This document shows positions 1 through 64,000 of a stretch of 64,000 bases of DNA, piece by piece. A program made the position numbers and the translations under genes. Each line of letters begins with the position of its first letter. Within the stretch, counting starts at the first letter, position 1. This DNA is from Neorhodopirellula pilleata. Its GTDB lineage: Bacteria; Planctomycetota; Planctomycetia; Pirellulales; Pirellulaceae. Under the pieces are notes generated by a model. That model was not told where the DNA came from, made no database searches, and saw only the letters and a list, made by a program, of their open reading frames with translations. The stretch is taken from assembly GCF_007859915.1 (NCBI RefSeq), contig NZ_SJPM01000001.1, forward strand, positions 1,457,086 to 1,521,085. Reading direction: 5' to 3'.

Positions 1-294
1 TGCAGAAACTGGCGTCGTGAACGTGTTTTGATCGATCGGGACATGAGGCGGGATTCCGTCTGGGGGAATATTTCGAGTGGAACAAGGCGAGCTAGGCAGC
101 CTGTATCGCCATTTTATTCGATTTTCCCACCCTTCGCGACATGCCAACGATTCCAGCCCTGTCGATTGAGTCGATCACCCCGTCAGCGCCGATTTCACCG
201 GTCGCGACCGCCACCGTGGATTTGGCAATCAAGCCTTCAAGTACTCGCCGATATGAGAAATCGTGGGTTTGATCCAAAGCGGGAGTAAGGAACG
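1..294. other. Left-edge stretch without a recognised gene
   Basis: Frame 1 is open from the window edge to a stop near 288 and could be the 3' end of a gene that starts outside the window, but its translation is rich in Arg, Pro and Ser and matches nothing I recognise. A 43-codon frame beginning with ATG near 139 is equally unsupported. I call no gene here. Confidence 0.4.
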
Positions 295-558
295 ATGTGG
301 CGAAGTCTATTCATGGCGTTGGGAATCATGGCGATCATCATCGGCGTGGAAACGTTGCTGATCGATTCGGCGAGCATGTACGCCGCTGCGGAATCCACAG
401 CGGCCGATTTCATCGATCCCGGTGCGACCCCAGCGCTGCGAACGGAAGTTTGGGAACCGGGCGAAAAATTCCCCTGGGCGATGCTCGCCATCGGCACCGT
501 CATCGTGCTCTACGCGATCACGCTACCGAAACGCTGGCACAGCCACGGTGCCGGTTAG
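295..558 (+). CDS. Small membrane-anchored protein of unknown function
   Basis: This encodes 87 residues with a hydrophobic N-terminal segment (about residues 5-25), a polar middle of about 35 residues containing several Ala and Glu, and a second hydrophobic segment (about 60-78) ending in a short basic tail (PKRWHSHGAG). The topology suggests a two-pass membrane protein with its middle loop outside. A GGAG-type ribosome binding sequence lies just upstream of the ATG. Its stop codon overlaps the stop of the convergent lactonase gene by four bases. I recognise no family; planctomycetes often carry short conserved membrane proteins like this. It is probably real, because the hydrophobic pattern and overlapping stops fit gene structure, but the function is unknown. 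Confidence 0.6.
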   Translation: MWRSLFMALGIMAIIIGVETLLIDSASMYAAAESTAADFIDPGATPALRTEVWEPGEKFPWAMLAIGTVIVLYAITLPKRWHSHGAG

Positions 559-1721
559 AGTTTGCCGAACACGACGCAAATCGGTGTCGGGACCGTTTGG
601 GTTTCGCGGATGAAGGTCAGCTCGCCGGACTCCGGTTCGATTTTGAAAACGGTCGCCGTGTTGCTATCACGCCCCGCCGCGATCAACCATTGGCCGGTCG
701 GATCGATGTTGAAGTTTCGCGGCCATCCGCCACGAATCGGTTCAACTTCGATTCGTGTTAATATCCCATCGTCTCCAACGGCAAACACACTGATGCTGTC
801 GTGACCCCGGTTTGCGGAGTACACGTACTTGCCGCTGGGATGAACGCGAATTTCAGACGCGCTGTTGAAGGTTTCCTTCGCTTTGGTTTTGTCCGACAAC
901 GTTGCAATGGTTTGCCCCGCAGTCATGGTCCCCGATTCCGAATCGTAATCAAAAACCGTGATCGACAAGGCGAGTTCGTTGAGCACATAGATTCGCGAAC
1001 CGTCTGGGCTGAACTTCATGTGTCGAGGGCCGCCACCGGGTGGGCATTGGCCGAAACCATGATGCGTGATGGCGGGCGTCGATTGATCTAGTTTCCAAAT
1101 AACCACCTTGTCCATGCCGAGGTCGGGCACAAACGCAAATCGATCGTCCGGAGAAGTTCCGGTCCAGTGCGCGTGCGGTTGGTCTTGTCGGTTGCCGACA
1201 ACGCCCGACCCGGCCTGAGGCAGTAGTTCGGCGTGGGATCTCACCTCGACCCGCCGTGCAATTGCTCCGTCTTCGGCAAGCTCATAAAGGGTCGTCGAGC
1301 CACCACCGTACTGTGCCGACAACAAGACCTTGCCTGCATGATCGGTTGACAAATGAGCCGCGCCACCGTCACCAGTGTCGACAGAGTTGATCAATCGCAA
1401 AGTGGCTTTGCCGGCGGTGCCTTCGACTCGATAAGCGGAAACCTCGTTACCACCACTAGCGCTACCGGTCACGTAGAGCGTCTTACCGTCCGGATGCAGC
1501 GCGAGAAAACCGGGCGAATTGACTTCGGCGGCCAATGTAGGCTTGGTGAGCTTGCCGTTCTGGGTATTCAGCGCCGCGTGATAGATCCCGCGACTATCGC
1601 CACCGCGTGGGGTCGTAGTGCCAAACCAAACGTCCACGGTTTCCGCGAAGACGGTCGATGCCATCGTGGCCGACAGAAACGACATCAAGAATACAGATCG
1701 GGCAAAGAAAATCGGTGGCAT
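555..1721 (-). CDS. Secreted lactonase-family seven-bladed beta-propeller protein
   Basis: The product is about 388 residues and belongs to the lactonase family (6-phosphogluconolactonase / carboxymuconate-lactonizing-like propeller, Pfam PF10282). Repeated blade signatures are visible: LALHPDGKTLYVT, FVPDLGMDKVVIW, MKFSPDGSRIYVLN, IRVHPSGKYVYSANR and FNIDPTGQWLIAA. The ATG at 1721 is preferred over the upstream ATG at 1754 because it is followed directly by a signal peptide (Arg, hydrophobic core, cleavage after VFAE). Family members hydrolyse 6-phosphogluconolactone in the cytoplasm, but an exported protein like this one is more likely to act on another substrate or serve as a binding propeller. 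It is convergent with the small gene at 295-558. Family assignment is firm; substrate is unknown. Confidence 0.88.
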   Translation of the reverse strand: MPPIFFARSVFLMSFLSATMASTVFAETVDVWFGTTTPRGGDSRGIYHAALNTQNGKLTKPTLAAEVNSPGFLALHPDGKTLYVTGSASGGNEVSAYRVEGTAGKATLRLINSVDTGDGGAAHLSTDHAGKVLLSAQYGGGSTTLYELAEDGAIARRVEVRSHAELLPQAGSGVVGNRQDQPHAHWTGTSPDDRFAFVPDLGMDKVVIWKLDQSTPAITHHGFGQCPPGGGPRHMKFSPDGSRIYVLNELALSITVFDYDSESGTMTAGQTIATLSDKTKAKETFNSASEIRVHPSGKYVYSANRGHDSISVFAVGDDGILTRIEVEPIRGGWPRNFNIDPTGQWLIAAGRDSNTATVFKIEPESGELTFIRETQTVPTPICVVFGKL

Positions 1722-1767
1722 GGTGATTTCGCGAGGGTTCGAAGTGGGGAACAACCAAGTCGCGATT

Positions 1768-4215
1768 CTAACCCAAGTCGGCCGCCGATTCGCTAACCAA
1801 AACTGCCATGAGATAACTCTTCAAGCTATTGACGACCTGACGCACACAGGGCGCGTACCCGGCGCTGCGGCGGTCTCGATTGCGGACCGGCGTCACAGTG
1901 ACGATAATTTGAGTCTGGCTGAACGAGTTGCCCTTAACCCCGCGCACCGCCTTGGTTTCGTTCAAGTGAATCTTGACGTCGAGAGTCATGTGATGATCGG
2001 CCGTGCGGCGTCCCGATCCACCCTGAACGTTGATCCGCAGCGACAACTCGCTGCCGGTCACGTTGATGATTTCGGCGCGATGGTCGGAGATAAAACCTCG
2101 CAGCTTTTCCACCGCCAAATCGGTTGGAACCGGCGTGGTTAGGTGGAAGTCTTGTTGCTTCGATTGAGAGGACGAACTGAGCCAACTGAACCATCCGCCC
2201 GTTTCGGGCTTGGTGTCCGGTTCGACCAATCCACTGCCCAGTTGCACGACGCGGTTACGACCGTTTTCTTTGGCGGTCATCAAAGCACGGTCGGCCCGCG
2301 CGATGACGGTTTCGGGGGCGTCACCGGTTTGATATTCGGTCACACCTAAACTGACCGTCACCGACTCACCGCCGAGCCCTTTAAGAGGGGTCGTTTCGAT
2401 CGCCCGGCGAATCTCTTCGGCGCGACGGGTCGCCGTCGCATTATCACTATTGATGGCCAAGAACGCGAATTCCTCACCGCCATAACGAGCGACGAGATCG
2501 CTTCCCCGGGTATGATTTTGCAACACGGCGGCGAACTGAATCAGCGCTTCGTCTCCCGCTTGGTGACCGTGAACATCGTTCACCTTCTTGAAGTGATCGA
2601 TGTCACACATGATCAAGCTAAACGTAACGCCTTGCTGTTTCGCTTTCGTCGTGCAATGCATCAATCGGCTATCAAACTCGGCGCGGTTGGCCGCACCGGT
2701 CAGCGGATCACTGGTGGCTTTCTTGTGTAACGATTGAATTTGATTTTGCATCTCGGCTCGGTCCGAGACATCACGCACGATGACCACTGCTCCGCCGCCG
2801 GACTTCTCGTTCACCGGGGCGACTTGAACAATGATATCGCGGCCTGCGTTTTCGGCCGGTTTGTTCTTGCTGGAGTTTTTGTCTGTTTCGCTGGAAACCT
2901 TGCCCGATCGCAAACGCATTGTCCGCGTTACCACGATCTGCCGTTCCAAACATTCCTTCACCGGACAACCGGCTTCGATCGACTTGTTTTTATCTTCAAA
3001 GTTCAGTGACTCGGAATCCCAGTGCTTACCGACACATGCCGAAGCGGCAACTCTGGTCATGAACGCCATCGTGTCGTTCCAGTAGAGGATTTGCCCCTCG
3101 CGATCGGTAAACACCACACCGTCACGGAGCTGATCACCGAGCGTCTCGTAGAACGGCAAATTCGCCGCGCCACCGACCAACTCACTCAGTACCGCAGGAT
3201 CAATCGACGATGGCAAAGTGGAGTGGTGTCCCGAACCGCCGGATGTCAGGTGGCGTCCGAAGAAGCGGTTCGAAACATCGGGTGAAACCTGGAGTTGTTG
3301 CAACCAACGATCGACCACACATTCATGAAGCATCTCGGGGCGTTTTTCGAGCATGTCGACGAAGTTACGAGTTAGCTCTGGATCGAACTGAGTACCACTG
3401 CCGCGAAATAGTTCTTGTAACGCTCGCTCACGACTGAGCGCGCCTCGGTAAACCTGATCGGTCGTCATCGCATCGAAGGCCCCCGCGATCGACAGCATTC
3501 GCGCGCCGACCGGCAACGCGTCACCACGAACAAAATCTTCCTGCCGTCGTGATTCGTACCACGTGTCGCTGTGACGGACGATTTCAAGCAAGACTTGATC
3601 GTTGGTGCAACCTCGCAAGATCTCGCAACCGAGTTCGGCGCAACAATCCATCGACATTTGTTCTTCAATGGTTAGCTTGCCTGGCTTGCGAAGGATTCGA
3701 TCCGGGATGCCGATCTTTCCGATGTCATGCAACAACGCCGCGACTTCGATCTGATCTCGCAAGTCCGCATCCATGCCCAGTCGCTCGCACCACGCCGAAC
3801 ACGACAATGCGACGCGAAGACTATGAGCCGCCGTGGGGGCGTGTTTGGTTCGCAATGCATAGAACAACGAAGTGGCCATGCCCAAGCGAACCATTGCCAA
3901 ACGGTTTTCGAACTGCCGTGCGACCTGGTTCCCGTTTTCAGCGTGGGCCGCCGATTCGCTAGACGCTTGCCCACCAAGGACGGCCGACGTTTGCCCCAAA
4001 CGCACGATCTCGCCGGTGGCGGCTTCGCCCAATCCAACCAGCAAATCGCTTAATCGAGAGGCCGACTCGCCACTCGACGGTGAATCGGTTTCGGCGTTGA
4101 CCGCATCGTTGGCAGCCCCGTCTCGGGAAACCGAATCCCGGGCAACCGGAGGCAGCGGAACCGCGACGTCGGGCGAATGCAACGAATGGAAGTGATCGGC
4201 AACGTGGTCGTTCAT
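1768..4215 (-). CDS. HD - PAS - GGDEF diguanylate cyclase with degenerate HD-GYP part
   Basis: This 815-residue cytoplasmic protein combines an HD domain (about 110-300, motif LLHDIGKIG with His163-Asp164), a PAS-like domain (about 350-490) and a GGDEF domain (about 500-660). The cyclase active site is GGEEF at about 579-583. An RGSD sequence (570-573) lies five residues upstream, the spacing of the product-binding inhibitory I-site, so feedback by cyclic di-GMP is expected. The HD part resembles HD-GYP phosphodiesterases (LPVGARMLSIAGAFDAMT), but the HHExxDGxGYP segment is replaced by RHSDTWYES, so hydrolysis of c-di-GMP is doubtful. About 120 residues after GGDEF match no domain I know. It is divergent from the ECF sigma gene at 4504. 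I infer a c-di-GMP synthase under PAS and HD control. Confidence 0.9.
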   Translation of the reverse strand: MNDHVADHFHSLHSPDVAVPLPPVARDSVSRDGAANDAVNAETDSPSSGESASRLSDLLVGLGEAATGEIVRLGQTSAVLGGQASSESAAHAENGNQVARQFENRLAMVRLGMATSLFYALRTKHAPTAAHSLRVALSCSAWCERLGMDADLRDQIEVAALLHDIGKIGIPDRILRKPGKLTIEEQMSMDCCAELGCEILRGCTNDQVLLEIVRHSDTWYESRRQEDFVRGDALPVGARMLSIAGAFDAMTTDQVYRGALSRERALQELFRGSGTQFDPELTRNFVDMLEKRPEMLHECVVDRWLQQLQVSPDVSNRFFGRHLTSGGSGHHSTLPSSIDPAVLSELVGGAANLPFYETLGDQLRDGVVFTDREGQILYWNDTMAFMTRVAASACVGKHWDSESLNFEDKNKSIEAGCPVKECLERQIVVTRTMRLRSGKVSSETDKNSSKNKPAENAGRDIIVQVAPVNEKSGGGAVVIVRDVSDRAEMQNQIQSLHKKATSDPLTGAANRAEFDSRLMHCTTKAKQQGVTFSLIMCDIDHFKKVNDVHGHQAGDEALIQFAAVLQNHTRGSDLVARYGGEEFAFLAINSDNATATRRAEEIRRAIETTPLKGLGGESVTVSLGVTEYQTGDAPETVIARADRALMTAKENGRNRVVQLGSGLVEPDTKPETGGWFSWLSSSSQSKQQDFHLTTPVPTDLAVEKLRGFISDHRAEIINVTGSELSLRINVQGGSGRRTADHHMTLDVKIHLNETKAVRGVKGNSFSQTQIIVTVTPVRNRDRRSAGYAPCVRQVVNSLKSYLMAVLVSESAADLG

Positions 4216-4503
4216 GAAAGTCGCGGAAGGTTCGGCGGAGCGGGTCGACGTTGGAAAAACCTAGCTCACGCTCAGGTGAGTGGATGTGCCGAACTGAAAC
4301 CTTCCCCTGACTCCGACACCCTGGGGGGCCACCCAATCGGACCATTCGCTACGATTAGAACAACCCGTTTTACCGATACTGCGACGTAAAAACTTGCTCT
4401 TAGGGACCCTGGTACTTACTATGCAAAGGTAACGATGCGGGGGCAGCCATGCTAAAAAGTCGCGTCCGCCCGTTCTCATCTACTTTCCTCGCGAGCCAAT
4501 GAC

Positions 4504-5082
4504 GTGAGCCTCTCCGACGTCGATCGCCTACTGCTTCAACGATGCCTCGATCGCGAACCGCGAGCTTGGCAAAATTTCGTTGATCGTTTCGTCGGTTTAG
4601 TGGTCCATGTAGTCCAGCGAACGACCGACGGTCGGGGGCTTCAGATCGACAGTGCCACGCGCGACGATTTTGTCGCGGAAGTTTTCTTGGTGCTGGTTCG
4701 TCACGACTTCGCCGTCCTGCGTCGATTCCGGCGACAGTGCTCGTTGGCGACCTACTTGACTGTGATCGCCCGACGGGTCGTAGTACGCCGTTTGCACGCG
4801 ATGCAAAACGAAGCCGCCGGCGGACACGCTCACGCGGTCGCCTCCACCAACGGACATGCGGGCGTGCATCCGGCTAATACGCATTCGGCAATCGAACGGA
4901 TCGACAACACCGAACAGATTGAATATCTGATGACTCGCCTCGATGACCGTGAAGCCATGATCGTGAAGATGTTCCATCTCGAGGGAAAATCGTATCACGA
5001 AATCAGCCAGGAAATCGGCGTCAACGAAAACACCATCGGACCGACGCTACATCGTGCCCGCCTGAAGATGAATCCCCAGTAA
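4504..5082 (+). CDS. ECF-type RNA polymerase sigma-70 family factor
   Basis: The 192-residue product has the two-domain architecture of ECF sigma factors. Region 2 spans about residues 20-100 (CLDREPRAWQNFVDRF, then DDFVAEVFLVLVRHDF and an aromatic/Arg stretch LRRFRRQCSLATYLTVIARR). Region 4 spans about 135-190, with the helix-turn-helix HEISQEIGVNENTIGPTLHRARLKM. The start is GTG at 4504, since no ATG lies upstream before region 2. A histidine- and alanine-rich linker (about 100-130) separates the domains. No anti-sigma gene lies next to it: the next gene is convergent and encodes a secreted protein, unlike the paired sigma genes at 21-46 kb. Target promoters are unknown. The closest type seems to be the planctomycete-expanded ECF groups. 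Confidence 0.85.
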   Translation: MSLSDVDRLLLQRCLDREPRAWQNFVDRFVGLVVHVVQRTTDGRGLQIDSATRDDFVAEVFLVLVRHDFAVLRRFRRQCSLATYLTVIARRVVVRRLHAMQNEAAGGHAHAVASTNGHAGVHPANTHSAIERIDNTEQIEYLMTRLDDREAMIVKMFHLEGKSYHEISQEIGVNENTIGPTLHRARLKMNPQ

Positions 5083-5099
5083 CTTCGGCAAGTATTCCG

Positions 5100-5492
5100 T
5101 CACCGCATCACGTCAGCGGTTGATTGAAAATGACGCACCGAAGCCAACGCGACCCCGCGTTTGGAGGCCTCATATCGTAGGGCTCGTTCGAAAAACGGGA
5201 ATGCATAGCGCGGATTGCGTCGCAATGAGTACCGTTCGATCGCGACGACTAACTCCAACGACAGTTTCTTCTCTTCGACCAGTTTCACGACGTGTCGAAG
5301 GTAACTTCGCTGCACTTCGGTGGTCGCGTGCAGCCGATTGATGAGCTGTTCTTCCAACCGAGCGACCGGGTCGATGTCCGCCGACAATGTCCGTGGCGCA
5401 GTGATCTGGGCCGACACGTTCGATGTTGCCAAAGTCGCGAGTGCCACTGCGATGACGTAGCTCAGCAATGAAAACGGTAGCGATCGAAGCAT
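5100..5492 (-). CDS. Small secreted alpha-helical protein, unknown function
   Basis: This encodes 130 residues with a clear signal peptide (MLRSLPFSLLSY..., hydrophobic core, cleavage near VSAQ at about 28). The mature part is about 100 residues, mainly helical and charged: repeated Glu/Arg/Leu heptad-like stretches (EEQLINRLHATTEVQRSYLRHVV) followed by a segment rich in Arg, Tyr and Phe (RRNPRYAFPFFERALRYEASKRG). No cysteines or enzyme motifs are visible. It is convergent with the sigma gene, leaving 17 bases between stop codons. The pattern recalls small secreted helical proteins that planctomycetes carry in several copies, but I do not recognise a named family. Probably a real exported protein. 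Confidence 0.65.
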   Translation of the reverse strand: MLRSLPFSLLSYVIAVALATLATSNVSAQITAPRTLSADIDPVARLEEQLINRLHATTEVQRSYLRHVVKLVEEKKLSLELVVAIERYSLRRNPRYAFPFFERALRYEASKRGVALASVRHFQSTADVMR

Positions 5493-5628
5493 AATTCAAA
5501 TTCCGGAGATTGTGTCTAGAAACTCATAATGCGGCTACGCCGCAAACCTACAAGCCCGCAAGCGAGCGAATTCGCTGGTATCGGTAAGTTTGGAGCCAAT
5601 TCCATCGCTGACCGGTCTGTTGATTTAA

Positions 5629-5696
5629 TCGTTTAACGGCAAGCCGCAGGCGACAGAGCTTGAAAACGCAGCCGCCTGCGGCTTGCCGTTAAACGA
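5629..5696. repeat. 24-bp perfect inverted repeat (REP-like palindrome)
   Basis: The arms at 5629-5652 and 5673-5696 are exact reverse complements with a 20-base spacer; the core is GCAAGCCGCAGGCG. This is the type of GC-rich extragenic palindrome often scattered between planctomycete genes. It sits inside the otherwise gene-free stretch 5493-6010, where the only other feature I see is the ClpC terminator. It lacks a T-tract, so a REP-type element is more likely than a terminator. Confidence 0.85.
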
Positions 5697-5941
5697 AAAC
5701 GCCCAAACGTGCTCTAAATCAACACGCCGTGGCGCGTCGGGCTTGTATCAATTGCGTCCGAAAAACACCAAACGCGGCAATGACTGATGCAGGCATGGGA
5801 CGCCACCGATAACGAGAGCACTGTCATACTTCAATCTTGGCATCGCGTGAACAATCAATGGTGCCGACCTTCGCTACGGTTAAAGCACTAACAAAACAGG
5901 GCACCTTCATGCAAGGTGATTTCGAACGGCGTCACGTCGTC

Positions 5942-5976
5942 AAAAAAAAGGAGCCGCCGGACATACCGACGACTCC
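5942..5976 (-). terminator. Rho-independent terminator of clpC
   Basis: Read on the minus strand, a 10-bp stem (5967-5976 with 5950-5959, including two G-U pairs) with a 7-base loop is followed directly by eight T residues (5949-5942). It lies about 35 bases beyond the clpC stop codon. This is a textbook intrinsic terminator shape. Confidence 0.85.
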
Positions 5977-6010
5977 TTGTTCATTGAACAGGTGATGGAG
6001 GAGACTGAGA

Positions 6011-8590
<2,580 letters not shown>

Positions 8591-8733
8591 GTTCTCTTCG
8601 TCCCTTCAAATGATCTGGTTCCGAACCCTGCCGCGTTAGCAATCCTTTAGCAAGACGCCCCCCGAGGGAGCAAGATCGAGCCTGCCACGGACGCGACTGG
8701 ACTGTCAAAATGGCGAATCTTTCGTTTGGAAAA

Positions 8734-9205
8734 CCCACTAACGCAAACGGTACGCCACAACTAGGGTGGAAGACCAGTGGGAGTGGCCTAAGGCTGGGAA
8801 AAACGTGAAAATAAACCGCCTAGACGGTTCCGTCCCACAATTCCCCCAACCGTTCGCATTACTCAGAGCTTAACGTCTGTACGGTTTGGGGGGGATAGGA
8901 GTTTGCCGGTTCCGGTAGGATCGCTCGGATCGTTTCGTAAAGTCGCTTTCCGGCTTTGGCACGCTTGATGTCGTCAAAGGCACCGAAGTCACGGCTGTCG
9001 TCGCGTAAACCGTATTCGAACTCACCCATCGGGCTGGCGAATGAAATCACGACGAAGTACAGCAACGTCGAGGTCGCCGATTCGCCCGGTGTTCCCATCT
9101 GCACTTCTTCAAGCCTGATCGATCCGATCGAATCCGCCGGAATGCACCAACGCTCTTTCTTGCCTTCGAAAAGCAAACGGGCCCCTTTCGGATCGACCTG
9201 CATCA
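8734..9205. repeat. Direct duplication, copy 1 (about 470 bp)
   Basis: This block reappears in the same orientation at 12335-12805, differing by scattered substitutions and a one-base length difference. It covers intergenic DNA upstream of clpC plus the last 115 or so codons of the membrane-protein gene. Both copies start at CCCACTAACGCAAACGG and end at GACCTGCATCA, where similarity stops abruptly. Confidence 0.9.
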
Positions 9206-9759
9206 GGGCGGTCTCGCGAATTTTGAAGACGAGTTTGTCGAATTGATCGGTTTCGCGAACTTCGATCTCAAAATTGCCCCGGGCATCGACGTCGATTTTG
9301 TAACCGGTCCGCTGTTTGATTTGCGTGCGAACCATTTTTCCGAGCGTACGCGAGGTCGCCGCCGTCGAGTAACGTTCAGTGATCTGAGCCATGACCATCA
9401 TTACCAGGATCGTTAACACGACGACGATGATCCATTCGTAACCGACCAGTTGATTCCAATTCTGGTACAGGTACCAAATCATGTATCCGACGCTGACCGC
9501 CCAAATCAAGAAGGGTAAGCACTGTTGCACGATCGCCCAGATCATCGCCGGTGGCGCGATCAACGAAGCTTGCTCGTCTCCCAGCGTTTCGATCGACGCC
9601 GTGCGGTTAGGCCGGCCTTCGGTTCGCTGCCAAGAGTACGATTCGGCCACCGTCTTGTCCGTCGCGGGGTCCCAACCGTCGAGCCGAATGGGGATGCCCG
9701 CCTGATGAATCGCACGGGCCAATCGACGCAGTTCCGTGAGCGTTCGGCCGGGGGGATGA
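8859..9759 (-). pseudogene. 5'-truncated membrane-protein gene
   Basis: About 300 codons of a membrane protein are readable. A soluble stretch (ARAIHQAGIPIRLDGWD...) is followed by two hydrophobic segments (CLPFLIWAVSVGYMIWYLY; WIIVVVLTILVMMVM) and a C-terminal domain of about 180 residues (LVFKIRETALMQVDPKGARLLFEGK ... RLYETIRAILP). The frame remains open upstream to 9977, but those codons lie antisense to IS66 transposase sequence, so the true N-terminus was replaced at about 9757-9760. The 3' end is duplicated at 12459-12805. No named family is recognised; the tail resembles planctomycete proteins of unknown function. Without its native start and promoter it is probably dead, though in-frame readthrough into the transposon DNA is possible. 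Confidence 0.7.
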
Positions 9760-10178
9760 AGTTGGTGAGCGGTAAAGCGGTCCGTTACGCGCTGAACCAG
9801 TGGCAGCCGCTGATCGTGTTCACCGAGGATGGCGGGCTGCCGATTCACAACAACGACACCGAGCGAGATCTTCGTCGTCTGACGATCGGTCGCAAGAGCT
9901 GGTTGTTCTTGGGCAGCGAGGCGGGCGGTGAAGTGGCTGCGAGACTGTACACGCTGACCGCCAGTGCCCACCAACACAACCTGGACTTGTGGGCGTATCT
10001 GGAGGACGTGCTGCGGCGTCTTGCTGGTGGCGATTCTGACCTGGACGCGCTGCTACCGAACGCCTGGGCGAAGTCTCATCCAGACAAAGTCCGCAGCTAC
10101 CGCCAAGCGGAATCGCTGGCCCGCGCCGCCCAAACCAAAGCCCGCCGAGCCCGCCGGCGGAAACCGAACCGCAAATAG
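9757..10178 (+). pseudogene. IS66-family transposase, C-terminal fragment
   Basis: The translation from about 9763 (KAVRYALNQWQPL, then DGGLPIHNNDTERDLRRLTIGRKSWLFLGS, then GGEVAARLYTLTASAHQHNLD) is the catalytic C-terminal end of an IS66 TnpC transposase, including the NDxE-R-LR-I-GRK-W-LF-GS signature holding the last acidic catalytic residue. Only about 138 residues of a normal protein of roughly 500 remain. No upstream IS66 genes are present, so this is a dead remnant. Its left boundary cuts the membrane-protein gene on the opposite strand. Confidence 0.9.
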
Positions 10179-10628
10179 TTCTGCCGAAAGCTTACTAACA
10201 AACCACTGACTATCCGGCGTCATCGTTAAAGCCGCTATTGCAAGTCGATGAACAGCGTGGAATCTTGCAACATTCGCTCAGATTGGCTGGCGAGCCGTCT
10301 CGCAGTGTGCGATAACTGTTCGTGTTAACGTAGAGGACTTCGCACTTGCTAGTGCCCCGGCTTGGCGGAGTTTCTCGATGGCGTAGGGATCGGATTGTTG
10401 CCCCAATCCGATCCCTTGCCCGCCATCGAATCTTCAGGTTGCCCTGCTTCAGCATCGCTCTTGCACGGGACGCCGCTCGAAAAATGTTGATTTTTGGGAT
10501 CGGTTATTTCGGACACGGATGGGCTGGTTTGCAATGGGCTGGATGGAGTGATTTTATCGGCTAAGAAGGTGATCCGCTTCATCCGGAACGGTCGTTCTGG
10601 TGGGAACGTGTCACGAAAGTTAACGTAA
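10179..10628. other. Gene-free stretch with a strong hairpin
   Basis: No convincing coding frame is seen between the IS66 remnant and the LuxR-type gene. The stretch contains a long imperfect palindrome: TCGATGGCG and GGGATCGGATT at 10375-10396 pair with 10405-10429, leaving an 8-base loop and a small internal asymmetry. No T-tract follows, so it may be a transposon end or a regulatory hairpin rather than an intrinsic terminator. Confidence 0.5.
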
Positions 10629-11336
10629 ATGCAAAAGCCTCCCGACGTTCCGATTCACTATCAATCGTCCTTCGACGAAGAGAAGGCGTCGATATTGGCT
10701 GCCGTGTTTGAGTGGCACCATTCCGAGCACAGCCAACCGCTGGGTCTAGATTCATTCGAGTCGATGGTCGCGATCAAGAATTTAAGTCGGGTGATCACGT
10801 TCGAAAATGCCGCCTTTCGCCGCTACATGCTGAACGAAAAATCAGCCGTCGGATCGACACTGGATAGCCACTTCCTGCCCCACCTCGTGAAGACGTCGAC
10901 CGATTCCGACCGGCTCATTCTCGACGGAGTCATGAACATTGAGATTGAGCATCTCTGTCGTTGGGAAAACGGACGCACAGTTACGATGCGAACGTTCAAG
11001 CGTCGGCTCGATGAACTGAAAAGCCCCAACTACGCGATCATCGTCATCTCTCGCGCGAAGGAATACGTCGGTTCAACGGAAGCGGAAAAACGAAAAAGTT
11101 TGAACGAAGTCTTGTCGGTTCTTCTTGGAATGGACGAAACGGATCGTACGATTTGTCGCGGATACGTCATGGGTGATTCGACGAAGGAGATCGCCTCGCG
11201 CGTCGGGCTAACGACCAAGGCAGTTGAAAACCGTCGTCACAAGATCATGGACCTGATGGGCGTTCAAAAACCCATCGATATTGTGAAGCTCATGGTTCGC
11301 CTGCAGGAAAACGGTCTTATCGACGATCAGTTTTAG
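10629..11336 (+). CDS. LuxR-type helix-turn-helix regulator with PAS-like N-terminus
   Basis: The 235-residue product ends in a LuxR/GerE DNA-binding domain (about 165-230): MDETDRTICRGYVMGDSTKEIA, then LTTKAVENRRHKIMDLMGVQ. The family motif is usually GxSNKEIAxxLxIS-TVxxHxxNIxxKL; here the turn and recognition helix are kept, with LTTKAVENRR, as in response regulators with an ENRR-type helix. The N-terminal 150 residues look like a PAS sensor (SMVAIKNLSRVITFENAAFRRYML) and contain no phosphoacceptor Asp pattern. It therefore seems to sense a ligand or partner rather than be phosphorylated. It ends seven bases from the convergent GAF gene and lies between the two copies of the 470-bp duplication. 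Confidence 0.8.
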   Translation: MQKPPDVPIHYQSSFDEEKASILAAVFEWHHSEHSQPLGLDSFESMVAIKNLSRVITFENAAFRRYMLNEKSAVGSTLDSHFLPHLVKTSTDSDRLILDGVMNIEIEHLCRWENGRTVTMRTFKRRLDELKSPNYAIIVISRAKEYVGSTEAEKRKSLNEVLSVLLGMDETDRTICRGYVMGDSTKEIASRVGLTTKAVENRRHKIMDLMGVQKPIDIVKLMVRLQENGLIDDQF

Positions 11337-11343
11337 GCTCCTC

Positions 11344-12270
11344 TCAGACAGAGCGTTCGCCGTGGTTTTCCGAACCGAGCAACTCTTCAACCGCAGCCTG
11401 GATGCCCCGTCGAGGATCTCGGGAATCGGCTTTGACAACGATACCTGGAAAAGCCTTCAACGCCTCTTTGACCTTAGCAAACGCTAGTTTGCCAGCACCT
11501 GAATCACTTTCCGGGAGTAGGGCAAGCAGTTCCGACTTGCCCTCTACCCTTGCAATGACTTCATCAGCCGTCAACACTTTGCTCACCGCAGACACAACTT
11601 CGCGAAGGGGCCACTCCTGGTCCGAAGGCACTTTTAGACTGAGCAGCGTCGCAGGATGGCCGAACTTCTGGCATCGGATTTCTTCCGCGGCCGCGTATTG
11701 TTCCCATCCGGCTTGGCTGAGCGCTCCCGATTCGCGATCCACTAATCGCGAAACATCCAACCGAAGTTCGCTTCTCGCTTCGGCAGACGATTTGAGTTCT
11801 GCGACGAGGCAAGTGCTTAACAGCCGACCGATCAATTCGATCGCGTTCTGTTCCTTGATCAGCTCATCACTTTGAGGGAGTGGATCAATCGCGCACAGAG
11901 TGCCAAACAGCTCTCCATCGGCATCCTTCAACGGAATCCCAACATACGCGCCGATTTGCACTTGGGAACCTATCGGTGCTGCTGCGTACGCAGGTACATC
12001 GTCCGACCGAGGGGAGATGCAAGGTCCTCGTCCAATCACCATTTGCGAGCAGAAGGAATCAGCCCAGCGAAACACGGCACCTGGCTTGACTCCGTAACCA
12101 TGGTCTTCAGCGTGCAAAACGATCCAGTCATTCTCTTCGGTACGCGTTACCATCCACAATCCGAATCCGTATCGGTTGTGCAGGTACTTCAATACATCAG
12201 CGGCCGCGAGTGCGAAGGTCGGATAGGGCTTGTGTGCGGGCATGATTTGGTTTTCGAAGTGAGACACCAT
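11344..12270 (-). CDS. GAF-domain protein with degenerate GGDEF-like C-terminus
   Basis: The product is 308 residues, or 299 if the internal ATG at 12243 is used. Residues about 15-165 form a GAF domain of the type found next to diguanylate cyclases (WADSFCSQMVIGRGPCISPRSDDVPAY..., IGAYVGIPLKDADGELFGTLCAIDP). Residues about 175-300 resemble a GGDEF fold (DVSRLVDRESGALSQAGWEQYAAAEEIRCQKFGHPATLLSL..., VARVEGKSELLALLPES), but the catalytic GG[DE]EF is missing: VEGKSELLALL stands in its place. It cannot make cyclic di-GMP by the usual mechanism and is likely a sensor or receptor. It is convergent with the LuxR-type regulator; both lie in the repeat-bounded cassette, so they may belong together, which is inference. 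Confidence 0.8.
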   Translation of the reverse strand: MVSHFENQIMPAHKPYPTFALAAADVLKYLHNRYGFGLWMVTRTEENDWIVLHAEDHGYGVKPGAVFRWADSFCSQMVIGRGPCISPRSDDVPAYAAAPIGSQVQIGAYVGIPLKDADGELFGTLCAIDPLPQSDELIKEQNAIELIGRLLSTCLVAELKSSAEARSELRLDVSRLVDRESGALSQAGWEQYAAAEEIRCQKFGHPATLLSLKVPSDQEWPLREVVSAVSKVLTADEVIARVEGKSELLALLPESDSGAGKLAFAKVKEALKAFPGIVVKADSRDPRRGIQAAVEELLGSENHGERSV

Positions 12271-12334
12271 GCGGGAATAAATGGGGTCAAGTATCGTCGC
12301 CGGAACGGTCCTTTAGGTGCCTGGCACAGCCATG

Positions 12335-12805
12335 CCCACTAACGCAAACGGTACGCCACAACTGGGGTGGAAGACCAGTGGGAGTGGCCTAAGGCCGGGA
12401 AAAACGCGAAAATAAACCGCCTAAACGGTTTCACCCCGCTTTAAACCAACCGTTCGCATTACTCAGAGCTTAACGTCTGTACGGTTTGGGGGGGATAGGA
12501 GTTTGCCGGTTCCGGTAGGATCGCTCGGATCGTTTCGTAAAGTCGCTTTCCGGCTTTGGCACGCTTGATGTCGTCAAAGGCACCGAAGTCACGGCTGTCG
12601 TCGCGTAAACCGTATTCGAACTCACCCATCGGGCTGGCAAACGAAATCAAGACGAAGTACAGCAACGTCGAGGTTGCCGATTCGCCCGGTGTTCCGACCT
12701 GCACTTCCTCGAGCCTGATCGATCCGATCGAATCTGCCGGAATGCACCAACGCTCTTTTTTGCCCTCGAAAAGCAAACGGGCTCCTTTCGCATCGACCTG
12801 CATCA
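12335..12805. repeat. Direct duplication, copy 2 (about 470 bp)
   Basis: Second copy of the block at 8734-9205, same orientation, about 3.6 kb apart. Differences are scattered single bases and a short divergent patch near 12440 (GCTTTAAACC against CAATTCCCCC). The interval between the copies holds the IS66 remnant and the regulator pair. Confidence 0.9.
12459..12805 (-). pseudogene. Duplicated 3' fragment of the membrane-protein gene
   Basis: The last 115 codons or so (MQVDAKGARLLFEGK ... ILPEPANSYPPQ) repeat the tail of the gene at 8859-9759 with only a few changes, for example PKG to AKG and VQMG to VQVG. Upstream of 12805 the frame stays open to 13016 but encodes unrelated, composition-driven sequence. 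There is no membrane segment and no native start. It is a broken copy; the few amino-acid changes indicate that the duplication is fairly recent or that the tail was under selection for some time. Confidence 0.8.
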
Positions 12806-13120
12806 AGGGTAAGCGTTCTATCTGCCCAGGCGGGTGAACCGGGGCAGTGGGCCGCGTACTAGAAGTCCGAGTCACCGTCGCCGGTTCGTTGGGCGCACTC
12901 CAGGTGCTCGCACAGTTCCACGACCGCATCGAGGCGATTCTGGGGGAGGGGGGCGTTGTGCGCGGTCGGTCAAAATCAGACTCGCAATCCGCTTCGCTGC
13001 GTTTCGCAATGGCCAAACCTCAAAACGCAGAACCGATTTCGTCCTTGGTGAATAATGCGGGATAACCACCTTACCATCGACAGATGGGTTTCAGACATCT
13101 TACCAGAAGGATTATAAACA
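12806..13120. other. Junction DNA without a recognised gene
   Basis: Sequence between duplication copy 2 and the orphan gene at 13121. On the minus strand a short frame ending ...CEHLECAQRTGDGDSDF with a stop could be the 3' end of a lost gene, but I cannot identify it. Nothing else is supported. Confidence 0.35.
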
Positions 13121-13678
13121 ATGGCAAGCTATGCATTCGAGATCGAGCAAGGGAAATTCTTGGACATTGCGTCTGAAAAGCAAGAAATGGACCTGCCGAA
13201 TGATTGGAAGGTTGAGCGACTTTCCGTGTCGGAATTTTGTGTCAAGCTTAAATCCGGATTGCTCGATGATCCCATTCAATGGCTTCGCGAAGACTATCTG
13301 CAAGAACTAACGCGAATACTGGGAGAACTTCAATCCTACGCAGATCCTTCATCCAAAGAAATAGTTCAACACAATATATCAGAACTAAGTAATCAACTGT
13401 CCACTTATCAGCCGCTGAATCTTCTCTTGAGTAAACTTCGGACGAATCTCCCAGAAGAACGATGTGATTTCGTCTACGAGATTGCGGAGTGGCCATTTGC
13501 CGATGTTTCGCTGATCAGAACAGTAGAATGTACAGTTGATCGCCTTTGCTTCAATGTACTCAATATGATTAAGGCATCTTATGATTGTGGATGCATACCG
13601 GTTGGTTGGGTTGAGATGGATCGTGAGCACCAAAATTATCACAGCGGGACGATGGTAATTTTAGATCCGAATTCATAG
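13121..13678 (+). CDS. Orphan protein of unknown function, AT-rich
   Basis: This encodes 185 residues starting at ATG 13121, which has a GAAGGA ribosome binding sequence about ten bases upstream. It has no signal peptide or membrane segment. It is acidic and helical in the middle (LQELTRILGELQSYADPSSKEIVQHNISELSNQL), with two cysteine-containing stretches near the end (VECTVDRLCFNV; ASYDCGCIPVGWVEMD). Base composition is clearly more AT-rich than the surroundings and the codon choice differs (many AAA, AAT, ATA), which suggests recent transfer. It resembles in general size and style the immunity proteins or cargo genes found in mobile regions, but no motif supports a specific function. Confidence 0.65.
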   Translation: MASYAFEIEQGKFLDIASEKQEMDLPNDWKVERLSVSEFCVKLKSGLLDDPIQWLREDYLQELTRILGELQSYADPSSKEIVQHNISELSNQLSTYQPLNLLLSKLRTNLPEERCDFVYEIAEWPFADVSLIRTVECTVDRLCFNVLNMIKASYDCGCIPVGWVEMDREHQNYHSGTMVILDPNS

Positions 13679-13726
13679 TGACAGTTTAGTGTCGAAGAAA
13701 AGCACTGTCGAAGAAAAGTTGGACGC

Positions 13727-15356
13727 AGAAAAGGTGTCCGGTACGAATGGCACGGGCGTTAGCGATGGCAATCAAGATGTCGTTGCTCTGAGTTGCTGGA
13801 TTCACTACCGGTAGTGCTAGCAAATCGTCACGTTTATTCGCCAGCATTTGCAATACCAAGATTGGTTTGAAATCACGGCGAAGCTCCGTTGAAATGGTGG
13901 TTCTCAACGTCACTACTCGCAGGAGCGTTCACCGTGAAAGATCAGTCTACCGACTCACCTCCAGATCTTCAAAGCAAATTGCGATCGGCTAAATCGCTCT
14001 GCCTTGATCTGCTCCTGCCGAAACCCGAAGTCCTCACCATGTGCGATGAGATCGGCCATGAATATCGCGATCGAATCTACAACCCGATGATTGTCGTCTG
14101 GATGTTCATCACCCAGGTACTCTCGAAGGATCACAGTTGCCAACAGGCGGTCACACGTTTCAATGCCTGGCGTGTCGCTCGCGGACTATCGAAAGTCAGT
14201 AGTGTCACGACTGCTTACTGCAAGGCACGCTGTCGATTGCCTGAGGAACTCTTTGAGCGACTGCTGGCTTGGACCTCCAGTCGATGTGAACAAGTCACCA
14301 ACGAATCATGGTTGTTCCACAACCGCATCGTTGAAATGGTTGATGGCTGGACGGTGATGATGGCTGATACTGATGAGAATCAAGAGGAGTACCCTCAGAT
14401 GACGAGCCAAAAGCCAGGATGCGGATTTCCGATTGCCAGAATGATCGGAGTGTTTTCCCTCGCCACGGGCGCGATCAACCATACCGCGATCGGCCCCTAC
14501 AAGGGAAAGCAAACGGGTGAAACCTCACTGCTGCGAACGGCTTTAGACCGTATTTTGCCAGGCCGAATCCTACTCGCCGATCGCTACTACGCGAGCTTTT
14601 AGTTATTGGATGCCAGTGAGATGCGTGGCATCGACTTGGTCGCGCGAGTTCATCACCTTCGCAAGGTCGACTTCAGACGCGGGCTCAAGCAAGGGTATCT
14701 CGATCAACTTGTCGGTTATCGAAAACCTCAGCGTCCGAAATGGATGAGCGAAGAGGAATATGCCAAATATCCGTCGCTGGTTCTGGTTCGTCACTTGAAG
14801 TACAAGGTCGAACAGAAGGGCTTTCGAACTCGAGAGATCACGCTGGCAACTACGTTGCTTGACGCCGAAGTCTACCCGGCTGAAGAGCTAGCTTCGCTGT
14901 ATGGTCGGCGTTGGAGTGTCGAACTTCATATTCGAAGTCTAAAGACTCAAATGCAGATGGATCATCTACGTTGCAAGAGTCCACAGATGGTTCGCAAAGA
15001 GATTCACTGTCACATGATCGGTTACAATTTGGTCCGTGCTGCGATGCTGGCTTCGGCTTTAAAGTTTAGGATGGATCCTTGCCAGCTGAGTTTTACCGGG
15101 GCGATGCAAGCGATTGAAGAATTCGCCTCGTCACTTCGCCTGGGTTCACGTCGTCGAGACGACCAGTGGGACAACTTGCTTGAAATCATATCCGAGTTGA
15201 CCGTGGGTCACCGGCCCGGCCGACAAGAAAGAAGAGAACTCAAGCGTCGCCCGAAGAACTATCGACTCATGACTTGCCCACGCAATCCGAACCGAAACCG
15301 TTACGCCACCGCAGCTTAGGCTTACGCCCGTGCCATTCGTACCGGACACCTTTTCT
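13727..15356 (+). mobile_element. IS4-like insertion element with 33-bp terminal inverted repeats
   Basis: The ends at 13727-13759 and 15324-15356 are perfect inverted repeats of 33 bases (start AGAAAAGGTGTCCGGTAC). They enclose one transposase gene carrying a stop codon. Outside the left end are two further partial copies of GTCGAAGAAAAG (13691-13702 and 13707-13718). No clear target-site duplication is visible. The outer 20 or so bases also occur, without any IS, next to the RAYT gene at 18266-18286, so these ends may be pre-existing palindromic repeats rather than true IS termini. Confidence 0.75.
13934..15319 (+). pseudogene. IS4-family DDE transposase interrupted by an in-frame amber codon
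   Basis: The GTG at 13934 has AGGAG eight bases upstream. The first part (to 14599) ends ...LADRYYASF, followed by TAG at 14600-14602; the same frame continues LLDASEMRGIDLVARV to 15319. Together they make about 460 residues, a normal IS4 length. Catalytic features are otherwise intact: first Asp in MVDGWTVMMAD, second in LLADRYY, and the Y-R-E-K signature in YGRRWSVELHIRSLK. Only the single stop codon separates the halves, so the lesion is a nonsense point mutation, probably recent. Functional readthrough is possible but unsupported. Confidence 0.9.
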
Positions 15357-15556
15357 TCGTTGTCCTTCGCAAGATAACGTTTGGTCATCGTAGTGAAGCG
15401 GGTGCTCATCGGATGGCGCAATTGATGAGTGTTGCAGAAACGGCTCGCCGTCACGGTCATCGCCCCAGTGACATTTATTTTGAGTTGCTAACCCGGCCTC
15501 CCGATGTGGTATTGAAACGACTCTACGCGGGGCCGCTTGCAAAAAGTCGCGGGTGA
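15357..15556 (+). pseudogene. C-terminal fragment of a transposase-like gene
   Basis: From the end of the palindromic motif, one frame reads ITFGHRSEAGAHRMAQLMSVAETARRHG, then SDIYFELLTRPPDVVLKRLYAGPL and a stop at 15554-15556. The RSEAGA...S..ETAR..G....IY...L....P pattern resembles the tail of IS66-type transposases. No start or upstream part exists; the coding frame begins at the motif copy at 15339-15359. Assignment is tentative. Confidence 0.45.
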
Positions 15557-16433
15557 ATTGAATCTGCGGCCTTGATCAAGGGTCTGGTCCGAACAGACCG
15601 CTTTTATGAAGCTCTGAGCGAAGATGCAGCCACAATTCAAATGAATTGAACTGGGCTGATTGCTGCGCCGAGACAGCGTCAACGGGTCTCTACCTCATTG
15701 ATCGCTCTCCAAATGCGACGTCAATCCGGACTAGATGCCGCGACAAGGCGACTACGGCACAGCAAACCTTCCGGAACCAAAATCTGAGACGCGTGAGCGC
15801 AACCGGCGTCTCAAGCAAATTCAGGCGTTTGGGGACTAAACTGTTACGGCTTTCGTCATGCGGCGGCCATCCAGGCCGCCGCGTTCAGCGATCTATCCCT
15901 ACCGGCGGCCTCCGGCCGAAACAGCCGCGACGCACTTCGTGTGCGTCGCAATGTCGCCTTAGCCTTCGATGGTAACCAACGTCCAGGCTCCACCGTACTC
16001 AGGTGCAACTGTTTGGTTACGGATTGGCTGAAAACCGAAAACCGCGTCTGACCCCGGCGCGAGCCCTCCGCCACCCAAAAAGAAGCCAGGAAATGTGGAA
16101 AAAATCAGTCCAACAATCTACCGCATCGTGCTGCCAAATGCACGCACTGAGGTTGAAGGGACATCGAATTCTCATGGAATTCAACTCCTCTAACAGCTCC
16201 GCCACCTGACTGTTCGGACAGTGGCTAGATCGAATAGGCTTTACTTCAGTTTCAGTGTCGGAAGTGTCTTCCGGATGACTGATGGGGCTTGAATTGGTTA
16301 GAATCTGAAATCTCCATCCACTATCCGCTCCGAGTAGGTACGGCCGAACGATCTGTGAAACTGCTCGTGTGCCATCGCATCGAAGTCAGAAAACAAAGTT
16401 GTCTGGCTAGGACCGTCCATCGATCGCAACCGC
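15557..16433. other. 877-bp stretch without a recognised gene
   Basis: Several short hairpins are present: GGTCTG/CAGACC at about 15583-15601, and GCGGCGGCC/GGCCGCCGC at 15860-15868 and 15874-15882. One frame is open from about 15830 to 16045, but its translation is rich in Ala and Arg and unrecognised. From about 16350 a frame starting VKLLVCHR looks like the first strand of a glycosyltransferase N-terminus, in a different frame from the gene that follows, which may mean that gene has lost its original start through a frameshift. Confidence 0.4.
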
Positions 16434-17396
16434 ATGGACCTCTGCATGAAAGACGGGGGCTTTCGATCTCTTGCTCATGCCAAAAGGCTTGATCGTGATT
16501 CAAGCTGCCTGCGATTCACCATGGGCTATCAAGCAATCGCGACTCAGGATCTTTGGTCGCAATACCAAGAGCAACTTGACCAAAACACCCCTACAGTTGT
16601 CTGGGTACAACAGGGCCAAACGAGTCGATTTCTGCAGGCTTCTCGCTACCGTGGGTTGCCCAGCATGATGTACCTGATGGATGCTCAGTACAACCCTGAG
16701 CAAGTCCGGTTGGCCGCCGACCAGGGTGTCGCCATTGTCTGCCTTTCGGCTTTCCTCGCAACGCACGTTTCACGGAATGTCGGGTGTCACGCCGAAACGC
16801 TTTACCCAATCATCGATCAAACTCCACGACCGCAAATGAACGAAAGCGGTGTGGGGGCCAAGCAAAACGGATACGTGCTAATGGTCAATGCCTATGCCCA
16901 AAAGGGAGTGGGCACATTCCTTACGCTCGCTGCCCTGCTTCCCGATGTCCGCTTCCTGCTACAGGAAGCGTGGCCGTTGAGCAGTCAACAGATGTCTTGG
17001 TTACGACAACAATTGACGGGACTTCCCAACGTAACGTTTCAACGGTCAGTCATGGACATGATGCCGGTGTATGACGGCGCATCAATGCTGATTGTTCCCT
17101 CCGTGTGGCAGGAAGGCTTCGGCATGGTGGCCGTGGAGGCCCAAGCAGCCGGAAAGCCTGTCATTGCCAGTCACATCGGCGGCCTTCCTGAAAGCGTCGG
17201 TAGTGGCGGCATCCTCATTTCAGATCACGACAACCCAATCGCCTGGGCCAACGCGATCACAACACTTCGCAATGATTCAACCACATACGCACGGTTGATC
17301 CATCAAGGCTACGAGTCGCTTCAGCGTGAAGAATTCAGTGAGAAGCGAGTCGTCGAAAAGTTCGAACAGATAACGAACCAACTAATTCATCGCTGA
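16434..17396 (+). CDS. GT4-family glycosyltransferase, N-terminal part probably damaged
   Basis: The product is up to 320 residues, shorter than the 370-400 typical of the family. The C-terminal Rossmann domain (about 150-315) is well preserved: NGYVLMVNAYAQKGVGTFL, then VPSVWQEGFGMVAVEAQAAGKPVIAS with the E-x7-E nucleotide-sugar-binding motif and a GGLPE loop. The N-terminal acceptor domain is recognisable only from about residue 45 (TPTVVWVQQGQTSRFL). The first 30 residues look random, and a candidate true start (VKLLVCHR near 16355) is in another frame. Family members transfer sugars to lipid or polysaccharide acceptors at the inner face of the membrane. No other polysaccharide genes are nearby. 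It may be a frameshifted, inactive gene; the family call itself is firm. Confidence 0.75.
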   Translation: MDLCMKDGGFRSLAHAKRLDRDSSCLRFTMGYQAIATQDLWSQYQEQLDQNTPTVVWVQQGQTSRFLQASRYRGLPSMMYLMDAQYNPEQVRLAADQGVAIVCLSAFLATHVSRNVGCHAETLYPIIDQTPRPQMNESGVGAKQNGYVLMVNAYAQKGVGTFLTLAALLPDVRFLLQEAWPLSSQQMSWLRQQLTGLPNVTFQRSVMDMMPVYDGASMLIVPSVWQEGFGMVAVEAQAAGKPVIASHIGGLPESVGSGGILISDHDNPIAWANAITTLRNDSTTYARLIHQGYESLQREEFSEKRVVEKFEQITNQLIHR

Positions 17397-17504
17397 CGCC
17401 AGGCATCGTTCCTCGGCCAAGAACAAGCAACTCGCGACTTATCACCGAACAATCCCACAAGTAGCTCGGGTAGTTGCCCGGTTTCGTTTTCAGGTTTTGG
17501 CTGA

Positions 17505-18197
17505 TCATTTCTTGGTCGACTTCTTCTTTGGGCGACCGCGGGGACGCATCGTTGACTCCAAGTCGAACGTTCTGGCAATGTGCTCCACCCATGTTTCGCT
17601 CCCGAATGGGACTCCCCGTTTAACACTCCAGTCTAGTTGTTCTCGCTCCGGTTGACTGAAATCCGTCGCGACGAGCTGAACCCAATTGGGTGTCCGACGG
17701 ATCGGCCAAGCAGATATCCGCTGCGAGAATGCTTTCGTCTTCTGCTGCCAGTGACGCAAACTGCCAAACCTCCAGTCTTCGGGTCGCTTACACAGTTTCG
17801 CGGCGTAAGCATTTCGCTCGACGTACCGTGCAACGGTCAGGAAGTGTTCGTCGCTTTGGACGGGGAACGACTTGAACCGGCCCTGATACACATGCCCCAT
17901 TCCGGTCGTCTTGTAGTGGGCATGATACCGCTGAGTATGAGTCAGCCCAATGTAGTGACCGAAACGCCCCATTTCCCCGTCCACACTTGGACGGACCAAA
18001 AGGTGATAGTGATTTGGCATCAAACAGTACGCGAAAAGTTCTATCTTGAATCGCTCCAAAGCCTCATCAAGGATCTTCTCAAACGCTTCGTAGTCCGCAT
18101 CCTTTTCAAAGATGGTCGCACGAAGGTTCGCTCGATTGAGCATGTGATAGCAATGCCCAGCCGCATCAGCACGTTTGGGGCGTCCCATGTCAGGCAT
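17505..18197 (-). CDS. REP-associated tyrosine transposase (RAYT, Y1/HUH family)
   Basis: The 230-residue product has the features of a single-strand DNA transposase related to IS200/IS605 TnpA. These are the HUH pair in MPNHYHLLVRP (His63, His65), a conserved start GHCYHMLNRANLRATIF, GHVYQGRFKSF, and the probable catalytic Tyr125 in ARYVERNAYAAKL. The C-terminal extension (about 150-230) ending in a Lys-rich tail (RPRGRPKKKSTKK) is typical of RAYT proteins. These enzymes nick and move palindromic REP sequences. A candidate substrate, GTCGAAGAAAAGGTGTCC plus GGTACC, lies at 18265-18288 just upstream of the start, with copies at both ends of the IS4-like element. The gene looks intact and could be active. 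Confidence 0.92.
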   Translation of the reverse strand: MPDMGRPKRADAAGHCYHMLNRANLRATIFEKDADYEAFEKILDEALERFKIELFAYCLMPNHYHLLVRPSVDGEMGRFGHYIGLTHTQRYHAHYKTTGMGHVYQGRFKSFPVQSDEHFLTVARYVERNAYAAKLCKRPEDWRFGSLRHWQQKTKAFSQRISAWPIRRTPNWVQLVATDFSQPEREQLDWSVKRGVPFGSETWVEHIARTFDLESTMRPRGRPKKKSTKK

Positions 18198-18264
18198 TCC
18201 AGCAAGGAAGATAAAGTTTCAAAACCCCAATTTAAGCGAAAATAGCAGGCTGGTCAACCGAAAC

Positions 18265-18288
18265 GGTACCGGACACCTTTTCTTCGAC
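18265..18288 (-). repeat. Candidate RAYT recognition motif
   Basis: Bases 18266-18286 are identical to 15339-15359 and largely identical to 13727-13744 (opposite orientation). The motif lies 68 bases upstream of the RAYT start codon. Similar short sequences with GGTGTC near AAAA are known neighbours of RAYT genes in other bacteria, so a substrate role is plausible but inferred. Confidence 0.6.
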
Positions 18289-18629
18289 TTGATTTCTGGG
18301 CCCCTTGGTGTGCGACGTGCTACGCTCCCGTGGCGAAGATGCAGGAAATCATGAAGCGAAACCAAGATTGGGACGGAAAAGTCGAAATGATTACCGTGTC
18401 TATCGACGAGGACCTGGATCGAGCGGTCGAGGTTGTCGCGAAGCAACATTGGAATCAAACGACGAACATGGCCACCAGCCTCGACAAGTTGAAGGACGTC
18501 GGTGTCTCCGTGGTGCCGGTAACCATCATTGTCGCTGCGGATGGAACGATTGCAACAATGGCAGGATCGCATGCCCTCGACGTTGAAAAGGAAGTCAAGG
18601 CGTTACTGGCAAGACAATTGAACAAATAG
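18288..18629 (+). pseudogene. Thioredoxin-like (TlpA/redoxin) gene, 5' truncated
   Basis: The frame reads DFWAPWCATCYAPVAKMQEIM from about 18291, giving a thioredoxin-fold active site WC-A-T-C, followed by a VSIDEDLDRAVEVVAKQHWN helix, the cis-Pro segment VVPVTIIVAADGTI and a final helix ending LLARQLNK. This is the C-terminal two thirds of a TlpA-like disulfide reductase. The N-terminal strand and any signal peptide or lipobox are missing: the coding sequence begins exactly where the RAYT motif ends. An ATG at 18330 would give only 99 residues without the CxxC. Probably inactive. Confidence 0.75.
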
Positions 18630-18977
18630 ATCGTTTAGCTCAGTGTGCGAGCAATCGTCAGCGGACAGAGAATGAAATGAGACAAATCACCGTAGTAGCC
18701 ATTGGAAACGGGCAGGTCTTTCTGCGAGCGACGCTTACCGGCGACAAAGCCAAACCAGAATGGAAACGCTCGCACGGCAAGTTGCAGACGCCGCTCTTCC
18801 CTGTTCAATTGTCCCGATAAAAGAAGGAATTGCATGGCTACCGCATCGTCCACAAACGATAATCTGCCGACGCTGCATCTACCAACTTCTTGGCCAACAA
18901 CTTGGCGGGCGACGGTGGACCGTAGAGAAAGTTGATGTCCGTCATGCCGTCGAAATCAACATGCGGGGCAACAAGAA
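18630..18977. other. Gene-free stretch
   Basis: Only short frames are present; one ends ...GGRRWTVEKVDVRHAVEINMRGNKN before a stop near 18981 but has no recognisable start or family. I see no repeats or clear regulatory sites. Confidence 0.4.
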
Positions 18978-20759
18978 CTAATGAGATCTGCGACGTGCTC
19001 GCTCGCGTTTTTCATCGCTGAAACTTCGCTGTTCAACGGGTGGCGGGTCGGTTCCGACGACTTCGTGCCAAATCGCTTCTCCGTAGAGTTCGGCTCGCTC
19101 CTTGCCGAGAATCCCTTTGCCAACGTGAATCGCATGCTCGTCGGTCGCTAGATAGACTTTGTAATATTGGGCATTGCCAATTTGAGTTCCCATGCGGACG
19201 TAAAGACGGCAAAAGTCGGCCCGCCGAATGTTGTAGCTGCCACAGAACAAAGTCGCACCCGAACGAAGTTGTGCCGAATCTTCCGTCACAACAATCCGGC
19301 AGCCCCACATCAACGTGTGAAGAAAACCCCAAGTGAGAAGAGCACCCAAGATGCCGACAACACCAACAAGCAACCAGGAGGCTCCTCTATGAAACAAGGC
19401 GAAGCATGCGACATCGGTTGCGATCATCGTGGCCGCCAGAACCGCCATCGGCACGAAGGACATTTGCCCACGAATCCGAAGTCGCTTGCTCCCATCGGAC
19501 TTGTCGTCGAAGCGAACTCCATGAGAACGAAGTCGTTGTTGCGGCGTGAGATCACCTTGAAGAGCGGCAACGAGGCTCTCGTCGTTCTCGCGTGACAAAC
19601 CACTGTCTTTGGTGATGAAGACCGGGATTTCGCATTGTGATTGGAAGCGTGGTCCACGACCGTTGCTTCGTGCGGTTATCACCCACTGGACTTTACCAGG
19701 CTGCGTTTCAGGCAAATCGTCGGGCACGAAGAAATCAAATGGAATCGCGGACCCGTCTCCACCTGCAGGCGTCAAATCGGCAGCGAGTTCTTGCTCATCA
19801 GACCAATGCATCACAGCTTGAGTTCCGGAGTGCGATTTCCTTTGATGACCAGCTTGATCGTGTTTTCGCTTTGTTTCGTCGCATCGAAGTTTGATGACGG
19901 TTACGGTTCCCGGACTTAGATCTCGCTTTGTGCATACCACGCCACTGACATGTCCGCCGATCACACCGGGCACACTGGCCAACTTCACAATCGTGGTCCC
20001 TTCGATCAACTGGCGAAACACGGCCCAGCAACAGATCAACACGATCAGAAACGTGATCGCTGGGACAATCGACAACAATATCGCAACGGCGTTTCCTGCC
20101 CTCAGTTCGCTAGGCAGCAGGATCGCCGTGGGTGCGGCAAGCAGCGCAAAGAAAAAGAACGCCGGTAGCCATCGCCAAACGGAATCGATCGGTGCCGAAC
20201 AGAATTCGTTCGACAGCTGTTCGGATGTAGAGGCAGAGTTTTGAGGATCCGCATCGCGGCGCAAAACCGCCCGCCATCGGGACACCTCTGAAAGACCGAT
20301 GCCACCAAAAATTCCTGCGAACACGGTAACGAGCAACATGATCGAGGGACGCATCTCACGATCGAGGACGGACTGAGCTGGATTGCTCGGATTGACAAAG
20401 CACGGACACGGCTGACGCTGCTTCTGATACTTCCTCAGCCGAGTGGCTGTATTCCGCTGCCAACCTCGAAAGCCATCATGACCCCACGTGTGAATGCCAA
20501 CCCGGTCCCCAGAGTAGGCTTGGCCGCGATATTGATAGTCGTACGTCGCTTCCGCTCGATAGGAATTCGAGCCCTTTTGATTTTTTCGACTGCTGAGGTT
20601 TACCGAAGTGAGCCTTGCTGGGACCTCGTCCCAGCCACTCATCCGATAGCACGTAATGACGTTCCAATACAAAATGCCAAACGCTCCGACAGCAACCGTG
20701 CCAAACGCGATCAACGCAAGCATCCTCCACGATTGACTCAATGTGTACTCCTTGCACAT
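18978..20759 (-). CDS. DUF3592-domain multi-pass membrane protein
   Basis: The product is 593 residues with an N-terminal membrane segment (about 11-33), a DUF3592-type extracytoplasmic region (WDEVPARLTSVNL..., YDYQYRGQAYSGDRVG, and CFVNPSNPAQSVLDR at about 120-135), further membrane segments near 137-157, 200-216 and 223-245, and two more near 430-475. The middle has a beta-rich domain (IPFDFFVPDDLPETQPG ... FQSQCEIPVF), typical of larger DUF3592 proteins. The function of the family is unknown; it appears in planctomycetes, myxobacteria and actinobacteria. It is divergent from the ECF sigma gene at 20983, so their promoters share the 223-base gap. The C-terminal 20 residues are very basic (DEKRERARRRSH). 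Confidence 0.85.
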   Translation of the reverse strand: MCKEYTLSQSWRMLALIAFGTVAVGAFGILYWNVITCYRMSGWDEVPARLTSVNLSSRKNQKGSNSYRAEATYDYQYRGQAYSGDRVGIHTWGHDGFRGWQRNTATRLRKYQKQRQPCPCFVNPSNPAQSVLDREMRPSIMLLVTVFAGIFGGIGLSEVSRWRAVLRRDADPQNSASTSEQLSNEFCSAPIDSVWRWLPAFFFFALLAAPTAILLPSELRAGNAVAILLSIVPAITFLIVLICCWAVFRQLIEGTTIVKLASVPGVIGGHVSGVVCTKRDLSPGTVTVIKLRCDETKRKHDQAGHQRKSHSGTQAVMHWSDEQELAADLTPAGGDGSAIPFDFFVPDDLPETQPGKVQWVITARSNGRGPRFQSQCEIPVFITKDSGLSRENDESLVAALQGDLTPQQRLRSHGVRFDDKSDGSKRLRIRGQMSFVPMAVLAATMIATDVACFALFHRGASWLLVGVVGILGALLTWGFLHTLMWGCRIVVTEDSAQLRSGATLFCGSYNIRRADFCRLYVRMGTQIGNAQYYKVYLATDEHAIHVGKGILGKERAELYGEAIWHEVVGTDPPPVEQRSFSDEKRERARRRSH

Positions 20760-20982
20760 ACGTGTTGAAAACGAATTCGACCTCGAGCCTCCATTCTAGA
20801 GTCCGTTGGCAAAGAGTTACATCGTTCAACCCAAAGCAACAGAGGACGCCGCGAATTTCGTCGCCAAGTCCGGCTCGTGGCAAAGTATCCGCATTATAAT
20901 CAGGATTTTCTGTAAGACGCATCGCGGTCGCGTTACCAACAACAATAGAACGCGAGTTTGCAACGCAGCGTAAAGGCAGTTT

Positions 20983-21507
20983 GTGGTTGAGGAAGATCCA
21001 AAGTTGATATTCACGCGGTGGCTCGAGGAGCATAGTTCTTCGGTCATTCAGGTCGCGCGTGCCTACACGCTGACCAGCGAAGAATGCCAGGACTTGGCTC
21101 AAGAGATCCTGCTGCAAGCTTGGCGATCGTTGCCGAAATTTGAGGGCCGCGCGAGTGCGGCGACGTGGTTTTATCGGGTGGCGCTGCACACAGCGATGAA
21201 TTGGCACCGCAAGGACCAGCCGCGCCGGGTGAATCAGAAACCGTTGCTGGAGATACACGACCCTGCCTCGAATGGCACCGACGGCGTCGATCAAGTGCAA
21301 CAGCGAGAGACAATCGAGCAACTATACAGCGCGATTCATCAGCTACCGAAAACGGACGCCGCGATCGTGTTGTTGTATTTGGACGAACTGAGCTATCGCG
21401 AGATGGCGGACGTGTTGGGAATTTCAGAGAGCAATGTGGGCGTGAGACTGATTCGGGCGAAGAAAGCTTTGTCCACGTTGTTGAATGGAGAGTCCGATGA
21501 ATCTTGA
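20983..21507 (+). CDS. ECF sigma factor 1 (paired with serine-hydrolase membrane protein)
   Basis: This encodes 174 residues starting at GTG 20983, with AAAGG about ten bases upstream. Region 2 is clear (RAYTLTSEECQDLAQEILLQAWRSLPKFEGRASAATWFYRVALHTAMNWHR in short segments around residues 25-75), as is region 4 (LYSAIHQLPKTDAAIVLLYLDELSYREMADVLGISESNVGVRLIRAKKAL, about 110-165). It is a compact SigW-like ECF factor. Its end overlaps the next start codon (ATG 21497) by 11 bases, so translation of the two is probably coupled, which is the usual arrangement of a sigma factor and its inhibitor. The partner here has an unusual form. Confidence 0.92.
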   Translation: MVEEDPKLIFTRWLEEHSSSVIQVARAYTLTSEECQDLAQEILLQAWRSLPKFEGRASAATWFYRVALHTAMNWHRKDQPRRVNQKPLLEIHDPASNGTDGVDQVQQRETIEQLYSAIHQLPKTDAAIVLLYLDELSYREMADVLGISESNVGVRLIRAKKALSTLLNGESDES

Positions 21508-24028
21508 CAAATACCAACAGGCGTGGAAAGCGGACGCCGATCAGACGCGCGTCACGATTGACATGGACTTGCTCTCGCAAGAAGTTCAGCGATCTCAGCA
21601 AGGTTTCCAATCGTCGATTTTCTGGCGGGACGTTCGTGAAGCGGGAATTTCGCTAATCTTGATTCCCATTTGGTTGGTAATGGGCTACACGATGTCGTTG
21701 TCGTGGACTTGGTACCTTGGCATACCTGCCTTCATGTTCGTTGCCGGTTTCATTTTGCTGGACCGTAAGCGAAACCCCCAACGGGCGAGTGAGCCGGGGG
21801 AACCACTTGTTTTCTATGTGAATGAGTCGTTGACGCAGGTCGAGCATCAGATCTGGTTGTTGCGGAACGTGTTTTGGTGGTACTTGTTGCCATTCGGCTT
21901 GCCGTGCATGGCGTTCTTTCTTGATACTGCTTGGGCGACATCCAGCGACTGGTTGGAGTTCGTTCTCTTTGGTGGCTTCCTGAACCTGTTCCTGGTTGTG
22001 ATGTATTGGGGCGTCTATCGACTGAATCAAAGCGCAGTACGTGGGCACCTAGAGCCACGACGCCAAGACCTAGTGAAGCTTGTGCAAAGTCTTGAAAGCA
22101 AAACGACCGATGACGACGCCGGTGACATCATGGAGCTCGTGTCTGCACTGGCCGATCCAGTGCGCAATGTTGGCCTGAGTCCCGGGTGGGGGCGTTGGGC
22201 GGAGAATTGGAATCGAATCGTTCCCTCGTGGCGAGAAGCAGCCTGGATCATTTTGCCGACACTGATCGGCGCTTGCTGCGGGTTCTGGTATTCGATACCT
22301 GATATGGGACCTGTGTTATTTCAAGCAGTCGTCGCCGCTGTCATCCCGTTCGAGGTTGCGCTCGGAATTGTGTGGCTACGTTCGCATCAAAAGCAGAAGC
22401 GATTGATTGCGACAGGCGACGAAGTGAATTCGCAAGACGGCTCGGTTCGTTCCGCGAAAGCGGACACGGAATTGCTTGCGACTCCCAAACGCTTGCCACG
22501 GGCTCCCGCGTTCGTGATCCTTGTCTTGACTTTGCTGATTGGGGTCATGGCATTTGTTGCTCTCTATGCATTTTTCGCCGAGATCCACGGTACGTCAACA
22601 CGAGCATCTAAATTGGAAGACGTGAGTGCATTTGATGACGAGGCTATCTCGCACCTGGATGCGTGGATGCAGAGAATGTTTGACGACACGTACCCAAGTC
22701 TCAGTGCCGTAATCGTTCGCGATGGCGAGGTTGTTTATCAGGGCGTGTTTGGGTTGGAGGATATCCAGGAAAACAGGAAAGCGACTCCACAAACTCAGTA
22801 CAACGTCGCATCGGTGACCAAGGCCTTCACTGCCTCGTTGGCGGTCATCCTGCATGAACGTGGCGTGATCGATCTGGATCAGCCTGTCGTAAAATACCTT
22901 CCCGCGGGCGTCTCCATCAGCACGACGCCCGAGATCGGCGCAGCAATAACGCTGCGGCAGCTCGCGACGCACACGTCGGGTTTGCCAAGAGGTGTGCCGG
23001 GCCAGGTTCAATCGGTCGAAGGCTGGTACCAATTGGAGCCCCAAAGGCTCTACGATCATCTGGCTAAGGTGACGCTTAACCAACGCGACCCTGTTGCCGA
23101 CTTAATGCTGAAGCAGCAGCCTGAATACAGGGAAGAATATTCCAATCTTGGATACGGGCTTCTGGGACATGCTTTGGAACTTGCTGCGGACAAGCCACTG
23201 GACCAATTGATGCAGGAATTGATCTGCGATCCGCTGATGCTGACGCGAACGGCGATTCAGGCGGACGAAACACTGCGGCCGGCTACCAATTACCCCCACG
23301 GTTCACGAATCGCAAAGACTCACTCGTTCCAAGATCGCATGGCGGCTTCCGGGGGCTTGGTTGCTTCGATTGAGGACCTGGGGAAGTTCGTGGCGGCTCA
23401 AATGAAGCCAGGCGTATTCTCTCGTGAAATGCTCGAGCAACTTCACGCTGAGACAAAATTGCCGGATGGCTCGCCATCCGGCAGGTCACTCGGTTGGTCG
23501 GTCCGTCAGCGTGAATCGATCGGGCGCATCTTGAAAAAGAATGGAGGCCGAAGCAACTGCAGTGCGTGGATTGGATTCGCTCCCGAACATGGTGTCGGCG
23601 TTGCGGTGGTTACCAATTGTGGCGGGCCGGATGTCGATCCGATCGGCTATCGGTTGTTGGAGATATCCATTCCTCGTTCGCAGAAGAAGCTGGTAACGAA
23701 AGACAGCTTTGCGAAAGTGGCTCCATTCACGGGCATCCGCTGGGAGCAGGATACGCCGATCGTTTGCGTACGCGGCCAATGGCGGACGCTGGTCACCATC
23801 AATGAAATTCCGATCGCTCGCATCATGGAGTTTGCGAACAAGGAGTACGGAGGGAAGGCTCAAAAGAGATTCGCCGAGGACTTGGTCGAGGTGATGTCGA
23901 AGATGGGCAACCAGCCGGATTGGAAAGTGACGTTGGAACTGCGGTCAGAAGACGGGCAGGTCGAGCAGACGCAGGTGTTGATGACCAAAGAAAATCGTGA
24001 GCTTGTTCGGAAGTCGCTGCGTTCATGA
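21497..24028 (+). CDS. Membrane-anchored class C beta-lactamase-type serine hydrolase, sigma-factor partner
   Basis: From ATG 21497 the product is 843 residues. The N-terminus (about 1-45, LDKYQQAWKADADQTRVTIDMDLLSQEVQRS) resembles cytoplasmic anti-sigma segments. It is followed by four membrane segments (45-180), a soluble loop, two or three more segments (about 250-300) and another near 335-357. The extracytoplasmic part (about 380-700) is a Beta-lactamase/penicillin-binding-like hydrolase (PF00144): catalytic S-x-x-K in SVTKAFTASLA (about 440), Y-x-N in YSNLGYGLLGHALE (about 551), and an MAASGGLVASIEDLGKF region. The third motif, usually H-x-G, reads KNGGRSN. A further 100 residues of alpha/beta sequence follow. 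I infer an inhibitor of sigma 1 whose outer domain binds or hydrolyses a cell-wall or other ester/amide substrate. Confidence 0.85.
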   Translation: MNLDKYQQAWKADADQTRVTIDMDLLSQEVQRSQQGFQSSIFWRDVREAGISLILIPIWLVMGYTMSLSWTWYLGIPAFMFVAGFILLDRKRNPQRASEPGEPLVFYVNESLTQVEHQIWLLRNVFWWYLLPFGLPCMAFFLDTAWATSSDWLEFVLFGGFLNLFLVVMYWGVYRLNQSAVRGHLEPRRQDLVKLVQSLESKTTDDDAGDIMELVSALADPVRNVGLSPGWGRWAENWNRIVPSWREAAWIILPTLIGACCGFWYSIPDMGPVLFQAVVAAVIPFEVALGIVWLRSHQKQKRLIATGDEVNSQDGSVRSAKADTELLATPKRLPRAPAFVILVLTLLIGVMAFVALYAFFAEIHGTSTRASKLEDVSAFDDEAISHLDAWMQRMFDDTYPSLSAVIVRDGEVVYQGVFGLEDIQENRKATPQTQYNVASVTKAFTASLAVILHERGVIDLDQPVVKYLPAGVSISTTPEIGAAITLRQLATHTSGLPRGVPGQVQSVEGWYQLEPQRLYDHLAKVTLNQRDPVADLMLKQQPEYREEYSNLGYGLLGHALELAADKPLDQLMQELICDPLMLTRTAIQADETLRPATNYPHGSRIAKTHSFQDRMAASGGLVASIEDLGKFVAAQMKPGVFSREMLEQLHAETKLPDGSPSGRSLGWSVRQRESIGRILKKNGGRSNCSAWIGFAPEHGVGVAVVTNCGGPDVDPIGYRLLEISIPRSQKKLVTKDSFAKVAPFTGIRWEQDTPIVCVRGQWRTLVTINEIPIARIMEFANKEYGGKAQKRFAEDLVEVMSKMGNQPDWKVTLELRSEDGQVEQTQVLMTKENRELVRKSLRS

Positions 24029-24334
24029 CGGCTGCATCGAGCTGTTGCTTTCCAACCATCAGGCTCGCTGACGGTCAGGTGACGTGAAGAAAGCTCCAGG
24101 TGGTTAGCTCGCCCCTGAACTTATCCTGCAAAACACGCGTCGGAGAAAACCCGACGAACCTCGGAGGATCGTGGAAGAAGTTGAGTCGGCGTGGAACTTA
24201 TAGTTAGCGGCATTTGAAATCGATGCTGGACAAGGATGGATGCAGAGTCACGAACCCATAATTGGGGTAATCTTTTTGAGATTCCCGGTAACAATCAGTG
24301 TCGACACTCGGGTTGCTTGTAGGAGAACATTGTT
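24029..24334. other. Intergenic region upstream of sigma factor 2
   Basis: No gene. A small hairpin GGGTAATCT/AGATTCCC (24265-24286) lies about 50 bases upstream of the start of the next gene and could overlap its promoter. No clear sigma-70 -35/-10 pair was seen. Confidence 0.4.
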
Positions 24335-24928
24335 TTGCAAGGTCCAGAAACACGTCCGACGTTCATTGGCAAACTCGCCAATCCTGCTTCCGAGCAAGCT
24401 TGGTGTGAATTCGTGCGTCTGTACCACGACATCATTTACCGCGTTGCACGGGCTCGTGGCCTGCAGCATGCGGACGCGGAAGACGTCACGCAGGAAGTGT
24501 TCGCGATTGTCAGTCGCAAGGTCGAATCGTTTGACTGTTCGGCAGCCGGTTCGTTTCGTGGTTGGCTACGAAAGTTGGCTCGCGATACGGCGGTCGACCG
24601 ACTTCGGCAGCCCAAGCATGATGTGGGTTCAGGCGATAGTCAGTTGCGCCAAGCATTGGAACAGCGTCACGCATCCGACGACACGGCGACCCTGTGGGAT
24701 GTCGAGGTCAAGCGGGAGCAGCTGTTGCGAGCATGCGACCACATTCGCGATCAGTTCTCCGAAACGGTGTGGCAGTCATTCTGGTTGACTGCCATCGAAC
24801 ACCTGTCCATCTCAGTGGCTGCAAAGCAACTGGGGAAATCTGAAGGTTCCGTTCGCGTCGCTCGCTGTCGCGTCATGGCCCGCTTGAAAGAAGAGGTTGA
24901 TTCCGATGATCGCTCGATTTCACTATGA
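24335..24928 (+). CDS. ECF sigma factor 2 (paired with kinase 1)
   Basis: The product is 197 residues starting at TTG 24335 (MQGPETRPTF), with AGGAG nine bases upstream. Region 2 holds ASEQAWCEFVRLYHDIIYRVARARGLQHADAEDVTQEVF (about 18-58) and an SFRGWLRKLARDTAVDRLR segment. Region 4 (about 130-190) includes FSETVWQSFWLTAIEHLSISVAAKQLGKSEGSVRVARCRVMARL. The planctomycete-type GLQHADAEDxxQxV core recurs in sigma factors 3, 5 and 6. The gene overlaps the kinase gene by 23 bases. The start region is nearly the same as that of sigma 3, including the non-ATG codon, which argues for TTG as the genuine start. Confidence 0.92.
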   Translation: MQGPETRPTFIGKLANPASEQAWCEFVRLYHDIIYRVARARGLQHADAEDVTQEVFAIVSRKVESFDCSAAGSFRGWLRKLARDTAVDRLRQPKHDVGSGDSQLRQALEQRHASDDTATLWDVEVKREQLLRACDHIRDQFSETVWQSFWLTAIEHLSISVAAKQLGKSEGSVRVARCRVMARLKEEVDSDDRSISL

Positions 24929-27900
24929 CCGCCGTCAGTTGCAAGGTTTCCTCGAACAAGATCCGTCGGCGGAAGGCGGCGAGATCCAATCGCACGTCGA
25001 ACAATGCGATCAATGTCAGGCCGAACTTGAAGTCTTAGCTGAGGCGGATTTCGACTGGGAAGAAGCCACCGAACTGCTGAGGCGGGTGCCGCTCTTTGCG
25101 ACTGATTCGCCCAGCGCGAAAACCTCGACGAATGACAGCCCGCCAATCCTTCAGCCCACCGATCATCCTGGGTCGCTAGGACGCTTCGCTCGTTACGAAA
25201 TCATGGAGATTCTTGGTCGCGGCGGGATGGGGATCGTGATGCGAGGGTACGACACGTCGCTTGATCGCCACTGTGCGGTGAAAGTACTGGCCCCGGAATT
25301 GGCAACCAGTGCCGCAGCGAGAAAGCGATTCTCTCGTGAAGCAAAGAGTGCCGCCGCCGTCGTACACTGTCACGTCGTGCCGATTCAGAACGTCGATGAG
25401 CATGATGGCCTTCCATATCTCGTCATGCCGGTCGTCGAAGGCAAAAGTCTGCAACAAAGGGTCGAATCCGACGGTCCTTTGTCGGTCATCGAAACCGTTC
25501 GCATCGCGATGCAAGTCGCCGAAGGCTTAGCCGCCGCACACTCGCAAGGTCTCGTTCACCGCGACATCAAACCCGCCAACATCTTGCTGAAAAACGGCGT
25601 TGAACGAGTCCAGATCACCGACTTTGGATTGGCTCGTGCAGTCGACGATGCCAGCATGACGCGCAGCGGCGTGATCGCCGGCACTCCACAATACATGTCG
25701 CCCGAACAAGCTCACGGCGACGAAATCGACCATCGCAGTGATCTGTTTTCGCTCGGCAGCGTGATGTACTTCATGCTCACCGGCCGCAGTCCGTTCCGCG
25801 CCGAAACCACGATGGGCGTACTCAATCGAATCGGCAACGACGAACCCCGTCGTCTGCAAGCGATCAACCCCGAGATTCCCGTCTGGCTGGCTGGCATCGT
25901 GACGAAGCTGCTTTCCAAATCGCCCGCAGATCGATTCGGCACCGCGCAGGAAACTGCTGAACTACTCGAAGACTGCCTCGCCCACGTCCAGCAGCCAACC
26001 ACAACGCCACTCCCCGAATCCATCGCTGCTTTGGCACCTCAAAGAAACCGCCGTCCACCTATCGGCAAGTATATTGTTGCAGCAGTGTTCGGGTTCTCGC
26101 TGATCTTCGCGGGCGTTCTGGTCATCCTAGAAATGAACAAAGGCACGCTGACGATTGAGTCCGAGGCGGATGATATTCCGATTCGGATCATGCAGGACGA
26201 CGACGTGATCGAAAGATTGACGGTGTCCAAGTCCGGAAAGGCCACTCGAATTGCGGCTGGGAACTACGTGGTCGAACTTGATGGTCACTTTGAGGGTCTG
26301 GAGGTCAGCAACGGGACCATCGCGTTGAACCGCGGCGGGGATACTACTGTGAAGATTACGCACCAACAGCGCGCAAGCCAGAAATCGACTGTACAAGACA
26401 AAGCACTGATCGGCTCCTGGCGAGTGATGGACGGGCCGGAGGAAGTCGAACCCGGATACGAGTTGGATTGTGACAAGATGATGACGTTCGACGAAGGTAG
26501 GGGGAGTTACCAAACTGAAGATGAGACTCCCATCCAGTTCAGCTATCGCGTGCTACCAGAAAAGATGATTCGACTCACCGTGATCAATGGAGCCTCAACT
26601 GGGAGCGCTAGAGAGTCGTTGTACCGATATAACTTGCCAGACCCGAACCATCTTGATCTTCAGCCTTATGTCGAAGGGAAGCCGACACCCGAAAAAATGA
26701 CTCTAGTGCGCATGGGCGAAGCAGAGGAATTATCGACGCATGCCTCACTGACTGTTCCGGTCGACACCAGCGATACCTATGGCTGGGCAGACCACGACTT
26801 CGTGGACTACCACAGGATGCTGATTGAGAGCGAGAGTTTTCTTGGCTCTCTGACCTGGCCCAGTGAGATTGACCTGATCCCAACTGGGAAAGACAAATCG
26901 ACCGAGTGGCTGAAGAAGCATTTGGATGTAAAAACGCTGAAGACCAACGTAATCGAACTTGGCATGCATGGCCACGTTCGCAACAAGGTTCAACGCGACC
27001 AGATTTTGGCGAAAGTCGCCGAGGCGTATCGAAACAGGATTGCGGATACCAAAACAGATGCAGGGCAGGAAACGATCCAGCGTCTCAGGAAGTCGCATAG
27101 TGATGTCGTTAAAGAACGCGATCTAGCGACAGCGAATCATTCCCGCCTGCTAAAGGATGCACCCACCGACACAGGCGAGCTCGCAGCATCGCTGGATGAA
27201 CTCGTGCGGCTCAATGAATTGCTCACCGTGCTGTGCTATCGGCTGATAGAATACGGAGTTCCCGCCATCGCCGGCTCCACCGAGTCGAGTCTTCGGGGAA
27301 AAGCAATAGGTGCGAAAGCTGGAAAGGGTGCCAGCGACCGTGATCTTGACCGACTGCTGGCCGACGCGATTCGCCAGTTTAACGATCATCAAAGAGTCGA
27401 CCCCGTGGGAAGTAAGCAACCACTGTTGACGGACGATGAAGTGATCGCGGCGGTACGCGACCTGTCCCACGAGTTGGAAAGTCTTGACATCTCGGAAAGC
27501 GACTATCAGGTTCTTCGTGATGCGATTCAGCGCGGAAAAATCCCGAATCACTGGACGATTGAATCAAGCAACCGGTTCAAGCTAAGCGATGGTCGAATTG
27601 GGGAACGTTGGGGGGGCCAGCTTACAATGCGGCGTGATGATCATTCTCAGCGCACTTACGTCTTCCGAAGTCGATACGTAGGCATCGAGCCAGAAACGCC
27701 AGCTTCGACACAGCCATTGCTTGCTGGTCACGTCTCGCTGACCGATTGGATCGCAAAGGTGAATGAAGCGGAGCCAGCGATCTATTCGCCATTGCCTGAC
27801 TTGCCCGTGACCGAACAGGAAATCATTGCAGCCCTTTCCGACCTGGTTGATAAAAAGCAATCAGCCAATTTTGAATCGGAGCGAAGAACACTCCAGCAAA

Positions 27901-30503
27901 TGATCGACACACGCTCTTTTCCGCCAGACGCAGAATTGACATTGTTCAGACCTCAGCGTCATCGAACAAACGGGTCACGTTGGTCAAATAGGGATGGATT
28001 TGAGTCCAGCAAGTGGACGTTGCATTTGAGATACCCTTACATCAAGGGCGATGAAAAAATCATTACTGCTGACATCATTGGACAACGAACCATCACTTCT
28101 ATGCCGGTGGACCGCGTCGCCGACGAAGAAATCCAGTGGGGGCCTCCCGCAGCCGATGGACTCCAGTTTGGCGTTGCCGTCGAAGTGAGTGATAGTGACG
28201 ACATCAGCGATTCGTTTTCGGGTGTGGTCGCGCTCTACACGCCCCATTTCTATCTTCGTAACCCAAGGGTAGAGGAAACGGAATTTGTTCAATTGCCTCG
28301 TCTCTATCAGCACTACGACGTAGACGCTCGCACCGCAACCGGCGAGCAACTACCAACGAAACAGCGACAGGGTTACTACGGTATTTCGACCATAAACCTT
28401 CCAGATCAATTGAATCGCAGATGGCGAATTTACAAACCTGCCTCGTCCTCTCTTGTTGGGAACTATACACCAACGTTCTTCGAGGAATCATTGTCACTGG
28501 AACCGCCCGATGGGCGATTCTTCGACACCTTTCCAGCCGTTGCCGTGAATGCGCCGCTCAACACACCGCTCCGTGTCAGGATCTCCATTCCGCATCCTTT
28601 GCTTAGCGATTCAACCGATATGATGTCTGGAGAAATCAGACTGCCAGGGTTGTCAGTCGCCAGTCCTCTTGCCGCAGCGAGTGAGGAAAATGTCGGCAAG
28701 AATGAGAAAAAGGGGTCGGAAACTATGGTCACGGAGGTCGATGGCGAGTGGCACATGGTTGAGGCTTGCGATACGAAAGGTGTCTCGCTGGAGGTGCGGC
28801 CTCACAACCGAACTTACCAAGGCGACCGCTGCACTGCGGCCTGGGCAGGTGGTGGCCACGAATGTCGAATTCAGGTGAACCCCGACGCGAAAACCATTTG
28901 GTCCTTTATCAAGGACGAGGATCATTCCTTCTTTGTCGATGACTACGAACTACAGGGAGGTAAGCTGATCCTTACCAACGATACGGGTACGGGTAAACGC
29001 CGCGCGGTCTATGAACGTGGCCATGTTCGTATTCCCGATGTCGTTCCGGAAGTCGCCGAGCAGCAGGTTGCGCGGTGGCGATCCGCTGTCGTCGAAATCA
29101 TGGTCACCGGAACTCAGGAAGGGACGGTCGATGAACCGCATTCCGTTGGTTTTGGAGTCGTCGTGAGAAAAGATGGCACGTTGGTTTTGCACATCAACAG
29201 CAAATGGGGTGATATCGACAAGGAGCAGGCCAACATCAACGCCAAGTTCGACGACGGATCCCAGGTTCCGCTCGAACTAGTTGCAGGGAATTCCAGCGTT
29301 CTAGTTCTACGCCCAAAAGATCCCGTTGCGCTCAATCACCACTTCCCATTTTCTCTTGGCCCGACCGAGGTCGATGATGAGGTCTATGTTGGTCAGCTAA
29401 CGCTCCCATCGACGGATGCCGACGCCACACACAACCTCGTCGCCACAAAAGTCCAGCTAGCACAAGCAGATCGCCGCATCGCAACCATGAACTCTCCAGT
29501 CTGGCAACTGAAAGCCGTTCAAAGAATCCCAAACTCACACTGCTTGCCCGTCCTCTCCGGCGATGGCGAACTACTAGCCATCACGATGACCAACACCGGA
29601 GGTCTCCTGCTGGCGATTCCAACAGCTCGTTTGATCGAGATGTTTCCTGAACCATTCGCTCCTGCAGAAACCGAAAAGGTCTCGGCAGTGGATCAGCGTG
29701 AGCGAGATTCCAACAACAAAGAGAGCCCACAGTTGCCGCACACAATTTCCGTATCCGAAGATGCGGACAAAAAGATTCCAGTCGATTTGAGTTCTAAGGG
29801 CGTAGATGTTCCGCCGATGGCATTTGACACGCTCGAAGATTTCCTGAAACCCGGCAACGACCTGTTCGATAAGCAGATGTTGGAGATTGATAAACGATTG
29901 GCAAAGGCTGAGAAGGGAAGTGCCGAGCACGCGTTGTTCACAACCAAGAAGAAGCAATTAAAAGAGCAGTGGGATTTGAGTGTCGCTCAAGTCAAGGGCA
30001 TGGTTGCCGCAGCGGAAGCTGGGAACCCCGTACAACTTGCACCGATTGTGATTCCCAACAACCCATCACCGTGGCGTGCGCCGTTGCCTGACCCACTTCA
30101 AAAACACGACGAAGAGATTGCCCGGGTGCTGGCGGGAACGTGGGACATCAAGCGCGACACTGGCCTGGAAGAGGAACTTGATGGCACCGAAGTTGCCATC
30201 GAAGAGTTGACAGCAATGTTCAGCAAGAACATGTTGATCGTCCACCTTAAGATTGGAGATGAACAACATGAGATGCACTACATGTATCGCATCTCCGGTG
30301 ACAAGATCGACCTCTGGGGATACGATCCTATCAATAAGCAGACTGATCGCGATCACCCAATGCTGGGCTCTTACTCGCTAGAGAACGATACTCTCCGCAT
30401 CTGCCATCATGATCAGGAAATGGAAGTCGGCCAGCCACAGGCCCGTCCTCCCGTTCACCCCGGCAAAGGCTTGGTGTACTGGGAACTGCAGCGTCGAAAT
30501 TGA
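24906..30503 (+). CDS. Kinase 1: zinc anti-sigma motif, Ser/Thr kinase, membrane segment, giant ectodomain
   Basis: From ATG 24906 (chosen because MIARFHYD matches the kinase 2 start) the product is 1865 residues. An H-x3-C-x2-C zinc motif (HVEQCDQC, about 30-37) precedes a complete Hanks-type kinase domain (about 96-360: GRGGMGIV loop, AVKVLA Lys, HRDIKPAN, DFG, GTPQYMSPEQ). One membrane segment follows (about 389-409). The outer region holds a TIGR03067-like domain (about 498-590), two copies of a repeat module (about 840-930 and 965-1060), a WG-x5-GLQFGV beta domain, another TIGR03067-like domain (1276-1361), a trypsin-like fold without the GNSGG nucleophile (about 1388-1578), and a final TIGR03067-like domain (1735-1863). 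It probably holds sigma 2 inactive until the ectodomain senses a signal; phosphorylation targets are unknown. Confidence 0.92.
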   Translation: MIARFHYDRRQLQGFLEQDPSAEGGEIQSHVEQCDQCQAELEVLAEADFDWEEATELLRRVPLFATDSPSAKTSTNDSPPILQPTDHPGSLGRFARYEIMEILGRGGMGIVMRGYDTSLDRHCAVKVLAPELATSAAARKRFSREAKSAAAVVHCHVVPIQNVDEHDGLPYLVMPVVEGKSLQQRVESDGPLSVIETVRIAMQVAEGLAAAHSQGLVHRDIKPANILLKNGVERVQITDFGLARAVDDASMTRSGVIAGTPQYMSPEQAHGDEIDHRSDLFSLGSVMYFMLTGRSPFRAETTMGVLNRIGNDEPRRLQAINPEIPVWLAGIVTKLLSKSPADRFGTAQETAELLEDCLAHVQQPTTTPLPESIAALAPQRNRRPPIGKYIVAAVFGFSLIFAGVLVILEMNKGTLTIESEADDIPIRIMQDDDVIERLTVSKSGKATRIAAGNYVVELDGHFEGLEVSNGTIALNRGGDTTVKITHQQRASQKSTVQDKALIGSWRVMDGPEEVEPGYELDCDKMMTFDEGRGSYQTEDETPIQFSYRVLPEKMIRLTVINGASTGSARESLYRYNLPDPNHLDLQPYVEGKPTPEKMTLVRMGEAEELSTHASLTVPVDTSDTYGWADHDFVDYHRMLIESESFLGSLTWPSEIDLIPTGKDKSTEWLKKHLDVKTLKTNVIELGMHGHVRNKVQRDQILAKVAEAYRNRIADTKTDAGQETIQRLRKSHSDVVKERDLATANHSRLLKDAPTDTGELAASLDELVRLNELLTVLCYRLIEYGVPAIAGSTESSLRGKAIGAKAGKGASDRDLDRLLADAIRQFNDHQRVDPVGSKQPLLTDDEVIAAVRDLSHELESLDISESDYQVLRDAIQRGKIPNHWTIESSNRFKLSDGRIGERWGGQLTMRRDDHSQRTYVFRSRYVGIEPETPASTQPLLAGHVSLTDWIAKVNEAEPAIYSPLPDLPVTEQEIIAALSDLVDKKQSANFESERRTLQQMIDTRSFPPDAELTLFRPQRHRTNGSRWSNRDGFESSKWTLHLRYPYIKGDEKIITADIIGQRTITSMPVDRVADEEIQWGPPAADGLQFGVAVEVSDSDDISDSFSGVVALYTPHFYLRNPRVEETEFVQLPRLYQHYDVDARTATGEQLPTKQRQGYYGISTINLPDQLNRRWRIYKPASSSLVGNYTPTFFEESLSLEPPDGRFFDTFPAVAVNAPLNTPLRVRISIPHPLLSDSTDMMSGEIRLPGLSVASPLAAASEENVGKNEKKGSETMVTEVDGEWHMVEACDTKGVSLEVRPHNRTYQGDRCTAAWAGGGHECRIQVNPDAKTIWSFIKDEDHSFFVDDYELQGGKLILTNDTGTGKRRAVYERGHVRIPDVVPEVAEQQVARWRSAVVEIMVTGTQEGTVDEPHSVGFGVVVRKDGTLVLHINSKWGDIDKEQANINAKFDDGSQVPLELVAGNSSVLVLRPKDPVALNHHFPFSLGPTEVDDEVYVGQLTLPSTDADATHNLVATKVQLAQADRRIATMNSPVWQLKAVQRIPNSHCLPVLSGDGELLAITMTNTGGLLLAIPTARLIEMFPEPFAPAETEKVSAVDQRERDSNNKESPQLPHTISVSEDADKKIPVDLSSKGVDVPPMAFDTLEDFLKPGNDLFDKQMLEIDKRLAKAEKGSAEHALFTTKKKQLKEQWDLSVAQVKGMVAAAEAGNPVQLAPIVIPNNPSPWRAPLPDPLQKHDEEIARVLAGTWDIKRDTGLEEELDGTEVAIEELTAMFSKNMLIVHLKIGDEQHEMHYMYRISGDKIDLWGYDPINKQTDRDHPMLGSYSLENDTLRICHHDQEMEVGQPQARPPVHPGKGLVYWELQRRN

Positions 30504-30593
30504 TTGCACGATTCAAGGCGGCTGAGATTGTCTTTGGCCAATTGGCCACGACCAGCCATTCGACCTTCACCAACACACACCGGAACACCGACT

Positions 30594-30878
30594 ATGTCCG
30601 ACTCAATGATTACCGGGACAATCGACGCCATCGCAGTTGACGAAAAAGGCGTGCTGCTTAGTTTCGTCCCGACTGGGAAACCATCGACTGCACAAGCACC
30701 CAATTTTGGTGACTTTCCCTTTCGCCTCGATGCGTCAAGCAGATACCTAACAGCGATGCTGGAACTTGCGAAATTCGCAATGGAAAACGGACTTGTGGTA
30801 ACGGCATGTGGGCGAGGCGACGATCGAGACGTTGATTTTGTGCTGAACGATCTTCGCGTTTTCAAAAACAACGAATAG
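30594..30878 (+). CDS. Small cytoplasmic protein of unknown function
   Basis: From ATG 30594 this encodes 94 residues with no signal peptide or membrane segment. The first half looks beta-rich (MITGTIDAIAVDEKGVLLSFVP), the second helical (SRYLTAMLELAKFAMENGLVVTACGRGDDRDVDFVLNDLRVFK). The frame is open further upstream, but the codons before 30594 look non-coding. It stands 90 bases after kinase 1 on the same strand and may be co-transcribed. Its compact alternating pattern suggests a small folded protein; no family is recognised. Confidence 0.6.
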   Translation: MSDSMITGTIDAIAVDEKGVLLSFVPTGKPSTAQAPNFGDFPFRLDASSRYLTAMLELAKFAMENGLVVTACGRGDDRDVDFVLNDLRVFKNNE

Positions 30879-31246
30879 GAAACCGGCAATCACGCCTAAA
30901 CCTGATCAAAGGGAATTCGAGCAATAACGATGTCCCGATCCAAAGTCCAATCCGAGACGTTGAGGTTGAGGTTGATTGGAAGTTAGATTTCAGGATCGGT
31001 TCGATCGTTCGTTGGGAGCCGCTCATCATACGAGCACGAGTTTTGGTTCACTCGCCCTGCGTGTGAGGTTGCTGAGTCCAGCAAAGCCAGTAGAATGATC
31101 AGGTTTCGTTTTCCAAAAGCGACCCTCGACGAAGTTGCTTGGGCGAACTGCTGTACGATGAATACTGCACTCACCTGCCTAGGCATCAAGTTTGTCCAAC
31201 CAAATCGTCTATCGGTCTCGCTAATGAACACTCGGAATCCATCGCG
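30879..31246. other. Gene-free stretch
   Basis: I see no gene here. One frame runs into the next gene from 31139 (MGELLYDEYCTH...), but the typical start of that gene is at 31247. No hairpins or repeats stand out. Confidence 0.4.
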
Positions 31247-31681
31247 ATGAAATTCTCGATTGCGGCAATGCTGGCCGTAACGGCTTGGCTTGCAGTGACG
31301 ATCGGGGTACTCAACGTATCCGATGATTCTGCTTGGCTTTTTCAAATGTACGTACTGCTTTTGCTTTTGATTATTCTTTCGTCGGTGTCGTATCTACTAT
31401 CCGTTGATAATCTCAGAACATCGTGCTTGCGAATTGGGTATTCCATTGCGACTTTGTTTTTCCTGGTTTTTTGCTACAGCAACATGGAACCGGATATTCC
31501 AAATTTGTGCGGCACTCTGACGAGATACTTACTCGATACGGTTGGTGTTTCCGATGGTAGGCTTGCACTACACAATCGAATTTCGTGGCTGTTGGCGATT
31601 TACCTCGCTCCAATATTTGGGGGGCTCTGCGCGGCGACTTGCACACTCTGGAGTCGTATCCTCGCCGCCAAATCGAACTAG
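31247..31681 (+). CDS. Multi-pass membrane protein of unknown function
   Basis: Starting at ATG 31247 the product is 144 residues. The start MKFSIAAMLAVTAWLAVTIG is the style shared by many small planctomycete membrane proteins (MRFS-x-RTLL-type), so I prefer it to the upstream codon at 31139. Four hydrophobic segments are visible: about 3-22, 31-55, 66-84 and 115-138. Loops are short and a 25-residue stretch (NMEPDIPNLCGTLTRYLLDT) separates the last two. No catalytic motif is seen. It lies between two sigma/kinase modules in the same orientation, but nothing ties it to them functionally. Confidence 0.65.
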   Translation: MKFSIAAMLAVTAWLAVTIGVLNVSDDSAWLFQMYVLLLLLIILSSVSYLLSVDNLRTSCLRIGYSIATLFFLVFCYSNMEPDIPNLCGTLTRYLLDTVGVSDGRLALHNRISWLLAIYLAPIFGGLCAATCTLWSRILAAKSN

Positions 31682-31829
31682 CAATTAATCGCCGACTGAG
31701 TCGGAGCTCGCGTCTCTCGATCGGCCACGGGGCGAACGGGTCGCCACCGCCAAGGCACTGAAGGCGAAGATCGAATCTTCGCCGAAATTACGTGAATCTA
31801 CTGTCTTCCGTGGGCTTTCTGCCCAAATC

Positions 31830-31848
31830 CGTTACGCTTCATGTAACG
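31830..31848. promoter_or_regulatory. Palindrome upstream of sigma factor 3
   Basis: CGTTAC-N7-GTAACG, a perfect 6-bp inverted repeat with a 7-base spacer, lies about 40 bases before the start codon of sigma 3. The position and symmetry fit an operator or part of a promoter. No similar palindrome was found upstream of the other sigma genes, so this is weak evidence. Confidence 0.3.
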
Positions 31849-31888
31849 CTACGCATCTTTGTGTGATCTGTAGGTAGGAGATTTGATT

Positions 31889-32491
31889 TTGCAGGGTCCA
31901 GAAACACGAGCGTCGCTGATTGCCAGCCTCAATGACCCGGCTTCGGAGGAAGCTTGGTATGAGTTTGCGGCTGTCTATCGCCCGCTCGTTATTCGGGTCG
32001 CTCGAGCAAAGGGACTGCAGCATGCCGATGCGGATGATCTGGCCCAAGACGTGCTGGCAGCCGTCGGGAATGCGATTGGATCCTTCACAACGACCGGCGA
32101 AGGCTCATTTCGGCGTTGGCTTTATCAAATCACCCGCAATTTGGTTGTGAATCAATTGACGCGGGGGCCGTTTTCGGGTCAGCGTGGGCCGATCGGAAGC
32201 GGCAACAGCGACGTGCAAAAGTTTCTGAGTCAGGCTCCGGCACCCGGCGACCAGACCGCCACCTTGTTTCAACTCGAATACCAGCGTACTCGATTTCAAC
32301 AAGCCGCTACGAAGGTGAAAGATCAGTTCAGCGAATCGACTTGGCAATGCTTCTGGCTGACTTCCGTAGAAAATCAGTCAGCCGAACAAGTCGCGTCCTC
32401 GATAGGCAAGACTGCTGGCGCGGTTCGCGTGGCGCGGTGTCGCGTGCTGGCAAAGATTCGCGAAGAAACTCAAACCGATACTAATGAGTAG
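31889..32491 (+). CDS. ECF sigma factor 3 (paired with kinase 2)
   Basis: The product is 200 residues starting at TTG 31889 (MQGPETRASL); AGGAG lies about eight bases upstream, better spaced than for the alternative TTG at 31883. Region 2 has SEEAWYEFAAVYRPLVIRVARAKGLQHADADDLAQDVLAAV, then GSFRRWLYQITRNLVVNQL. Region 4 has VKDQFSESTWQCFWLTSVENQSAEQVASSIGKTAGAVRVARCRVLAKI, in segments between about 130 and 195. It is clearly a paralogue of sigma 2, sharing the QGPETR start and the VRVARCRV recognition helix. Kinase 2 begins nine bases after its stop codon. Similar recognition helices suggest sigma 2 and sigma 3 may read overlapping promoters. Confidence 0.92.
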   Translation: MQGPETRASLIASLNDPASEEAWYEFAAVYRPLVIRVARAKGLQHADADDLAQDVLAAVGNAIGSFTTTGEGSFRRWLYQITRNLVVNQLTRGPFSGQRGPIGSGNSDVQKFLSQAPAPGDQTATLFQLEYQRTRFQQAATKVKDQFSESTWQCFWLTSVENQSAEQVASSIGKTAGAVRVARCRVLAKIREETQTDTNE

Positions 32492-32500
32492 GTGACGTAA

Positions 32501-35500
32501 ATGATCGCAAGATTTCATTACGACGACCAATCGCTGATGCGGCTGCTTCACGATAATCCTGACGACGACGCAAGCGACATGCAGAAACATGTCGAAAGCT
32601 GTGACGCATGCCAATCAAAATTGGAAACGCTTTCCAGTGGTGGCTTGAGCTGGGATGCAGTCAACGAGTTGATGCAGCAGGACGATTTGTCACCTGCCAC
32701 GGAACGAAGCGAGCCGCGGAGTGGCATCGCCGAAGACGTGGAGGGATCGCGATCTTCCGCAGCCACATTTCTACAACCAACCGACTATGTCGACTCGCTG
32801 GGTCGTTTCGCACGCTTCGAGATCATGGAGATACTCGGTCGCGGCGGGATGGGGATTGTAATGCGAGGATATGACACGGCGCTCGATCGTCACTGCGCGG
32901 TGAAGGTTCTTGCGCCTGAATTAGCAACGAGCGCCGCAGCGAGAAAACGATTTTCTCGTGAAGCCAAGAGCGCGGCGGCGGTCGTCCACCCTCACGTCGT
33001 GCCGATTCAAACCGTGGATGAGCATGACGGCCTGCCGTATCTCGTCATGCCGGTTGTGGAGGGAAAAAGTCTGCAACAACGTGTCGAATCCGACGGTCCT
33101 TTGTCGGTCATCGAAACCGTTCGCATCGCGATGCAAGTCGCCGAAGGCTTAGCCGCCGCACACTCGCAAGGTCTCGTTCACCGCGACATCAAGCCAGCCA
33201 ACATCTTGCTGGAAAACGGAGTTGAACGAGTCCAGATCACCGATTTCGGCTTGGCTCGCGCGGTCGACGACGCCAGCATGACACGCAGCGGCGTGATCGC
33301 CGGCACTCCACAATACATGTCGCCCGAACAAGCTCACGGCGACGAAATCGACCACCGCAGCGATCTGTTTTCGCTCGGCAGCTTGATGTACTTCATGCTC
33401 ACCGGCCACAGTCCGTTTCGAGCCGAAACAACGATGGGCGTGCTCAATCGAATCGGCAACGACGAACCACGTCGGCTGCAAGCGATCAAACCCGAGATTC
33501 CCGTCTGGCTGTCAGGCATCGTGACGAAGCTGCTCTCCAAATCGCCCGCAGATCGATTCGAGACCGCGCAGGAAGTTGCTGAACTACTCGAAGACTGCCT
33601 CGCTCACGTCCAGCAGCCGACGAACACGCCGCTGCCTGAATCAGTTATCCCCGCGTCGGCTCCACAGCAAATCGGCCGCCCGCCGATCGGCAAGTTCATT
33701 GCTGCCGGAGCATTTGCGTTCTCATTGATCTTCGCTGGCGTGTTGATGGTGCTGGAGTTGAACAAGGGCACGCTGACAATCGAATCCATTGTGGACGACG
33801 TTCCGATCCGAATCATGGAGGGTGACGATGTCGTCAGGAAGCTCGTGATCGGTCGCGAGGGCGGCAAGACGCGACTGCATGCTGGGAAATACACGCTCGA
33901 AATCGACGACCGTGACACGAGCTATGCGATCACCGATGGAGTTGTGATGGTCAAGCGTGGCGAAACCGTGATCGCGAAAGTCACTTACGTTGAAAAAGAC
34001 GATCGCAAATATGGACCATTGGCGCAGCAACGACTGTCCAGTGCAGTACTGGAATTCAACAACTTGTATTCCAAGGATGGGAAGGGCAGGCCTCAGCAAC
34101 CGCTTACTCAAGGAGAAATCACCGCGTGTCTGTCTTGGAAAAGAGGGAACGGCGAATTATCCGATGAGGTATCTGCCGCCATTCGCACAATGCTTTCGAC
34201 TAGAGAAAGGCTCGTGCCGCCAAGCTGGGAGATCACGGGCGGACTAGTACGTCATCCGAGTGAGCACGGGATCGTTCAGACATGGGAAGTGAATCTGGAA
34301 ACCAATGGACTTTCCAAACCTATCTCCATTCGCAGGTCAGCAATCGCCCCGCCAGATTCGATGTTAAAACCCAACGAACATGATGGAAACAATGTGGGGA
34401 CAACACCGATTTCCGACATGGTTGATTCCTTCAACAAGTCGTGGAAAGAACGCGACGATTTCGAGAGCCTTACCCATCGTTTGCTCACTCACGGCCTCGA
34501 TCTGCCACCGCTGACGATCGATGAAGTCCTGGCTGCGATCGCACTATGGCAATCCAGCCGAAAGACAGCGGACGTCGATGATGCAATCGTCCAGCAATTG
34601 AAACGCATCACGGAAACCCACCAATTGCCAACTGATACAAAATTCGAGTTGGTGCCATCGATTAAAGATGACATTGATCAGTGGTACGACATTTCGTTGA
34701 TCCGCATGCATGTCCCACAGATCGACGTGCCGGGATCAACCTACCCAGTGACGATTCGCCAGCAGTTCATTGAAACAGATGACAACAACCTCTCCGCCAC
34801 GCATTGGGGTCACGCGGGCAGCAACGGCATTCAGGCTGGCTTCCGATTGCTTCCACCTCAGCAATCTTACCAACACGACCAGCTAGTCGAAGTCGAGTTC
34901 CTTTATCGAAGCGTGACGAGCAAAGAGATTTCGGCGAAATTGCCGACTGACTTTCGCTACCAAAGAGTTCGGATGGGAACGGAGGTCAAATTCGCGTCGA
35001 CGATTGACGTTCAAAAGCAGAGCGGAAATGGATTCACCACTGCCAATCTCGGCGGAGAGCCGACCATCGCTGGGAGACTGCGAATGCAGTTGTGTTTAGA
35101 TAAGGCAGAAGAACGAAAGGAAGGCGTCAGCTTGATGGCGGTAGTCGAACCTGGAAAAAGCTATCAACTCCAGTTCGTGGTTCCCAATCCCGGTGTCGAC
35201 GCCGCAGGCGAGCCTCTCGAAACCAAAAGATCGAATTACTTCAGCACTCCGCTTTTGAAGCCGAAACAACAGCAACCGCTGTTTACGGGGCACTGGTATC
35301 AACATTGGGGGCGATCAATTCCTGGACATCAATTCCCAGACCAATCGACACCCGATCCCGATTACATTGACCCGTTCATGATTGGCATGTCGCTGGGGAA
35401 AGCCGACGCGAGCCAGATTCCTGGTTACTTTGCCGGCGGACTCAAGGTCACGAAGGTCGCTCCGCACAGTCCAGCAGAAGCGGCTGGCATCGAAGTGGGT

Positions 35501-35785
35501 GATGTTCTGCTGTCATGGTCAGGCCACAAGATCTATGGCGACGATGCGAGTGCGAACTTTCTGAAATACAACCTACCGAACAGGGAACTGCGTGAGCTTC
35601 AGGAAAAGATGAACAAGCTCGGAAGATGGATGGGATCAGGCAACATCAAGTTTGTCATGCTGGATCACCGCTCCGGTGAAGTGATCGACATCGCGCCGTG
35701 GTACGGTGCGTTGGCGGGTGGCGGTCCCAACAAGGCTGAAGTCATCAGACGTTTACAAGAGCGAAAACGCCTTCGAGATCAGTGA
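32501..35785 (+). CDS. Kinase 2: zinc anti-sigma motif, Ser/Thr kinase, membrane segment, PDZ ectodomain
   Basis: The 1094-residue product starts MIARFHYDDQSLMRLL and carries H-x3-C-x2-C (HVESCDAC, about 31-38). The kinase domain (about 105-367) is very similar to kinase 1, with GRGGMGIV, AVKVLA, HRDIKPAN, DFG and the closing LLEDCLAHVQQPT. A membrane segment (about 400-422) is followed by a short beta unit (GTLTIESIVDDVPIRIM...), two copies of the repeat module (about 534-620 and 670-755), a WG-x5-G-I-Q-AGF beta domain (about 766-930) and a PDZ domain near the end (about 963-1065, GGLKVTKVAPHSPAEAAGIEVGDVLLSW). PDZ domains bind peptide C-termini, so misfolded or cleaved envelope proteins are a plausible signal. 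It presumably restrains sigma 3. Confidence 0.92.
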   Translation: MIARFHYDDQSLMRLLHDNPDDDASDMQKHVESCDACQSKLETLSSGGLSWDAVNELMQQDDLSPATERSEPRSGIAEDVEGSRSSAATFLQPTDYVDSLGRFARFEIMEILGRGGMGIVMRGYDTALDRHCAVKVLAPELATSAAARKRFSREAKSAAAVVHPHVVPIQTVDEHDGLPYLVMPVVEGKSLQQRVESDGPLSVIETVRIAMQVAEGLAAAHSQGLVHRDIKPANILLENGVERVQITDFGLARAVDDASMTRSGVIAGTPQYMSPEQAHGDEIDHRSDLFSLGSLMYFMLTGHSPFRAETTMGVLNRIGNDEPRRLQAIKPEIPVWLSGIVTKLLSKSPADRFETAQEVAELLEDCLAHVQQPTNTPLPESVIPASAPQQIGRPPIGKFIAAGAFAFSLIFAGVLMVLELNKGTLTIESIVDDVPIRIMEGDDVVRKLVIGREGGKTRLHAGKYTLEIDDRDTSYAITDGVVMVKRGETVIAKVTYVEKDDRKYGPLAQQRLSSAVLEFNNLYSKDGKGRPQQPLTQGEITACLSWKRGNGELSDEVSAAIRTMLSTRERLVPPSWEITGGLVRHPSEHGIVQTWEVNLETNGLSKPISIRRSAIAPPDSMLKPNEHDGNNVGTTPISDMVDSFNKSWKERDDFESLTHRLLTHGLDLPPLTIDEVLAAIALWQSSRKTADVDDAIVQQLKRITETHQLPTDTKFELVPSIKDDIDQWYDISLIRMHVPQIDVPGSTYPVTIRQQFIETDDNNLSATHWGHAGSNGIQAGFRLLPPQQSYQHDQLVEVEFLYRSVTSKEISAKLPTDFRYQRVRMGTEVKFASTIDVQKQSGNGFTTANLGGEPTIAGRLRMQLCLDKAEERKEGVSLMAVVEPGKSYQLQFVVPNPGVDAAGEPLETKRSNYFSTPLLKPKQQQPLFTGHWYQHWGRSIPGHQFPDQSTPDPDYIDPFMIGMSLGKADASQIPGYFAGGLKVTKVAPHSPAEAAGIEVGDVLLSWSGHKIYGDDASANFLKYNLPNRELRELQEKMNKLGRWMGSGNIKFVMLDHRSGEVIDIAPWYGALAGGGPNKAEVIRRLQERKRLRDQ

Positions 35786-36052
35786 TTGGGCGTTACCGGT
35801 TGGCAGTGATGTCGCGTGGAACCGCTTCGGCTGTCCACGCTCTCGGCTCATCGAAGCTTATCCCACTGTCTGCATCCTCGACGGCGAATCCGACGAAATC
35901 TGAATTTTGAGGAAGTAGTCAGGATCGGCAAATTGCGTGCTTTTCAATTTTTCTGGTCATTTTCTGCATTGCCGTGCGACAGAAATGGTAGCGGTGGGTT
36001 GATCAGACCACGACCGCCAACGATTGGATGATTCAACCAGCGAGACATCGGT

Positions 36053-36550
36053 GTGAGCGACGACTGGAAAACGATTGTGCGAGAACAGGGGACTGGCGTT
36101 TATCGGATCGCCTGGCGGATTCTCGGTAATGCCGATGACGCAGACGAAACCGTGCAGGATGTGTTTCTACAGGCCCATCAGTACAAGTCGCAAAACGACG
36201 TCGACAATGTTGTGGGATTGCTGAAACGACTCGCGGTTTGTCGTTCGCTGGACCGATTGCGCCGACGACGCGCTGAGGTTTGTTTGGATGACGTAACGGT
36301 CTTTGATCGTGAATCAGGTCCAGAGGATCAAGCCGTTGGCAAGGAACTCGAGTCGATGTTGCGCGACGCTGTTGGGCAATTACCGGGGCGAGAGGCGGAG
36401 GTGTTTTGCCTGCGTTATTTCGACGAACTCACGAATCAGCAAATCGCGGACGCTCTTAACATGACCACCGCCGCGGTCGCTACGGCGATCTACAAGGCTC
36501 GCACAAAACTCGCTGCCACATTGGCTGACCTCAACGAAGGAGTTTCCTGA
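36053..36550 (+). CDS. ECF sigma factor 4 (paired with single-pass anti-sigma-like protein)
   Basis: The product is 165 residues starting at GTG 36053. Region 2 is RIAWRILGNADDADETVQDVFLQAHQYKSQ with a LLKRLAVCRSLDRLRRRR basic end (about 18-75). Region 4 is LPGREAEVFCLRYFDELTNQQIADALNMTTAAVATAIYKARTKLAATL (about 110-158). It belongs to a different ECF subgroup from sigma 2, 3, 5 and 6, being shorter and lacking the GLQHADAED core. Its TGA overlaps the ATG of the next gene by one base (TGATG), a strong sign of translational coupling. Confidence 0.92.
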   Translation: MSDDWKTIVREQGTGVYRIAWRILGNADDADETVQDVFLQAHQYKSQNDVDNVVGLLKRLAVCRSLDRLRRRRAEVCLDDVTVFDRESGPEDQAVGKELESMLRDAVGQLPGREAEVFCLRYFDELTNQQIADALNMTTAAVATAIYKARTKLAATLADLNEGVS

Positions 36551-38319
36551 TGCATCACGAATCGAACAGTTTGAACTTGCTCGGAGATCTGGATGTCCCA
36601 TTGCGTGAAGCAGTGCAGCGGGTTTGCTCCAATGACGTGCCGCGTGATCGTTTAGAAGCTTGTTTGGAAAGGGTGATGGATGCCGTGCCCAGCGATATTC
36701 CATCCCCTGACCGGGAAGCCGTATCCAGAGAACCGACTGTCCATCTTTCGCGAACCAAGAACCGGCGTCGGTGGATCTTTGGTGTGACGACCGTTGCTGC
36801 TGCGACGCTGGTATTGCTGATTCATTTCAGCATGACATCCGTTAGCTTGGCCGATGTCGCTCAAGCGGTCAGCCGAAAGCCGTGGATTCACATGACGCTG
36901 CGTGGAACGGCCAAAGGGACTGCGGAACGTGAAGAGGAATTTTGGTACTCGCCGATTCGCAACGTGTCGGCAACTCGGCACAACGAATGGACGAAATTCA
37001 GTGACCATACTCTCAGGGTCTTCTGTTCCTACGAAGCTACCGAACGCGTGTTGTACCGGGTTCCGGAATTCGACAAAGGGCAACAGAGCCGACTAGCTGA
37101 TTTCGTCGAAGCCTTTTCCTTGCTGCTAGCGAATGGTTCGGCACCGGACGACCCGCTAGCGAAACTGGAATTCCTGGGAGAGCGTCGTGATGGCTTAACG
37201 GTCGAGAATCAAAAAACGCAAAAGGTCACAGAGACTGGTCGCGAATGGCTGGACTACACACTGACGCTAATAATTCAGGGCATGGAGCAGCCGATCAAGG
37301 TCTTGTTTCGAGTCGATCCGATTTCAAAGCTGCCGCACCTTGGTCGCGCCACCGGACAGCAAAACGGCCAATCGTTTTCGATGGAGGCTACATTCGATTA
37401 TCCGGAAACAGGGCCTGAGGACATCTACGCGATGGGCGTTCCTCGAGATGCGAAATTGGTTGATCGAGTTCCGAAGGATGATTTGGCCAGATTGATTGCG
37501 GGCGTCGCAGCAGGACGTGTGCGGTTCGACGACTTTCGCGCCGTGGTTGTACATACTCATGGAAAGGGGCCTTCGTGGAGAAACCACCAGGTCGAGGTCG
37601 TTCACCGCAAAGGAAATCGCATCCGTCGTGACTTTGGGTTCTTTGAGGTAGACCCAGTCGAACCGCCGCAAGATGCTGACATGAGAAAATGGTGGACCGG
37701 GCGCGCGAAAGAAGCCCAGTACCAACCAGCCAGTATTGCGATTGCCGGAGTCGAACGGATGTTCGATGTGCGGACGATCAATCAGCCCGATGGAAGCCAG
37801 CGTCGGGAAGCGGTTGCTGGACGACCCCTGGGAACAGGGATTGATGCTGAGCAATGGATACCTTCCTTCTATACGCTCACGCCAGACTACGCAGGTCGTC
37901 CTCCGCTGGGCGTCCCGAGCCAGAACAAGGAGGCGATCATCGAGCCCGATCGAGGTGATGGCCCAGAAGGGACCGTGTTGCTGCGAGTTGCTACCAGTGG
38001 TCGCTCGGACTCTGCGTCGAATCCAGCGGACAACAAAAAGCGTGCGTTGCCTGGAGGATGGCGATTCTGGATTGACCCGGATCGTGAACACTTGGTGATG
38101 CGGTGGGACATGCACGGAATGTCTCATATAGTCGAGTCTGTCGCCCAATCGCCCAAAGGTCGCTGGTATCCAACTCGCGTGCGTCGTACATCTTCACGTC
38201 CCAAAGCCGGGGATGACATCACAGAATTCTACGTTGAGTTCGATGTGGAGATTCCTGACGCATTGTTTGATCAGGAAAAGCCATTGCCGGTGGAAGAGCT
38301 GTTTCCGAAGTCAAAATAG
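36550..38319 (+). CDS. Single-pass anti-sigma-like protein with large outer domain
   Basis: The product is 589 residues. The N-terminal 75 residues are cytoplasmic (LREAVQRVCSNDVPRDRLEACLERVMDAVP), the length and helicity expected of an anti-sigma domain but with no zinc motif. A membrane segment follows (RRRWIFGVTTVAAATLVLLIHF, about 75-97). The outside part has two related beta-rich stretches: SLADVAQAVSRKPWIHMTLRG...EEFWYSP (about 100-300) and a later one ending in EFYVEFDVEIPDALF. These resemble the LolA/RseB-like fold of sigma regulators. Overlap with sigma 4 and this topology together make it the likely inhibitor of sigma 4. The S41 protease gene 108 bases downstream could act in the same pathway. 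Confidence 0.8.
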   Translation: MHHESNSLNLLGDLDVPLREAVQRVCSNDVPRDRLEACLERVMDAVPSDIPSPDREAVSREPTVHLSRTKNRRRWIFGVTTVAAATLVLLIHFSMTSVSLADVAQAVSRKPWIHMTLRGTAKGTAEREEEFWYSPIRNVSATRHNEWTKFSDHTLRVFCSYEATERVLYRVPEFDKGQQSRLADFVEAFSLLLANGSAPDDPLAKLEFLGERRDGLTVENQKTQKVTETGREWLDYTLTLIIQGMEQPIKVLFRVDPISKLPHLGRATGQQNGQSFSMEATFDYPETGPEDIYAMGVPRDAKLVDRVPKDDLARLIAGVAAGRVRFDDFRAVVVHTHGKGPSWRNHQVEVVHRKGNRIRRDFGFFEVDPVEPPQDADMRKWWTGRAKEAQYQPASIAIAGVERMFDVRTINQPDGSQRREAVAGRPLGTGIDAEQWIPSFYTLTPDYAGRPPLGVPSQNKEAIIEPDRGDGPEGTVLLRVATSGRSDSASNPADNKKRALPGGWRFWIDPDREHLVMRWDMHGMSHIVESVAQSPKGRWYPTRVRRTSSRPKAGDDITEFYVEFDVEIPDALFDQEKPLPVEELFPKSK

Positions 38320-38427
38320 GCGGCAGGCTCGAACGGCTTAAGGAAATTTCAAAATAGGGCGCACCATCAATCGCTCGACAGGCTCCGAATAGTTTGACAT
38401 ACGGCAAATTTTAAGGGGGAAATTCAG

Positions 38428-41400
38428 ATGACATCAAACACACCCATTCTGGCACTTCGGTTTGCCTTCTTGCTGGCCGTTGCCGTGTTTCTGGTTGTCA
38501 GCAAAAATGCGGTGTTTGCTCAGCAGCGATATCAGGCGATGTCGCTGAGCTTGCTGACCGAACTGCCAGAGCGGGACGGGGTTGCATCGCAAACTGCTTC
38601 GCAGCAGAAACCAAAGAGAGGCGAGTTGAAGCACGCGGACGAAGCAAGGATCTCGCCGCCGTTTGCCTTCAATCGTGACGACAAATACGCGGCTCCCGAT
38701 TTCGAGGCATTCTTTCCGGATGATCCAGAGGGAGGAAAACAGCTCGATGCGTTATTCAGCGGCTTGTTGGGTGGACATCACAAGCCGGAAGACGTTTTGG
38801 CCGCGATTCGCCAGGGACTCCGGCACACTCAGGTTTATCACAGCCAGGTGTTGGCTCAGGTCGGTGGATTCGTATGGGGCGTCAAACAGCAAAACCCGCA
38901 AGCGATCGAGTTGTTGTACCACGCTTCGGACTTTCGCGGGCCAGTGTCAAACGAAGGGATGTATTACGGGCTGACGGTACTGAAAAAACATCCGCTGAAT
39001 GTCGTCCGAACGCTCGTCAATAATTACGAGCAATATGGTGGCCAGATGCAACGCCGGATCGGCTGGGGGCTGGAGACGTATGGTGGTTCATCGCAGTTTT
39101 CTGAAAAACTGGATCAGTTGCTTGAGCAATCGAATAAGCTCGGTGACAACGCTGTGATCGCCGCGTTGGAATTGCACGAAAAAGCCGTAGGTAAGCGATC
39201 ACCCAGAATCGGCTCGCTTGCCAATCGCGGAAGGTTTGTCGTCGGGTTTACGCACCAAGACGTGCAGGGCGATCAGGAATTGCGTGAGCATCTGGAACGC
39301 TGTGTTGAGGCGAAGATGATCCTGTCCTTCGTAACGCGAATCGACCACGGAAAACACGTGGGTGTTTGCCTGCTGCAAGGCATCGGTGCGCGAGATCGAA
39401 TGATCGAAAAGCTGGACGCCGATCCACGGACAGAGCTCACATTCAACGAGACCTTTTCTCCCATGGTGTTGAAAGTTCGGCAGCTCCGCGATTTAGCAGA
39501 GTTTCTGCCCAATGGCCTGCCCAGCGGAGCCAAGCCGCCTTATGCGCCACCGCCAGCGAGTGAGTCCTTCGCGTACAACGCAACCGACGGCTATCGGCCA
39601 CCAGACTACGAGAACTTCTTCCCCAACGATGAAGCGGCAGGCCGACGACTCGAAGAGCTGTACAAAAACCGAGAGACCACCGAACTGACAGCACGACAAC
39701 AACTTGAGATCTTCCGCGACGGACTCAAGACAGCCAACAATGGTGCCAGGATGTGTGGATGGGTGGCGTCAATTGCTGGCTGGCCGGAGGACCCGTTAGC
39801 GAAAGAGATTTTCTATCACGCCGCCGACCCGAAATCTCCTGACATGCTCAGGCGTTTCGCTGTCGACGCTGGCTTGAGCGGCAATTGGGATATGCCGCCA
39901 AACGTTCTGCGATTGTTCGCGGAACTTATCGTAACTGCTCCCCAGGACCCACGATACGCGAACAACCGAAGCAGTGAAATCGCTGGAGTACTGAAGACAG
40001 ACCATCAGAAACTGGCCGTCGCAGCGCATCTCGACAAAGCTCTTGAACAGCACGAGAACTACCTGCCCGACAAACTCGCCCGGCTTACAGCAGCCTACGA
40101 GCAATTGACGCAGCGCAAGCCATCGAGCTACGAAGCGTATGCCGACAAAGGCGACTTCTTCGTCGCGTTCTCGCACAACTCCAACGACTTGCCGGCTGCG
40201 GTTTCTGAGTTTTGTGATGAGTTCTTTACGGGCAAGCCGTACTTTGTGCGATCCGTTGTCGGCACAGTCGGGAAGATGCGGTCGACTGCGTTCGCGATCG
40301 TGAGCGGGCATCGTGGTATGACGCAGTGCGTGGAAGACTTGTTAAAGAACAAGCAGCTTTCAATCGTGTTTGCTGGACCGTTAACATTGCTCGACGCCTC
40401 ACCTGAGTGGAAGGCGACTATCCAGGGTGAGACTGCCACAACCTGGACTCCCGAGGAATATGCCGATGCGTTTGGACATCTCTATCGAACGCTGGGCAGC
40501 GAATATGCGCACTTTGACGTCAAGCAGATCGACTGGATAGCCGTTGGTAAGGAACTGCTACCTCGCAGCAAAATGTTGAAATCAGGCGAGGAGTTTTGTC
40601 TGCTTTGCCAGGAATTGGTTGCCAGGCTTGAGGACAGTCACGCCTACCTAATGCCGGGCAAACTGCAACCGACGTCTGCTCCAGTGCCGCTCTTTGATCC
40701 CGGCTTCGCCTGTCTGTTGGACGCCGATGGACGCCCCATTGTGTATCACGTCGATCGTCAATCTTCAGCAGATCAAGTGGGGCTGACAGTCGGCAGCGTG
40801 GTAACGCATGTGGGCGAAATTGAGGCTGGCGAGCTGTTGGAACAAATCACAAAACAGACCAAACGCTACTCAGGTTACTCCAGCGATCGATACTTGAAAT
40901 ACCACGCCGCCCAGTGGATTGGCCGGCAGCGGGAGAAGGGTGCGCCGGTAAGACTGCGTGTTATAACCCCCGGCGGTGACGAAGCTGAACTGCGCATGGT
41001 TGCAGACCAAGGTGTCCGGTACCTGCCACGCTTGCCCGTTCCGATCGATGACATCCAAGATTCCGCCAGCGTGGCTTGGAAGCGACTCGATGAGGAAACC
41101 GGATATATCTACGTTCGTCGGATTCGCAATGACCTGATCGCTCAACTCGACGCGGCAGTCAAGGAGTTGAGCGATTGCGAAGGGTTGGTCATCGATGTGC
41201 GAGGAAACAGTGGTGGCGGATTTGATGCAGCACGATCGTTCCGCAACTTCGATCTGACGGATACGGCTGAACCTGATCGCCGCCGGTTTTCGGGGCCGAT
41301 CGCTGTTTTGATCGACTCGCGATGCATCAGCGCCGGCGAAGGCTGGGCAAGTTGGTTTCGAGCGAACGGCCGCGCCAAGTTCTTCGGCACCACCACGGCA

Positions 41401-41616
41401 GGCGCCTCGTCTCGAAAGAAAACCATTGACGTTCTCGGCGGCGCGTACCGCGTGATCTACAGCGTCAAACCCTATCGCGGTTTCCTTGACCGTCCCATCG
41501 AACGGCTAGGCATCGAACCCGATGTCGTTGTGCATCACACGGCGGAGTCGATCTCACAAAGTAAAGATCAAGTTCTCATGGCGGCCCGTCGGTATCTTGC
41601 AAAAGAAAAAGAATAG
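38428..41616 (+). CDS. Secreted S41-family peptidase with duplicated N-terminal domain
   Basis: The product is 1062 residues with a signal peptide (hydrophobic core LALRFAFLLAVAVFLVV, cleavage near VFAQ at 35). Residues about 76-375 and 379-665 are two copies of one domain: each opens with FA-[FY]-N...D-Y..PD-[FY]-E-x-FFP-[DN]-D and has an [KR]G-x-F-x-V-x-F-[ST]-H segment near its end. A PDZ-like stretch follows (about 755-850, ADQVGLTVGSVVTHVGEIEAGE), then the S41 core (about 890-1040): EGLVIDVRGNSGGGFDAA, nucleophile Ser in CISAGEGW (about 968) and GTTTAGASS. The Lys general base of CtpA is replaced, as in S41B/tricorn-like enzymes. It starts 108 bases after the anti-sigma-like gene and is probably in its operon. 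Confidence 0.88.
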   Translation: MTSNTPILALRFAFLLAVAVFLVVSKNAVFAQQRYQAMSLSLLTELPERDGVASQTASQQKPKRGELKHADEARISPPFAFNRDDKYAAPDFEAFFPDDPEGGKQLDALFSGLLGGHHKPEDVLAAIRQGLRHTQVYHSQVLAQVGGFVWGVKQQNPQAIELLYHASDFRGPVSNEGMYYGLTVLKKHPLNVVRTLVNNYEQYGGQMQRRIGWGLETYGGSSQFSEKLDQLLEQSNKLGDNAVIAALELHEKAVGKRSPRIGSLANRGRFVVGFTHQDVQGDQELREHLERCVEAKMILSFVTRIDHGKHVGVCLLQGIGARDRMIEKLDADPRTELTFNETFSPMVLKVRQLRDLAEFLPNGLPSGAKPPYAPPPASESFAYNATDGYRPPDYENFFPNDEAAGRRLEELYKNRETTELTARQQLEIFRDGLKTANNGARMCGWVASIAGWPEDPLAKEIFYHAADPKSPDMLRRFAVDAGLSGNWDMPPNVLRLFAELIVTAPQDPRYANNRSSEIAGVLKTDHQKLAVAAHLDKALEQHENYLPDKLARLTAAYEQLTQRKPSSYEAYADKGDFFVAFSHNSNDLPAAVSEFCDEFFTGKPYFVRSVVGTVGKMRSTAFAIVSGHRGMTQCVEDLLKNKQLSIVFAGPLTLLDASPEWKATIQGETATTWTPEEYADAFGHLYRTLGSEYAHFDVKQIDWIAVGKELLPRSKMLKSGEEFCLLCQELVARLEDSHAYLMPGKLQPTSAPVPLFDPGFACLLDADGRPIVYHVDRQSSADQVGLTVGSVVTHVGEIEAGELLEQITKQTKRYSGYSSDRYLKYHAAQWIGRQREKGAPVRLRVITPGGDEAELRMVADQGVRYLPRLPVPIDDIQDSASVAWKRLDEETGYIYVRRIRNDLIAQLDAAVKELSDCEGLVIDVRGNSGGGFDAARSFRNFDLTDTAEPDRRRFSGPIAVLIDSRCISAGEGWASWFRANGRAKFFGTTTAGASSRKKTIDVLGGAYRVIYSVKPYRGFLDRPIERLGIEPDVVVHHTAESISQSKDQVLMAARRYLAKEKE

Positions 41617-41664
41617 TTCCCTTCGCGATTTGTGACCTACACGAAAGAATGGTGTAAACACGGC

Positions 41665-42384
41665 ATGAGAATCGCTCAACGACTCACACCGACGCTGCTC
41701 TATTGGCTACTCGTTTGCGTGGCCTTTGGACTTGGTTTGGCCGTTCCCGCAATTCTCCAGTGGACGGGAATGCAGCAAAGTCGGACGCCGCCGCTCGTTC
41801 CTGCAACTGCCATCGCTTTCGTCATCGCAGGTCTGGCGGTTTGCCTCTCGCTCCCCTACCTACCGATCCAACAAAGCGAACTCGATGCCGAACCAAGTCG
41901 ACCGATTCGTTTTGACTTGCGCACGTCGCTATTAATGACGATGGTAGCGGCCATCATCATCGCCGCCCTCGTCAAATTCACGACCGTGGTGAGCGGTGTG
42001 CTGTTCGTTTCCGCGTTGATCTACACAATTCGAGTCGCCGTGCGAGATTCTCGCTTTCGCTTGCCAATCGGCGTACTGTTTGGCTGCATGTATCTTCCAT
42101 ATGCATGGCTCGTTGGGCACATGGAGCTTGGTCGGTTGTGGATCGCATTGCTGTGGATGCCCAGCGCGATGCCAACGCTACTCCCCGCAGGATTTATCTC
42201 GCACTTGTTGGGGCAGCGAATGCCGGAGGCCTTCTGGCTAGCAATTTTGCTGACAACCACCGAGCTGCTCGTCGGGACATGGATCATCCGGCTGGGTCCC
42301 AAATGCACGATCACGTTTCTCGTCTTCGTCTTGCTCACTGCACTGTTCAGTTCGTTCGCGTTTCGCTGCGCGGTGCTGGCGTAG
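41665..42384 (+). CDS. Multi-pass membrane protein of unknown function
   Basis: From ATG 41665 (MRIAQRLTPTLLYW) the product is 239 residues; a GTG at 41632 would add 11. About six hydrophobic segments are visible: about 10-30, 42-62, 88-125 (two close together), 130-150, 165-185 and 195-235. The segment SRPIRFDLRTSLLMTMVAAIIIAALVKF has the F-x-LRTSLLMTMVAAI pattern common in planctomycete membrane proteins that begin with RFSLRTLL. No catalytic motif is present. It begins 48 bases after the S41 peptidase stop codon, so it is probably co-transcribed with sigma 4, its inhibitor and the protease. Confidence 0.7.
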   Translation: MRIAQRLTPTLLYWLLVCVAFGLGLAVPAILQWTGMQQSRTPPLVPATAIAFVIAGLAVCLSLPYLPIQQSELDAEPSRPIRFDLRTSLLMTMVAAIIIAALVKFTTVVSGVLFVSALIYTIRVAVRDSRFRLPIGVLFGCMYLPYAWLVGHMELGRLWIALLWMPSAMPTLLPAGFISHLLGQRMPEAFWLAILLTTTELLVGTWIIRLGPKCTITFLVFVLLTALFSSFAFRCAVLA

Positions 42385-42537
42385 AAACGGAAAGGCAAAA
42401 TAGCCTCGAGTTGGCAAGGAGTTTTGGCGAAACTCCGGTGGGCGAGCCGAGCTGTGCAGATGTCTTACCTGACAGTTTCAGAAGTTTTCTGACAGAATGC
42501 TGCTGGGGATGTGTTAGTCCCTGTAGGAGACCATTTT

Positions 42538-43137
42538 GTGAGCGAATTCCCTGAAACACGTGACAGCCTGCTGGTGCAGGTTCGAGACCCCGGAAATCGG
42601 GATGCGTGGGAGCGGTTCGCCTCAATTTATCGGCCCGTCATCGTGCGAATCGCTGTGTCGCGCGGATTGCAACACGCGGACGCGGAGGATTTATCACAGC
42701 AGGTGTTGATGGCGGTCGCGGGGGCCGTCGGTGATTGGGAACAACGTGACGAGTCGATCAAGTTTCGGCATTGGCTCAGCCGTGTCACGAAGAACGCGAT
42801 TCTGAATGCCCTGATGCGGACGCCCAAGGATCAAGCCGTGGGCGGGTCGTCGATCGAGAATCTCTTGCAGGAAATCGTGGATCCCGATGGAGCCACGACG
42901 GAGCTGATTGAAACCGAGTATCGCCGCGAACTCTACCAGCGAGCCGCAAAAACCGTACGCGTTGAATTTCGCCCCGAATCATGGCAAGCATTTGAAATGT
43001 CGGTTTCGGGCAACGTGTCGATCGAAGAAGTCGCCAAAGCGTTTGGCAAAAGCATCGGCGCAATCTATACCGCTCGCAGCCGAATCATGTTTCGACTCAG
43101 CGAACTGATCTCAGAACTTGAGGAACAGAATCAATGA
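42538..43137 (+). CDS. ECF sigma factor 5 (paired with kinase 3)
   Basis: From GTG 42538 (VSEFPETRDSLL), with AGGAGA about nine bases upstream, the product is 199 residues. The open frame extends further upstream but the ribosome binding sequence and match with the paralogues fix the start here. Region 2 has NRDAWERFASIYRPVIVRIAVSRGLQHADAEDLSQQVLMAVAGAV and FRHWLSRVTKNAILNAL. Region 4 has VEFRPESWQAFEMSVSGNVSIEEVAKAFGKSIGAIYTARSRIMFRL. It belongs to the same planctomycete subgroup as sigma 2, 3 and 6. The stop overlaps the kinase 3 start as ATGA, typical of coupled translation. Confidence 0.92.
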   Translation: MSEFPETRDSLLVQVRDPGNRDAWERFASIYRPVIVRIAVSRGLQHADAEDLSQQVLMAVAGAVGDWEQRDESIKFRHWLSRVTKNAILNALMRTPKDQAVGGSSIENLLQEIVDPDGATTELIETEYRRELYQRAAKTVRVEFRPESWQAFEMSVSGNVSIEEVAKAFGKSIGAIYTARSRIMFRLSELISELEEQNQ

Positions 43138-45047
43138 CCAACACACAATCACTGTGCATCACGCCCGACTATTTCCTCGCGTTCCTACGCGGGCGGCTCA
43201 GCGATCGTGAAGAAAGCGAATTGCAATGTCACCTGGATACGTGCGAGTCGTGTCGACTGCGATTGGAGACCACAGCCGCCGACGCGCCTGCTTGGAAAGA
43301 AGCTGAGCGATTCTTGGGAGCAACTTCCGAGCGACATTCCGATGACGATTTGTCGGTTGATAGCGTGAGTCGGACGTCACTACAGATCGAACAAGTACTC
43401 CAGTCGCTCGCCCCCACCGACGACCCACAATCGCTCGGTCGCATTGGCGGCTATGAAGTCACGGGGGTGATTGGCGCGGGCGGGATGGGCGTGGTGCTGA
43501 AAGCTCATGAGCGGGCGCTCGATCGCATTGTGGCCATCAAAGTGATGGCTCCCCATCTCGCCAGCAGCGGGTCGGCTCGCAAGCGGTTTGCTCGGGAAGC
43601 CAAAGCGGCCGCAGCGGTCATCCACCCCAATGTGATCGCCATTCACGGCGTATCGAACGAAGGTTCCCTTCCGTATCTGGTGATGCCATTCGTGGGCGGC
43701 GATTCGTTGCAAAAGCGACTGGATCATGATGGTCCACTAACGACGACCGAAGTGTTGCGAGTCGGCAGTCAGATCGCCGCTGGTCTGGCAGCAGCCCACG
43801 GCCAAGGTCTCGTTCACCGTGACATCAAACCCGCCAACATCTTGTTGGACAACGGGGTCGAACGTGTCTCAATCACTGATTTTGGACTCGCCCGCGCCGT
43901 CGACGACGCAGCGATGACTCGCACCGGTGTCATTGCTGGCACCCCGCAGTTCATGTCCCCCGAACAATCGCGAGGCGAATCCATCGACCACCGCAGCGAT
44001 CTATTCAGCCTTGGCAGCGTGCTGTACGCATTGTGTACCGGACGCGCTCCCTTCCGAGCGGAAACAAGTTACGGAGTCCTGCGCCGCATCACCGATGACG
44101 AGCCAAAACCGATTCGTGAAATCAACGCTGACATTCCCGAGTGGTTGTGCGCGATCATTAGCAAACTGATGTCAAAGCTGGCCGAAGACCGCCACGCATC
44201 AGCGGACGAAGTCGCCGAACTACTCGAAGACTGCCTCGCCCACGTTCAGCAACCAACGACCGTTCCTTTGCCGAAAGCGATGGAGATGAATTCGATGCAA
44301 AATCGCATGAACTTAGTTCCGAGCCAAAACAAGCCTGCGTTTCTTTCAGTGGGCCTGGCGTTGGCAATTATCCTGGCGATCTTTATGGCGTTTAGGGTAA
44401 TTGATGGGCGATTCAGTCCGTTACCGGTCGGTAACTCAGTTAGCAACAACGTGGAGAGCAAGGTGCGTCGGACAAGTCCCACCGGCGCACATATTGGTAC
44501 CAACACTGCTTCTGTTGTGGTGGGGCATGATGAAATCGACGTGCACTATGTCGTTTTCTATGCTGGGAACTTTCAAACTTCATCCAGTGGAACGCATAAT
44601 ACGCAAGGAATGTCTTGGGTAGATCGTGGCAGCATTCGGCTAGGGAAAGATCGTTCGTTCGGATACTATCGCGAGTCTACAGATCCTTTTGATTTAGCGA
44701 TCAACGGTGAGGAATTCGACCTTCGGCAAGGTCGGGTGCTTGAGCTGACTGATGAAGGAAACGTACAGCAAATCAAGCTGTTTCCTTCGTTACAGGATGC
44801 GTCGCAACCCGCCCGCGTTGCGGAACTCATTGACCAGTCGCGTCTAAGCAATGAAGAACCGATTACCAACGACAAACTGCGCGAGCAACTTGCGGTAGTC
44901 GAATCTCAATTGGCTGATTTGCTAAAAACACACGCGCCGACACATCCACTGGCAGTGAAAATTTCGCGTTCTATTATTGAACTGAAGAATGAAGTGGGCG
45001 AGGAGTCCCCCAAAACATCTACTCAGCTTCGCCCGTTTGACAACTGA
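43134..45047 (+). CDS. Kinase 3: zinc anti-sigma motif, Ser/Thr kinase, membrane segment, short ectodomain
   Basis: At 637 residues this is the smallest of the four kinases. The zinc motif H-x3-C-x2-C is HLDTCESC (about 33-40). The kinase domain (about 104-368) is complete: GAGGMGVV loop, AIKVMA Lys, HRDIKPANI, DFG, GTPQFMSPEQ, closing LLEDCLAHVQQPT. A membrane segment lies at about 402-424 (FLSVGLALAIILAIFMAF). The outer part is only about 210 residues: a beta-rich stretch (DVHYVVFYAGNFQTSS..., IRLGKDRSFGYYRES) followed by a helical Gln/Leu/Glu segment (DKLREQLAVVESQLADLLKTHAP). It lacks the repeat module, PDZ or TIGR03067-like units of the other kinases. Pairing with sigma 5 and shared architecture argue for the same switch logic with a different input. 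Confidence 0.92.
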   Translation: MTNTQSLCITPDYFLAFLRGRLSDREESELQCHLDTCESCRLRLETTAADAPAWKEAERFLGATSERHSDDDLSVDSVSRTSLQIEQVLQSLAPTDDPQSLGRIGGYEVTGVIGAGGMGVVLKAHERALDRIVAIKVMAPHLASSGSARKRFAREAKAAAAVIHPNVIAIHGVSNEGSLPYLVMPFVGGDSLQKRLDHDGPLTTTEVLRVGSQIAAGLAAAHGQGLVHRDIKPANILLDNGVERVSITDFGLARAVDDAAMTRTGVIAGTPQFMSPEQSRGESIDHRSDLFSLGSVLYALCTGRAPFRAETSYGVLRRITDDEPKPIREINADIPEWLCAIISKLMSKLAEDRHASADEVAELLEDCLAHVQQPTTVPLPKAMEMNSMQNRMNLVPSQNKPAFLSVGLALAIILAIFMAFRVIDGRFSPLPVGNSVSNNVESKVRRTSPTGAHIGTNTASVVVGHDEIDVHYVVFYAGNFQTSSSGTHNTQGMSWVDRGSIRLGKDRSFGYYRESTDPFDLAINGEEFDLRQGRVLELTDEGNVQQIKLFPSLQDASQPARVAELIDQSRLSNEEPITNDKLREQLAVVESQLADLLKTHAPTHPLAVKISRSIIELKNEVGEESPKTSTQLRPFDN

Positions 45048-45095
45048 CGCGAATCGTCATTCCGCTCCAGCAATTTCGATCTAAAAGGACTTTCG

Positions 45096-45548
45096 ATGAA
45101 CACGAATACCACGAGGCGGCAAGTGCTAACTGCCGCCGCAGCTTCGCCCCTCTTATTGCCAACGGTTGCAATGGCAGGATCAACAGAGGCGGAAGGGCTG
45201 ACCGTAGCAACGGGCCAAACCGACGATCGAAACACTGGACGGTCGGGGTATTCCGTCGATATGCTCGTTCTCGACTCGAAAGACTTGTCGCCAGTCGTTG
45301 GTGCTTCCGTCGAAGTGACATTGATTGGTCCAGATAGCGGAGACGGCGGTTTTGCTGCCTTCGCGACGAACATGATGGGAATTGCAACAATCAACGAATC
45401 GCTTTGGCCCGGCCGATATCAAATCAACATTAAGGCACCGCAAGGATCCAATCTCCGGGACGCGGAATTTGCCACGCCGGAAACATTGCTGGTGGTTCTT
45501 AAGGACGGCTCCTACTCGCCGCGAGAATTTCGACTTGCTTCCAAGTGA
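45096..45548 (+). CDS. Small exported protein with carboxypeptidase-regulatory-like domain
   Basis: The product is 150 residues with a twin-arginine-type signal peptide (NTTRRQVLTAAAASPLLLPTVAMAG, cleavage near 28). The mature part looks like one beta-sandwich unit of the carboxypeptidase regulatory-like / Cna-B type (VDMLVLDSKDLSPVVGASVEVTLIG, then NMMGIATINESLWPGRYQINIKAP, then ETLLVVLKDG). Such units are binding or structural modules. It follows kinase 3 by 48 bases on the same strand, so it may be transcribed with sigma 5 and kinase 3 and could be a target or partner of the ectodomain; this is inference. AAAAGGAC just upstream of the ATG is a fair ribosome binding sequence. Confidence 0.75.
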   Translation: MNTNTTRRQVLTAAAASPLLLPTVAMAGSTEAEGLTVATGQTDDRNTGRSGYSVDMLVLDSKDLSPVVGASVEVTLIGPDSGDGGFAAFATNMMGIATINESLWPGRYQINIKAPQGSNLRDAEFATPETLLVVLKDGSYSPREFRLASK

Positions 45549-45767
45549 ACGTACCCGACGGAAGCGTTCCACTGACTTCAGACGGCTGAAGTGTTACGGA
45601 AATTCCTGTTTATTCGTGCAAGATCAGCGATCGGAGTTATGGATCGTGAAGGCTCTCGGAGTCGTTGATCCCGCCGGGGCAAGCCCGAAGCGGAAAACCA
45701 AGGATGAACGAGGGAGAGGGACGCGTTGAGTCAGCGATGGTAGCTGCCAGTTGTTTGCTCCGCCGGG

Positions 45768-45837
45768 GCAAGCCCGGACGGAAGCATTCGCGCTAAGTAT
45801 CCGCCTCCCCGCTTCCGCCGGGCTTGCCCCGGCGGAG
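45768..45837. repeat. 20-bp perfect inverted repeat, REP-like (CCGGGGCAAGCCCGG core)
   Basis: Arms at 45768-45787 and 45818-45837 are exact reverse complements with a 30-base spacer. A partial copy of the left arm lies at 45671-45686 and a diverged copy at about 51799-51824. The surrounding 405-base gap (45549-45953) contains no gene that I can support. This is a dispersed extragenic palindrome family of the host. Confidence 0.8.
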
Positions 45838-45953
45838 CCAACGACTCAATGCTGGTGAATCCGCATTGCGCCGCGATACACATGCAAAATCATAACTTTT
45901 TGCTCGTTGTGTCAAAGAATGGGGCTGAGTCGCGTATTCTTTTGTAGAGGAAT

Positions 45954-46574
45954 ATGCGAGTGATGACACCAACACCTGAAACGAGCGAGAGTCTGCTGAT
46001 TCGCGTCCGCGATCCTGAGGATCGTGCGGCTTGGGATCGGTTTGATGCGATCTATCGTCCGGTGGTCTATCGGGTTGCTCGGCGAGCGGGCTGGCAGCAC
46101 TGCGACGCCGAAGATCTGACGCAGCGAGTGATGGTATCGGTTGCCAAAGCGGTGCCGGAGTGGCGAAAGGATCACAGCAAAGGTGGCTTCCGAAGTTGGT
46201 TGTACGCGATCGCTCGAAACGCATTGATTAGCACGTTGCGAAAGTCGGGACGTGAGCCAGCGGGCGGCGGCAGTGAGTTTTTACTGCAATCGCAAACAAT
46301 CGAAGGACCGGCAAGCGAACTGGAGCGTTTGATCGACCAGGAACATCATCGCAGCCTGCTGCGTCGAGCCGCCGAACTGGTTCGCGATGAATTCAAGGAC
46401 ACGTCTTGGCAAGCGTTCTGGTTGACCACGCTCGGCGAACTCTCGGTTCCCGAGGCAGCCGAAAAATTGCAGCTCTCGACCGGCGCGGTCTACGCGGCTC
46501 GCAGTCGGATTCTACGTCGACTGCAGGAAGTGGCTGGGCAATACGATCACGAAGAAAAGGCGACGCAATCATGA
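45954..46574 (+). CDS. ECF sigma factor 6 (paired with kinase 4)
   Basis: The product is 206 residues from ATG 45954; a second ATG at 45963 is possible. Upstream AGAGG is about seven bases from the first ATG. Region 2 has DRAAWDRFDAIYRPVVYRVARRAGWQHCDAEDLTQRVMVSVAKAV and GFRSWLYAIARNALISTL. Region 4 has VRDEFKDTSWQAFWLTTLGELSVPEAAEKLQLSTGAVYAARSRILRRL. It has TPETSESLLIRVRDPEDR at the start, parallel to PETR in sigma 2, 3 and 5. The end overlaps kinase 4 as ATGA. It is the last of the six sigma factors in the array. Confidence 0.92.
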   Translation: MRVMTPTPETSESLLIRVRDPEDRAAWDRFDAIYRPVVYRVARRAGWQHCDAEDLTQRVMVSVAKAVPEWRKDHSKGGFRSWLYAIARNALISTLRKSGREPAGGGSEFLLQSQTIEGPASELERLIDQEHHRSLLRRAAELVRDEFKDTSWQAFWLTTLGELSVPEAAEKLQLSTGAVYAARSRILRRLQEVAGQYDHEEKATQS

Positions 46575-49500
46575 ATCGACAACAGCTTCAAACGCAATGC
46601 AACCCCGACGCATTGGAACAGTTTCTCCAAGGGACGCTTGGCGGCAGCGAAGCCGAAGTGCTGGAACTGCACTTGACGCAGTGCGAGTCGTGTGCCGAGC
46701 AAATCCAACTTGCCGCCCAACGCGATGTGTCATGGCAGGAAGCTCAAAACCTGCTGGCAGCCGACGAGTACGACAGCCCTGAACAGGTCTCTGCAATCAC
46801 GTCGCTGCTATCAGGCGAACAGGATTCCATCACCAAGCAACAAACGGCCGACGTGCTCTCTCGCGAGATACGTGGCTGGCTCGATCCAACCGACGATCCG
46901 CAGTCGTTAGGTCGATTTGCGGGATACGAGATTGTCGGTATCGTCGGCCATGGTGGCATGGGGATCGTGCTAAAGGGTTTTGAGTCGTCGCTCAACCGTT
47001 ACGTCGCTATCAAAGTTCTAGCGCCTCGTTTGGCAACGAACGGTAATGCACGCAAACGATTCGCTCGCGAAGCCCAAGCCGCAGCGGCGGTTCGGCACGA
47101 CAACGTGATCGCGATCCATCGTGTCGACGACTGGCACGGCTTGCCATTCTTGGTGATGCCCTACGTCGGCGGAATCTCATTGCAAAAACGTATCGATACC
47201 GAAGGCTCGTTGAACATCGAGCAGACGCTACGAGTCGGCGTACAAATCGCATCGGGACTCGCTGCCGCTCACGCCCAGGGCCTAGTGCATCGCGACATCA
47301 AACCGGCGAACATTTTGTTGGAGCAGGGAGTCGAACGTGTTACCATCACCGACTTCGGCTTGGCTCGCGCAGCCGACGATGCTTCAGTGACTCGCACGGG
47401 AGTGATCGCAGGCACGCCGCAGTACATGTCACCCGAACAAGCCGACGCTCGGCAGATCGACGCCCGCAGCGATTTGTTCAGTCTCGGTAGCGTGCTTTAT
47501 GCGATGGCTACTGGCCGCCCACCTTTTCGCGGCGACCACAGCTTTGAAGTGCTCAAACGCATCGTCAACGAGCCTGCACGCCCCATGCGAGAGATCGAAG
47601 CGTCAGTTCCCGAATGGTTCGAGCAACTGGTCGCTCGCCTGCACTGCAAATTCCCCAACGACCGTTTTGATTCCGCCGAGCAAGTGGCCGATCTACTCGA
47701 AGACTGCCTCGCCCACGTCCAGCAACCAACCACAACCCCGCTCCCCGAAGCCGTCACGAATCCCGTAGCGGAAGTCGTCAAGAGTTTCGGCTCTCGCAGT
47801 GCAAACCCCGCATCCGAAAGTCTTGACGACTTCCGCTACCCACCGATCGGCAAACTGATTGCCGCTGCCGCCTTCGGATTCTCGCTGATCTTCGCAGGCG
47901 TGTTGATCGTGCTGGAATTGAACAAAGGCACGCTGACGATTGAAAGTAGCAGTGACCAGGAAGTCCCGATCCGCATCATGCGAGGCGACAAAGTTGTCCA
48001 GCAGTTGTCGGTCACTGAGGACGGCGTGACAACGCGATTGAAGGCCGGTAAATACATCATTGAGATTGTCCAGGGCATCGACGGCTACCAGCTCACAGGC
48101 AACCAAGTCACGCTGAACCGAGGCGAGAACTGGATTGCCAAAATTACGCAGTCGAGGGACGAGGCAAGCCCTCTGAAAAACAATGTTCCATTTGCGTCGC
48201 AAGCTGATGTCGAAACTCGAGAGGGATTGCTCGACGGTTCGTTCGTAACCATTCCTCTGAAGCTCGAGTGGCATCCAGAAGAAATGATGAAGCGTAATGT
48301 TGGACGTCGCTATCTGACTGTTCTAGCCGACGGAATCATAGCTCATGACACAGCATCAAACGCCATCGCGAAGGTTCAGTGGGGAATTGCCTACGACTGT
48401 CGTCTGGAGTCTTACGAAAAGGCGCCTGACGATGGGGCTGGATTTTGGAAGGCGCGGTTGTTCGTTCCCCGCAAAGCGATCTATTCGATCGGGGCGTTGT
48501 GGTACAAGGATACTATTCGCACGATGCGCATTGGTGATCGCCACACACCCGTTCCAGCACCCAGTCTGACGCAAGACGATCCGCAATCCGAAATAGAGGA
48601 AGCCATAGCAGACGGCCACAGCTTGCGATTGGTGAACGTCGAATTTGAAGCACAAGGCGAATCATCAGGTAGGGCTGCTGACAAAGGTGCCGCCCATCTA
48701 AAAAAGTCGCCTAACGTCGTCGTCGTGGGGGGGGACGAGCAGACCCAGAAAGCTGTCCAGAAACGCGTTTTGCAGCTGATTGAGGAAGTGACTCAGCAAT
48801 GGGGTGGTCCCCTGCAACAAAAGATTCGGGCGGGAGAGCATCCTCCGATCAAGATCGTCATACAGCTCCAGTCGACGAAGGGGCTTGGCACCATCGTTGG
48901 AGCCTCCACGATCGTCCATCATGGGACGCTTCCCGAATTGCTCGACACGCATCTCCCCACCTTGATCGTCCGCCTCGTTCTAAATCAACGCATCAACTTT
49001 GTCTTGCCCGAATGGTTGAGTAACGGTATTCGCACCGGCATGACGGAGCAGGACTCGGGAAATCAGTGGGCGACCTTGCGACGAGTTCGTGACACAAAGC
49101 AGTTGATGCCACTACAGGACCTACTGAAGCACTCAGTCGCTACCGTCGGGCCCAATACTCCGAGCGGCGCGAAGAAGCGTCAAGCTGACGAGAATTTCGT
49201 CGCTCAATCAACTGCCTTCTGCCAGTTTTTCGTCGATCTATGGGGAAACGAAGCGCTCGTCCATTTTGTGATCTCGTTGCAAGAGAGCGAAGTGGCTGCT
49301 TTAGAGCCTTTGGACATCGACTCGCTCACTGTGTTGGAGCGTAAGTTTCATTCGTGGATTCAGAAGAAAACGCTGGCCAAAGAAGCGGTGTCGAACACTG
49401 CTAACCCTCGAGGCGAATCCCAACGTAGCGAAAACGATGGAGCGATAGCCTCAAGCCTAGCACCGACGCTGGCGGAGGCGACGAAGCAGTTTAACGAGCA

Positions 49501-51538
49501 ATCGGCTGAGGATCGTCGAATACTTTTCGATCCGCCGATTCCAGATTTGACCGAGGCGGAATTGCGTGATGGGTTTCGTATCGCATCTCAAGAGTACGAT
49601 CAAGATGGCGAGCATGATATCGCGAAAGCACTCGCGAAGATCGCAGAAACGGGAAGGATGCCGGAGGGAGTAGGAAGCAATCTGGTTGCGTCTGGAACGG
49701 TATCGCGCGACGAAAACGGTGAAATCGAGAATCGACAAATCGTCCCTGGTTTAATCATTCAGCGTGACGCATCATCGCATCGTTTGGTGTTACTGAAATC
49801 ACTGTCGCTTCGTTATCGAAACGATGGAACATCCTCAACGAAATACGGCGATCAGGGCGGGCAGGTCAGCAAGAGCTTACAGAATGACATTCAAGGAAAC
49901 TGGATCGTCGAGTCACTCGTTGATGGATTCAAGCCCCATGACGATGAATTGCGACCGATGCGGATGAAGATCGACGGCGACCTCATGCTGGTCACTGTCA
50001 ATTCAGTAATCTGGGAAAGCCCAATCAGGTTGACTTGGCCAAAGGCTGGGGCGGATGTCCTGTCAGCGAACGCACCTCAGGCAATCGACCTGACGTTTGA
50101 CCCCAATGGCGAACCGAAAGGGAAGCCGGATCTTTATCAAGGAGTCATTCAGTGCGATGGTGATACGCTGACGATCTGTTTTGCAGAATCGTTTCGACCG
50201 AAACGTGTTATTCAAGGCTCAAACGTCTACTACCTGAAATGCCGCCGCGAAAAGGCGCGCAAGAATACCGATAGCGACGACAGTGCCGTTTTTCCAGACG
50301 GTTGGAAACCTGGCGAAAACCCTGACGCACTCGCTGCGATGAAGGGTTGGGTGGTCGCCTGGGATGTCCGAGCGGCTCAATCAATTGGGGGTGGGAAGCC
50401 AGGAGCCATCTTACGAATGTTTCCAGATGGACGCATTGCGGCTGTCTACGGTGTGAATGCGCCACTGGTAAAAACCCGAGTCTCGCCAAAACAAGTGGAG
50501 AAACTTGTCGAAGAATTGAAGCAGCGGGGAAGCAGGCGAGAGATCGACAAGTTGTTTCCAATTAAGAATAAACACCCAATGCTCGCGCAGGACTACGCTG
50601 CGCTGCAATCTAATCTGGAAACCACTGCCAAAGAGTTGAACATCGGAGATCCTCTGCCTTACTCACTTTGGGACCAAACGGGCAATCGAGTCACAGTGGT
50701 CGACGATGGCGAGTTGTATGACCTGATGAACATAGAGCCGCAACATCCTGAACGTGTCGACCCGGCGATACCAGCGGGGATCGCCGGCTTGTCAAAGGAC
50801 ATGCAGCGTCAACTCCTGGGGTTCGTTTATCTAGCCACTGTCGGCGGGAACGAGGCGTTGTCCGAATGTCTTTCGTTTGCCAGTGCAGAGTTACACGAGC
50901 AAGACGAAAACACTCCGATTCAGCTATCAATGTCACATGTCCATTGGTTATCGCGAACACGCACTGGCGTTGAAGCCATGTTTCACTTTACCGCTGACTC
51001 AACGAAACTGAGTTTTCCATCAGGCCAAATCCTGGTCAGTCGTGCCGAAGGCGGACGTTGGAAAGTCAAGAATGCCGAGTATTGGCGCGATGCCGAAACA
51101 TGCGAGCGATGGGGAGAAGACGTTGCAATGACGGAACTCGAAGGCGTTTGGCACCTGGAGTCTGCGGTTGATGCTGATGGCAAGGCACGCAAAATCACCC
51201 GGCCCGATCACTGGACGTTTCGTGGCAATCGACTGCACTTTGAGTTCGCAACAGCAGGCCACTTCGCGTGCGATGTGGAGGTCGATCCGACGGCAGGCAC
51301 GATCCGTTGGCTCCAGGACGGCAAGGACCGATTTAGCAAAGCGGACTACAAGTTGGAGGGAAACCGTTTGACGATCAACGAGCGTCCAACACAGAAAAAG
51401 ATTCTGCTGCGCGGACGGGCGGCGAAGACCCGGTCGGAGCAAACACAGCCCGAGAAACAAAGCTACGATGGGAAGTCTGCGACGGATCGTTCGGACAACG
51501 CCGCTCAAGCACCAAAGAGTGTACCGAGTACCAAATAA
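46571..51538 (+). CDS. Kinase 4: zinc anti-sigma motif, Ser/Thr kinase, membrane segment, peptidase-like ectodomain
   Basis: From ATG 46571 the product is 1655 residues; the longer frame from 46406 is excluded because it overlaps sigma 6. H-x3-C-x2-C is HLTQCESC (about 34-41). The kinase domain (about 116-383) has GHGGMGIV, AIKVLA, HRDIKPAN, DFG, GTPQYMSPEQ and the shared LLEDCLAHVQQPT. The membrane segment lies at about 430-450. Outside are a region of about 740-933 resembling a zincin-type peptidase (LPEWLSNGIRTGM) but with no HExxH helix, one repeat module (about 990-1087), a TIGR03067-like domain (about 1105-1230), an alpha/beta domain (about 1240-1370) and a final TIGR03067-like domain (about 1517-1615). 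It presumably controls sigma 6 and reads an envelope signal through a catalytically dead peptidase fold. Confidence 0.92.
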   Translation: MNRQQLQTQCNPDALEQFLQGTLGGSEAEVLELHLTQCESCAEQIQLAAQRDVSWQEAQNLLAADEYDSPEQVSAITSLLSGEQDSITKQQTADVLSREIRGWLDPTDDPQSLGRFAGYEIVGIVGHGGMGIVLKGFESSLNRYVAIKVLAPRLATNGNARKRFAREAQAAAAVRHDNVIAIHRVDDWHGLPFLVMPYVGGISLQKRIDTEGSLNIEQTLRVGVQIASGLAAAHAQGLVHRDIKPANILLEQGVERVTITDFGLARAADDASVTRTGVIAGTPQYMSPEQADARQIDARSDLFSLGSVLYAMATGRPPFRGDHSFEVLKRIVNEPARPMREIEASVPEWFEQLVARLHCKFPNDRFDSAEQVADLLEDCLAHVQQPTTTPLPEAVTNPVAEVVKSFGSRSANPASESLDDFRYPPIGKLIAAAAFGFSLIFAGVLIVLELNKGTLTIESSSDQEVPIRIMRGDKVVQQLSVTEDGVTTRLKAGKYIIEIVQGIDGYQLTGNQVTLNRGENWIAKITQSRDEASPLKNNVPFASQADVETREGLLDGSFVTIPLKLEWHPEEMMKRNVGRRYLTVLADGIIAHDTASNAIAKVQWGIAYDCRLESYEKAPDDGAGFWKARLFVPRKAIYSIGALWYKDTIRTMRIGDRHTPVPAPSLTQDDPQSEIEEAIADGHSLRLVNVEFEAQGESSGRAADKGAAHLKKSPNVVVVGGDEQTQKAVQKRVLQLIEEVTQQWGGPLQQKIRAGEHPPIKIVIQLQSTKGLGTIVGASTIVHHGTLPELLDTHLPTLIVRLVLNQRINFVLPEWLSNGIRTGMTEQDSGNQWATLRRVRDTKQLMPLQDLLKHSVATVGPNTPSGAKKRQADENFVAQSTAFCQFFVDLWGNEALVHFVISLQESEVAALEPLDIDSLTVLERKFHSWIQKKTLAKEAVSNTANPRGESQRSENDGAIASSLAPTLAEATKQFNEQSAEDRRILFDPPIPDLTEAELRDGFRIASQEYDQDGEHDIAKALAKIAETGRMPEGVGSNLVASGTVSRDENGEIENRQIVPGLIIQRDASSHRLVLLKSLSLRYRNDGTSSTKYGDQGGQVSKSLQNDIQGNWIVESLVDGFKPHDDELRPMRMKIDGDLMLVTVNSVIWESPIRLTWPKAGADVLSANAPQAIDLTFDPNGEPKGKPDLYQGVIQCDGDTLTICFAESFRPKRVIQGSNVYYLKCRREKARKNTDSDDSAVFPDGWKPGENPDALAAMKGWVVAWDVRAAQSIGGGKPGAILRMFPDGRIAAVYGVNAPLVKTRVSPKQVEKLVEELKQRGSRREIDKLFPIKNKHPMLAQDYAALQSNLETTAKELNIGDPLPYSLWDQTGNRVTVVDDGELYDLMNIEPQHPERVDPAIPAGIAGLSKDMQRQLLGFVYLATVGGNEALSECLSFASAELHEQDENTPIQLSMSHVHWLSRTRTGVEAMFHFTADSTKLSFPSGQILVSRAEGGRWKVKNAEYWRDAETCERWGEDVAMTELEGVWHLESAVDADGKARKITRPDHWTFRGNRLHFEFATAGHFACDVEVDPTAGTIRWLQDGKDRFSKADYKLEGNRLTINERPTQKKILLRGRAAKTRSEQTQPEKQSYDGKSATDRSDNAAQAPKSVPSTK

Positions 51539-51945
51539 TGTGCCGGGGGAATTTCTGATCCAGAATTCACTCATGTCTCGAAAGGAGACTTCTGGCGATT
51601 TCCACTACAAATTGAGAGAATAATTGGCCCTGCGACGAATTCGGAGAATCTTGCCGCTGTGGTTGACCGAAGACCTCGCCATCTCACTGGACTTAGAAAC
51701 CAGCTACGAGCAAACCTGTCGCGATCTGCGCATTGCGTAGTCAGGCGAGCAGCAGAAAAACACACCAATCCCAACTCGATGCGTGAGTTTAGTTTCGCTT
51801 CCGCCGGGCTTGTCCGGCCGGAGTAACAAGTAGCAGCGACCACCGTCAAGTCCCTTTCGCTAATTCTAAAGCCCTAGAAATAGGGTTGCCCCTGCGGACT
51901 CACGTCACTATTCTCTAGTTATCTAGAAAACCAGTCAGGGAGCGA
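51539..51945. other. Intergenic region between kinase 4 and blaI
   Basis: A frame from about 51624 to 51740 reads LALRRIRRILPLWLTEDLAISLDLETSYEQ in part and ends at a stop; it may be a gene remnant but is unrecognised. A diverged REP copy lies at about 51799-51824, and the candidate BlaI operator at 51914-51927. Confidence 0.4.
51914..51927. promoter_or_regulatory. Candidate BlaI operator
   Basis: TCTAG-N4-CTAGA is a perfect dyad 21 bases upstream of the blaI start codon. BlaI/MecI dimers bind short AT-rich palindromes in their own promoters, so position and symmetry fit autoregulation. The exact sequence differs from the staphylococcal TACA/TGTA operator. Confidence 0.45.
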
Positions 51946-51948
51946 GTG

Positions 51949-52350
51949 ATGGCGAGACCGAATTCGGAGCATCCGACGGAGCTGGAGCTGCAAATACTGA
52001 AAGTGCTGTGGGACGCGGAGCCGATGACGGTTCGCCAGGTGCGTGAATCTCTGGCCAATGACGGTCGAAAGCTGGCGCATACCACGTTGATCACGATGCT
52101 GAGCACGATGGTCGACAAGGGGCAGGTCGAAAAGCTGAATCCGATGCAAGGTAAGGCGTTTCGGTTCTCGCCGCTGATCGGTCGCGACGATGTCTCCAAG
52201 GGTATGCTGGGCGATTTGGTGGAACGAGTTTTCGATGGCTCGGCGGAGGCGGTGATGCTGAGCCTCTTCGATGTGACGCAGTCCGATGAAACGGAGTTGG
52301 CGAGCCTTCGTAAGTTGTTGAACAAGAAGATGCGGGAGGCCCGATCATGA
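51949..52350 (+). CDS. blaI: BlaI/MecI-family transcriptional repressor
   Basis: The product is 133 residues from ATG 51949, with AGGGAG seven bases upstream; a GTG at 51946 is less well spaced. The winged-helix domain is typical: PTELELQILKVLWDAEPMTVRQVRESL, then HTTLITMLSTMVDKGQVEKL (about 8-75). The C-terminal dimerisation part (VSKGMLGDLVERVFDGSAEAVMLSLF) follows. BlaI proteins repress until a BlaR1-type membrane peptidase senses a signal and triggers cleavage. The classical cut site lies between domains; no sequence test of it is possible here. ATGA overlap couples it to the BlaR1-like gene, which is truncated. Confidence 0.92.
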   Translation: MARPNSEHPTELELQILKVLWDAEPMTVRQVRESLANDGRKLAHTTLITMLSTMVDKGQVEKLNPMQGKAFRFSPLIGRDDVSKGMLGDLVERVFDGSAEAVMLSLFDVTQSDETELASLRKLLNKKMREARS

Positions 52351-52994
52351 GCCAACTATCGGTCGATTGGTCTGAGTTGTCGTTGCAAGGGATGCTGACG
52401 TTCGGTCATTTCTTGTGGCAAGGTTGCCTCGTGGCACTCGTGCTGACGATTGTAGAACGATTGTCCTCAATCGTTTTGCGTAGCTCATCAAGTAGACGGT
52501 ACACGCTTGCTTGTCTCGCCTTCTTCGCTCTGCCGATTTGCGTTGCTTCGACTTTTGCCTGGGTACACAAATCGCGTGGGCCAGTTTTGTTGGTCGCAGG
52601 TTCTCCGGTCGAGTCACCGGCAACTCCCGTGGCAAGCGTCAGCGAACCGATCCCGCAAGACAACAGAGCGGACGTTCCGATGCTGCCGGCACCAGCGTTG
52701 CCTGCTGAGCCAGAGTCGCCAGTTGCAAGGCCGCTTGAAACACCTAGTCTTTCGGTGACGTCCGTCTCATGGACGCAGCAGATCCAATCGTATGCACCTT
52801 CCCTTCTGATCGCCTACGCCATCGGCGTCCTTTTGATGTTGGGACGATTTGGGCTGTCGGTTGTTGGCAGCTCACGGATACGGCGAACGGTTCAACCAAA
52901 CACGGACTCCAGACTGCTCAAAATCGTGACCCAGCAATCAGCACGAATGGGGCTGGGGAAGCGGCCAAATGGGTCAGGCGTCTTTGTTGACTAA
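52347..52994 (+). pseudogene. Truncated BlaR1/M56-type membrane protein
   Basis: The product is 215 residues: first membrane segments (LTFGHFLWQGCLVALVLTIV, about 15-36; LACLAFFALPICVASTFAW, about 53-73), a Pro/Ala/Val-rich loop (75-150) and another segment (about 152-172). The frame then continues RIRRTVQPNTDSRLLKIVTQQSARMGLGKRP and stops at 52992. In M56/BlaR1 proteins the catalytic HExxH helix comes about 50-80 residues further on, and it is absent here and in any nearby frame. The sensor cannot therefore cleave BlaI. It is either a broken gene or a relic whose loss leaves the repressor without an inducer pathway. Confidence 0.8.
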
Positions 52995-53086
52995 ACCTAC
53001 CTCTGCACCGGAGTGAAGTGGTGCTTCAAAGGGAGATCTTGGGGACACGACACTTTGCCAGCTCTTCCGCATGTAGCTTAACGGAG

Positions 53087-53590
53087 CTACATCCCTGATT
53101 CAACAAGAGTCGCCTGCACCGAAGCCTCGACGGCTTGGGTTTTGCCAGGTCTGGCGGCGTTTGCGATGAGAAAAGTGCCTGCCTCATCCACGATCGGCCT
53201 GTTGGGCCAATGAGCTGAAGTAATTAAGAGGCTTGATCCAAACCGAGTCGCCTTGTATCGATCTTGGAAAAAGCGACCGTGTTCTTCGTCCTCGCGGTTG
53301 GACCGCATTGCCACACGCTGGCACAGCAACCGCATCCACCAACTCAGATCACTCAAACGACGCCGAATCTCTTCACGCTTAATCGGACAACCGGCGATGG
53401 AGTTGATCTCCGGCTGGGTCGGTTTCATCGGCGAACCGTCCGCCTTGCGATGGTCAAAGTTCTTCCCAGAGACAGGATCAACGCCCATGAGAAAGCACCG
53501 TCTGACGGTACGGCTAAACACGTGTCCGACCGCGACTTCGCCCGGATCAAAAACTTCCGCTCGACTCATCCGTGCCATCACGCACCTCAT
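53087..53590 (-). pseudogene. Degenerate RAYT-like transposase with internal deletion
   Basis: The frame encodes 167 residues. It opens MARMSRAEVFDPGEVAVGHV, then FSRTVRRCFLMGVDPVSGKNFDHRK and later REEIRRRLSDLSWWMRLLCQRVAMRSNREDEEHGRFFQDRYKA. Both stretches are typical of the larger (about 320-residue) REP-type transposases of planctomycetes. The middle part, which should hold the HUH motif (SNHFHLV-type), is missing: FDHRK runs straight into ADGSPMKPTQPEIN. The normal C-terminal part with the catalytic region after RYKA is replaced by unrelated codons. It is inactive. Confidence 0.75.
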
Positions 53591-53697
53591 TGGCTACCAA
53601 TTCAGCAATTTCGACGTCGTCATGACTTCCGTCACAGGATGCCAAGTCAATTGCCTCTGCGGTGCTATGTCCCCAAGGTCTCTCCTCATCGAAACAC

Positions 53698-53846
53698 GAT
53701 GCGTGAGCGAGGGATGAGCCAATATCAATTATCCCTCGCTGACGCATCGGGTTACGAGAAAAGTGCAGTCTTCAAAATGCGTAAGCGAGGGATACTTAAA
53801 AAAGAATGAATGGCGTTCAATCCCTCGCTGACGCATCGGGTTACGA
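53698..53846. repeat. Two tandem palindromic repeats (GCGTNAGCGAGGGA family)
   Basis: Arms 53698-53715 and 53731-53748 pair with one mismatch; arms 53777-53793 and 53820-53836 pair with one mismatch. The right arms belong to an exact 26-base direct repeat (53732-53757 and 53821-53846). The pair lies just downstream of the degenerate RAYT-like gene, the place where REP doublets (BIME-like) are expected. Confidence 0.85.
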
Positions 53847-53857
53847 TGCCGACTGAA

Positions 53858-55033
53858 TCAACATGCCGCTTGAAGTTGTCGACATCCATTGAGAACTCGC
53901 CGAGCGATTCGGTCGTTGGGCGTGAACGAATCGATCAACAAGGTTGCGATCGGCTGGCCGGCTGATATGAGCGTTCCTGATTCCGGGATGTCGGCGATTC
54001 CGGCGGGTGCTCGGTTCGGTTGGAAACGACCGTCCTGTTTGGCGTAGACGATTCGTTTGCAATGAATGGACATCGATGGAAGTTCGTTCCATTCAATGGG
54101 GTGCCCGGCGATGGCATCGCAGTGCATCCTCATGAGTGATTGGTGCTCGCCGAAGTTGCCGCCATGAATCGCGGCGCGTTCGATGACTTCGCACGATCCG
54201 CTGGGCCGGCAGTTGACCTCCAATAACCACCATCGGTTGTCACGGTCACGAATCAAATCGAGATTGAACAAACCACGCAGGTGATGCGATCGAGCGAGGC
54301 GATCGGCGACCCGTTGAATCGCTTGGTGAGGGAAACCAGGCTCGAACCAAGGTCCGATCGAGCCCGCGTACACGAACGGAAGCCGACCAATGCGTTTGCG
54401 GAACGATCGGGACAACCCCAGGATTCGAGTTTCGCAACCGTTGCTGATCGCGACGACGCCAAAACTGCGACCGCGAACGCGTTGTTGCAAATAATTTTCA
54501 TGAGACTCGAACGCTTCGACCAAAGACGCATTCGCGGGGTCCCAACACTGAACTCCCAATCCGCCGGCTGAGCGATGTTTTTTGATCAACCACTGGCCGG
54601 TAAAAAGCGGCGATTGTCGGATAGAAATCTCGTCGAAAAGAGTGGGGGGGACAGAGATCGGGCCTCCCTCGCAGGCGGCGATTAAGTCCGAGATTCCGAT
54701 GTCGCTTGAAATCGATGCGATTCCGCCGACAATCTTCACATCCGCCTTCATCCGCCGAGACAACTGTTCGATCGACGCCCGCAAACGTTCCGGATCGGCC
54801 GCCGTTTCGTCGGGAATCTGTTCAAAATGCTCGCAAACCGCGAGGGTATCGGTGTCGCCGAACAGGTCCATGCCGATCACGCGGTATCCGGCCCTCCGGG
54901 CGGATTGAGCGGCCCAGCGGACCGACGCCCCTACTAAAACGATCGACCGGCCTGGAATACGCGAATCCTGGGGCTGCGAATCGATCGCCTGCTTGGCGTC
55001 GTTGCTCGAGTTTGTTACCGTTTCCGCCTGCAA
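53858..55033 (-). CDS. ATP-grasp ligase of the C1 / tetrahydromethanopterin cluster
   Basis: The product is 391 residues. An N-terminal pre-grasp Rossmann-like part starts at about 28 (SIVLVGASVRWAAQSARRAGYRVIGMDLFGD). The grasp domain includes LIKKHRSAGGLGVQCWD (nucleotide-binding loop, about 147-163), NYLQQRVRGRSFGVVAISNG and the metal-binding segment GLFNLDLIRDRDNRWWLLEVNCRPSGS (about 255-282). These ligases activate a carboxylate with ATP and join it to an amine. Position next to fae matches ATP-grasp genes in C1 clusters of methylotrophs, where a role in cofactor (methanofuran or methanopterin) side-chain synthesis is suspected; MfnD, a tyramine-glutamate ligase, is an example of the fold. 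Substrate here is inferred, not shown. Divergent from fae with 107 bases between. Confidence 0.82.
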   Translation of the reverse strand: MQAETVTNSSNDAKQAIDSQPQDSRIPGRSIVLVGASVRWAAQSARRAGYRVIGMDLFGDTDTLAVCEHFEQIPDETAADPERLRASIEQLSRRMKADVKIVGGIASISSDIGISDLIAACEGGPISVPPTLFDEISIRQSPLFTGQWLIKKHRSAGGLGVQCWDPANASLVEAFESHENYLQQRVRGRSFGVVAISNGCETRILGLSRSFRKRIGRLPFVYAGSIGPWFEPGFPHQAIQRVADRLARSHHLRGLFNLDLIRDRDNRWWLLEVNCRPSGSCEVIERAAIHGGNFGEHQSLMRMHCDAIAGHPIEWNELPSMSIHCKRIVYAKQDGRFQPNRAPAGIADIPESGTLISAGQPIATLLIDSFTPNDRIARRVLNGCRQLQAAC

Positions 55034-55140
55034 GACCCACCCATCACTCTTGGTGCAAACCTCGTGTGGGGCAAGGACCTCGGGTTCCCCACCGGTCGCT
55101 TTCTGTAGAACCCCTTACTCTTTCCTTGAGGCATCCTGTC

Positions 55141-55638
55141 ATGCATTTTCACATCGGAGAAGCCCTGGTCGGCGACGGCAACGAGATTGCACACATCGAT
55201 TTGATGATCGGTAGCAAGAACGGCCCCGTCGGCAACGCATTCGCCAACGCTCTGGCTAACCAAAGCGAAGGCCACACGAATCTGTTGGCCGTGCTCGAAC
55301 CCAACGTTGCGGTCAAGCCATCGACCGTGATGATCACGAAAGTGACGATCAAAGGCATGAAGCAAGCCGTCCAAATGTTCGGCCCCGCTCAAGCCGCCGT
55401 CGCTCAAGCGGTCGCCGACGCGGTCAGCGAAGGCATCATTCCAAAGGATCAAGCCGAAGAACTCGTCTGCGTTTGCGGCGTGTTCATTCACCCCGCCGCC
55501 GAAGACGACGAAAAAATCTACAAGTACAACTACGAGGCGACCAAGGAGTCGCTCAGATCGGCCATGGCCGGCAAGCCTACCGTCGACGACATGCTCGCCA
55601 AGAAAGACACGGCGGCTCACCCGTTCAAGGGTTTCTAG
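55141..55638 (+). CDS. fae: Formaldehyde-activating enzyme (Fae)
   Basis: From ATG 55141 the product is 165 residues, the normal size. Fae speeds the condensation of formaldehyde with tetrahydromethanopterin to methylene-H4MPT in the cytoplasm. Signature segments are all present: HIGEALVGDGNEIAHIDLMIG (with the catalytic His in IAHID), GPVGNAFANALANQSEGHTNLLAVLEPN, KPSTVMITKVTIKG, and FGPAQAAVAQAVADAV. The frame is open upstream to 54706 but the extra codons overlap the ATP-grasp gene and look non-coding; the ATG follows TTGAGG about ten bases away. It is followed by a terminator, then mtdB. Confidence 0.97.
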   Translation: MHFHIGEALVGDGNEIAHIDLMIGSKNGPVGNAFANALANQSEGHTNLLAVLEPNVAVKPSTVMITKVTIKGMKQAVQMFGPAQAAVAQAVADAVSEGIIPKDQAEELVCVCGVFIHPAAEDDEKIYKYNYEATKESLRSAMAGKPTVDDMLAKKDTAAHPFKGF

Positions 55639-55723
55639 TTGATTGAATTGCCGGGTCTTCGCCGAAGCGGCTCGACCCAGCCTACTGTTGAAACCGAAGA
55701 CATCGCCTTCGACTCGCTATGAG

Positions 55724-55753
55724 AGCTTCGGGAAATTTTCCCGAAGCTTTTTT
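55724..55753 (+). terminator. Rho-independent terminator after fae
   Basis: A 9-bp stem AGCTTCGGG / CCCGAAGCT (55724-55732 and 55740-55748) with a 7-base AAATTTT loop is followed by a run of six T residues (55748-55753). It lies between fae and mtdB, 52 bases before the mtdB start, so it may limit readthrough and keep fae mRNA more abundant than mtdB. Confidence 0.85.
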
Positions 55754-55804
55754 CTTGAACTCAACTTAACGGCCACTCGTTAACTGCCACTCGAGGACAA
55801 CCTC

Positions 55805-56677
55805 ATGTCTGCCAAGATTCTATTTCAGTTTGACGTCGACGCTCACCCGAGTTCGTTCGATGGTGTGGTGGCGATCGATGCGGGTGTCGATCACTTGTTT
55901 CAGTACGGCAACGTCGACCCGTCCAACGTCGAAGGCCTCGTTCACGGCGGGATGTTCACTCGAGGCGGCGACGACCTCAAGAACACCGCCATCTTCATTG
56001 GCGGCAACGACGTCGGCAAAGCCGAAGCGTTATTGAAGGCCGTTCAAAAAGCGTTCTTCGGTCCCGTTCGCGTCTCGGTGATGCTCGACGCATCGGGATG
56101 CAACACGACCGCCGCTGCGGCCGTCGCATCGGCATCGAAACACACTAGTCTGAGCGATTCCACCGCCGTCGTTCTGGGCGGAACCGGGCCGGTCGGTCGC
56201 CGCGTCGCCCAGATGCTCGCCCGCGAAGGCTCGCACGTGATCCTGACGAGCCGTTCACTCGAGCGAGCCGAATCGGCGTGCGATGCCATCAGGGCAAAAG
56301 TAAACGAGGCCAGACTCGAAGCCGCCGCGCCGGACGACGATGATGCCAAACTGAGCATGCTGCAGCGTGCCCAAATCATCTTCGCTTGTGGTGCCGCTGG
56401 CGTTGAGTTGATGAGTGAGGAAGAATTGAATCAACTGAGCGACCTGAAAGTCGCGATCGATCTCAACGCCGTCCCTCCGGCGGGCATCGGCGGCATCGCA
56501 GCGTTCGACAAAGCCAAGCCACTCGGCGAAGACCGCCAGACCGTCGTTTACGGGCCGATCGGCGTGGGCGGATTGAAGATGAGAACGCACAAAGCCGCCA
56601 TCGCGAAACTGTTTCAATCCAATGATCAAGTCGTTGACGCCGACGAAGTCTATGAACTAACGCGGCAACTCATTTGA
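55805..56677 (+). CDS. mtdB: NAD(P)-dependent methylene-tetrahydromethanopterin dehydrogenase
   Basis: The product is 290 residues, matching MtdB length. It oxidises methylene-H4MPT, the product of Fae, to methenyl-H4MPT. The N-terminal catalytic part (FQFDVDAHPSSFDGVVAIDAGVDHLFQYG, then GGMFTRGGDDLKNTAIFIGGND) is followed by a Rossmann domain at about 115-215 (AVVLGGTGPVGRRVAQMLAREG, ILTSRS) and a C-terminal stretch (AIDLNAVPPAGIGGI). The SRS after the second strand suggests preference for, or tolerance of, NADP, as in methylotroph MtdB. Together with fae it marks the H4MPT formaldehyde oxidation route; mch and fhc genes are not in this window. Confidence 0.95.
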   Translation: MSAKILFQFDVDAHPSSFDGVVAIDAGVDHLFQYGNVDPSNVEGLVHGGMFTRGGDDLKNTAIFIGGNDVGKAEALLKAVQKAFFGPVRVSVMLDASGCNTTAAAAVASASKHTSLSDSTAVVLGGTGPVGRRVAQMLAREGSHVILTSRSLERAESACDAIRAKVNEARLEAAAPDDDDAKLSMLQRAQIIFACGAAGVELMSEEELNQLSDLKVAIDLNAVPPAGIGGIAAFDKAKPLGEDRQTVVYGPIGVGGLKMRTHKAAIAKLFQSNDQVVDADEVYELTRQLI

Positions 56678-56738
56678 AAACGGCCGGTCAGTTGATGACT
56701 GACACAAAACGGTCGCGCGAGTGAAGCCGAAAACGACA

Positions 56739-57320
56739 TCAGGCCTGAGTATGACCGGCGATGGCCGCCATGTTATTGGATTGCCCGATCGAGTCGGGCG
56801 TCAGAACGACTTTCACGCATTCGTCCTGTTTTTCTTGAAATACGCGATACATTTCGGGAGCGTCATCGAGTGACATTTGCAGCGTTTGATCGAAGGGACC
56901 AAACGCAGTCCAACGCGATCGCTGATCGTCCAGCGGCGTGACGGATTGCAAGTGCCGCATGACGTTGGGCAGGTTCGATAAGTTTCTCCACAAGTCATAC
57001 AAATCGCGACGATCGCGATTGATATGAACCGTCGAGATGATCTTTCGACCGTGTCCATTAGCAACGCCTGGTTGCTTCTCGTCTTGAGCGGTATCGACGC
57101 CGAGTCGCTGGTAGACTTCGCAGTGTCCCGTGACACCTCGATAGATCAATGACGCGCCGGCGATCAGGCCGACTAAACGTAGTTTTGAATGGGGCAGCAT
57201 GCCGTACACGATCAAACCACCTCCGGCCAACAGCGAACCGATCTGTTCGTTTTGCCCGACGTTGCGGCGTTCATCAGCCTGACAACACGCTGTTGAGGAA
57301 AGAGTAAGTTGGCGATTCAT
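56739..57320 (-). CDS. Chimeric protein: DUF2892/SRPBCC N-terminus joined to zinc-alcohol-dehydrogenase tail
   Basis: From ATG 57320 (GGATTTGCTC precedes it) the product is 193 residues. Residues about 25-65 form a YgaP/DUF2892-type membrane region (QIGSLLAGGGLIVYGML, LRLVGLIAGASLIYRG). About 95-138 begin an SRPBCC (polyketide-cyclase/START) domain (STVHINRDRRDLYDLWRNL, NLPNVMRHLQSV, RWTAFGP). Where that domain should continue for another 80 residues, the sequence switches to SLDDAPEMYRVFQEKQDECVKVVLTP, which is the C-terminal end of zinc-dependent alcohol/formaldehyde dehydrogenases. The switch lies at about 56880-56900. The likeliest cause is a deletion that fused two neighbouring genes in frame. 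Expression and function are doubtful. Confidence 0.7.
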   Translation of the reverse strand: MNRQLTLSSTACCQADERRNVGQNEQIGSLLAGGGLIVYGMLPHSKLRLVGLIAGASLIYRGVTGHCEVYQRLGVDTAQDEKQPGVANGHGRKIISTVHINRDRRDLYDLWRNLSNLPNVMRHLQSVTPLDDQRSRWTAFGPFDQTLQMSLDDAPEMYRVFQEKQDECVKVVLTPDSIGQSNNMAAIAGHTQA

Positions 57321-57590
57321 GAGCAAATCCTTTAAGAAAACAGGTGGAATCGATGGCAGACGGTGACCTTGAGTAAAAAGCCACCGCGTGCCCACGATTG
57401 CGGGCGATTGCAAGGCGGGGGAATTGCAAACGATGCGCCAAGGCGGGCGGCAGATGGAGAAGTACCCATTGTGCTGGTGCGAGAGAAAATTCTTTTCACT
57501 CGACGATCCGATCCGATAGACTGAAGCGACTCAGCGGAGTCTCGTCGCTCGATCCGATCGGGCAATCTCTTCTCTTTCGAATCGCGGTGC

Positions 57591-59153
57591 ATGATGAAAC
57601 GAATTTCGGCAGTCAATCGGGTTGGGGTTTGGTCGGTCGCCTTTCTCGTCGTTGCGTTCGCCCGCCCGGCATCGGCCCAGCTTCCGCCGCTATCGCAACC
57701 GGTCCCAGCCGGCGGGGCCGCGGAAAACGCGGGCGGCGCGGGCGGTGGATCGCTTGCGGACTTTGATTCGTTGATGACCTTAATTCAGCAAACGATTGAA
57801 CCGGATACGTGGGAGGCCCTCGGCGGCGTCGGCACGATGGCCCCTTATCCGGCGGGCGTGTTGGTCGATGGCGAAGGACTGGTTCGGGACCGAACCGAAC
57901 GGCCCGAATCGTTCGACGATCCAGCCGACACGATCGCCAGGATGCTCGCCACCGATGCCGATCGGCAACCCGACGCCAACGCGGACGACTGGCGATCACC
58001 CGCGCGGGTGCGGTGCGTTTCGCTCCGCCGAATGATGCAACGTTTGGCCGCCGTCGCGATCAGTGGTAAAGAGATTGCCGCCGACGATCCGCTACGCTTC
58101 ATGGCCGGCTTGACTCGGGTCGAGGTGCTGATTGTGACACCCGATGACGTGATCTTGGCCGGACAGGTCCGTGGGTTCGACGAAGTCGGGGGATGGATTG
58201 TCGATGTCGAGACTCGATTGCCAACGATGAGTTTGGTTTCGCTCGCGGTGGGTTTGACGGCCTCCCGATCGAACACGGCGTTTGGATGCACGATCGACCC
58301 GAGCACCGAGGGCTTGCAGGCCGCGGCTGCTTTCGGGCAACGTTTGGTAACCGGCGAGATTCCGATGGTCACGGCCGCCGATCAATTAGCCAAGTCGCTC
58401 GGCCGACAAGCCATCACCGTCTTCGGAACGGCGGCGGATCACGAAGTCGCTTATGTCATGGTCGAAGCCGACCGACACATGAAACGTCTCGCACTGGGCG
58501 ACGAACCCATGCCTGTCGGGGTCCGCAACTATTTGCAAACCATCGCATCGACCGGAGACGGCACGCCGCCGTCGGACCTCTTACTGCGTCTCTGGTTCAC
58601 ATCAAAGTCTCTTCACTTGCGACAAACCGAAGTGGAAAGCAATCAAGTCGTCCAGATCGCTGGCACGCCGATCAAACTGAGCGGCCAAAACGAACTGGCT
58701 CTACAAACTGGACAGCGCGGCAACGTCGTTGTTGATCCCGCAACGATCGCTTTCGTCGATCACTTCAACCAAAATTGGATGTCGATTCGCTCGCAGTATC
58801 CCATCTACGGTGCATTGGAATCGCTGTATGCATCGACCGCGATCGCTGAGCTCTGGAAACGCAAAGCCAACACCGGAGATCATGAAACCTTGCAACGAGC
58901 GGCGATGTATTTCGCGGCACAACAGGCCAAGAAACTCACACCTCCCCGCGAAGTCGATTCCATCGCGGTGTTTCATCGCTACAAACGAGGTCGAAAACTA
59001 CATCAAGTCTTGTTGGCCAGCGGGGGCGTGAAAGTAACGCCGCAGGAACTGATACCGATGCGAAGCGACGCCTACGCGGGACTCAAGTCGGTCGCCAAAC
59101 TCGCCGACCAACGGCCCGACGACCGATGGTGGTGGAACTCGGTCGCCGAATGA
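57591..59153 (+). CDS. Secreted DUF1598-domain protein
   Basis: The product is 520 residues starting MMKRISAVNRVGVW; the second Met is equally possible. A signal peptide (VGVWSVAFLVVAFARPASAQ) ends near residue 30 and is followed by a Pro/Gly/Ala-rich linker. About 55-100 contains SLMTLIQQTIEPDTWEALGGVGTM, a segment also found in secretin-related planctomycete proteins. About 125-400 matches DUF1598 (RCVSLRRMMQRLAA, LTRVEVLIVTPDDVILAGQVRGFDEVGG, TFGCTIDPS-like TAFGCTIDPSTEGL, VMVEADRHMKRLALG). The family is restricted largely to planctomycetes and has no known biochemical function. It is convergent with the MCP-like gene, 18 bases apart. Confidence 0.85.
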   Translation: MMKRISAVNRVGVWSVAFLVVAFARPASAQLPPLSQPVPAGGAAENAGGAGGGSLADFDSLMTLIQQTIEPDTWEALGGVGTMAPYPAGVLVDGEGLVRDRTERPESFDDPADTIARMLATDADRQPDANADDWRSPARVRCVSLRRMMQRLAAVAISGKEIAADDPLRFMAGLTRVEVLIVTPDDVILAGQVRGFDEVGGWIVDVETRLPTMSLVSLAVGLTASRSNTAFGCTIDPSTEGLQAAAAFGQRLVTGEIPMVTAADQLAKSLGRQAITVFGTAADHEVAYVMVEADRHMKRLALGDEPMPVGVRNYLQTIASTGDGTPPSDLLLRLWFTSKSLHLRQTEVESNQVVQIAGTPIKLSGQNELALQTGQRGNVVVDPATIAFVDHFNQNWMSIRSQYPIYGALESLYASTAIAELWKRKANTGDHETLQRAAMYFAAQQAKKLTPPREVDSIAVFHRYKRGRKLHQVLLASGGVKVTPQELIPMRSDAYAGLKSVAKLADQRPDDRWWWNSVAE

Positions 59154-59171
59154 GAGTAGCGACCGGACGGT

Positions 59172-60263
59172 CTAGAATAATTCCACCTCACCCGACTCTC
59201 GTTCGAGCGTACCGTCATGACCGACGGCGGGATCGATATCGGCAAGATCCGTGTCATCGCATAGGCCGGTTTCGATCAACGACTGCAGTTTTTGAATATC
59301 ATACGCCGTACGCATGAGATCTTGGCTGAGGGGATCTTGAAACTGTAGTTCGGAGAGGGCGATCTGCGAATGTGTCATCAGTTTCTCATTACTTGACGTG
59401 ATTTCGTCGAGCGTTCGTGCAAGAGAATCGGATATCTCTCGGGAACGAGTTTCGACTTTGCCGACTTCATTCATCACCTGACTCGAGAACGAATCAAGTT
59501 CGTTCTTCATGTCGCTGGCGCCCTCACGGAATTGCTGCATGGCCTTGTCGACCACACACACGGATTGCTTGATGTTTTCATTGACGGTTTGGATCTCGTC
59601 GGAAAAGGTTCCCATTTGGGAACCGACAACGGACATCGCTTGTCCCTTGTCACCGAGCCTCGCAGATTCGATCTGCGCGTTGATCGCCAACACGTGGCTG
59701 TTTTTGGCAATTTTTTCGATCTTGGCGATCGATTTTTTCATTTCTTCAAAGCTTGCTAATGAATCGGCTGCCATCCGTTCGTGATGCATGCAGAACTGCT
59801 GTGTTTTCTGAACGAATAGGTCGATACTTCGTCTTTGGTTCTCGAGCAACTCAGCAATACTGTCGTCAGTATCGATACTGCAGTTGATGGACGCGCCTCC
59901 GCCGATCACTCGGCATAGCGAGCCTGTTGCGGCGACGTTGTTCTCGTTGGCGAGATCAAACAACGATGAAATATGATTGCCGACCGAAACGACGGCTTGT
60001 TCGGTCGTCTGACGTGCTTTCGTCAAACTGTTGGTGACTCGTTCACTGATCCGCTTTCCCATCACGGTTGGATCGGTCGGATCCGTTGTGGAAAACGGCC
60101 GCCTCGAATCAACGAATGCATCGATCCGATTCAGCGTTCCCGCCGAGCTGAACATGATCCGTGCCATCAACGTCAAACGACGTGGAATCGTTCCGAGAAG
60201 CCGCCAATTAGACAACTGCGTCGAAGGCGACGATTTCATGTGGGCAATGATGTTGGTGGCCAT
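59172..60263 (-). CDS. Soluble methyl-accepting-chemotaxis-like signalling protein
   Basis: The product is 363 residues with no membrane segment and no recognised ligand domain. Residues about 130-330 form a long coiled-coil hairpin whose tip (IEKIAKNSHVLAINAQIESARLGDKGQAMSVVGSQMGTFSDEI) matches the MCP signalling hairpin (usually IAxQTNLLALNAAIEAARAGExGxGFAVVA). Core residues are kept but NAAIEAAR is NAQIESAR. A C-terminal helix (ALSELQFQDPLSQDLMRTAYDIQKLQ) resembles the FQDxxxQ segment of CheZ/DUF-type phosphatase-like helices. It is the last gene of a minus-strand operon with CheY and a CheA-like kinase, 53 bases after cheY. I infer a receptor or adaptor for that kinase. Confidence 0.8.
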   Translation of the reverse strand: MATNIIAHMKSSPSTQLSNWRLLGTIPRRLTLMARIMFSSAGTLNRIDAFVDSRRPFSTTDPTDPTVMGKRISERVTNSLTKARQTTEQAVVSVGNHISSLFDLANENNVAATGSLCRVIGGGASINCSIDTDDSIAELLENQRRSIDLFVQKTQQFCMHHERMAADSLASFEEMKKSIAKIEKIAKNSHVLAINAQIESARLGDKGQAMSVVGSQMGTFSDEIQTVNENIKQSVCVVDKAMQQFREGASDMKNELDSFSSQVMNEVGKVETRSREISDSLARTLDEITSSNEKLMTHSQIALSELQFQDPLSQDLMRTAYDIQKLQSLIETGLCDDTDLADIDPAVGHDGTLERESGEVELF

Positions 60264-60316
60264 GTTCTGCTCTGAAATAGAATCGAAGAAGTAGTTCGAG
60301 ATAAAAAGAATTGGAC

Positions 60317-60691
60317 TTAGGCTGGTACGGAAACCAGTTTCTCAACCGCCGCGATCAACAATTCGGCCTTGAATGGCTTGACGATCCAGCCCTTCGCACC
60401 CGCTGCTTTTGCTTGGGCGATCATTTCCTTGGAACCTTCGGTCGTTAACATGACGATCGGCAGTCCGGCATTTTTCGGGTCACTCTTGACTTTTTGGACC
60501 ATCTCGATGCCATTCATATTCGGCATGTTGACATCGCAAATCACGCAATCGATGCCGCCTTGTGCGATGCGACTGGCACCTAATTGTCCATCGCTCGCTT
60601 CGACGATTTGGAAACCAGATTGCTTCAAAGCCATTCCAACTTGTTGGCGAACAGATGCTGAATCGTCAACGATTAAAACTGTAGCAGTCAT
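60317..60691 (-). CDS. CheY-like single-domain response regulator
   Basis: The product is 124 residues, one receiver domain and nothing else. All functional residues are present: acidic pair DD in LIVDDSASVRQQVG, phosphoacceptor Asp in DCVICDVNMPNMNG (about 54), Thr in VMLTTEGSKEM and Lys in GWIVKPFKAE. The sequence is close to CheY of CheA-type systems (T-T-E-G and K-P-F). It is placed 47 bases downstream of the CheA-like kinase, which is its probable phosphodonor. With no output domain, it must act by binding another protein such as a motor, a transferase or the MCP-like protein. Confidence 0.95.
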   Translation of the reverse strand: MTATVLIVDDSASVRQQVGMALKQSGFQIVEASDGQLGASRIAQGGIDCVICDVNMPNMNGIEMVQKVKSDPKNAGLPIVMLTTEGSKEMIAQAKAAGAKGWIVKPFKAELLIAAVEKLVSVPA

Positions 60692-60738
60692 GAAAATACT
60701 CTTTAGGTGTGAGGAAAGTGAAATCTGGTTAGCAAAGC

Positions 60739-62745
60739 TTAGGTTACAACCGGAATTCCGTGAGACTCCAGCAACGAATTGGTTTGGGGTGTCATCTGGG
60801 AAAGCGGGAAGCAGAACCGAAATTCAGTTCCCGAGTTGGTTTCGCTTTCCACTTCGATGGTGCCGCCGAGGTTCTCGCATTCTTGTTTCAACGCGGCCAT
60901 GCCGACCCCGCGACCGCTGGTTTCGGAAACTTCGTCAGCACTACTGACACCGTCTTCGAAAAGAGCGTCGATCAGTTGGGAAGACGTCTCACAGGGAATG
61001 CCGTGCTTCTGCGCGCTCGCGGCGATACGTTCCCAGTTAATTCCGCGGCCGTTGTCGGCCACCGTAACGACGTAGCGATCACCTTGAATATGAGTTTGTA
61101 ATTTGAGTTCAGGTGGAAGCTCTTTTCCTGCCGCTTCTCGCTCTTGTGGCGTTTCGAGTCCATGATCCACCGCATTTCGGACGACGTGAATGAACGATGC
61201 CCAAAAGCCGCTCCATTGTTCCGGTTCGGTTCGCAAATGATTGCCTTCGATGCGAACGACCAGATCACCTTTGCCCAAACGTTCGGCCAAACGACGAGCT
61301 TGCTCGGCAATTCGGTTCAGTCTTTTCTCGGTGCCTTCTAATTGCCAACTTGCCACGTCGACCGCTAAAGCTTCGGCCGTTTGGCCATTGAGAATCTGCA
61401 GAAGGTGGCTGCGATACTGTTCATCGGTAAGACGCAGTTCACAATTGTCTTCGTTGACAAGCCGGCGTAAGTTCCCTCTCGCGGTCGCCCAACATCCCAA
61501 TAGCTTTGTCCAAAGGGAACCATCGGGGATTTCATGGTATTCCTCAAGGTGGTCTTCGATTGCGTGACAAGCATCGGCGACACGCTGTAAGCCGAAGATC
61601 GACGCGTTGCCCTTGAGCGTATGGACGCGTCGTTTAAGCAGGGCCAAATCCGAACGCGGCTCAGTACGCAGAGCTTCGACGATCGCCTCGGCTTCTTGAA
61701 AGAAGTCGAGAAAACCTTCTCGGTCGGCTTGAATACCATCGATCACCGCGATCATCTCACGACTTTCGGCTTCGAGTTTCTCCCTCTCGACTTCCGCCGT
61801 GATGTCGGTCAGAACGACCGCTAGGCCAGTCACATTTCCGCCGATCTCGATCGGATTGTATTGGATCGACAGCGAACGTTCGTTCGCGTTCAAACGAGAC
61901 GGCAGTTGATCAATCGTCAGTTCGATCGGCATGAAGCCGTCGAACACTTCGCTGAGTCCCATGTCCATCCATTCGGCAGTTTTCAAGTCGTGTCGGCTGA
62001 TCACATCGAAGATCATCGAACCCGGCTCGATCGCACCAAGCAGATGGTCAACCGCTGCGGAGCGCTCTTCACTGATCCGGCCGCTCGAATCGAGCGTGAA
62101 GAATCCCTGTTTGACCGAGTCAAGAATCAAACGCATGTCGCGGTTGCGAGTTTCCACTTCGGCAGTCCGCTGGGCGACCTTCTTTTCCAAGCCGATGACG
62201 TTATCGAAAAAACTGCGGGCGATGAAGCACGCGGCGACCGATTCTAGAACCACGAATGCGGCATGAACCCCGACGACCCAAATAGGAGCGTCATAATTAA
62301 AAACGCTCGCCGGCAATGCCAGCCATAGCAGCGTGTGGTGCGCCGCAGCAGTGACGGCCGCTGCAACGACTACCATCGGGTTAGCGAACACCGCCAGCAG
62401 CGCGATCAACACGAAAAAGTAAAAGTGCATCTCGATCTGGACGGGCCCCTGGCCGAAGTGCACCAACAGGCCACCCATGAACATGGCCGCGACTCCCATG
62501 ATCGACGAGATCGAACGCTTGTTCTTCCAGGTGCTGATCGCCACCAAAGGCCCGGCCAGCACGGCCGAAGTGAGTACCAACGCGGTCCAAACACCGGTGT
62601 CGTTGAAGTAGGCGATGAGCGTGAAAATCGGCAGGTGGAGAGCAAAGAACCCCATTGCAATCCGGTTCATTCTCGCCAAATATTGGTCTTCGAATTCGGT
62701 CACTTCGTTGGGAAGCAACAGATAGCTTTTGAGTGCGTTAAGCAT
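60739..62745 (-). CDS. Membrane-bound CheA-like hybrid histidine kinase with Hpt domain
   Basis: The product is 668 residues. Six hydrophobic segments (about 30-185) form an N-terminal membrane sensor that includes an odd HAAHHTLLW-type segment (AAAHHTLLWLALP). A PAS domain follows (about 200-315), then an Hpt domain (about 335-440) with the phosphorylatable His375 in RRVHTLKGNASIFG, then a CheA-type ATPase (about 515-655): FIHVVRNAVDHGLETP, VADNGRGINWERI, SGRGVGMAALKQECENLGG. There is no CheW-like domain and no dimerisation P3 segment of normal length. This puts the sensor, Hpt and ATPase of a CheA in one membrane protein. It lies 11 bases after the thioredoxin-like gene and upstream of cheY. 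Confidence 0.88.
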   Translation of the reverse strand: MLNALKSYLLLPNEVTEFEDQYLARMNRIAMGFFALHLPIFTLIAYFNDTGVWTALVLTSAVLAGPLVAISTWKNKRSISSIMGVAAMFMGGLLVHFGQGPVQIEMHFYFFVLIALLAVFANPMVVVAAAVTAAAHHTLLWLALPASVFNYDAPIWVVGVHAAFVVLESVAACFIARSFFDNVIGLEKKVAQRTAEVETRNRDMRLILDSVKQGFFTLDSSGRISEERSAAVDHLLGAIEPGSMIFDVISRHDLKTAEWMDMGLSEVFDGFMPIELTIDQLPSRLNANERSLSIQYNPIEIGGNVTGLAVVLTDITAEVEREKLEAESREMIAVIDGIQADREGFLDFFQEAEAIVEALRTEPRSDLALLKRRVHTLKGNASIFGLQRVADACHAIEDHLEEYHEIPDGSLWTKLLGCWATARGNLRRLVNEDNCELRLTDEQYRSHLLQILNGQTAEALAVDVASWQLEGTEKRLNRIAEQARRLAERLGKGDLVVRIEGNHLRTEPEQWSGFWASFIHVVRNAVDHGLETPQEREAAGKELPPELKLQTHIQGDRYVVTVADNGRGINWERIAASAQKHGIPCETSSQLIDALFEDGVSSADEVSETSGRGVGMAALKQECENLGGTIEVESETNSGTEFRFCFPLSQMTPQTNSLLESHGIPVVT

Positions 62746-62756
62746 AGGTTTTGGCC

Positions 62757-63359
62757 TTAGAATTCCTTTAAATTCAACGGGTCAACAATGGCGCGCAAGC
62801 TCTTCGAAACGGCGCATCCGTAGAGCGGTAGGCCCTCGACGTCTTGATCGGCAATTGTTTTTTGAATGATGGTTTGATCTTGGATATCAAGTCCCTGCTT
62901 GCGAGACGTGTATCCTCCGGAGTAGCGGATGGTTCCTGATCCGTCACTGACGACTAACAACGGTGCCGATTCGACACCATATAACTCTTTAAGTTGCGCT
63001 GGGGTAACGACATCGACTTCAAAACCGAGTCCGATGGCGTCCGCTTGCCCTTGTTGGTCTTGGCCGATCAAGACGATCCGTTCGATAGCTCCGGGGATTG
63101 GTTGGCGGCTCAGGACATGCTTTAGGACGCGACGGGAGCAAGGACAATCGCCATAAAGAAAATGAAACGCGAACACTTGTTTTTCGCTGTCCGACGGCGT
63201 TGCCCAACCGACCGTGCGGGGCACAATCTCGCCCGCTCGAGGATGCGGCAGCGTCACCCAGTGCCCCACCATCAAACTGGCGCAAACCAACAATAAGCCG
63301 GCGACCCAGGTCGAGAAGAACACTCGTTGAAAGATGGACGTGACAGCGAACCTGTCCAT
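62757..63359 (-). CDS. Membrane-anchored thioredoxin-like protein with CxC motif
   Basis: From ATG 63359 (MDRFAVTSIFQRVFF) the product is 200 residues; the frame is open upstream to 63782 but those codons look non-coding. A membrane anchor (STWVAGLLLVCASLMVGHWV, about 15-35) precedes a periplasmic thioredoxin-like domain. The expected CxxC is C-P-C in FHFLYGDCPCSRRVLKHV (about 72-76), followed by a strand VLIGQDQQG and the cis-Pro-like GVESAPLLVVSDGSG. A final segment (YGCAVSKSLRAIVDPLNL) contains one more Cys. It may be a redox sensor or metal-binding protein rather than a disulfide reductase. Eleven bases separate it from the membrane CheA-like kinase, so it probably feeds or measures the kinase's input. 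Confidence 0.75.
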   Translation of the reverse strand: MDRFAVTSIFQRVFFSTWVAGLLLVCASLMVGHWVTLPHPRAGEIVPRTVGWATPSDSEKQVFAFHFLYGDCPCSRRVLKHVLSRQPIPGAIERIVLIGQDQQGQADAIGLGFEVDVVTPAQLKELYGVESAPLLVVSDGSGTIRYSGGYTSRKQGLDIQDQTIIQKTIADQDVEGLPLYGCAVSKSLRAIVDPLNLKEF

Positions 63360-63755
63360 TTGCCATTGCCCCGTGAAAGAAATCGATTGCCCGAGAGTCC
63401 AAGCGGCATCGCGTGCCCCCCGAGCTCTAAAAGAAAATGGCTGACAAACAGCAACCCCTAAACATTTGCCAATCAAAATTGTCAGGAAAAACGATGCGAT
63501 CGGGGCAAAACAAGACGACTGAACCGATCGATCCGCTTTCTCCGGTGGCGCAGGGGCGTAATCTGAACAAAACACAGGCATCGGGCATGCTTTTTGGCAA
63601 CGGCACGCTAAATGCATATCGGTGCTGGCCGCATGGAAGCGGTTCGAGTTGCCTAAAGATTGGGCACTGTTGCCTCGCAACAAACGACTGAACGACTCAA
63701 TTCCAAGATCGTTGGCGGCGATTTTGGAGTCACGTTTCCAGGCACCCATTGCTGA
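63360..63755. other. Divergent intergenic region without a recognised gene
   Basis: The stretch between the thioredoxin-like gene (minus) and the NirB-like gene (plus) has open frames on both strands, but none shows a signal peptide, domain or ribosome binding sequence. It should hold both promoters; no clear elements were identified. Confidence 0.4.
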
Positions 63756-64000
63756 ATGTCTATCGCTCCGCCATCTGCTCATCCAACGGCTTCAGCTTCG
63801 GTTGCATCGTTGCCACCCATTGCCGCTACCCGGCGCAGCCGCTTGATAATTGTCGGTGGTGGGATGGCGGCCTTCGGTCTTTGTGACCGCCTGAGCCGTC
63901 GTGGATCGATCGTGGATTTTGACGTCACCATCTTTGGCGAAGAGCCTCAATTGGCCTACGATCGGGTCAATCTTTCGAAGTTCTTCTCAGGTCGATCCGC
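63756..64000 (+). CDS. nirB: NirB-like nitrite reductase large subunit / FAD-dependent oxidoreductase, N-terminal part
   Basis: The gene starts at ATG 63756 and runs off the right edge, leaving 81 codons. After a 28-residue Ser/Ala/Pro-rich leader, the sequence RLIIVGGGMAAFGLCDRL is a dinucleotide (FAD) binding fold (G-x-G-x-x-A variant). It is followed by FDVTIFGEEPQLAYDRVNLSKFFSG, which matches the second strand and the acidic loop of NirB and related assimilatory nitrite reductases (VFGxExxxxYxRxxLS). NirB reduces nitrite to ammonia with NAD(P)H, using FAD, siroheme and an iron-sulfur cluster. Only the FAD part is visible, so other members of the same oxidoreductase superfamily (for example rubredoxin reductases) cannot be excluded. 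The leader is long and has no typical signal. Confidence 0.65.
   Translation, partial: MSIAPPSAHPTASASVASLPPIAATRRSRLIIVGGGMAAFGLCDRLSRRGSIVDFDVTIFGEEPQLAYDRVNLSKFFSGRS

What the first reader, a model, noticed from the sequence alone, without database searches (positions are those of the whole stretch)
27424..49830. Uncharacterised repeat module in the kinase ectodomains
A unit of about 95-120 residues recurs outside the membrane: twice in kinase 1 (about 27424-27700 and 27796-28100), twice in kinase 2 (about 34104-34360 and 34510-34770) and once in kinase 4 (about 49540-49830). It opens with LT-x2-E-[IVL] (TDDEVIAAV, TEQEIIAAL, TQGEITACL, TIDEVLAAI, TEAELRDGF), has a helical middle ending in an I/M-x5-[LI]P turn, then W or L strands and a closing h-x-[LF]R-x-R/Y strand. 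I know no named domain with this pattern.
Basis: partly seen in the sequence, partly recalled or inferred. Interest (0 to 1): 0.75.

Follow-up and report, generated by a model that had tools for sequence, protein, structure and literature searches.

The report
New sensor-like module in receptor kinases
Three kinase genes in this bacterium carry one or two copies of a 111-residue protein module that matches no family in the libraries searched; it is predicted to lie outside the membrane and likely serves as the sensing part, because the same module is also joined to two other kinds of signalling protein and occurs alone in small, likely secreted proteins.

Summary
All five units belong to one domain family of about 111 residues: an HMM built only from 141 units outside the window finds them at E 1e-22 to 6e-4 (19-79 bits), against at most 5.6 bits in 2000 shuffled ectodomains. 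AlphaFold2 gives the same order of elements, three helices then strands, for both kinase-2 units and the kinase-4 unit. No Pfam or NCBIfam model reaches its cut-off over the unit. The family is wider than kinases: 170 units in 103 proteins, namely 46 Ser/Thr kinases, 6 M56/BlaR1-type proteases, 2 ECF sigma fusions, 31 small proteins and 18 others; named sources are planctomycetes plus two acidobacterial MAGs. No hydrophobic segment follows the units in any protein scanned. Kinases usually carry an a-b pair, likely from one old duplication. 44 of 46 have an anti-sigma-like HxxxCxxC motif near the N-terminus, and 8 of 9 kinase loci elsewhere have an ECF sigma gene directly upstream, as do the window kinases. 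Best reading: an extracytoplasmic sensing module controlling an ECF sigma held by the kinase. Ligand and sensing role are inferred.

The parts
24335..24928 (+). ECF sigma gene of kinase 1 (overlaps the kinase start)
   Evidence: Sigma70_r2 2.9e-13, r4_2 1.5e-4
24906..30503 (+). kinase 1 (first ATG; the listed ORF opens with TTG at 24897)
   Evidence: ORF; Pkinase 9.7e-46
24993..25016 (+). HxxxCxxC motif at the N-terminus of kinase 1 (HVEQCDQC)
   Evidence: read from the translation; counted
26073..26156 (+). predicted transmembrane segment of kinase 1
   Evidence: hydropathy scan
27351..27689 (+). unit K1a
   Evidence: external-only HMM 1.2e-22, 79.2 bits
27732..28100 (+). unit K1b
   Evidence: external-only HMM 5.5e-8, 32.1 bits
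28128..28541 (+). WG-x-GLQ-G region after unit K1b (end approximate), as after unit b in most kinases
   Evidence: downstream sequences compared by eye
31883..32491 (+). ECF sigma gene of kinase 2
   Evidence: Sigma70_r2 5.9e-12
32501..35785 (+). kinase 2
   Evidence: Pkinase 5.6e-46; PDZ_6 1.2e-6 near the C-terminus
32588..32611 (+). HxxxCxxC motif of kinase 2 (HVESCDAC)
   Evidence: read from the translation; counted
33698..33754 (+). predicted transmembrane segment of kinase 2
   Evidence: hydropathy scan
34028..34351 (+). unit K2a
   Evidence: external-only HMM 1.4e-12, 46.9 bits; AF2 three helices then three strands
34403..34780 (+). unit K2b
   Evidence: external-only HMM 1.5e-22, 79.0 bits; AF2 same order of elements plus one inserted helix and a short strand
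34787..35224 (+). WG-x-GLQAG domain of kinase 2, predicted mostly strands, Ig-like
45954..46574 (+). ECF sigma gene of kinase 4
   Evidence: Sigma70_r2 7.8e-14, r4_2 3e-5
46571..51538 (+). kinase 4
   Evidence: Pkinase 2e-46; TIGR03067 45.9 bits above its 40.15 cut-off
46670..46693 (+). HxxxCxxC motif of kinase 4 (HLTQCESC)
   Evidence: zf-HC2 5.2e-4, 20.5 bits, below the 22.2 cut-off
47855..47941 (+). predicted transmembrane segment of kinase 4
   Evidence: hydropathy scan
49463..49828 (+). unit K4 (most divergent)
   Evidence: external-only HMM 6.3e-4, 19.0 bits over model positions 2-72; AF2 pLDDT 84.2, three helices then strands

Best explanation
The five segments are copies of one domain of about 111 residues that matches no family in the libraries searched; it is predicted to lie outside the membrane and likely works as the sensing module of receptors that control ECF sigma factors. 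Shown: the five units are homologous, and kinases, M56/BlaR1-type proteases, ECF sigma fusions and small proteins share the domain. Predicted: three helices then strands, placed beyond the membrane. Inferred: a ligand binds the a-b pair (or the single unit), the change crosses the one transmembrane segment, and the kinase side frees or modifies the ECF sigma encoded next to it, which its N-terminal HxxxCxxC finger would hold. In M56 proteins the same input would trigger proteolysis, and in sigma fusions it would act on the sigma directly. Not known: the ligand.
For: Homology. Same order of predicted elements. Side of the membrane: no hydrophobic segment lies after the first unit in any of 92 entries (L050 counted twice) or 17; one lies before it in 72 of 92 and 13 of 17 (recounted); P0050 opens with an RR-type leader (my reading). 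Sharing across outputs: M56 with the unit (L037, L049, L053, P0042; P0065, P0074); sigma r2 and r4, then a hydrophobic stretch, then the unit in P0079 and P0081. Link to sigma: ECF gene directly upstream of all four window kinases (K3 has no unit) and of 8 of 9 kinase loci elsewhere; HxxxCxxC in the first 110 residues of 44 of 46 unit-bearing kinases, one of the two misses being a partial sequence. Near-invariant N10 (99%), T26 (99%), E29 (99%) and R106 (98%) in 138 units under 80% identical.
Against: T26-x2-E29 may simply be a helix-capping box (recalled). No hydrophobic segment was seen at all in 20 of 92 entries (14 of 34 small ones), some of them fragments, so membrane side is unproven for those, and topology rests on a hydropathy scan only. 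The units lie far from the membrane in some kinases (first unit at residue 1208 of 1625 in L036), next to other domains that might do the sensing. Presence is patchy: 8 of 392 Planctomycetota genomes and 7 of 60 relatives, own genome included; only part of each genome's candidates was scored, so these are lower bounds. The 8 aligned kinase-linked ECFs keep DAED or a near form, so EcfP-type activation by phosphorylation is not supported by that motif.
Confidence: 0.55

Rival explanations
1. A structural or dimerising spacer: the units hold other ectodomains apart or pair receptors, and bind no signal molecule themselves.
For: Units sit among other domains (PDZ and the Ig-like WG domain in K2, TIGR03067 in K4), and two kinases carry six copies read as ababab. 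The pair-plus-WG block recurs as a whole in most kinases.
Against: 31 of 103 proteins are of at most 350 residues and carry one unit with little else; invariant polar residues N10, E29, R106 look like more than a spacer needs.
Confidence: 0.25
2. A surface-binding module (cell wall, polysaccharide or protein) used for anchoring, carried both by receptors and by secreted proteins.
For: Also found in proteins without a kinase, with Secretin_N, thioredoxin or CarboxypepD_reg domains.
Against: No carbohydrate- or wall-binding family reaches its cut-off; a binding surface cannot be judged without coordinates.
Confidence: 0.15
3. A very divergent member of a known alpha+beta fold (cystatin/monellin or hot-dog thioesterase type) missed by sequence.
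Confidence: 0.2
4. Chance similarity of unrelated ectodomain stretches.
For: Identity of the other four units to K1a is only 21-25%.
Against: External-only HMM against shuffles; same order of predicted elements; a and b units cluster on the tree.
Confidence: 0.01

Closest known systems
PASTA domain ectodomains of PknB/PrkC-type kinases
   Same: Repeated modules predicted to be outside the membrane on a one-pass Ser/Thr kinase; the kinase domains here score best against the PASTA-kinase model among NCBIfam.
   Different: No PASTA match in Pfam at E <= 1; the unit is predicted as three helices then strands and is also on M56 and sigma proteins.
TIGR03067 planctomycete domain
   Same: Small domain in the same ectodomains (two stretches in K4).
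   Different: The best stretch lies after the unit; the unit itself is not listed as a match.
BlaR1/MecR1 (Peptidase M56) receptors
   Same: Six family members join the unit to an M56 domain, after the last hydrophobic segment.
   Different: The sensor of BlaR1 is a penicillin-binding domain (recalled); here the new unit is present instead, or in addition to other domains.
ECF sigma/Ser-Thr kinase pairs (EcfP-PknT, EcfK-PknS; ECF59, 61, 62, 217)
   Same: ECF gene beside a transmembrane Ser/Thr kinase gene. PMC8999054 lists ECF59, 61, 62 and 217, with planctomycete examples, under regulation by phosphorylation (passages read).
   Different: EcfP has STTA in place of DAED (same passages); the ECFs here keep DAED or a near form, and 44 of 46 kinases have an HxxxCxxC motif. 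I did not assign these ECFs to an ECF group.

Membership tests
PASTA kinases (NF033483) | PASTA repeats in the ectodomain | tested here: not met
   No PASTA hit at E <= 1 in Pfam; NF033483 matches only over the kinase (290-305 bits, cut-off 450)
PASTA kinases (NF033483) | PknB-like kinase domain | tested here: met
   Best NCBIfam match of all four kinases, over the kinase domain
any Pfam or NCBIfam domain | unit matches a curated model above its cut-off | tested here: not met
   Pfam on 48 members: 17 weak families, none matched by more than 2 members, best E 0.0037; NCBIfam on 4 kinases and 7 small members: only matches far below cut-off touch a unit
TIGR03067 domain | model match over the unit | tested here: not met
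   Best stretch in K4 is residues 1105-1210 of the 46571 ORF, after the unit (961-1086)
cystatin/monellin or hot-dog fold | same fold | tested here: inconclusive
zinc-finger anti-sigma (ZAS / zf-HC2) | HxxxCxxC motif (recalled as the ZAS signature) ahead of the kinase | tested here: met
   44 of 46 unit-bearing kinases, within the first 110 residues
zinc-finger anti-sigma (ZAS / zf-HC2) | Pfam zf-HC2 above its cut-off | tested here: inconclusive
   K3 26.2 bits (above 22.2), K4 20.5 (below), K1 and K2 not listed; L036 19.1 and L021 18.1 (below)
zinc-finger anti-sigma (ZAS / zf-HC2) | binds its ECF sigma | not testable with these tools
   needs a binding assay
EcfP/ECF43-type phosphorylated sigma | DAED replaced by an STTA-like phospho-acceptor stretch | tested here: not met
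   8 kinase-linked ECFs aligned: DAED in 6, DADD and DALD in one each
extracytoplasmic sensory module | lies on the far side of the membrane | tested here: inconclusive
   Never before a hydrophobic segment (0 of 92 and 0 of 17), after one in 72 of 92 and 13 of 17; hydropathy only
extracytoplasmic sensory module | shared by several output types | tested here: met
   kinase, M56, ECF sigma
extracytoplasmic sensory module | binds a ligand | not testable with these tools
   no assay

The most novel reading that the evidence does not exclude
A new fold serves as a plug-in receptor head for three unrelated outputs (kinase, protease, sigma factor), and the small single-unit proteins are its secreted partners: they bind the receptor a-b pair, so that planctomycetes signal between cells, or report their own secretion, through unit-to-unit contacts.
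Probability: 0.1. Interest if true: 0.85.

Novelty: new variant of a known kind. Interest (0 to 1): 0.52.

Why it matters
Planctomycetes carry many receptor-like Ser/Thr kinases. The survey I read in passages took their accessory domains from Pfam (PMC11032199), which would miss this module. One domain shared by kinase, M56 and ECF-sigma receptors offers a single binding target for all three, and the sigma fusions point to transcription as the output. The pairing of an anti-sigma-like motif with DAED-retaining ECFs also makes a sigma-tether model testable against the phosphorylation model predicted for such pairs.

Tried and rejected

Phylum search with the broader profile A5 gave the same 8 of 392 genomes as A1, own genome included and with only part of each genome's candidates scored. 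EcfP-type phosphorylation was considered as the main mechanism and demoted after the DAED check. Genomic neighbours of 12 loci with single-unit genes were listed; by eye no shared partner stood out, and they were not searched against families. The tree of 113 units has few columns and an unsettled bootstrap; a and b units cluster strongly but neither is a strict single clade (changes 2 and 4), so one old duplication is likely, not shown. K4, L024 and P0037a are long branches there. The 103-protein count leaves out 5 copies at 97% identity or more and the open-ended frame of L050, and does not hold L025, whose unit fell just short of the threshold; the conservation table used 138 of 178 aligned rows. 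P0035 has a Pfam kinase match but fell under 'other' by my motif rule.

Papers: PMC11032199, PMC8999054, PMC8103513 and PMC8567305 were read only as passages. Other hits were seen as listings, two of them capped (12 of 255, 12 of 71). No listed title or abstract start describes this domain; most subscription journals are not held, and Studholme et al. 2004 on novel planctomycete domains was seen only as a reference line.

Full report
What was checked. The window holds four kinase genes (K1 24906-30503, K2 32501-35785, K3 43134-45047, K4 46571-51538), each with a Pkinase match. Identity of the other four to K1a is low (21-25%), but N, T, E and P are invariant. To avoid circularity I built an HMM from 141 units found elsewhere and searched 351 window ORFs with it: K1a 79.2 bits, K2b 79.0, K2a 46.9, K1b 32.1, K4 19.0, nothing in K3; 2000 shuffled and 4 reversed ectodomains reached at most 5.6 bits. 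E-values in my scripts assume a database of 10000 sequences. The unit begins earlier than stated, with a helix L..A[IV]..FN.

Is it a described domain? Over the units of the window kinases Pfam and NCBIfam listed nothing. Among the small relatives a few weak matches touch a unit, all far below their cut-offs. Of 48 aligned members scanned against Pfam, no family was matched by more than 2. A profile search of PDB sequences found nothing better than E 0.53. The literature searches (listings, two of them capped) showed no paper on it.

Family and distribution. Three protein searches (41, 21 and 20 proteins, the last with 3 already known), a genome-contig scan (12 loci) and whole-genome searches (7 of 60; 8 of 392 in the phylum; own genome included in each) gave 108 proteins, 103 after removal of near copies, with 170 units. 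By motif or Pfam they are 46 Ser/Thr kinases, 6 M56/BlaR1-type proteases, 2 ECF sigma fusions, 31 proteins of at most 350 residues, and 18 others (some are fragments). These numbers reflect my queries and are not a census. Sources that bear a taxon name are planctomycetes (Gimesia, Symmachiella, Pirellulaceae, Fuerstiella and others), apart from one 'uncultured bacterium' (L044) and two acidobacterial MAGs (L052, L054) that group together; MAG binning errors cannot be ruled out. The window's genome is in the same class as G238, whose contig length equals that of the Gimesia panareensis record behind P0011; that identification is my inference.

Anatomy. No hydrophobic segment follows the first unit in any of 92 entries scanned (L050 counted twice) or 17; one precedes it in 72 and 13, and none was seen in the rest, which include fragments and 14 of the 34 small entries. 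P0050 opens with an RR leader. In kinases the usual block is unit a, unit b, then the WG domain; L021 is an exception. On a tree of 113 units the a and b positions cluster far more than shuffled labels (2 and 4 changes against means of 33.7 and 31.6), and two six-copy kinases read as ababab. So one old duplication followed by movement of the pair is likely; the tree is short on columns. Four positions are nearly invariant in 138 units: N10, T26, E29, R106.

Output side. ECF sigma genes sit directly before all four window kinases, and a relative of them before 8 of 9 kinase loci elsewhere, at most 30 bases away or overlapping; the ninth, L044, is a kinase of another type (that L025 is a kinase rests on its HRDIKPAN motif). 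44 of 46 unit-bearing kinases carry HxxxCxxC within the first 110 residues; the two without are L044 and the partial P0075. This motif is that of zinc-finger anti-sigma factors (recalled); zf-HC2 passes its cut-off in K3 only among the window kinases. In P0079 and P0081 the unit is joined to sigma regions 2 and 4 with a hydrophobic stretch between, and in six proteins to M56.

Mechanism. Committed reading: the units sense a molecule outside the membrane, and the kinase side governs an ECF sigma, most simply by holding it through the N-terminal finger and letting go after activation. Shown: homology, sharing among outputs, gene adjacency, the motif. Predicted: fold and membrane side. Inferred: ligand binding, sigma tethering, release. 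Against a pure EcfP-like scheme, in which STTA replaces DAED (PMC8999054, passages), the 8 aligned kinase-linked ECFs have DAED (6), DADD (1) or DALD (1); phosphorylation at other sites remains possible.

Verdict. A real domain family, absent from the libraries searched, most likely the sensory head of several receptor types in planctomycetes.

Noticed in passing
L018:8031-9242 (G000:C28:14030-15241): The window's own genome has an ORF on another contig whose stretch matches kinase 2 residues 684-1094 at 51% identity (second half of unit b onward); no kinase or unit a match was found just before it: a partial relative of kinase 2.
   Followed up: partly
34787-35224 and about 28128-28541: A WG-x-GLQAG domain, predicted Ig-like, follows the a-b pair in most kinases and also the single unit in M56 proteins L037 and L049; no Pfam match was seen there.
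   Followed up: partly
from about 26136, 33761 and 47921, some 80-90 residues each: K1, K2 and K4 share a conserved stretch just after the membrane segment (NKGTLTIES...VPIRIM...AGKY or AGNY), not seen in K3.
   Followed up: no
36053-38319: A further ECF sigma gene followed directly by a 589-residue protein with a hydrophobic stretch and no Pfam match at E <= 1, possibly its anti-sigma partner.
   Followed up: no
38428-41616: A 1062-residue protein with Peptidase_S41 and Tricorn_C1 matches lies between kinases 2 and 3.
   Followed up: no
P0079, P0081: ECF sigma factors joined through a hydrophobic stretch to a C-terminal part with the unit, which would bypass a kinase altogether.
   Followed up: partly
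P0037, P0028, P0030, P0032, P0033: Unit pairs occur in proteins with Secretin_N, P0037 also with thioredoxin domains, and no kinase domain listed.
   Followed up: no
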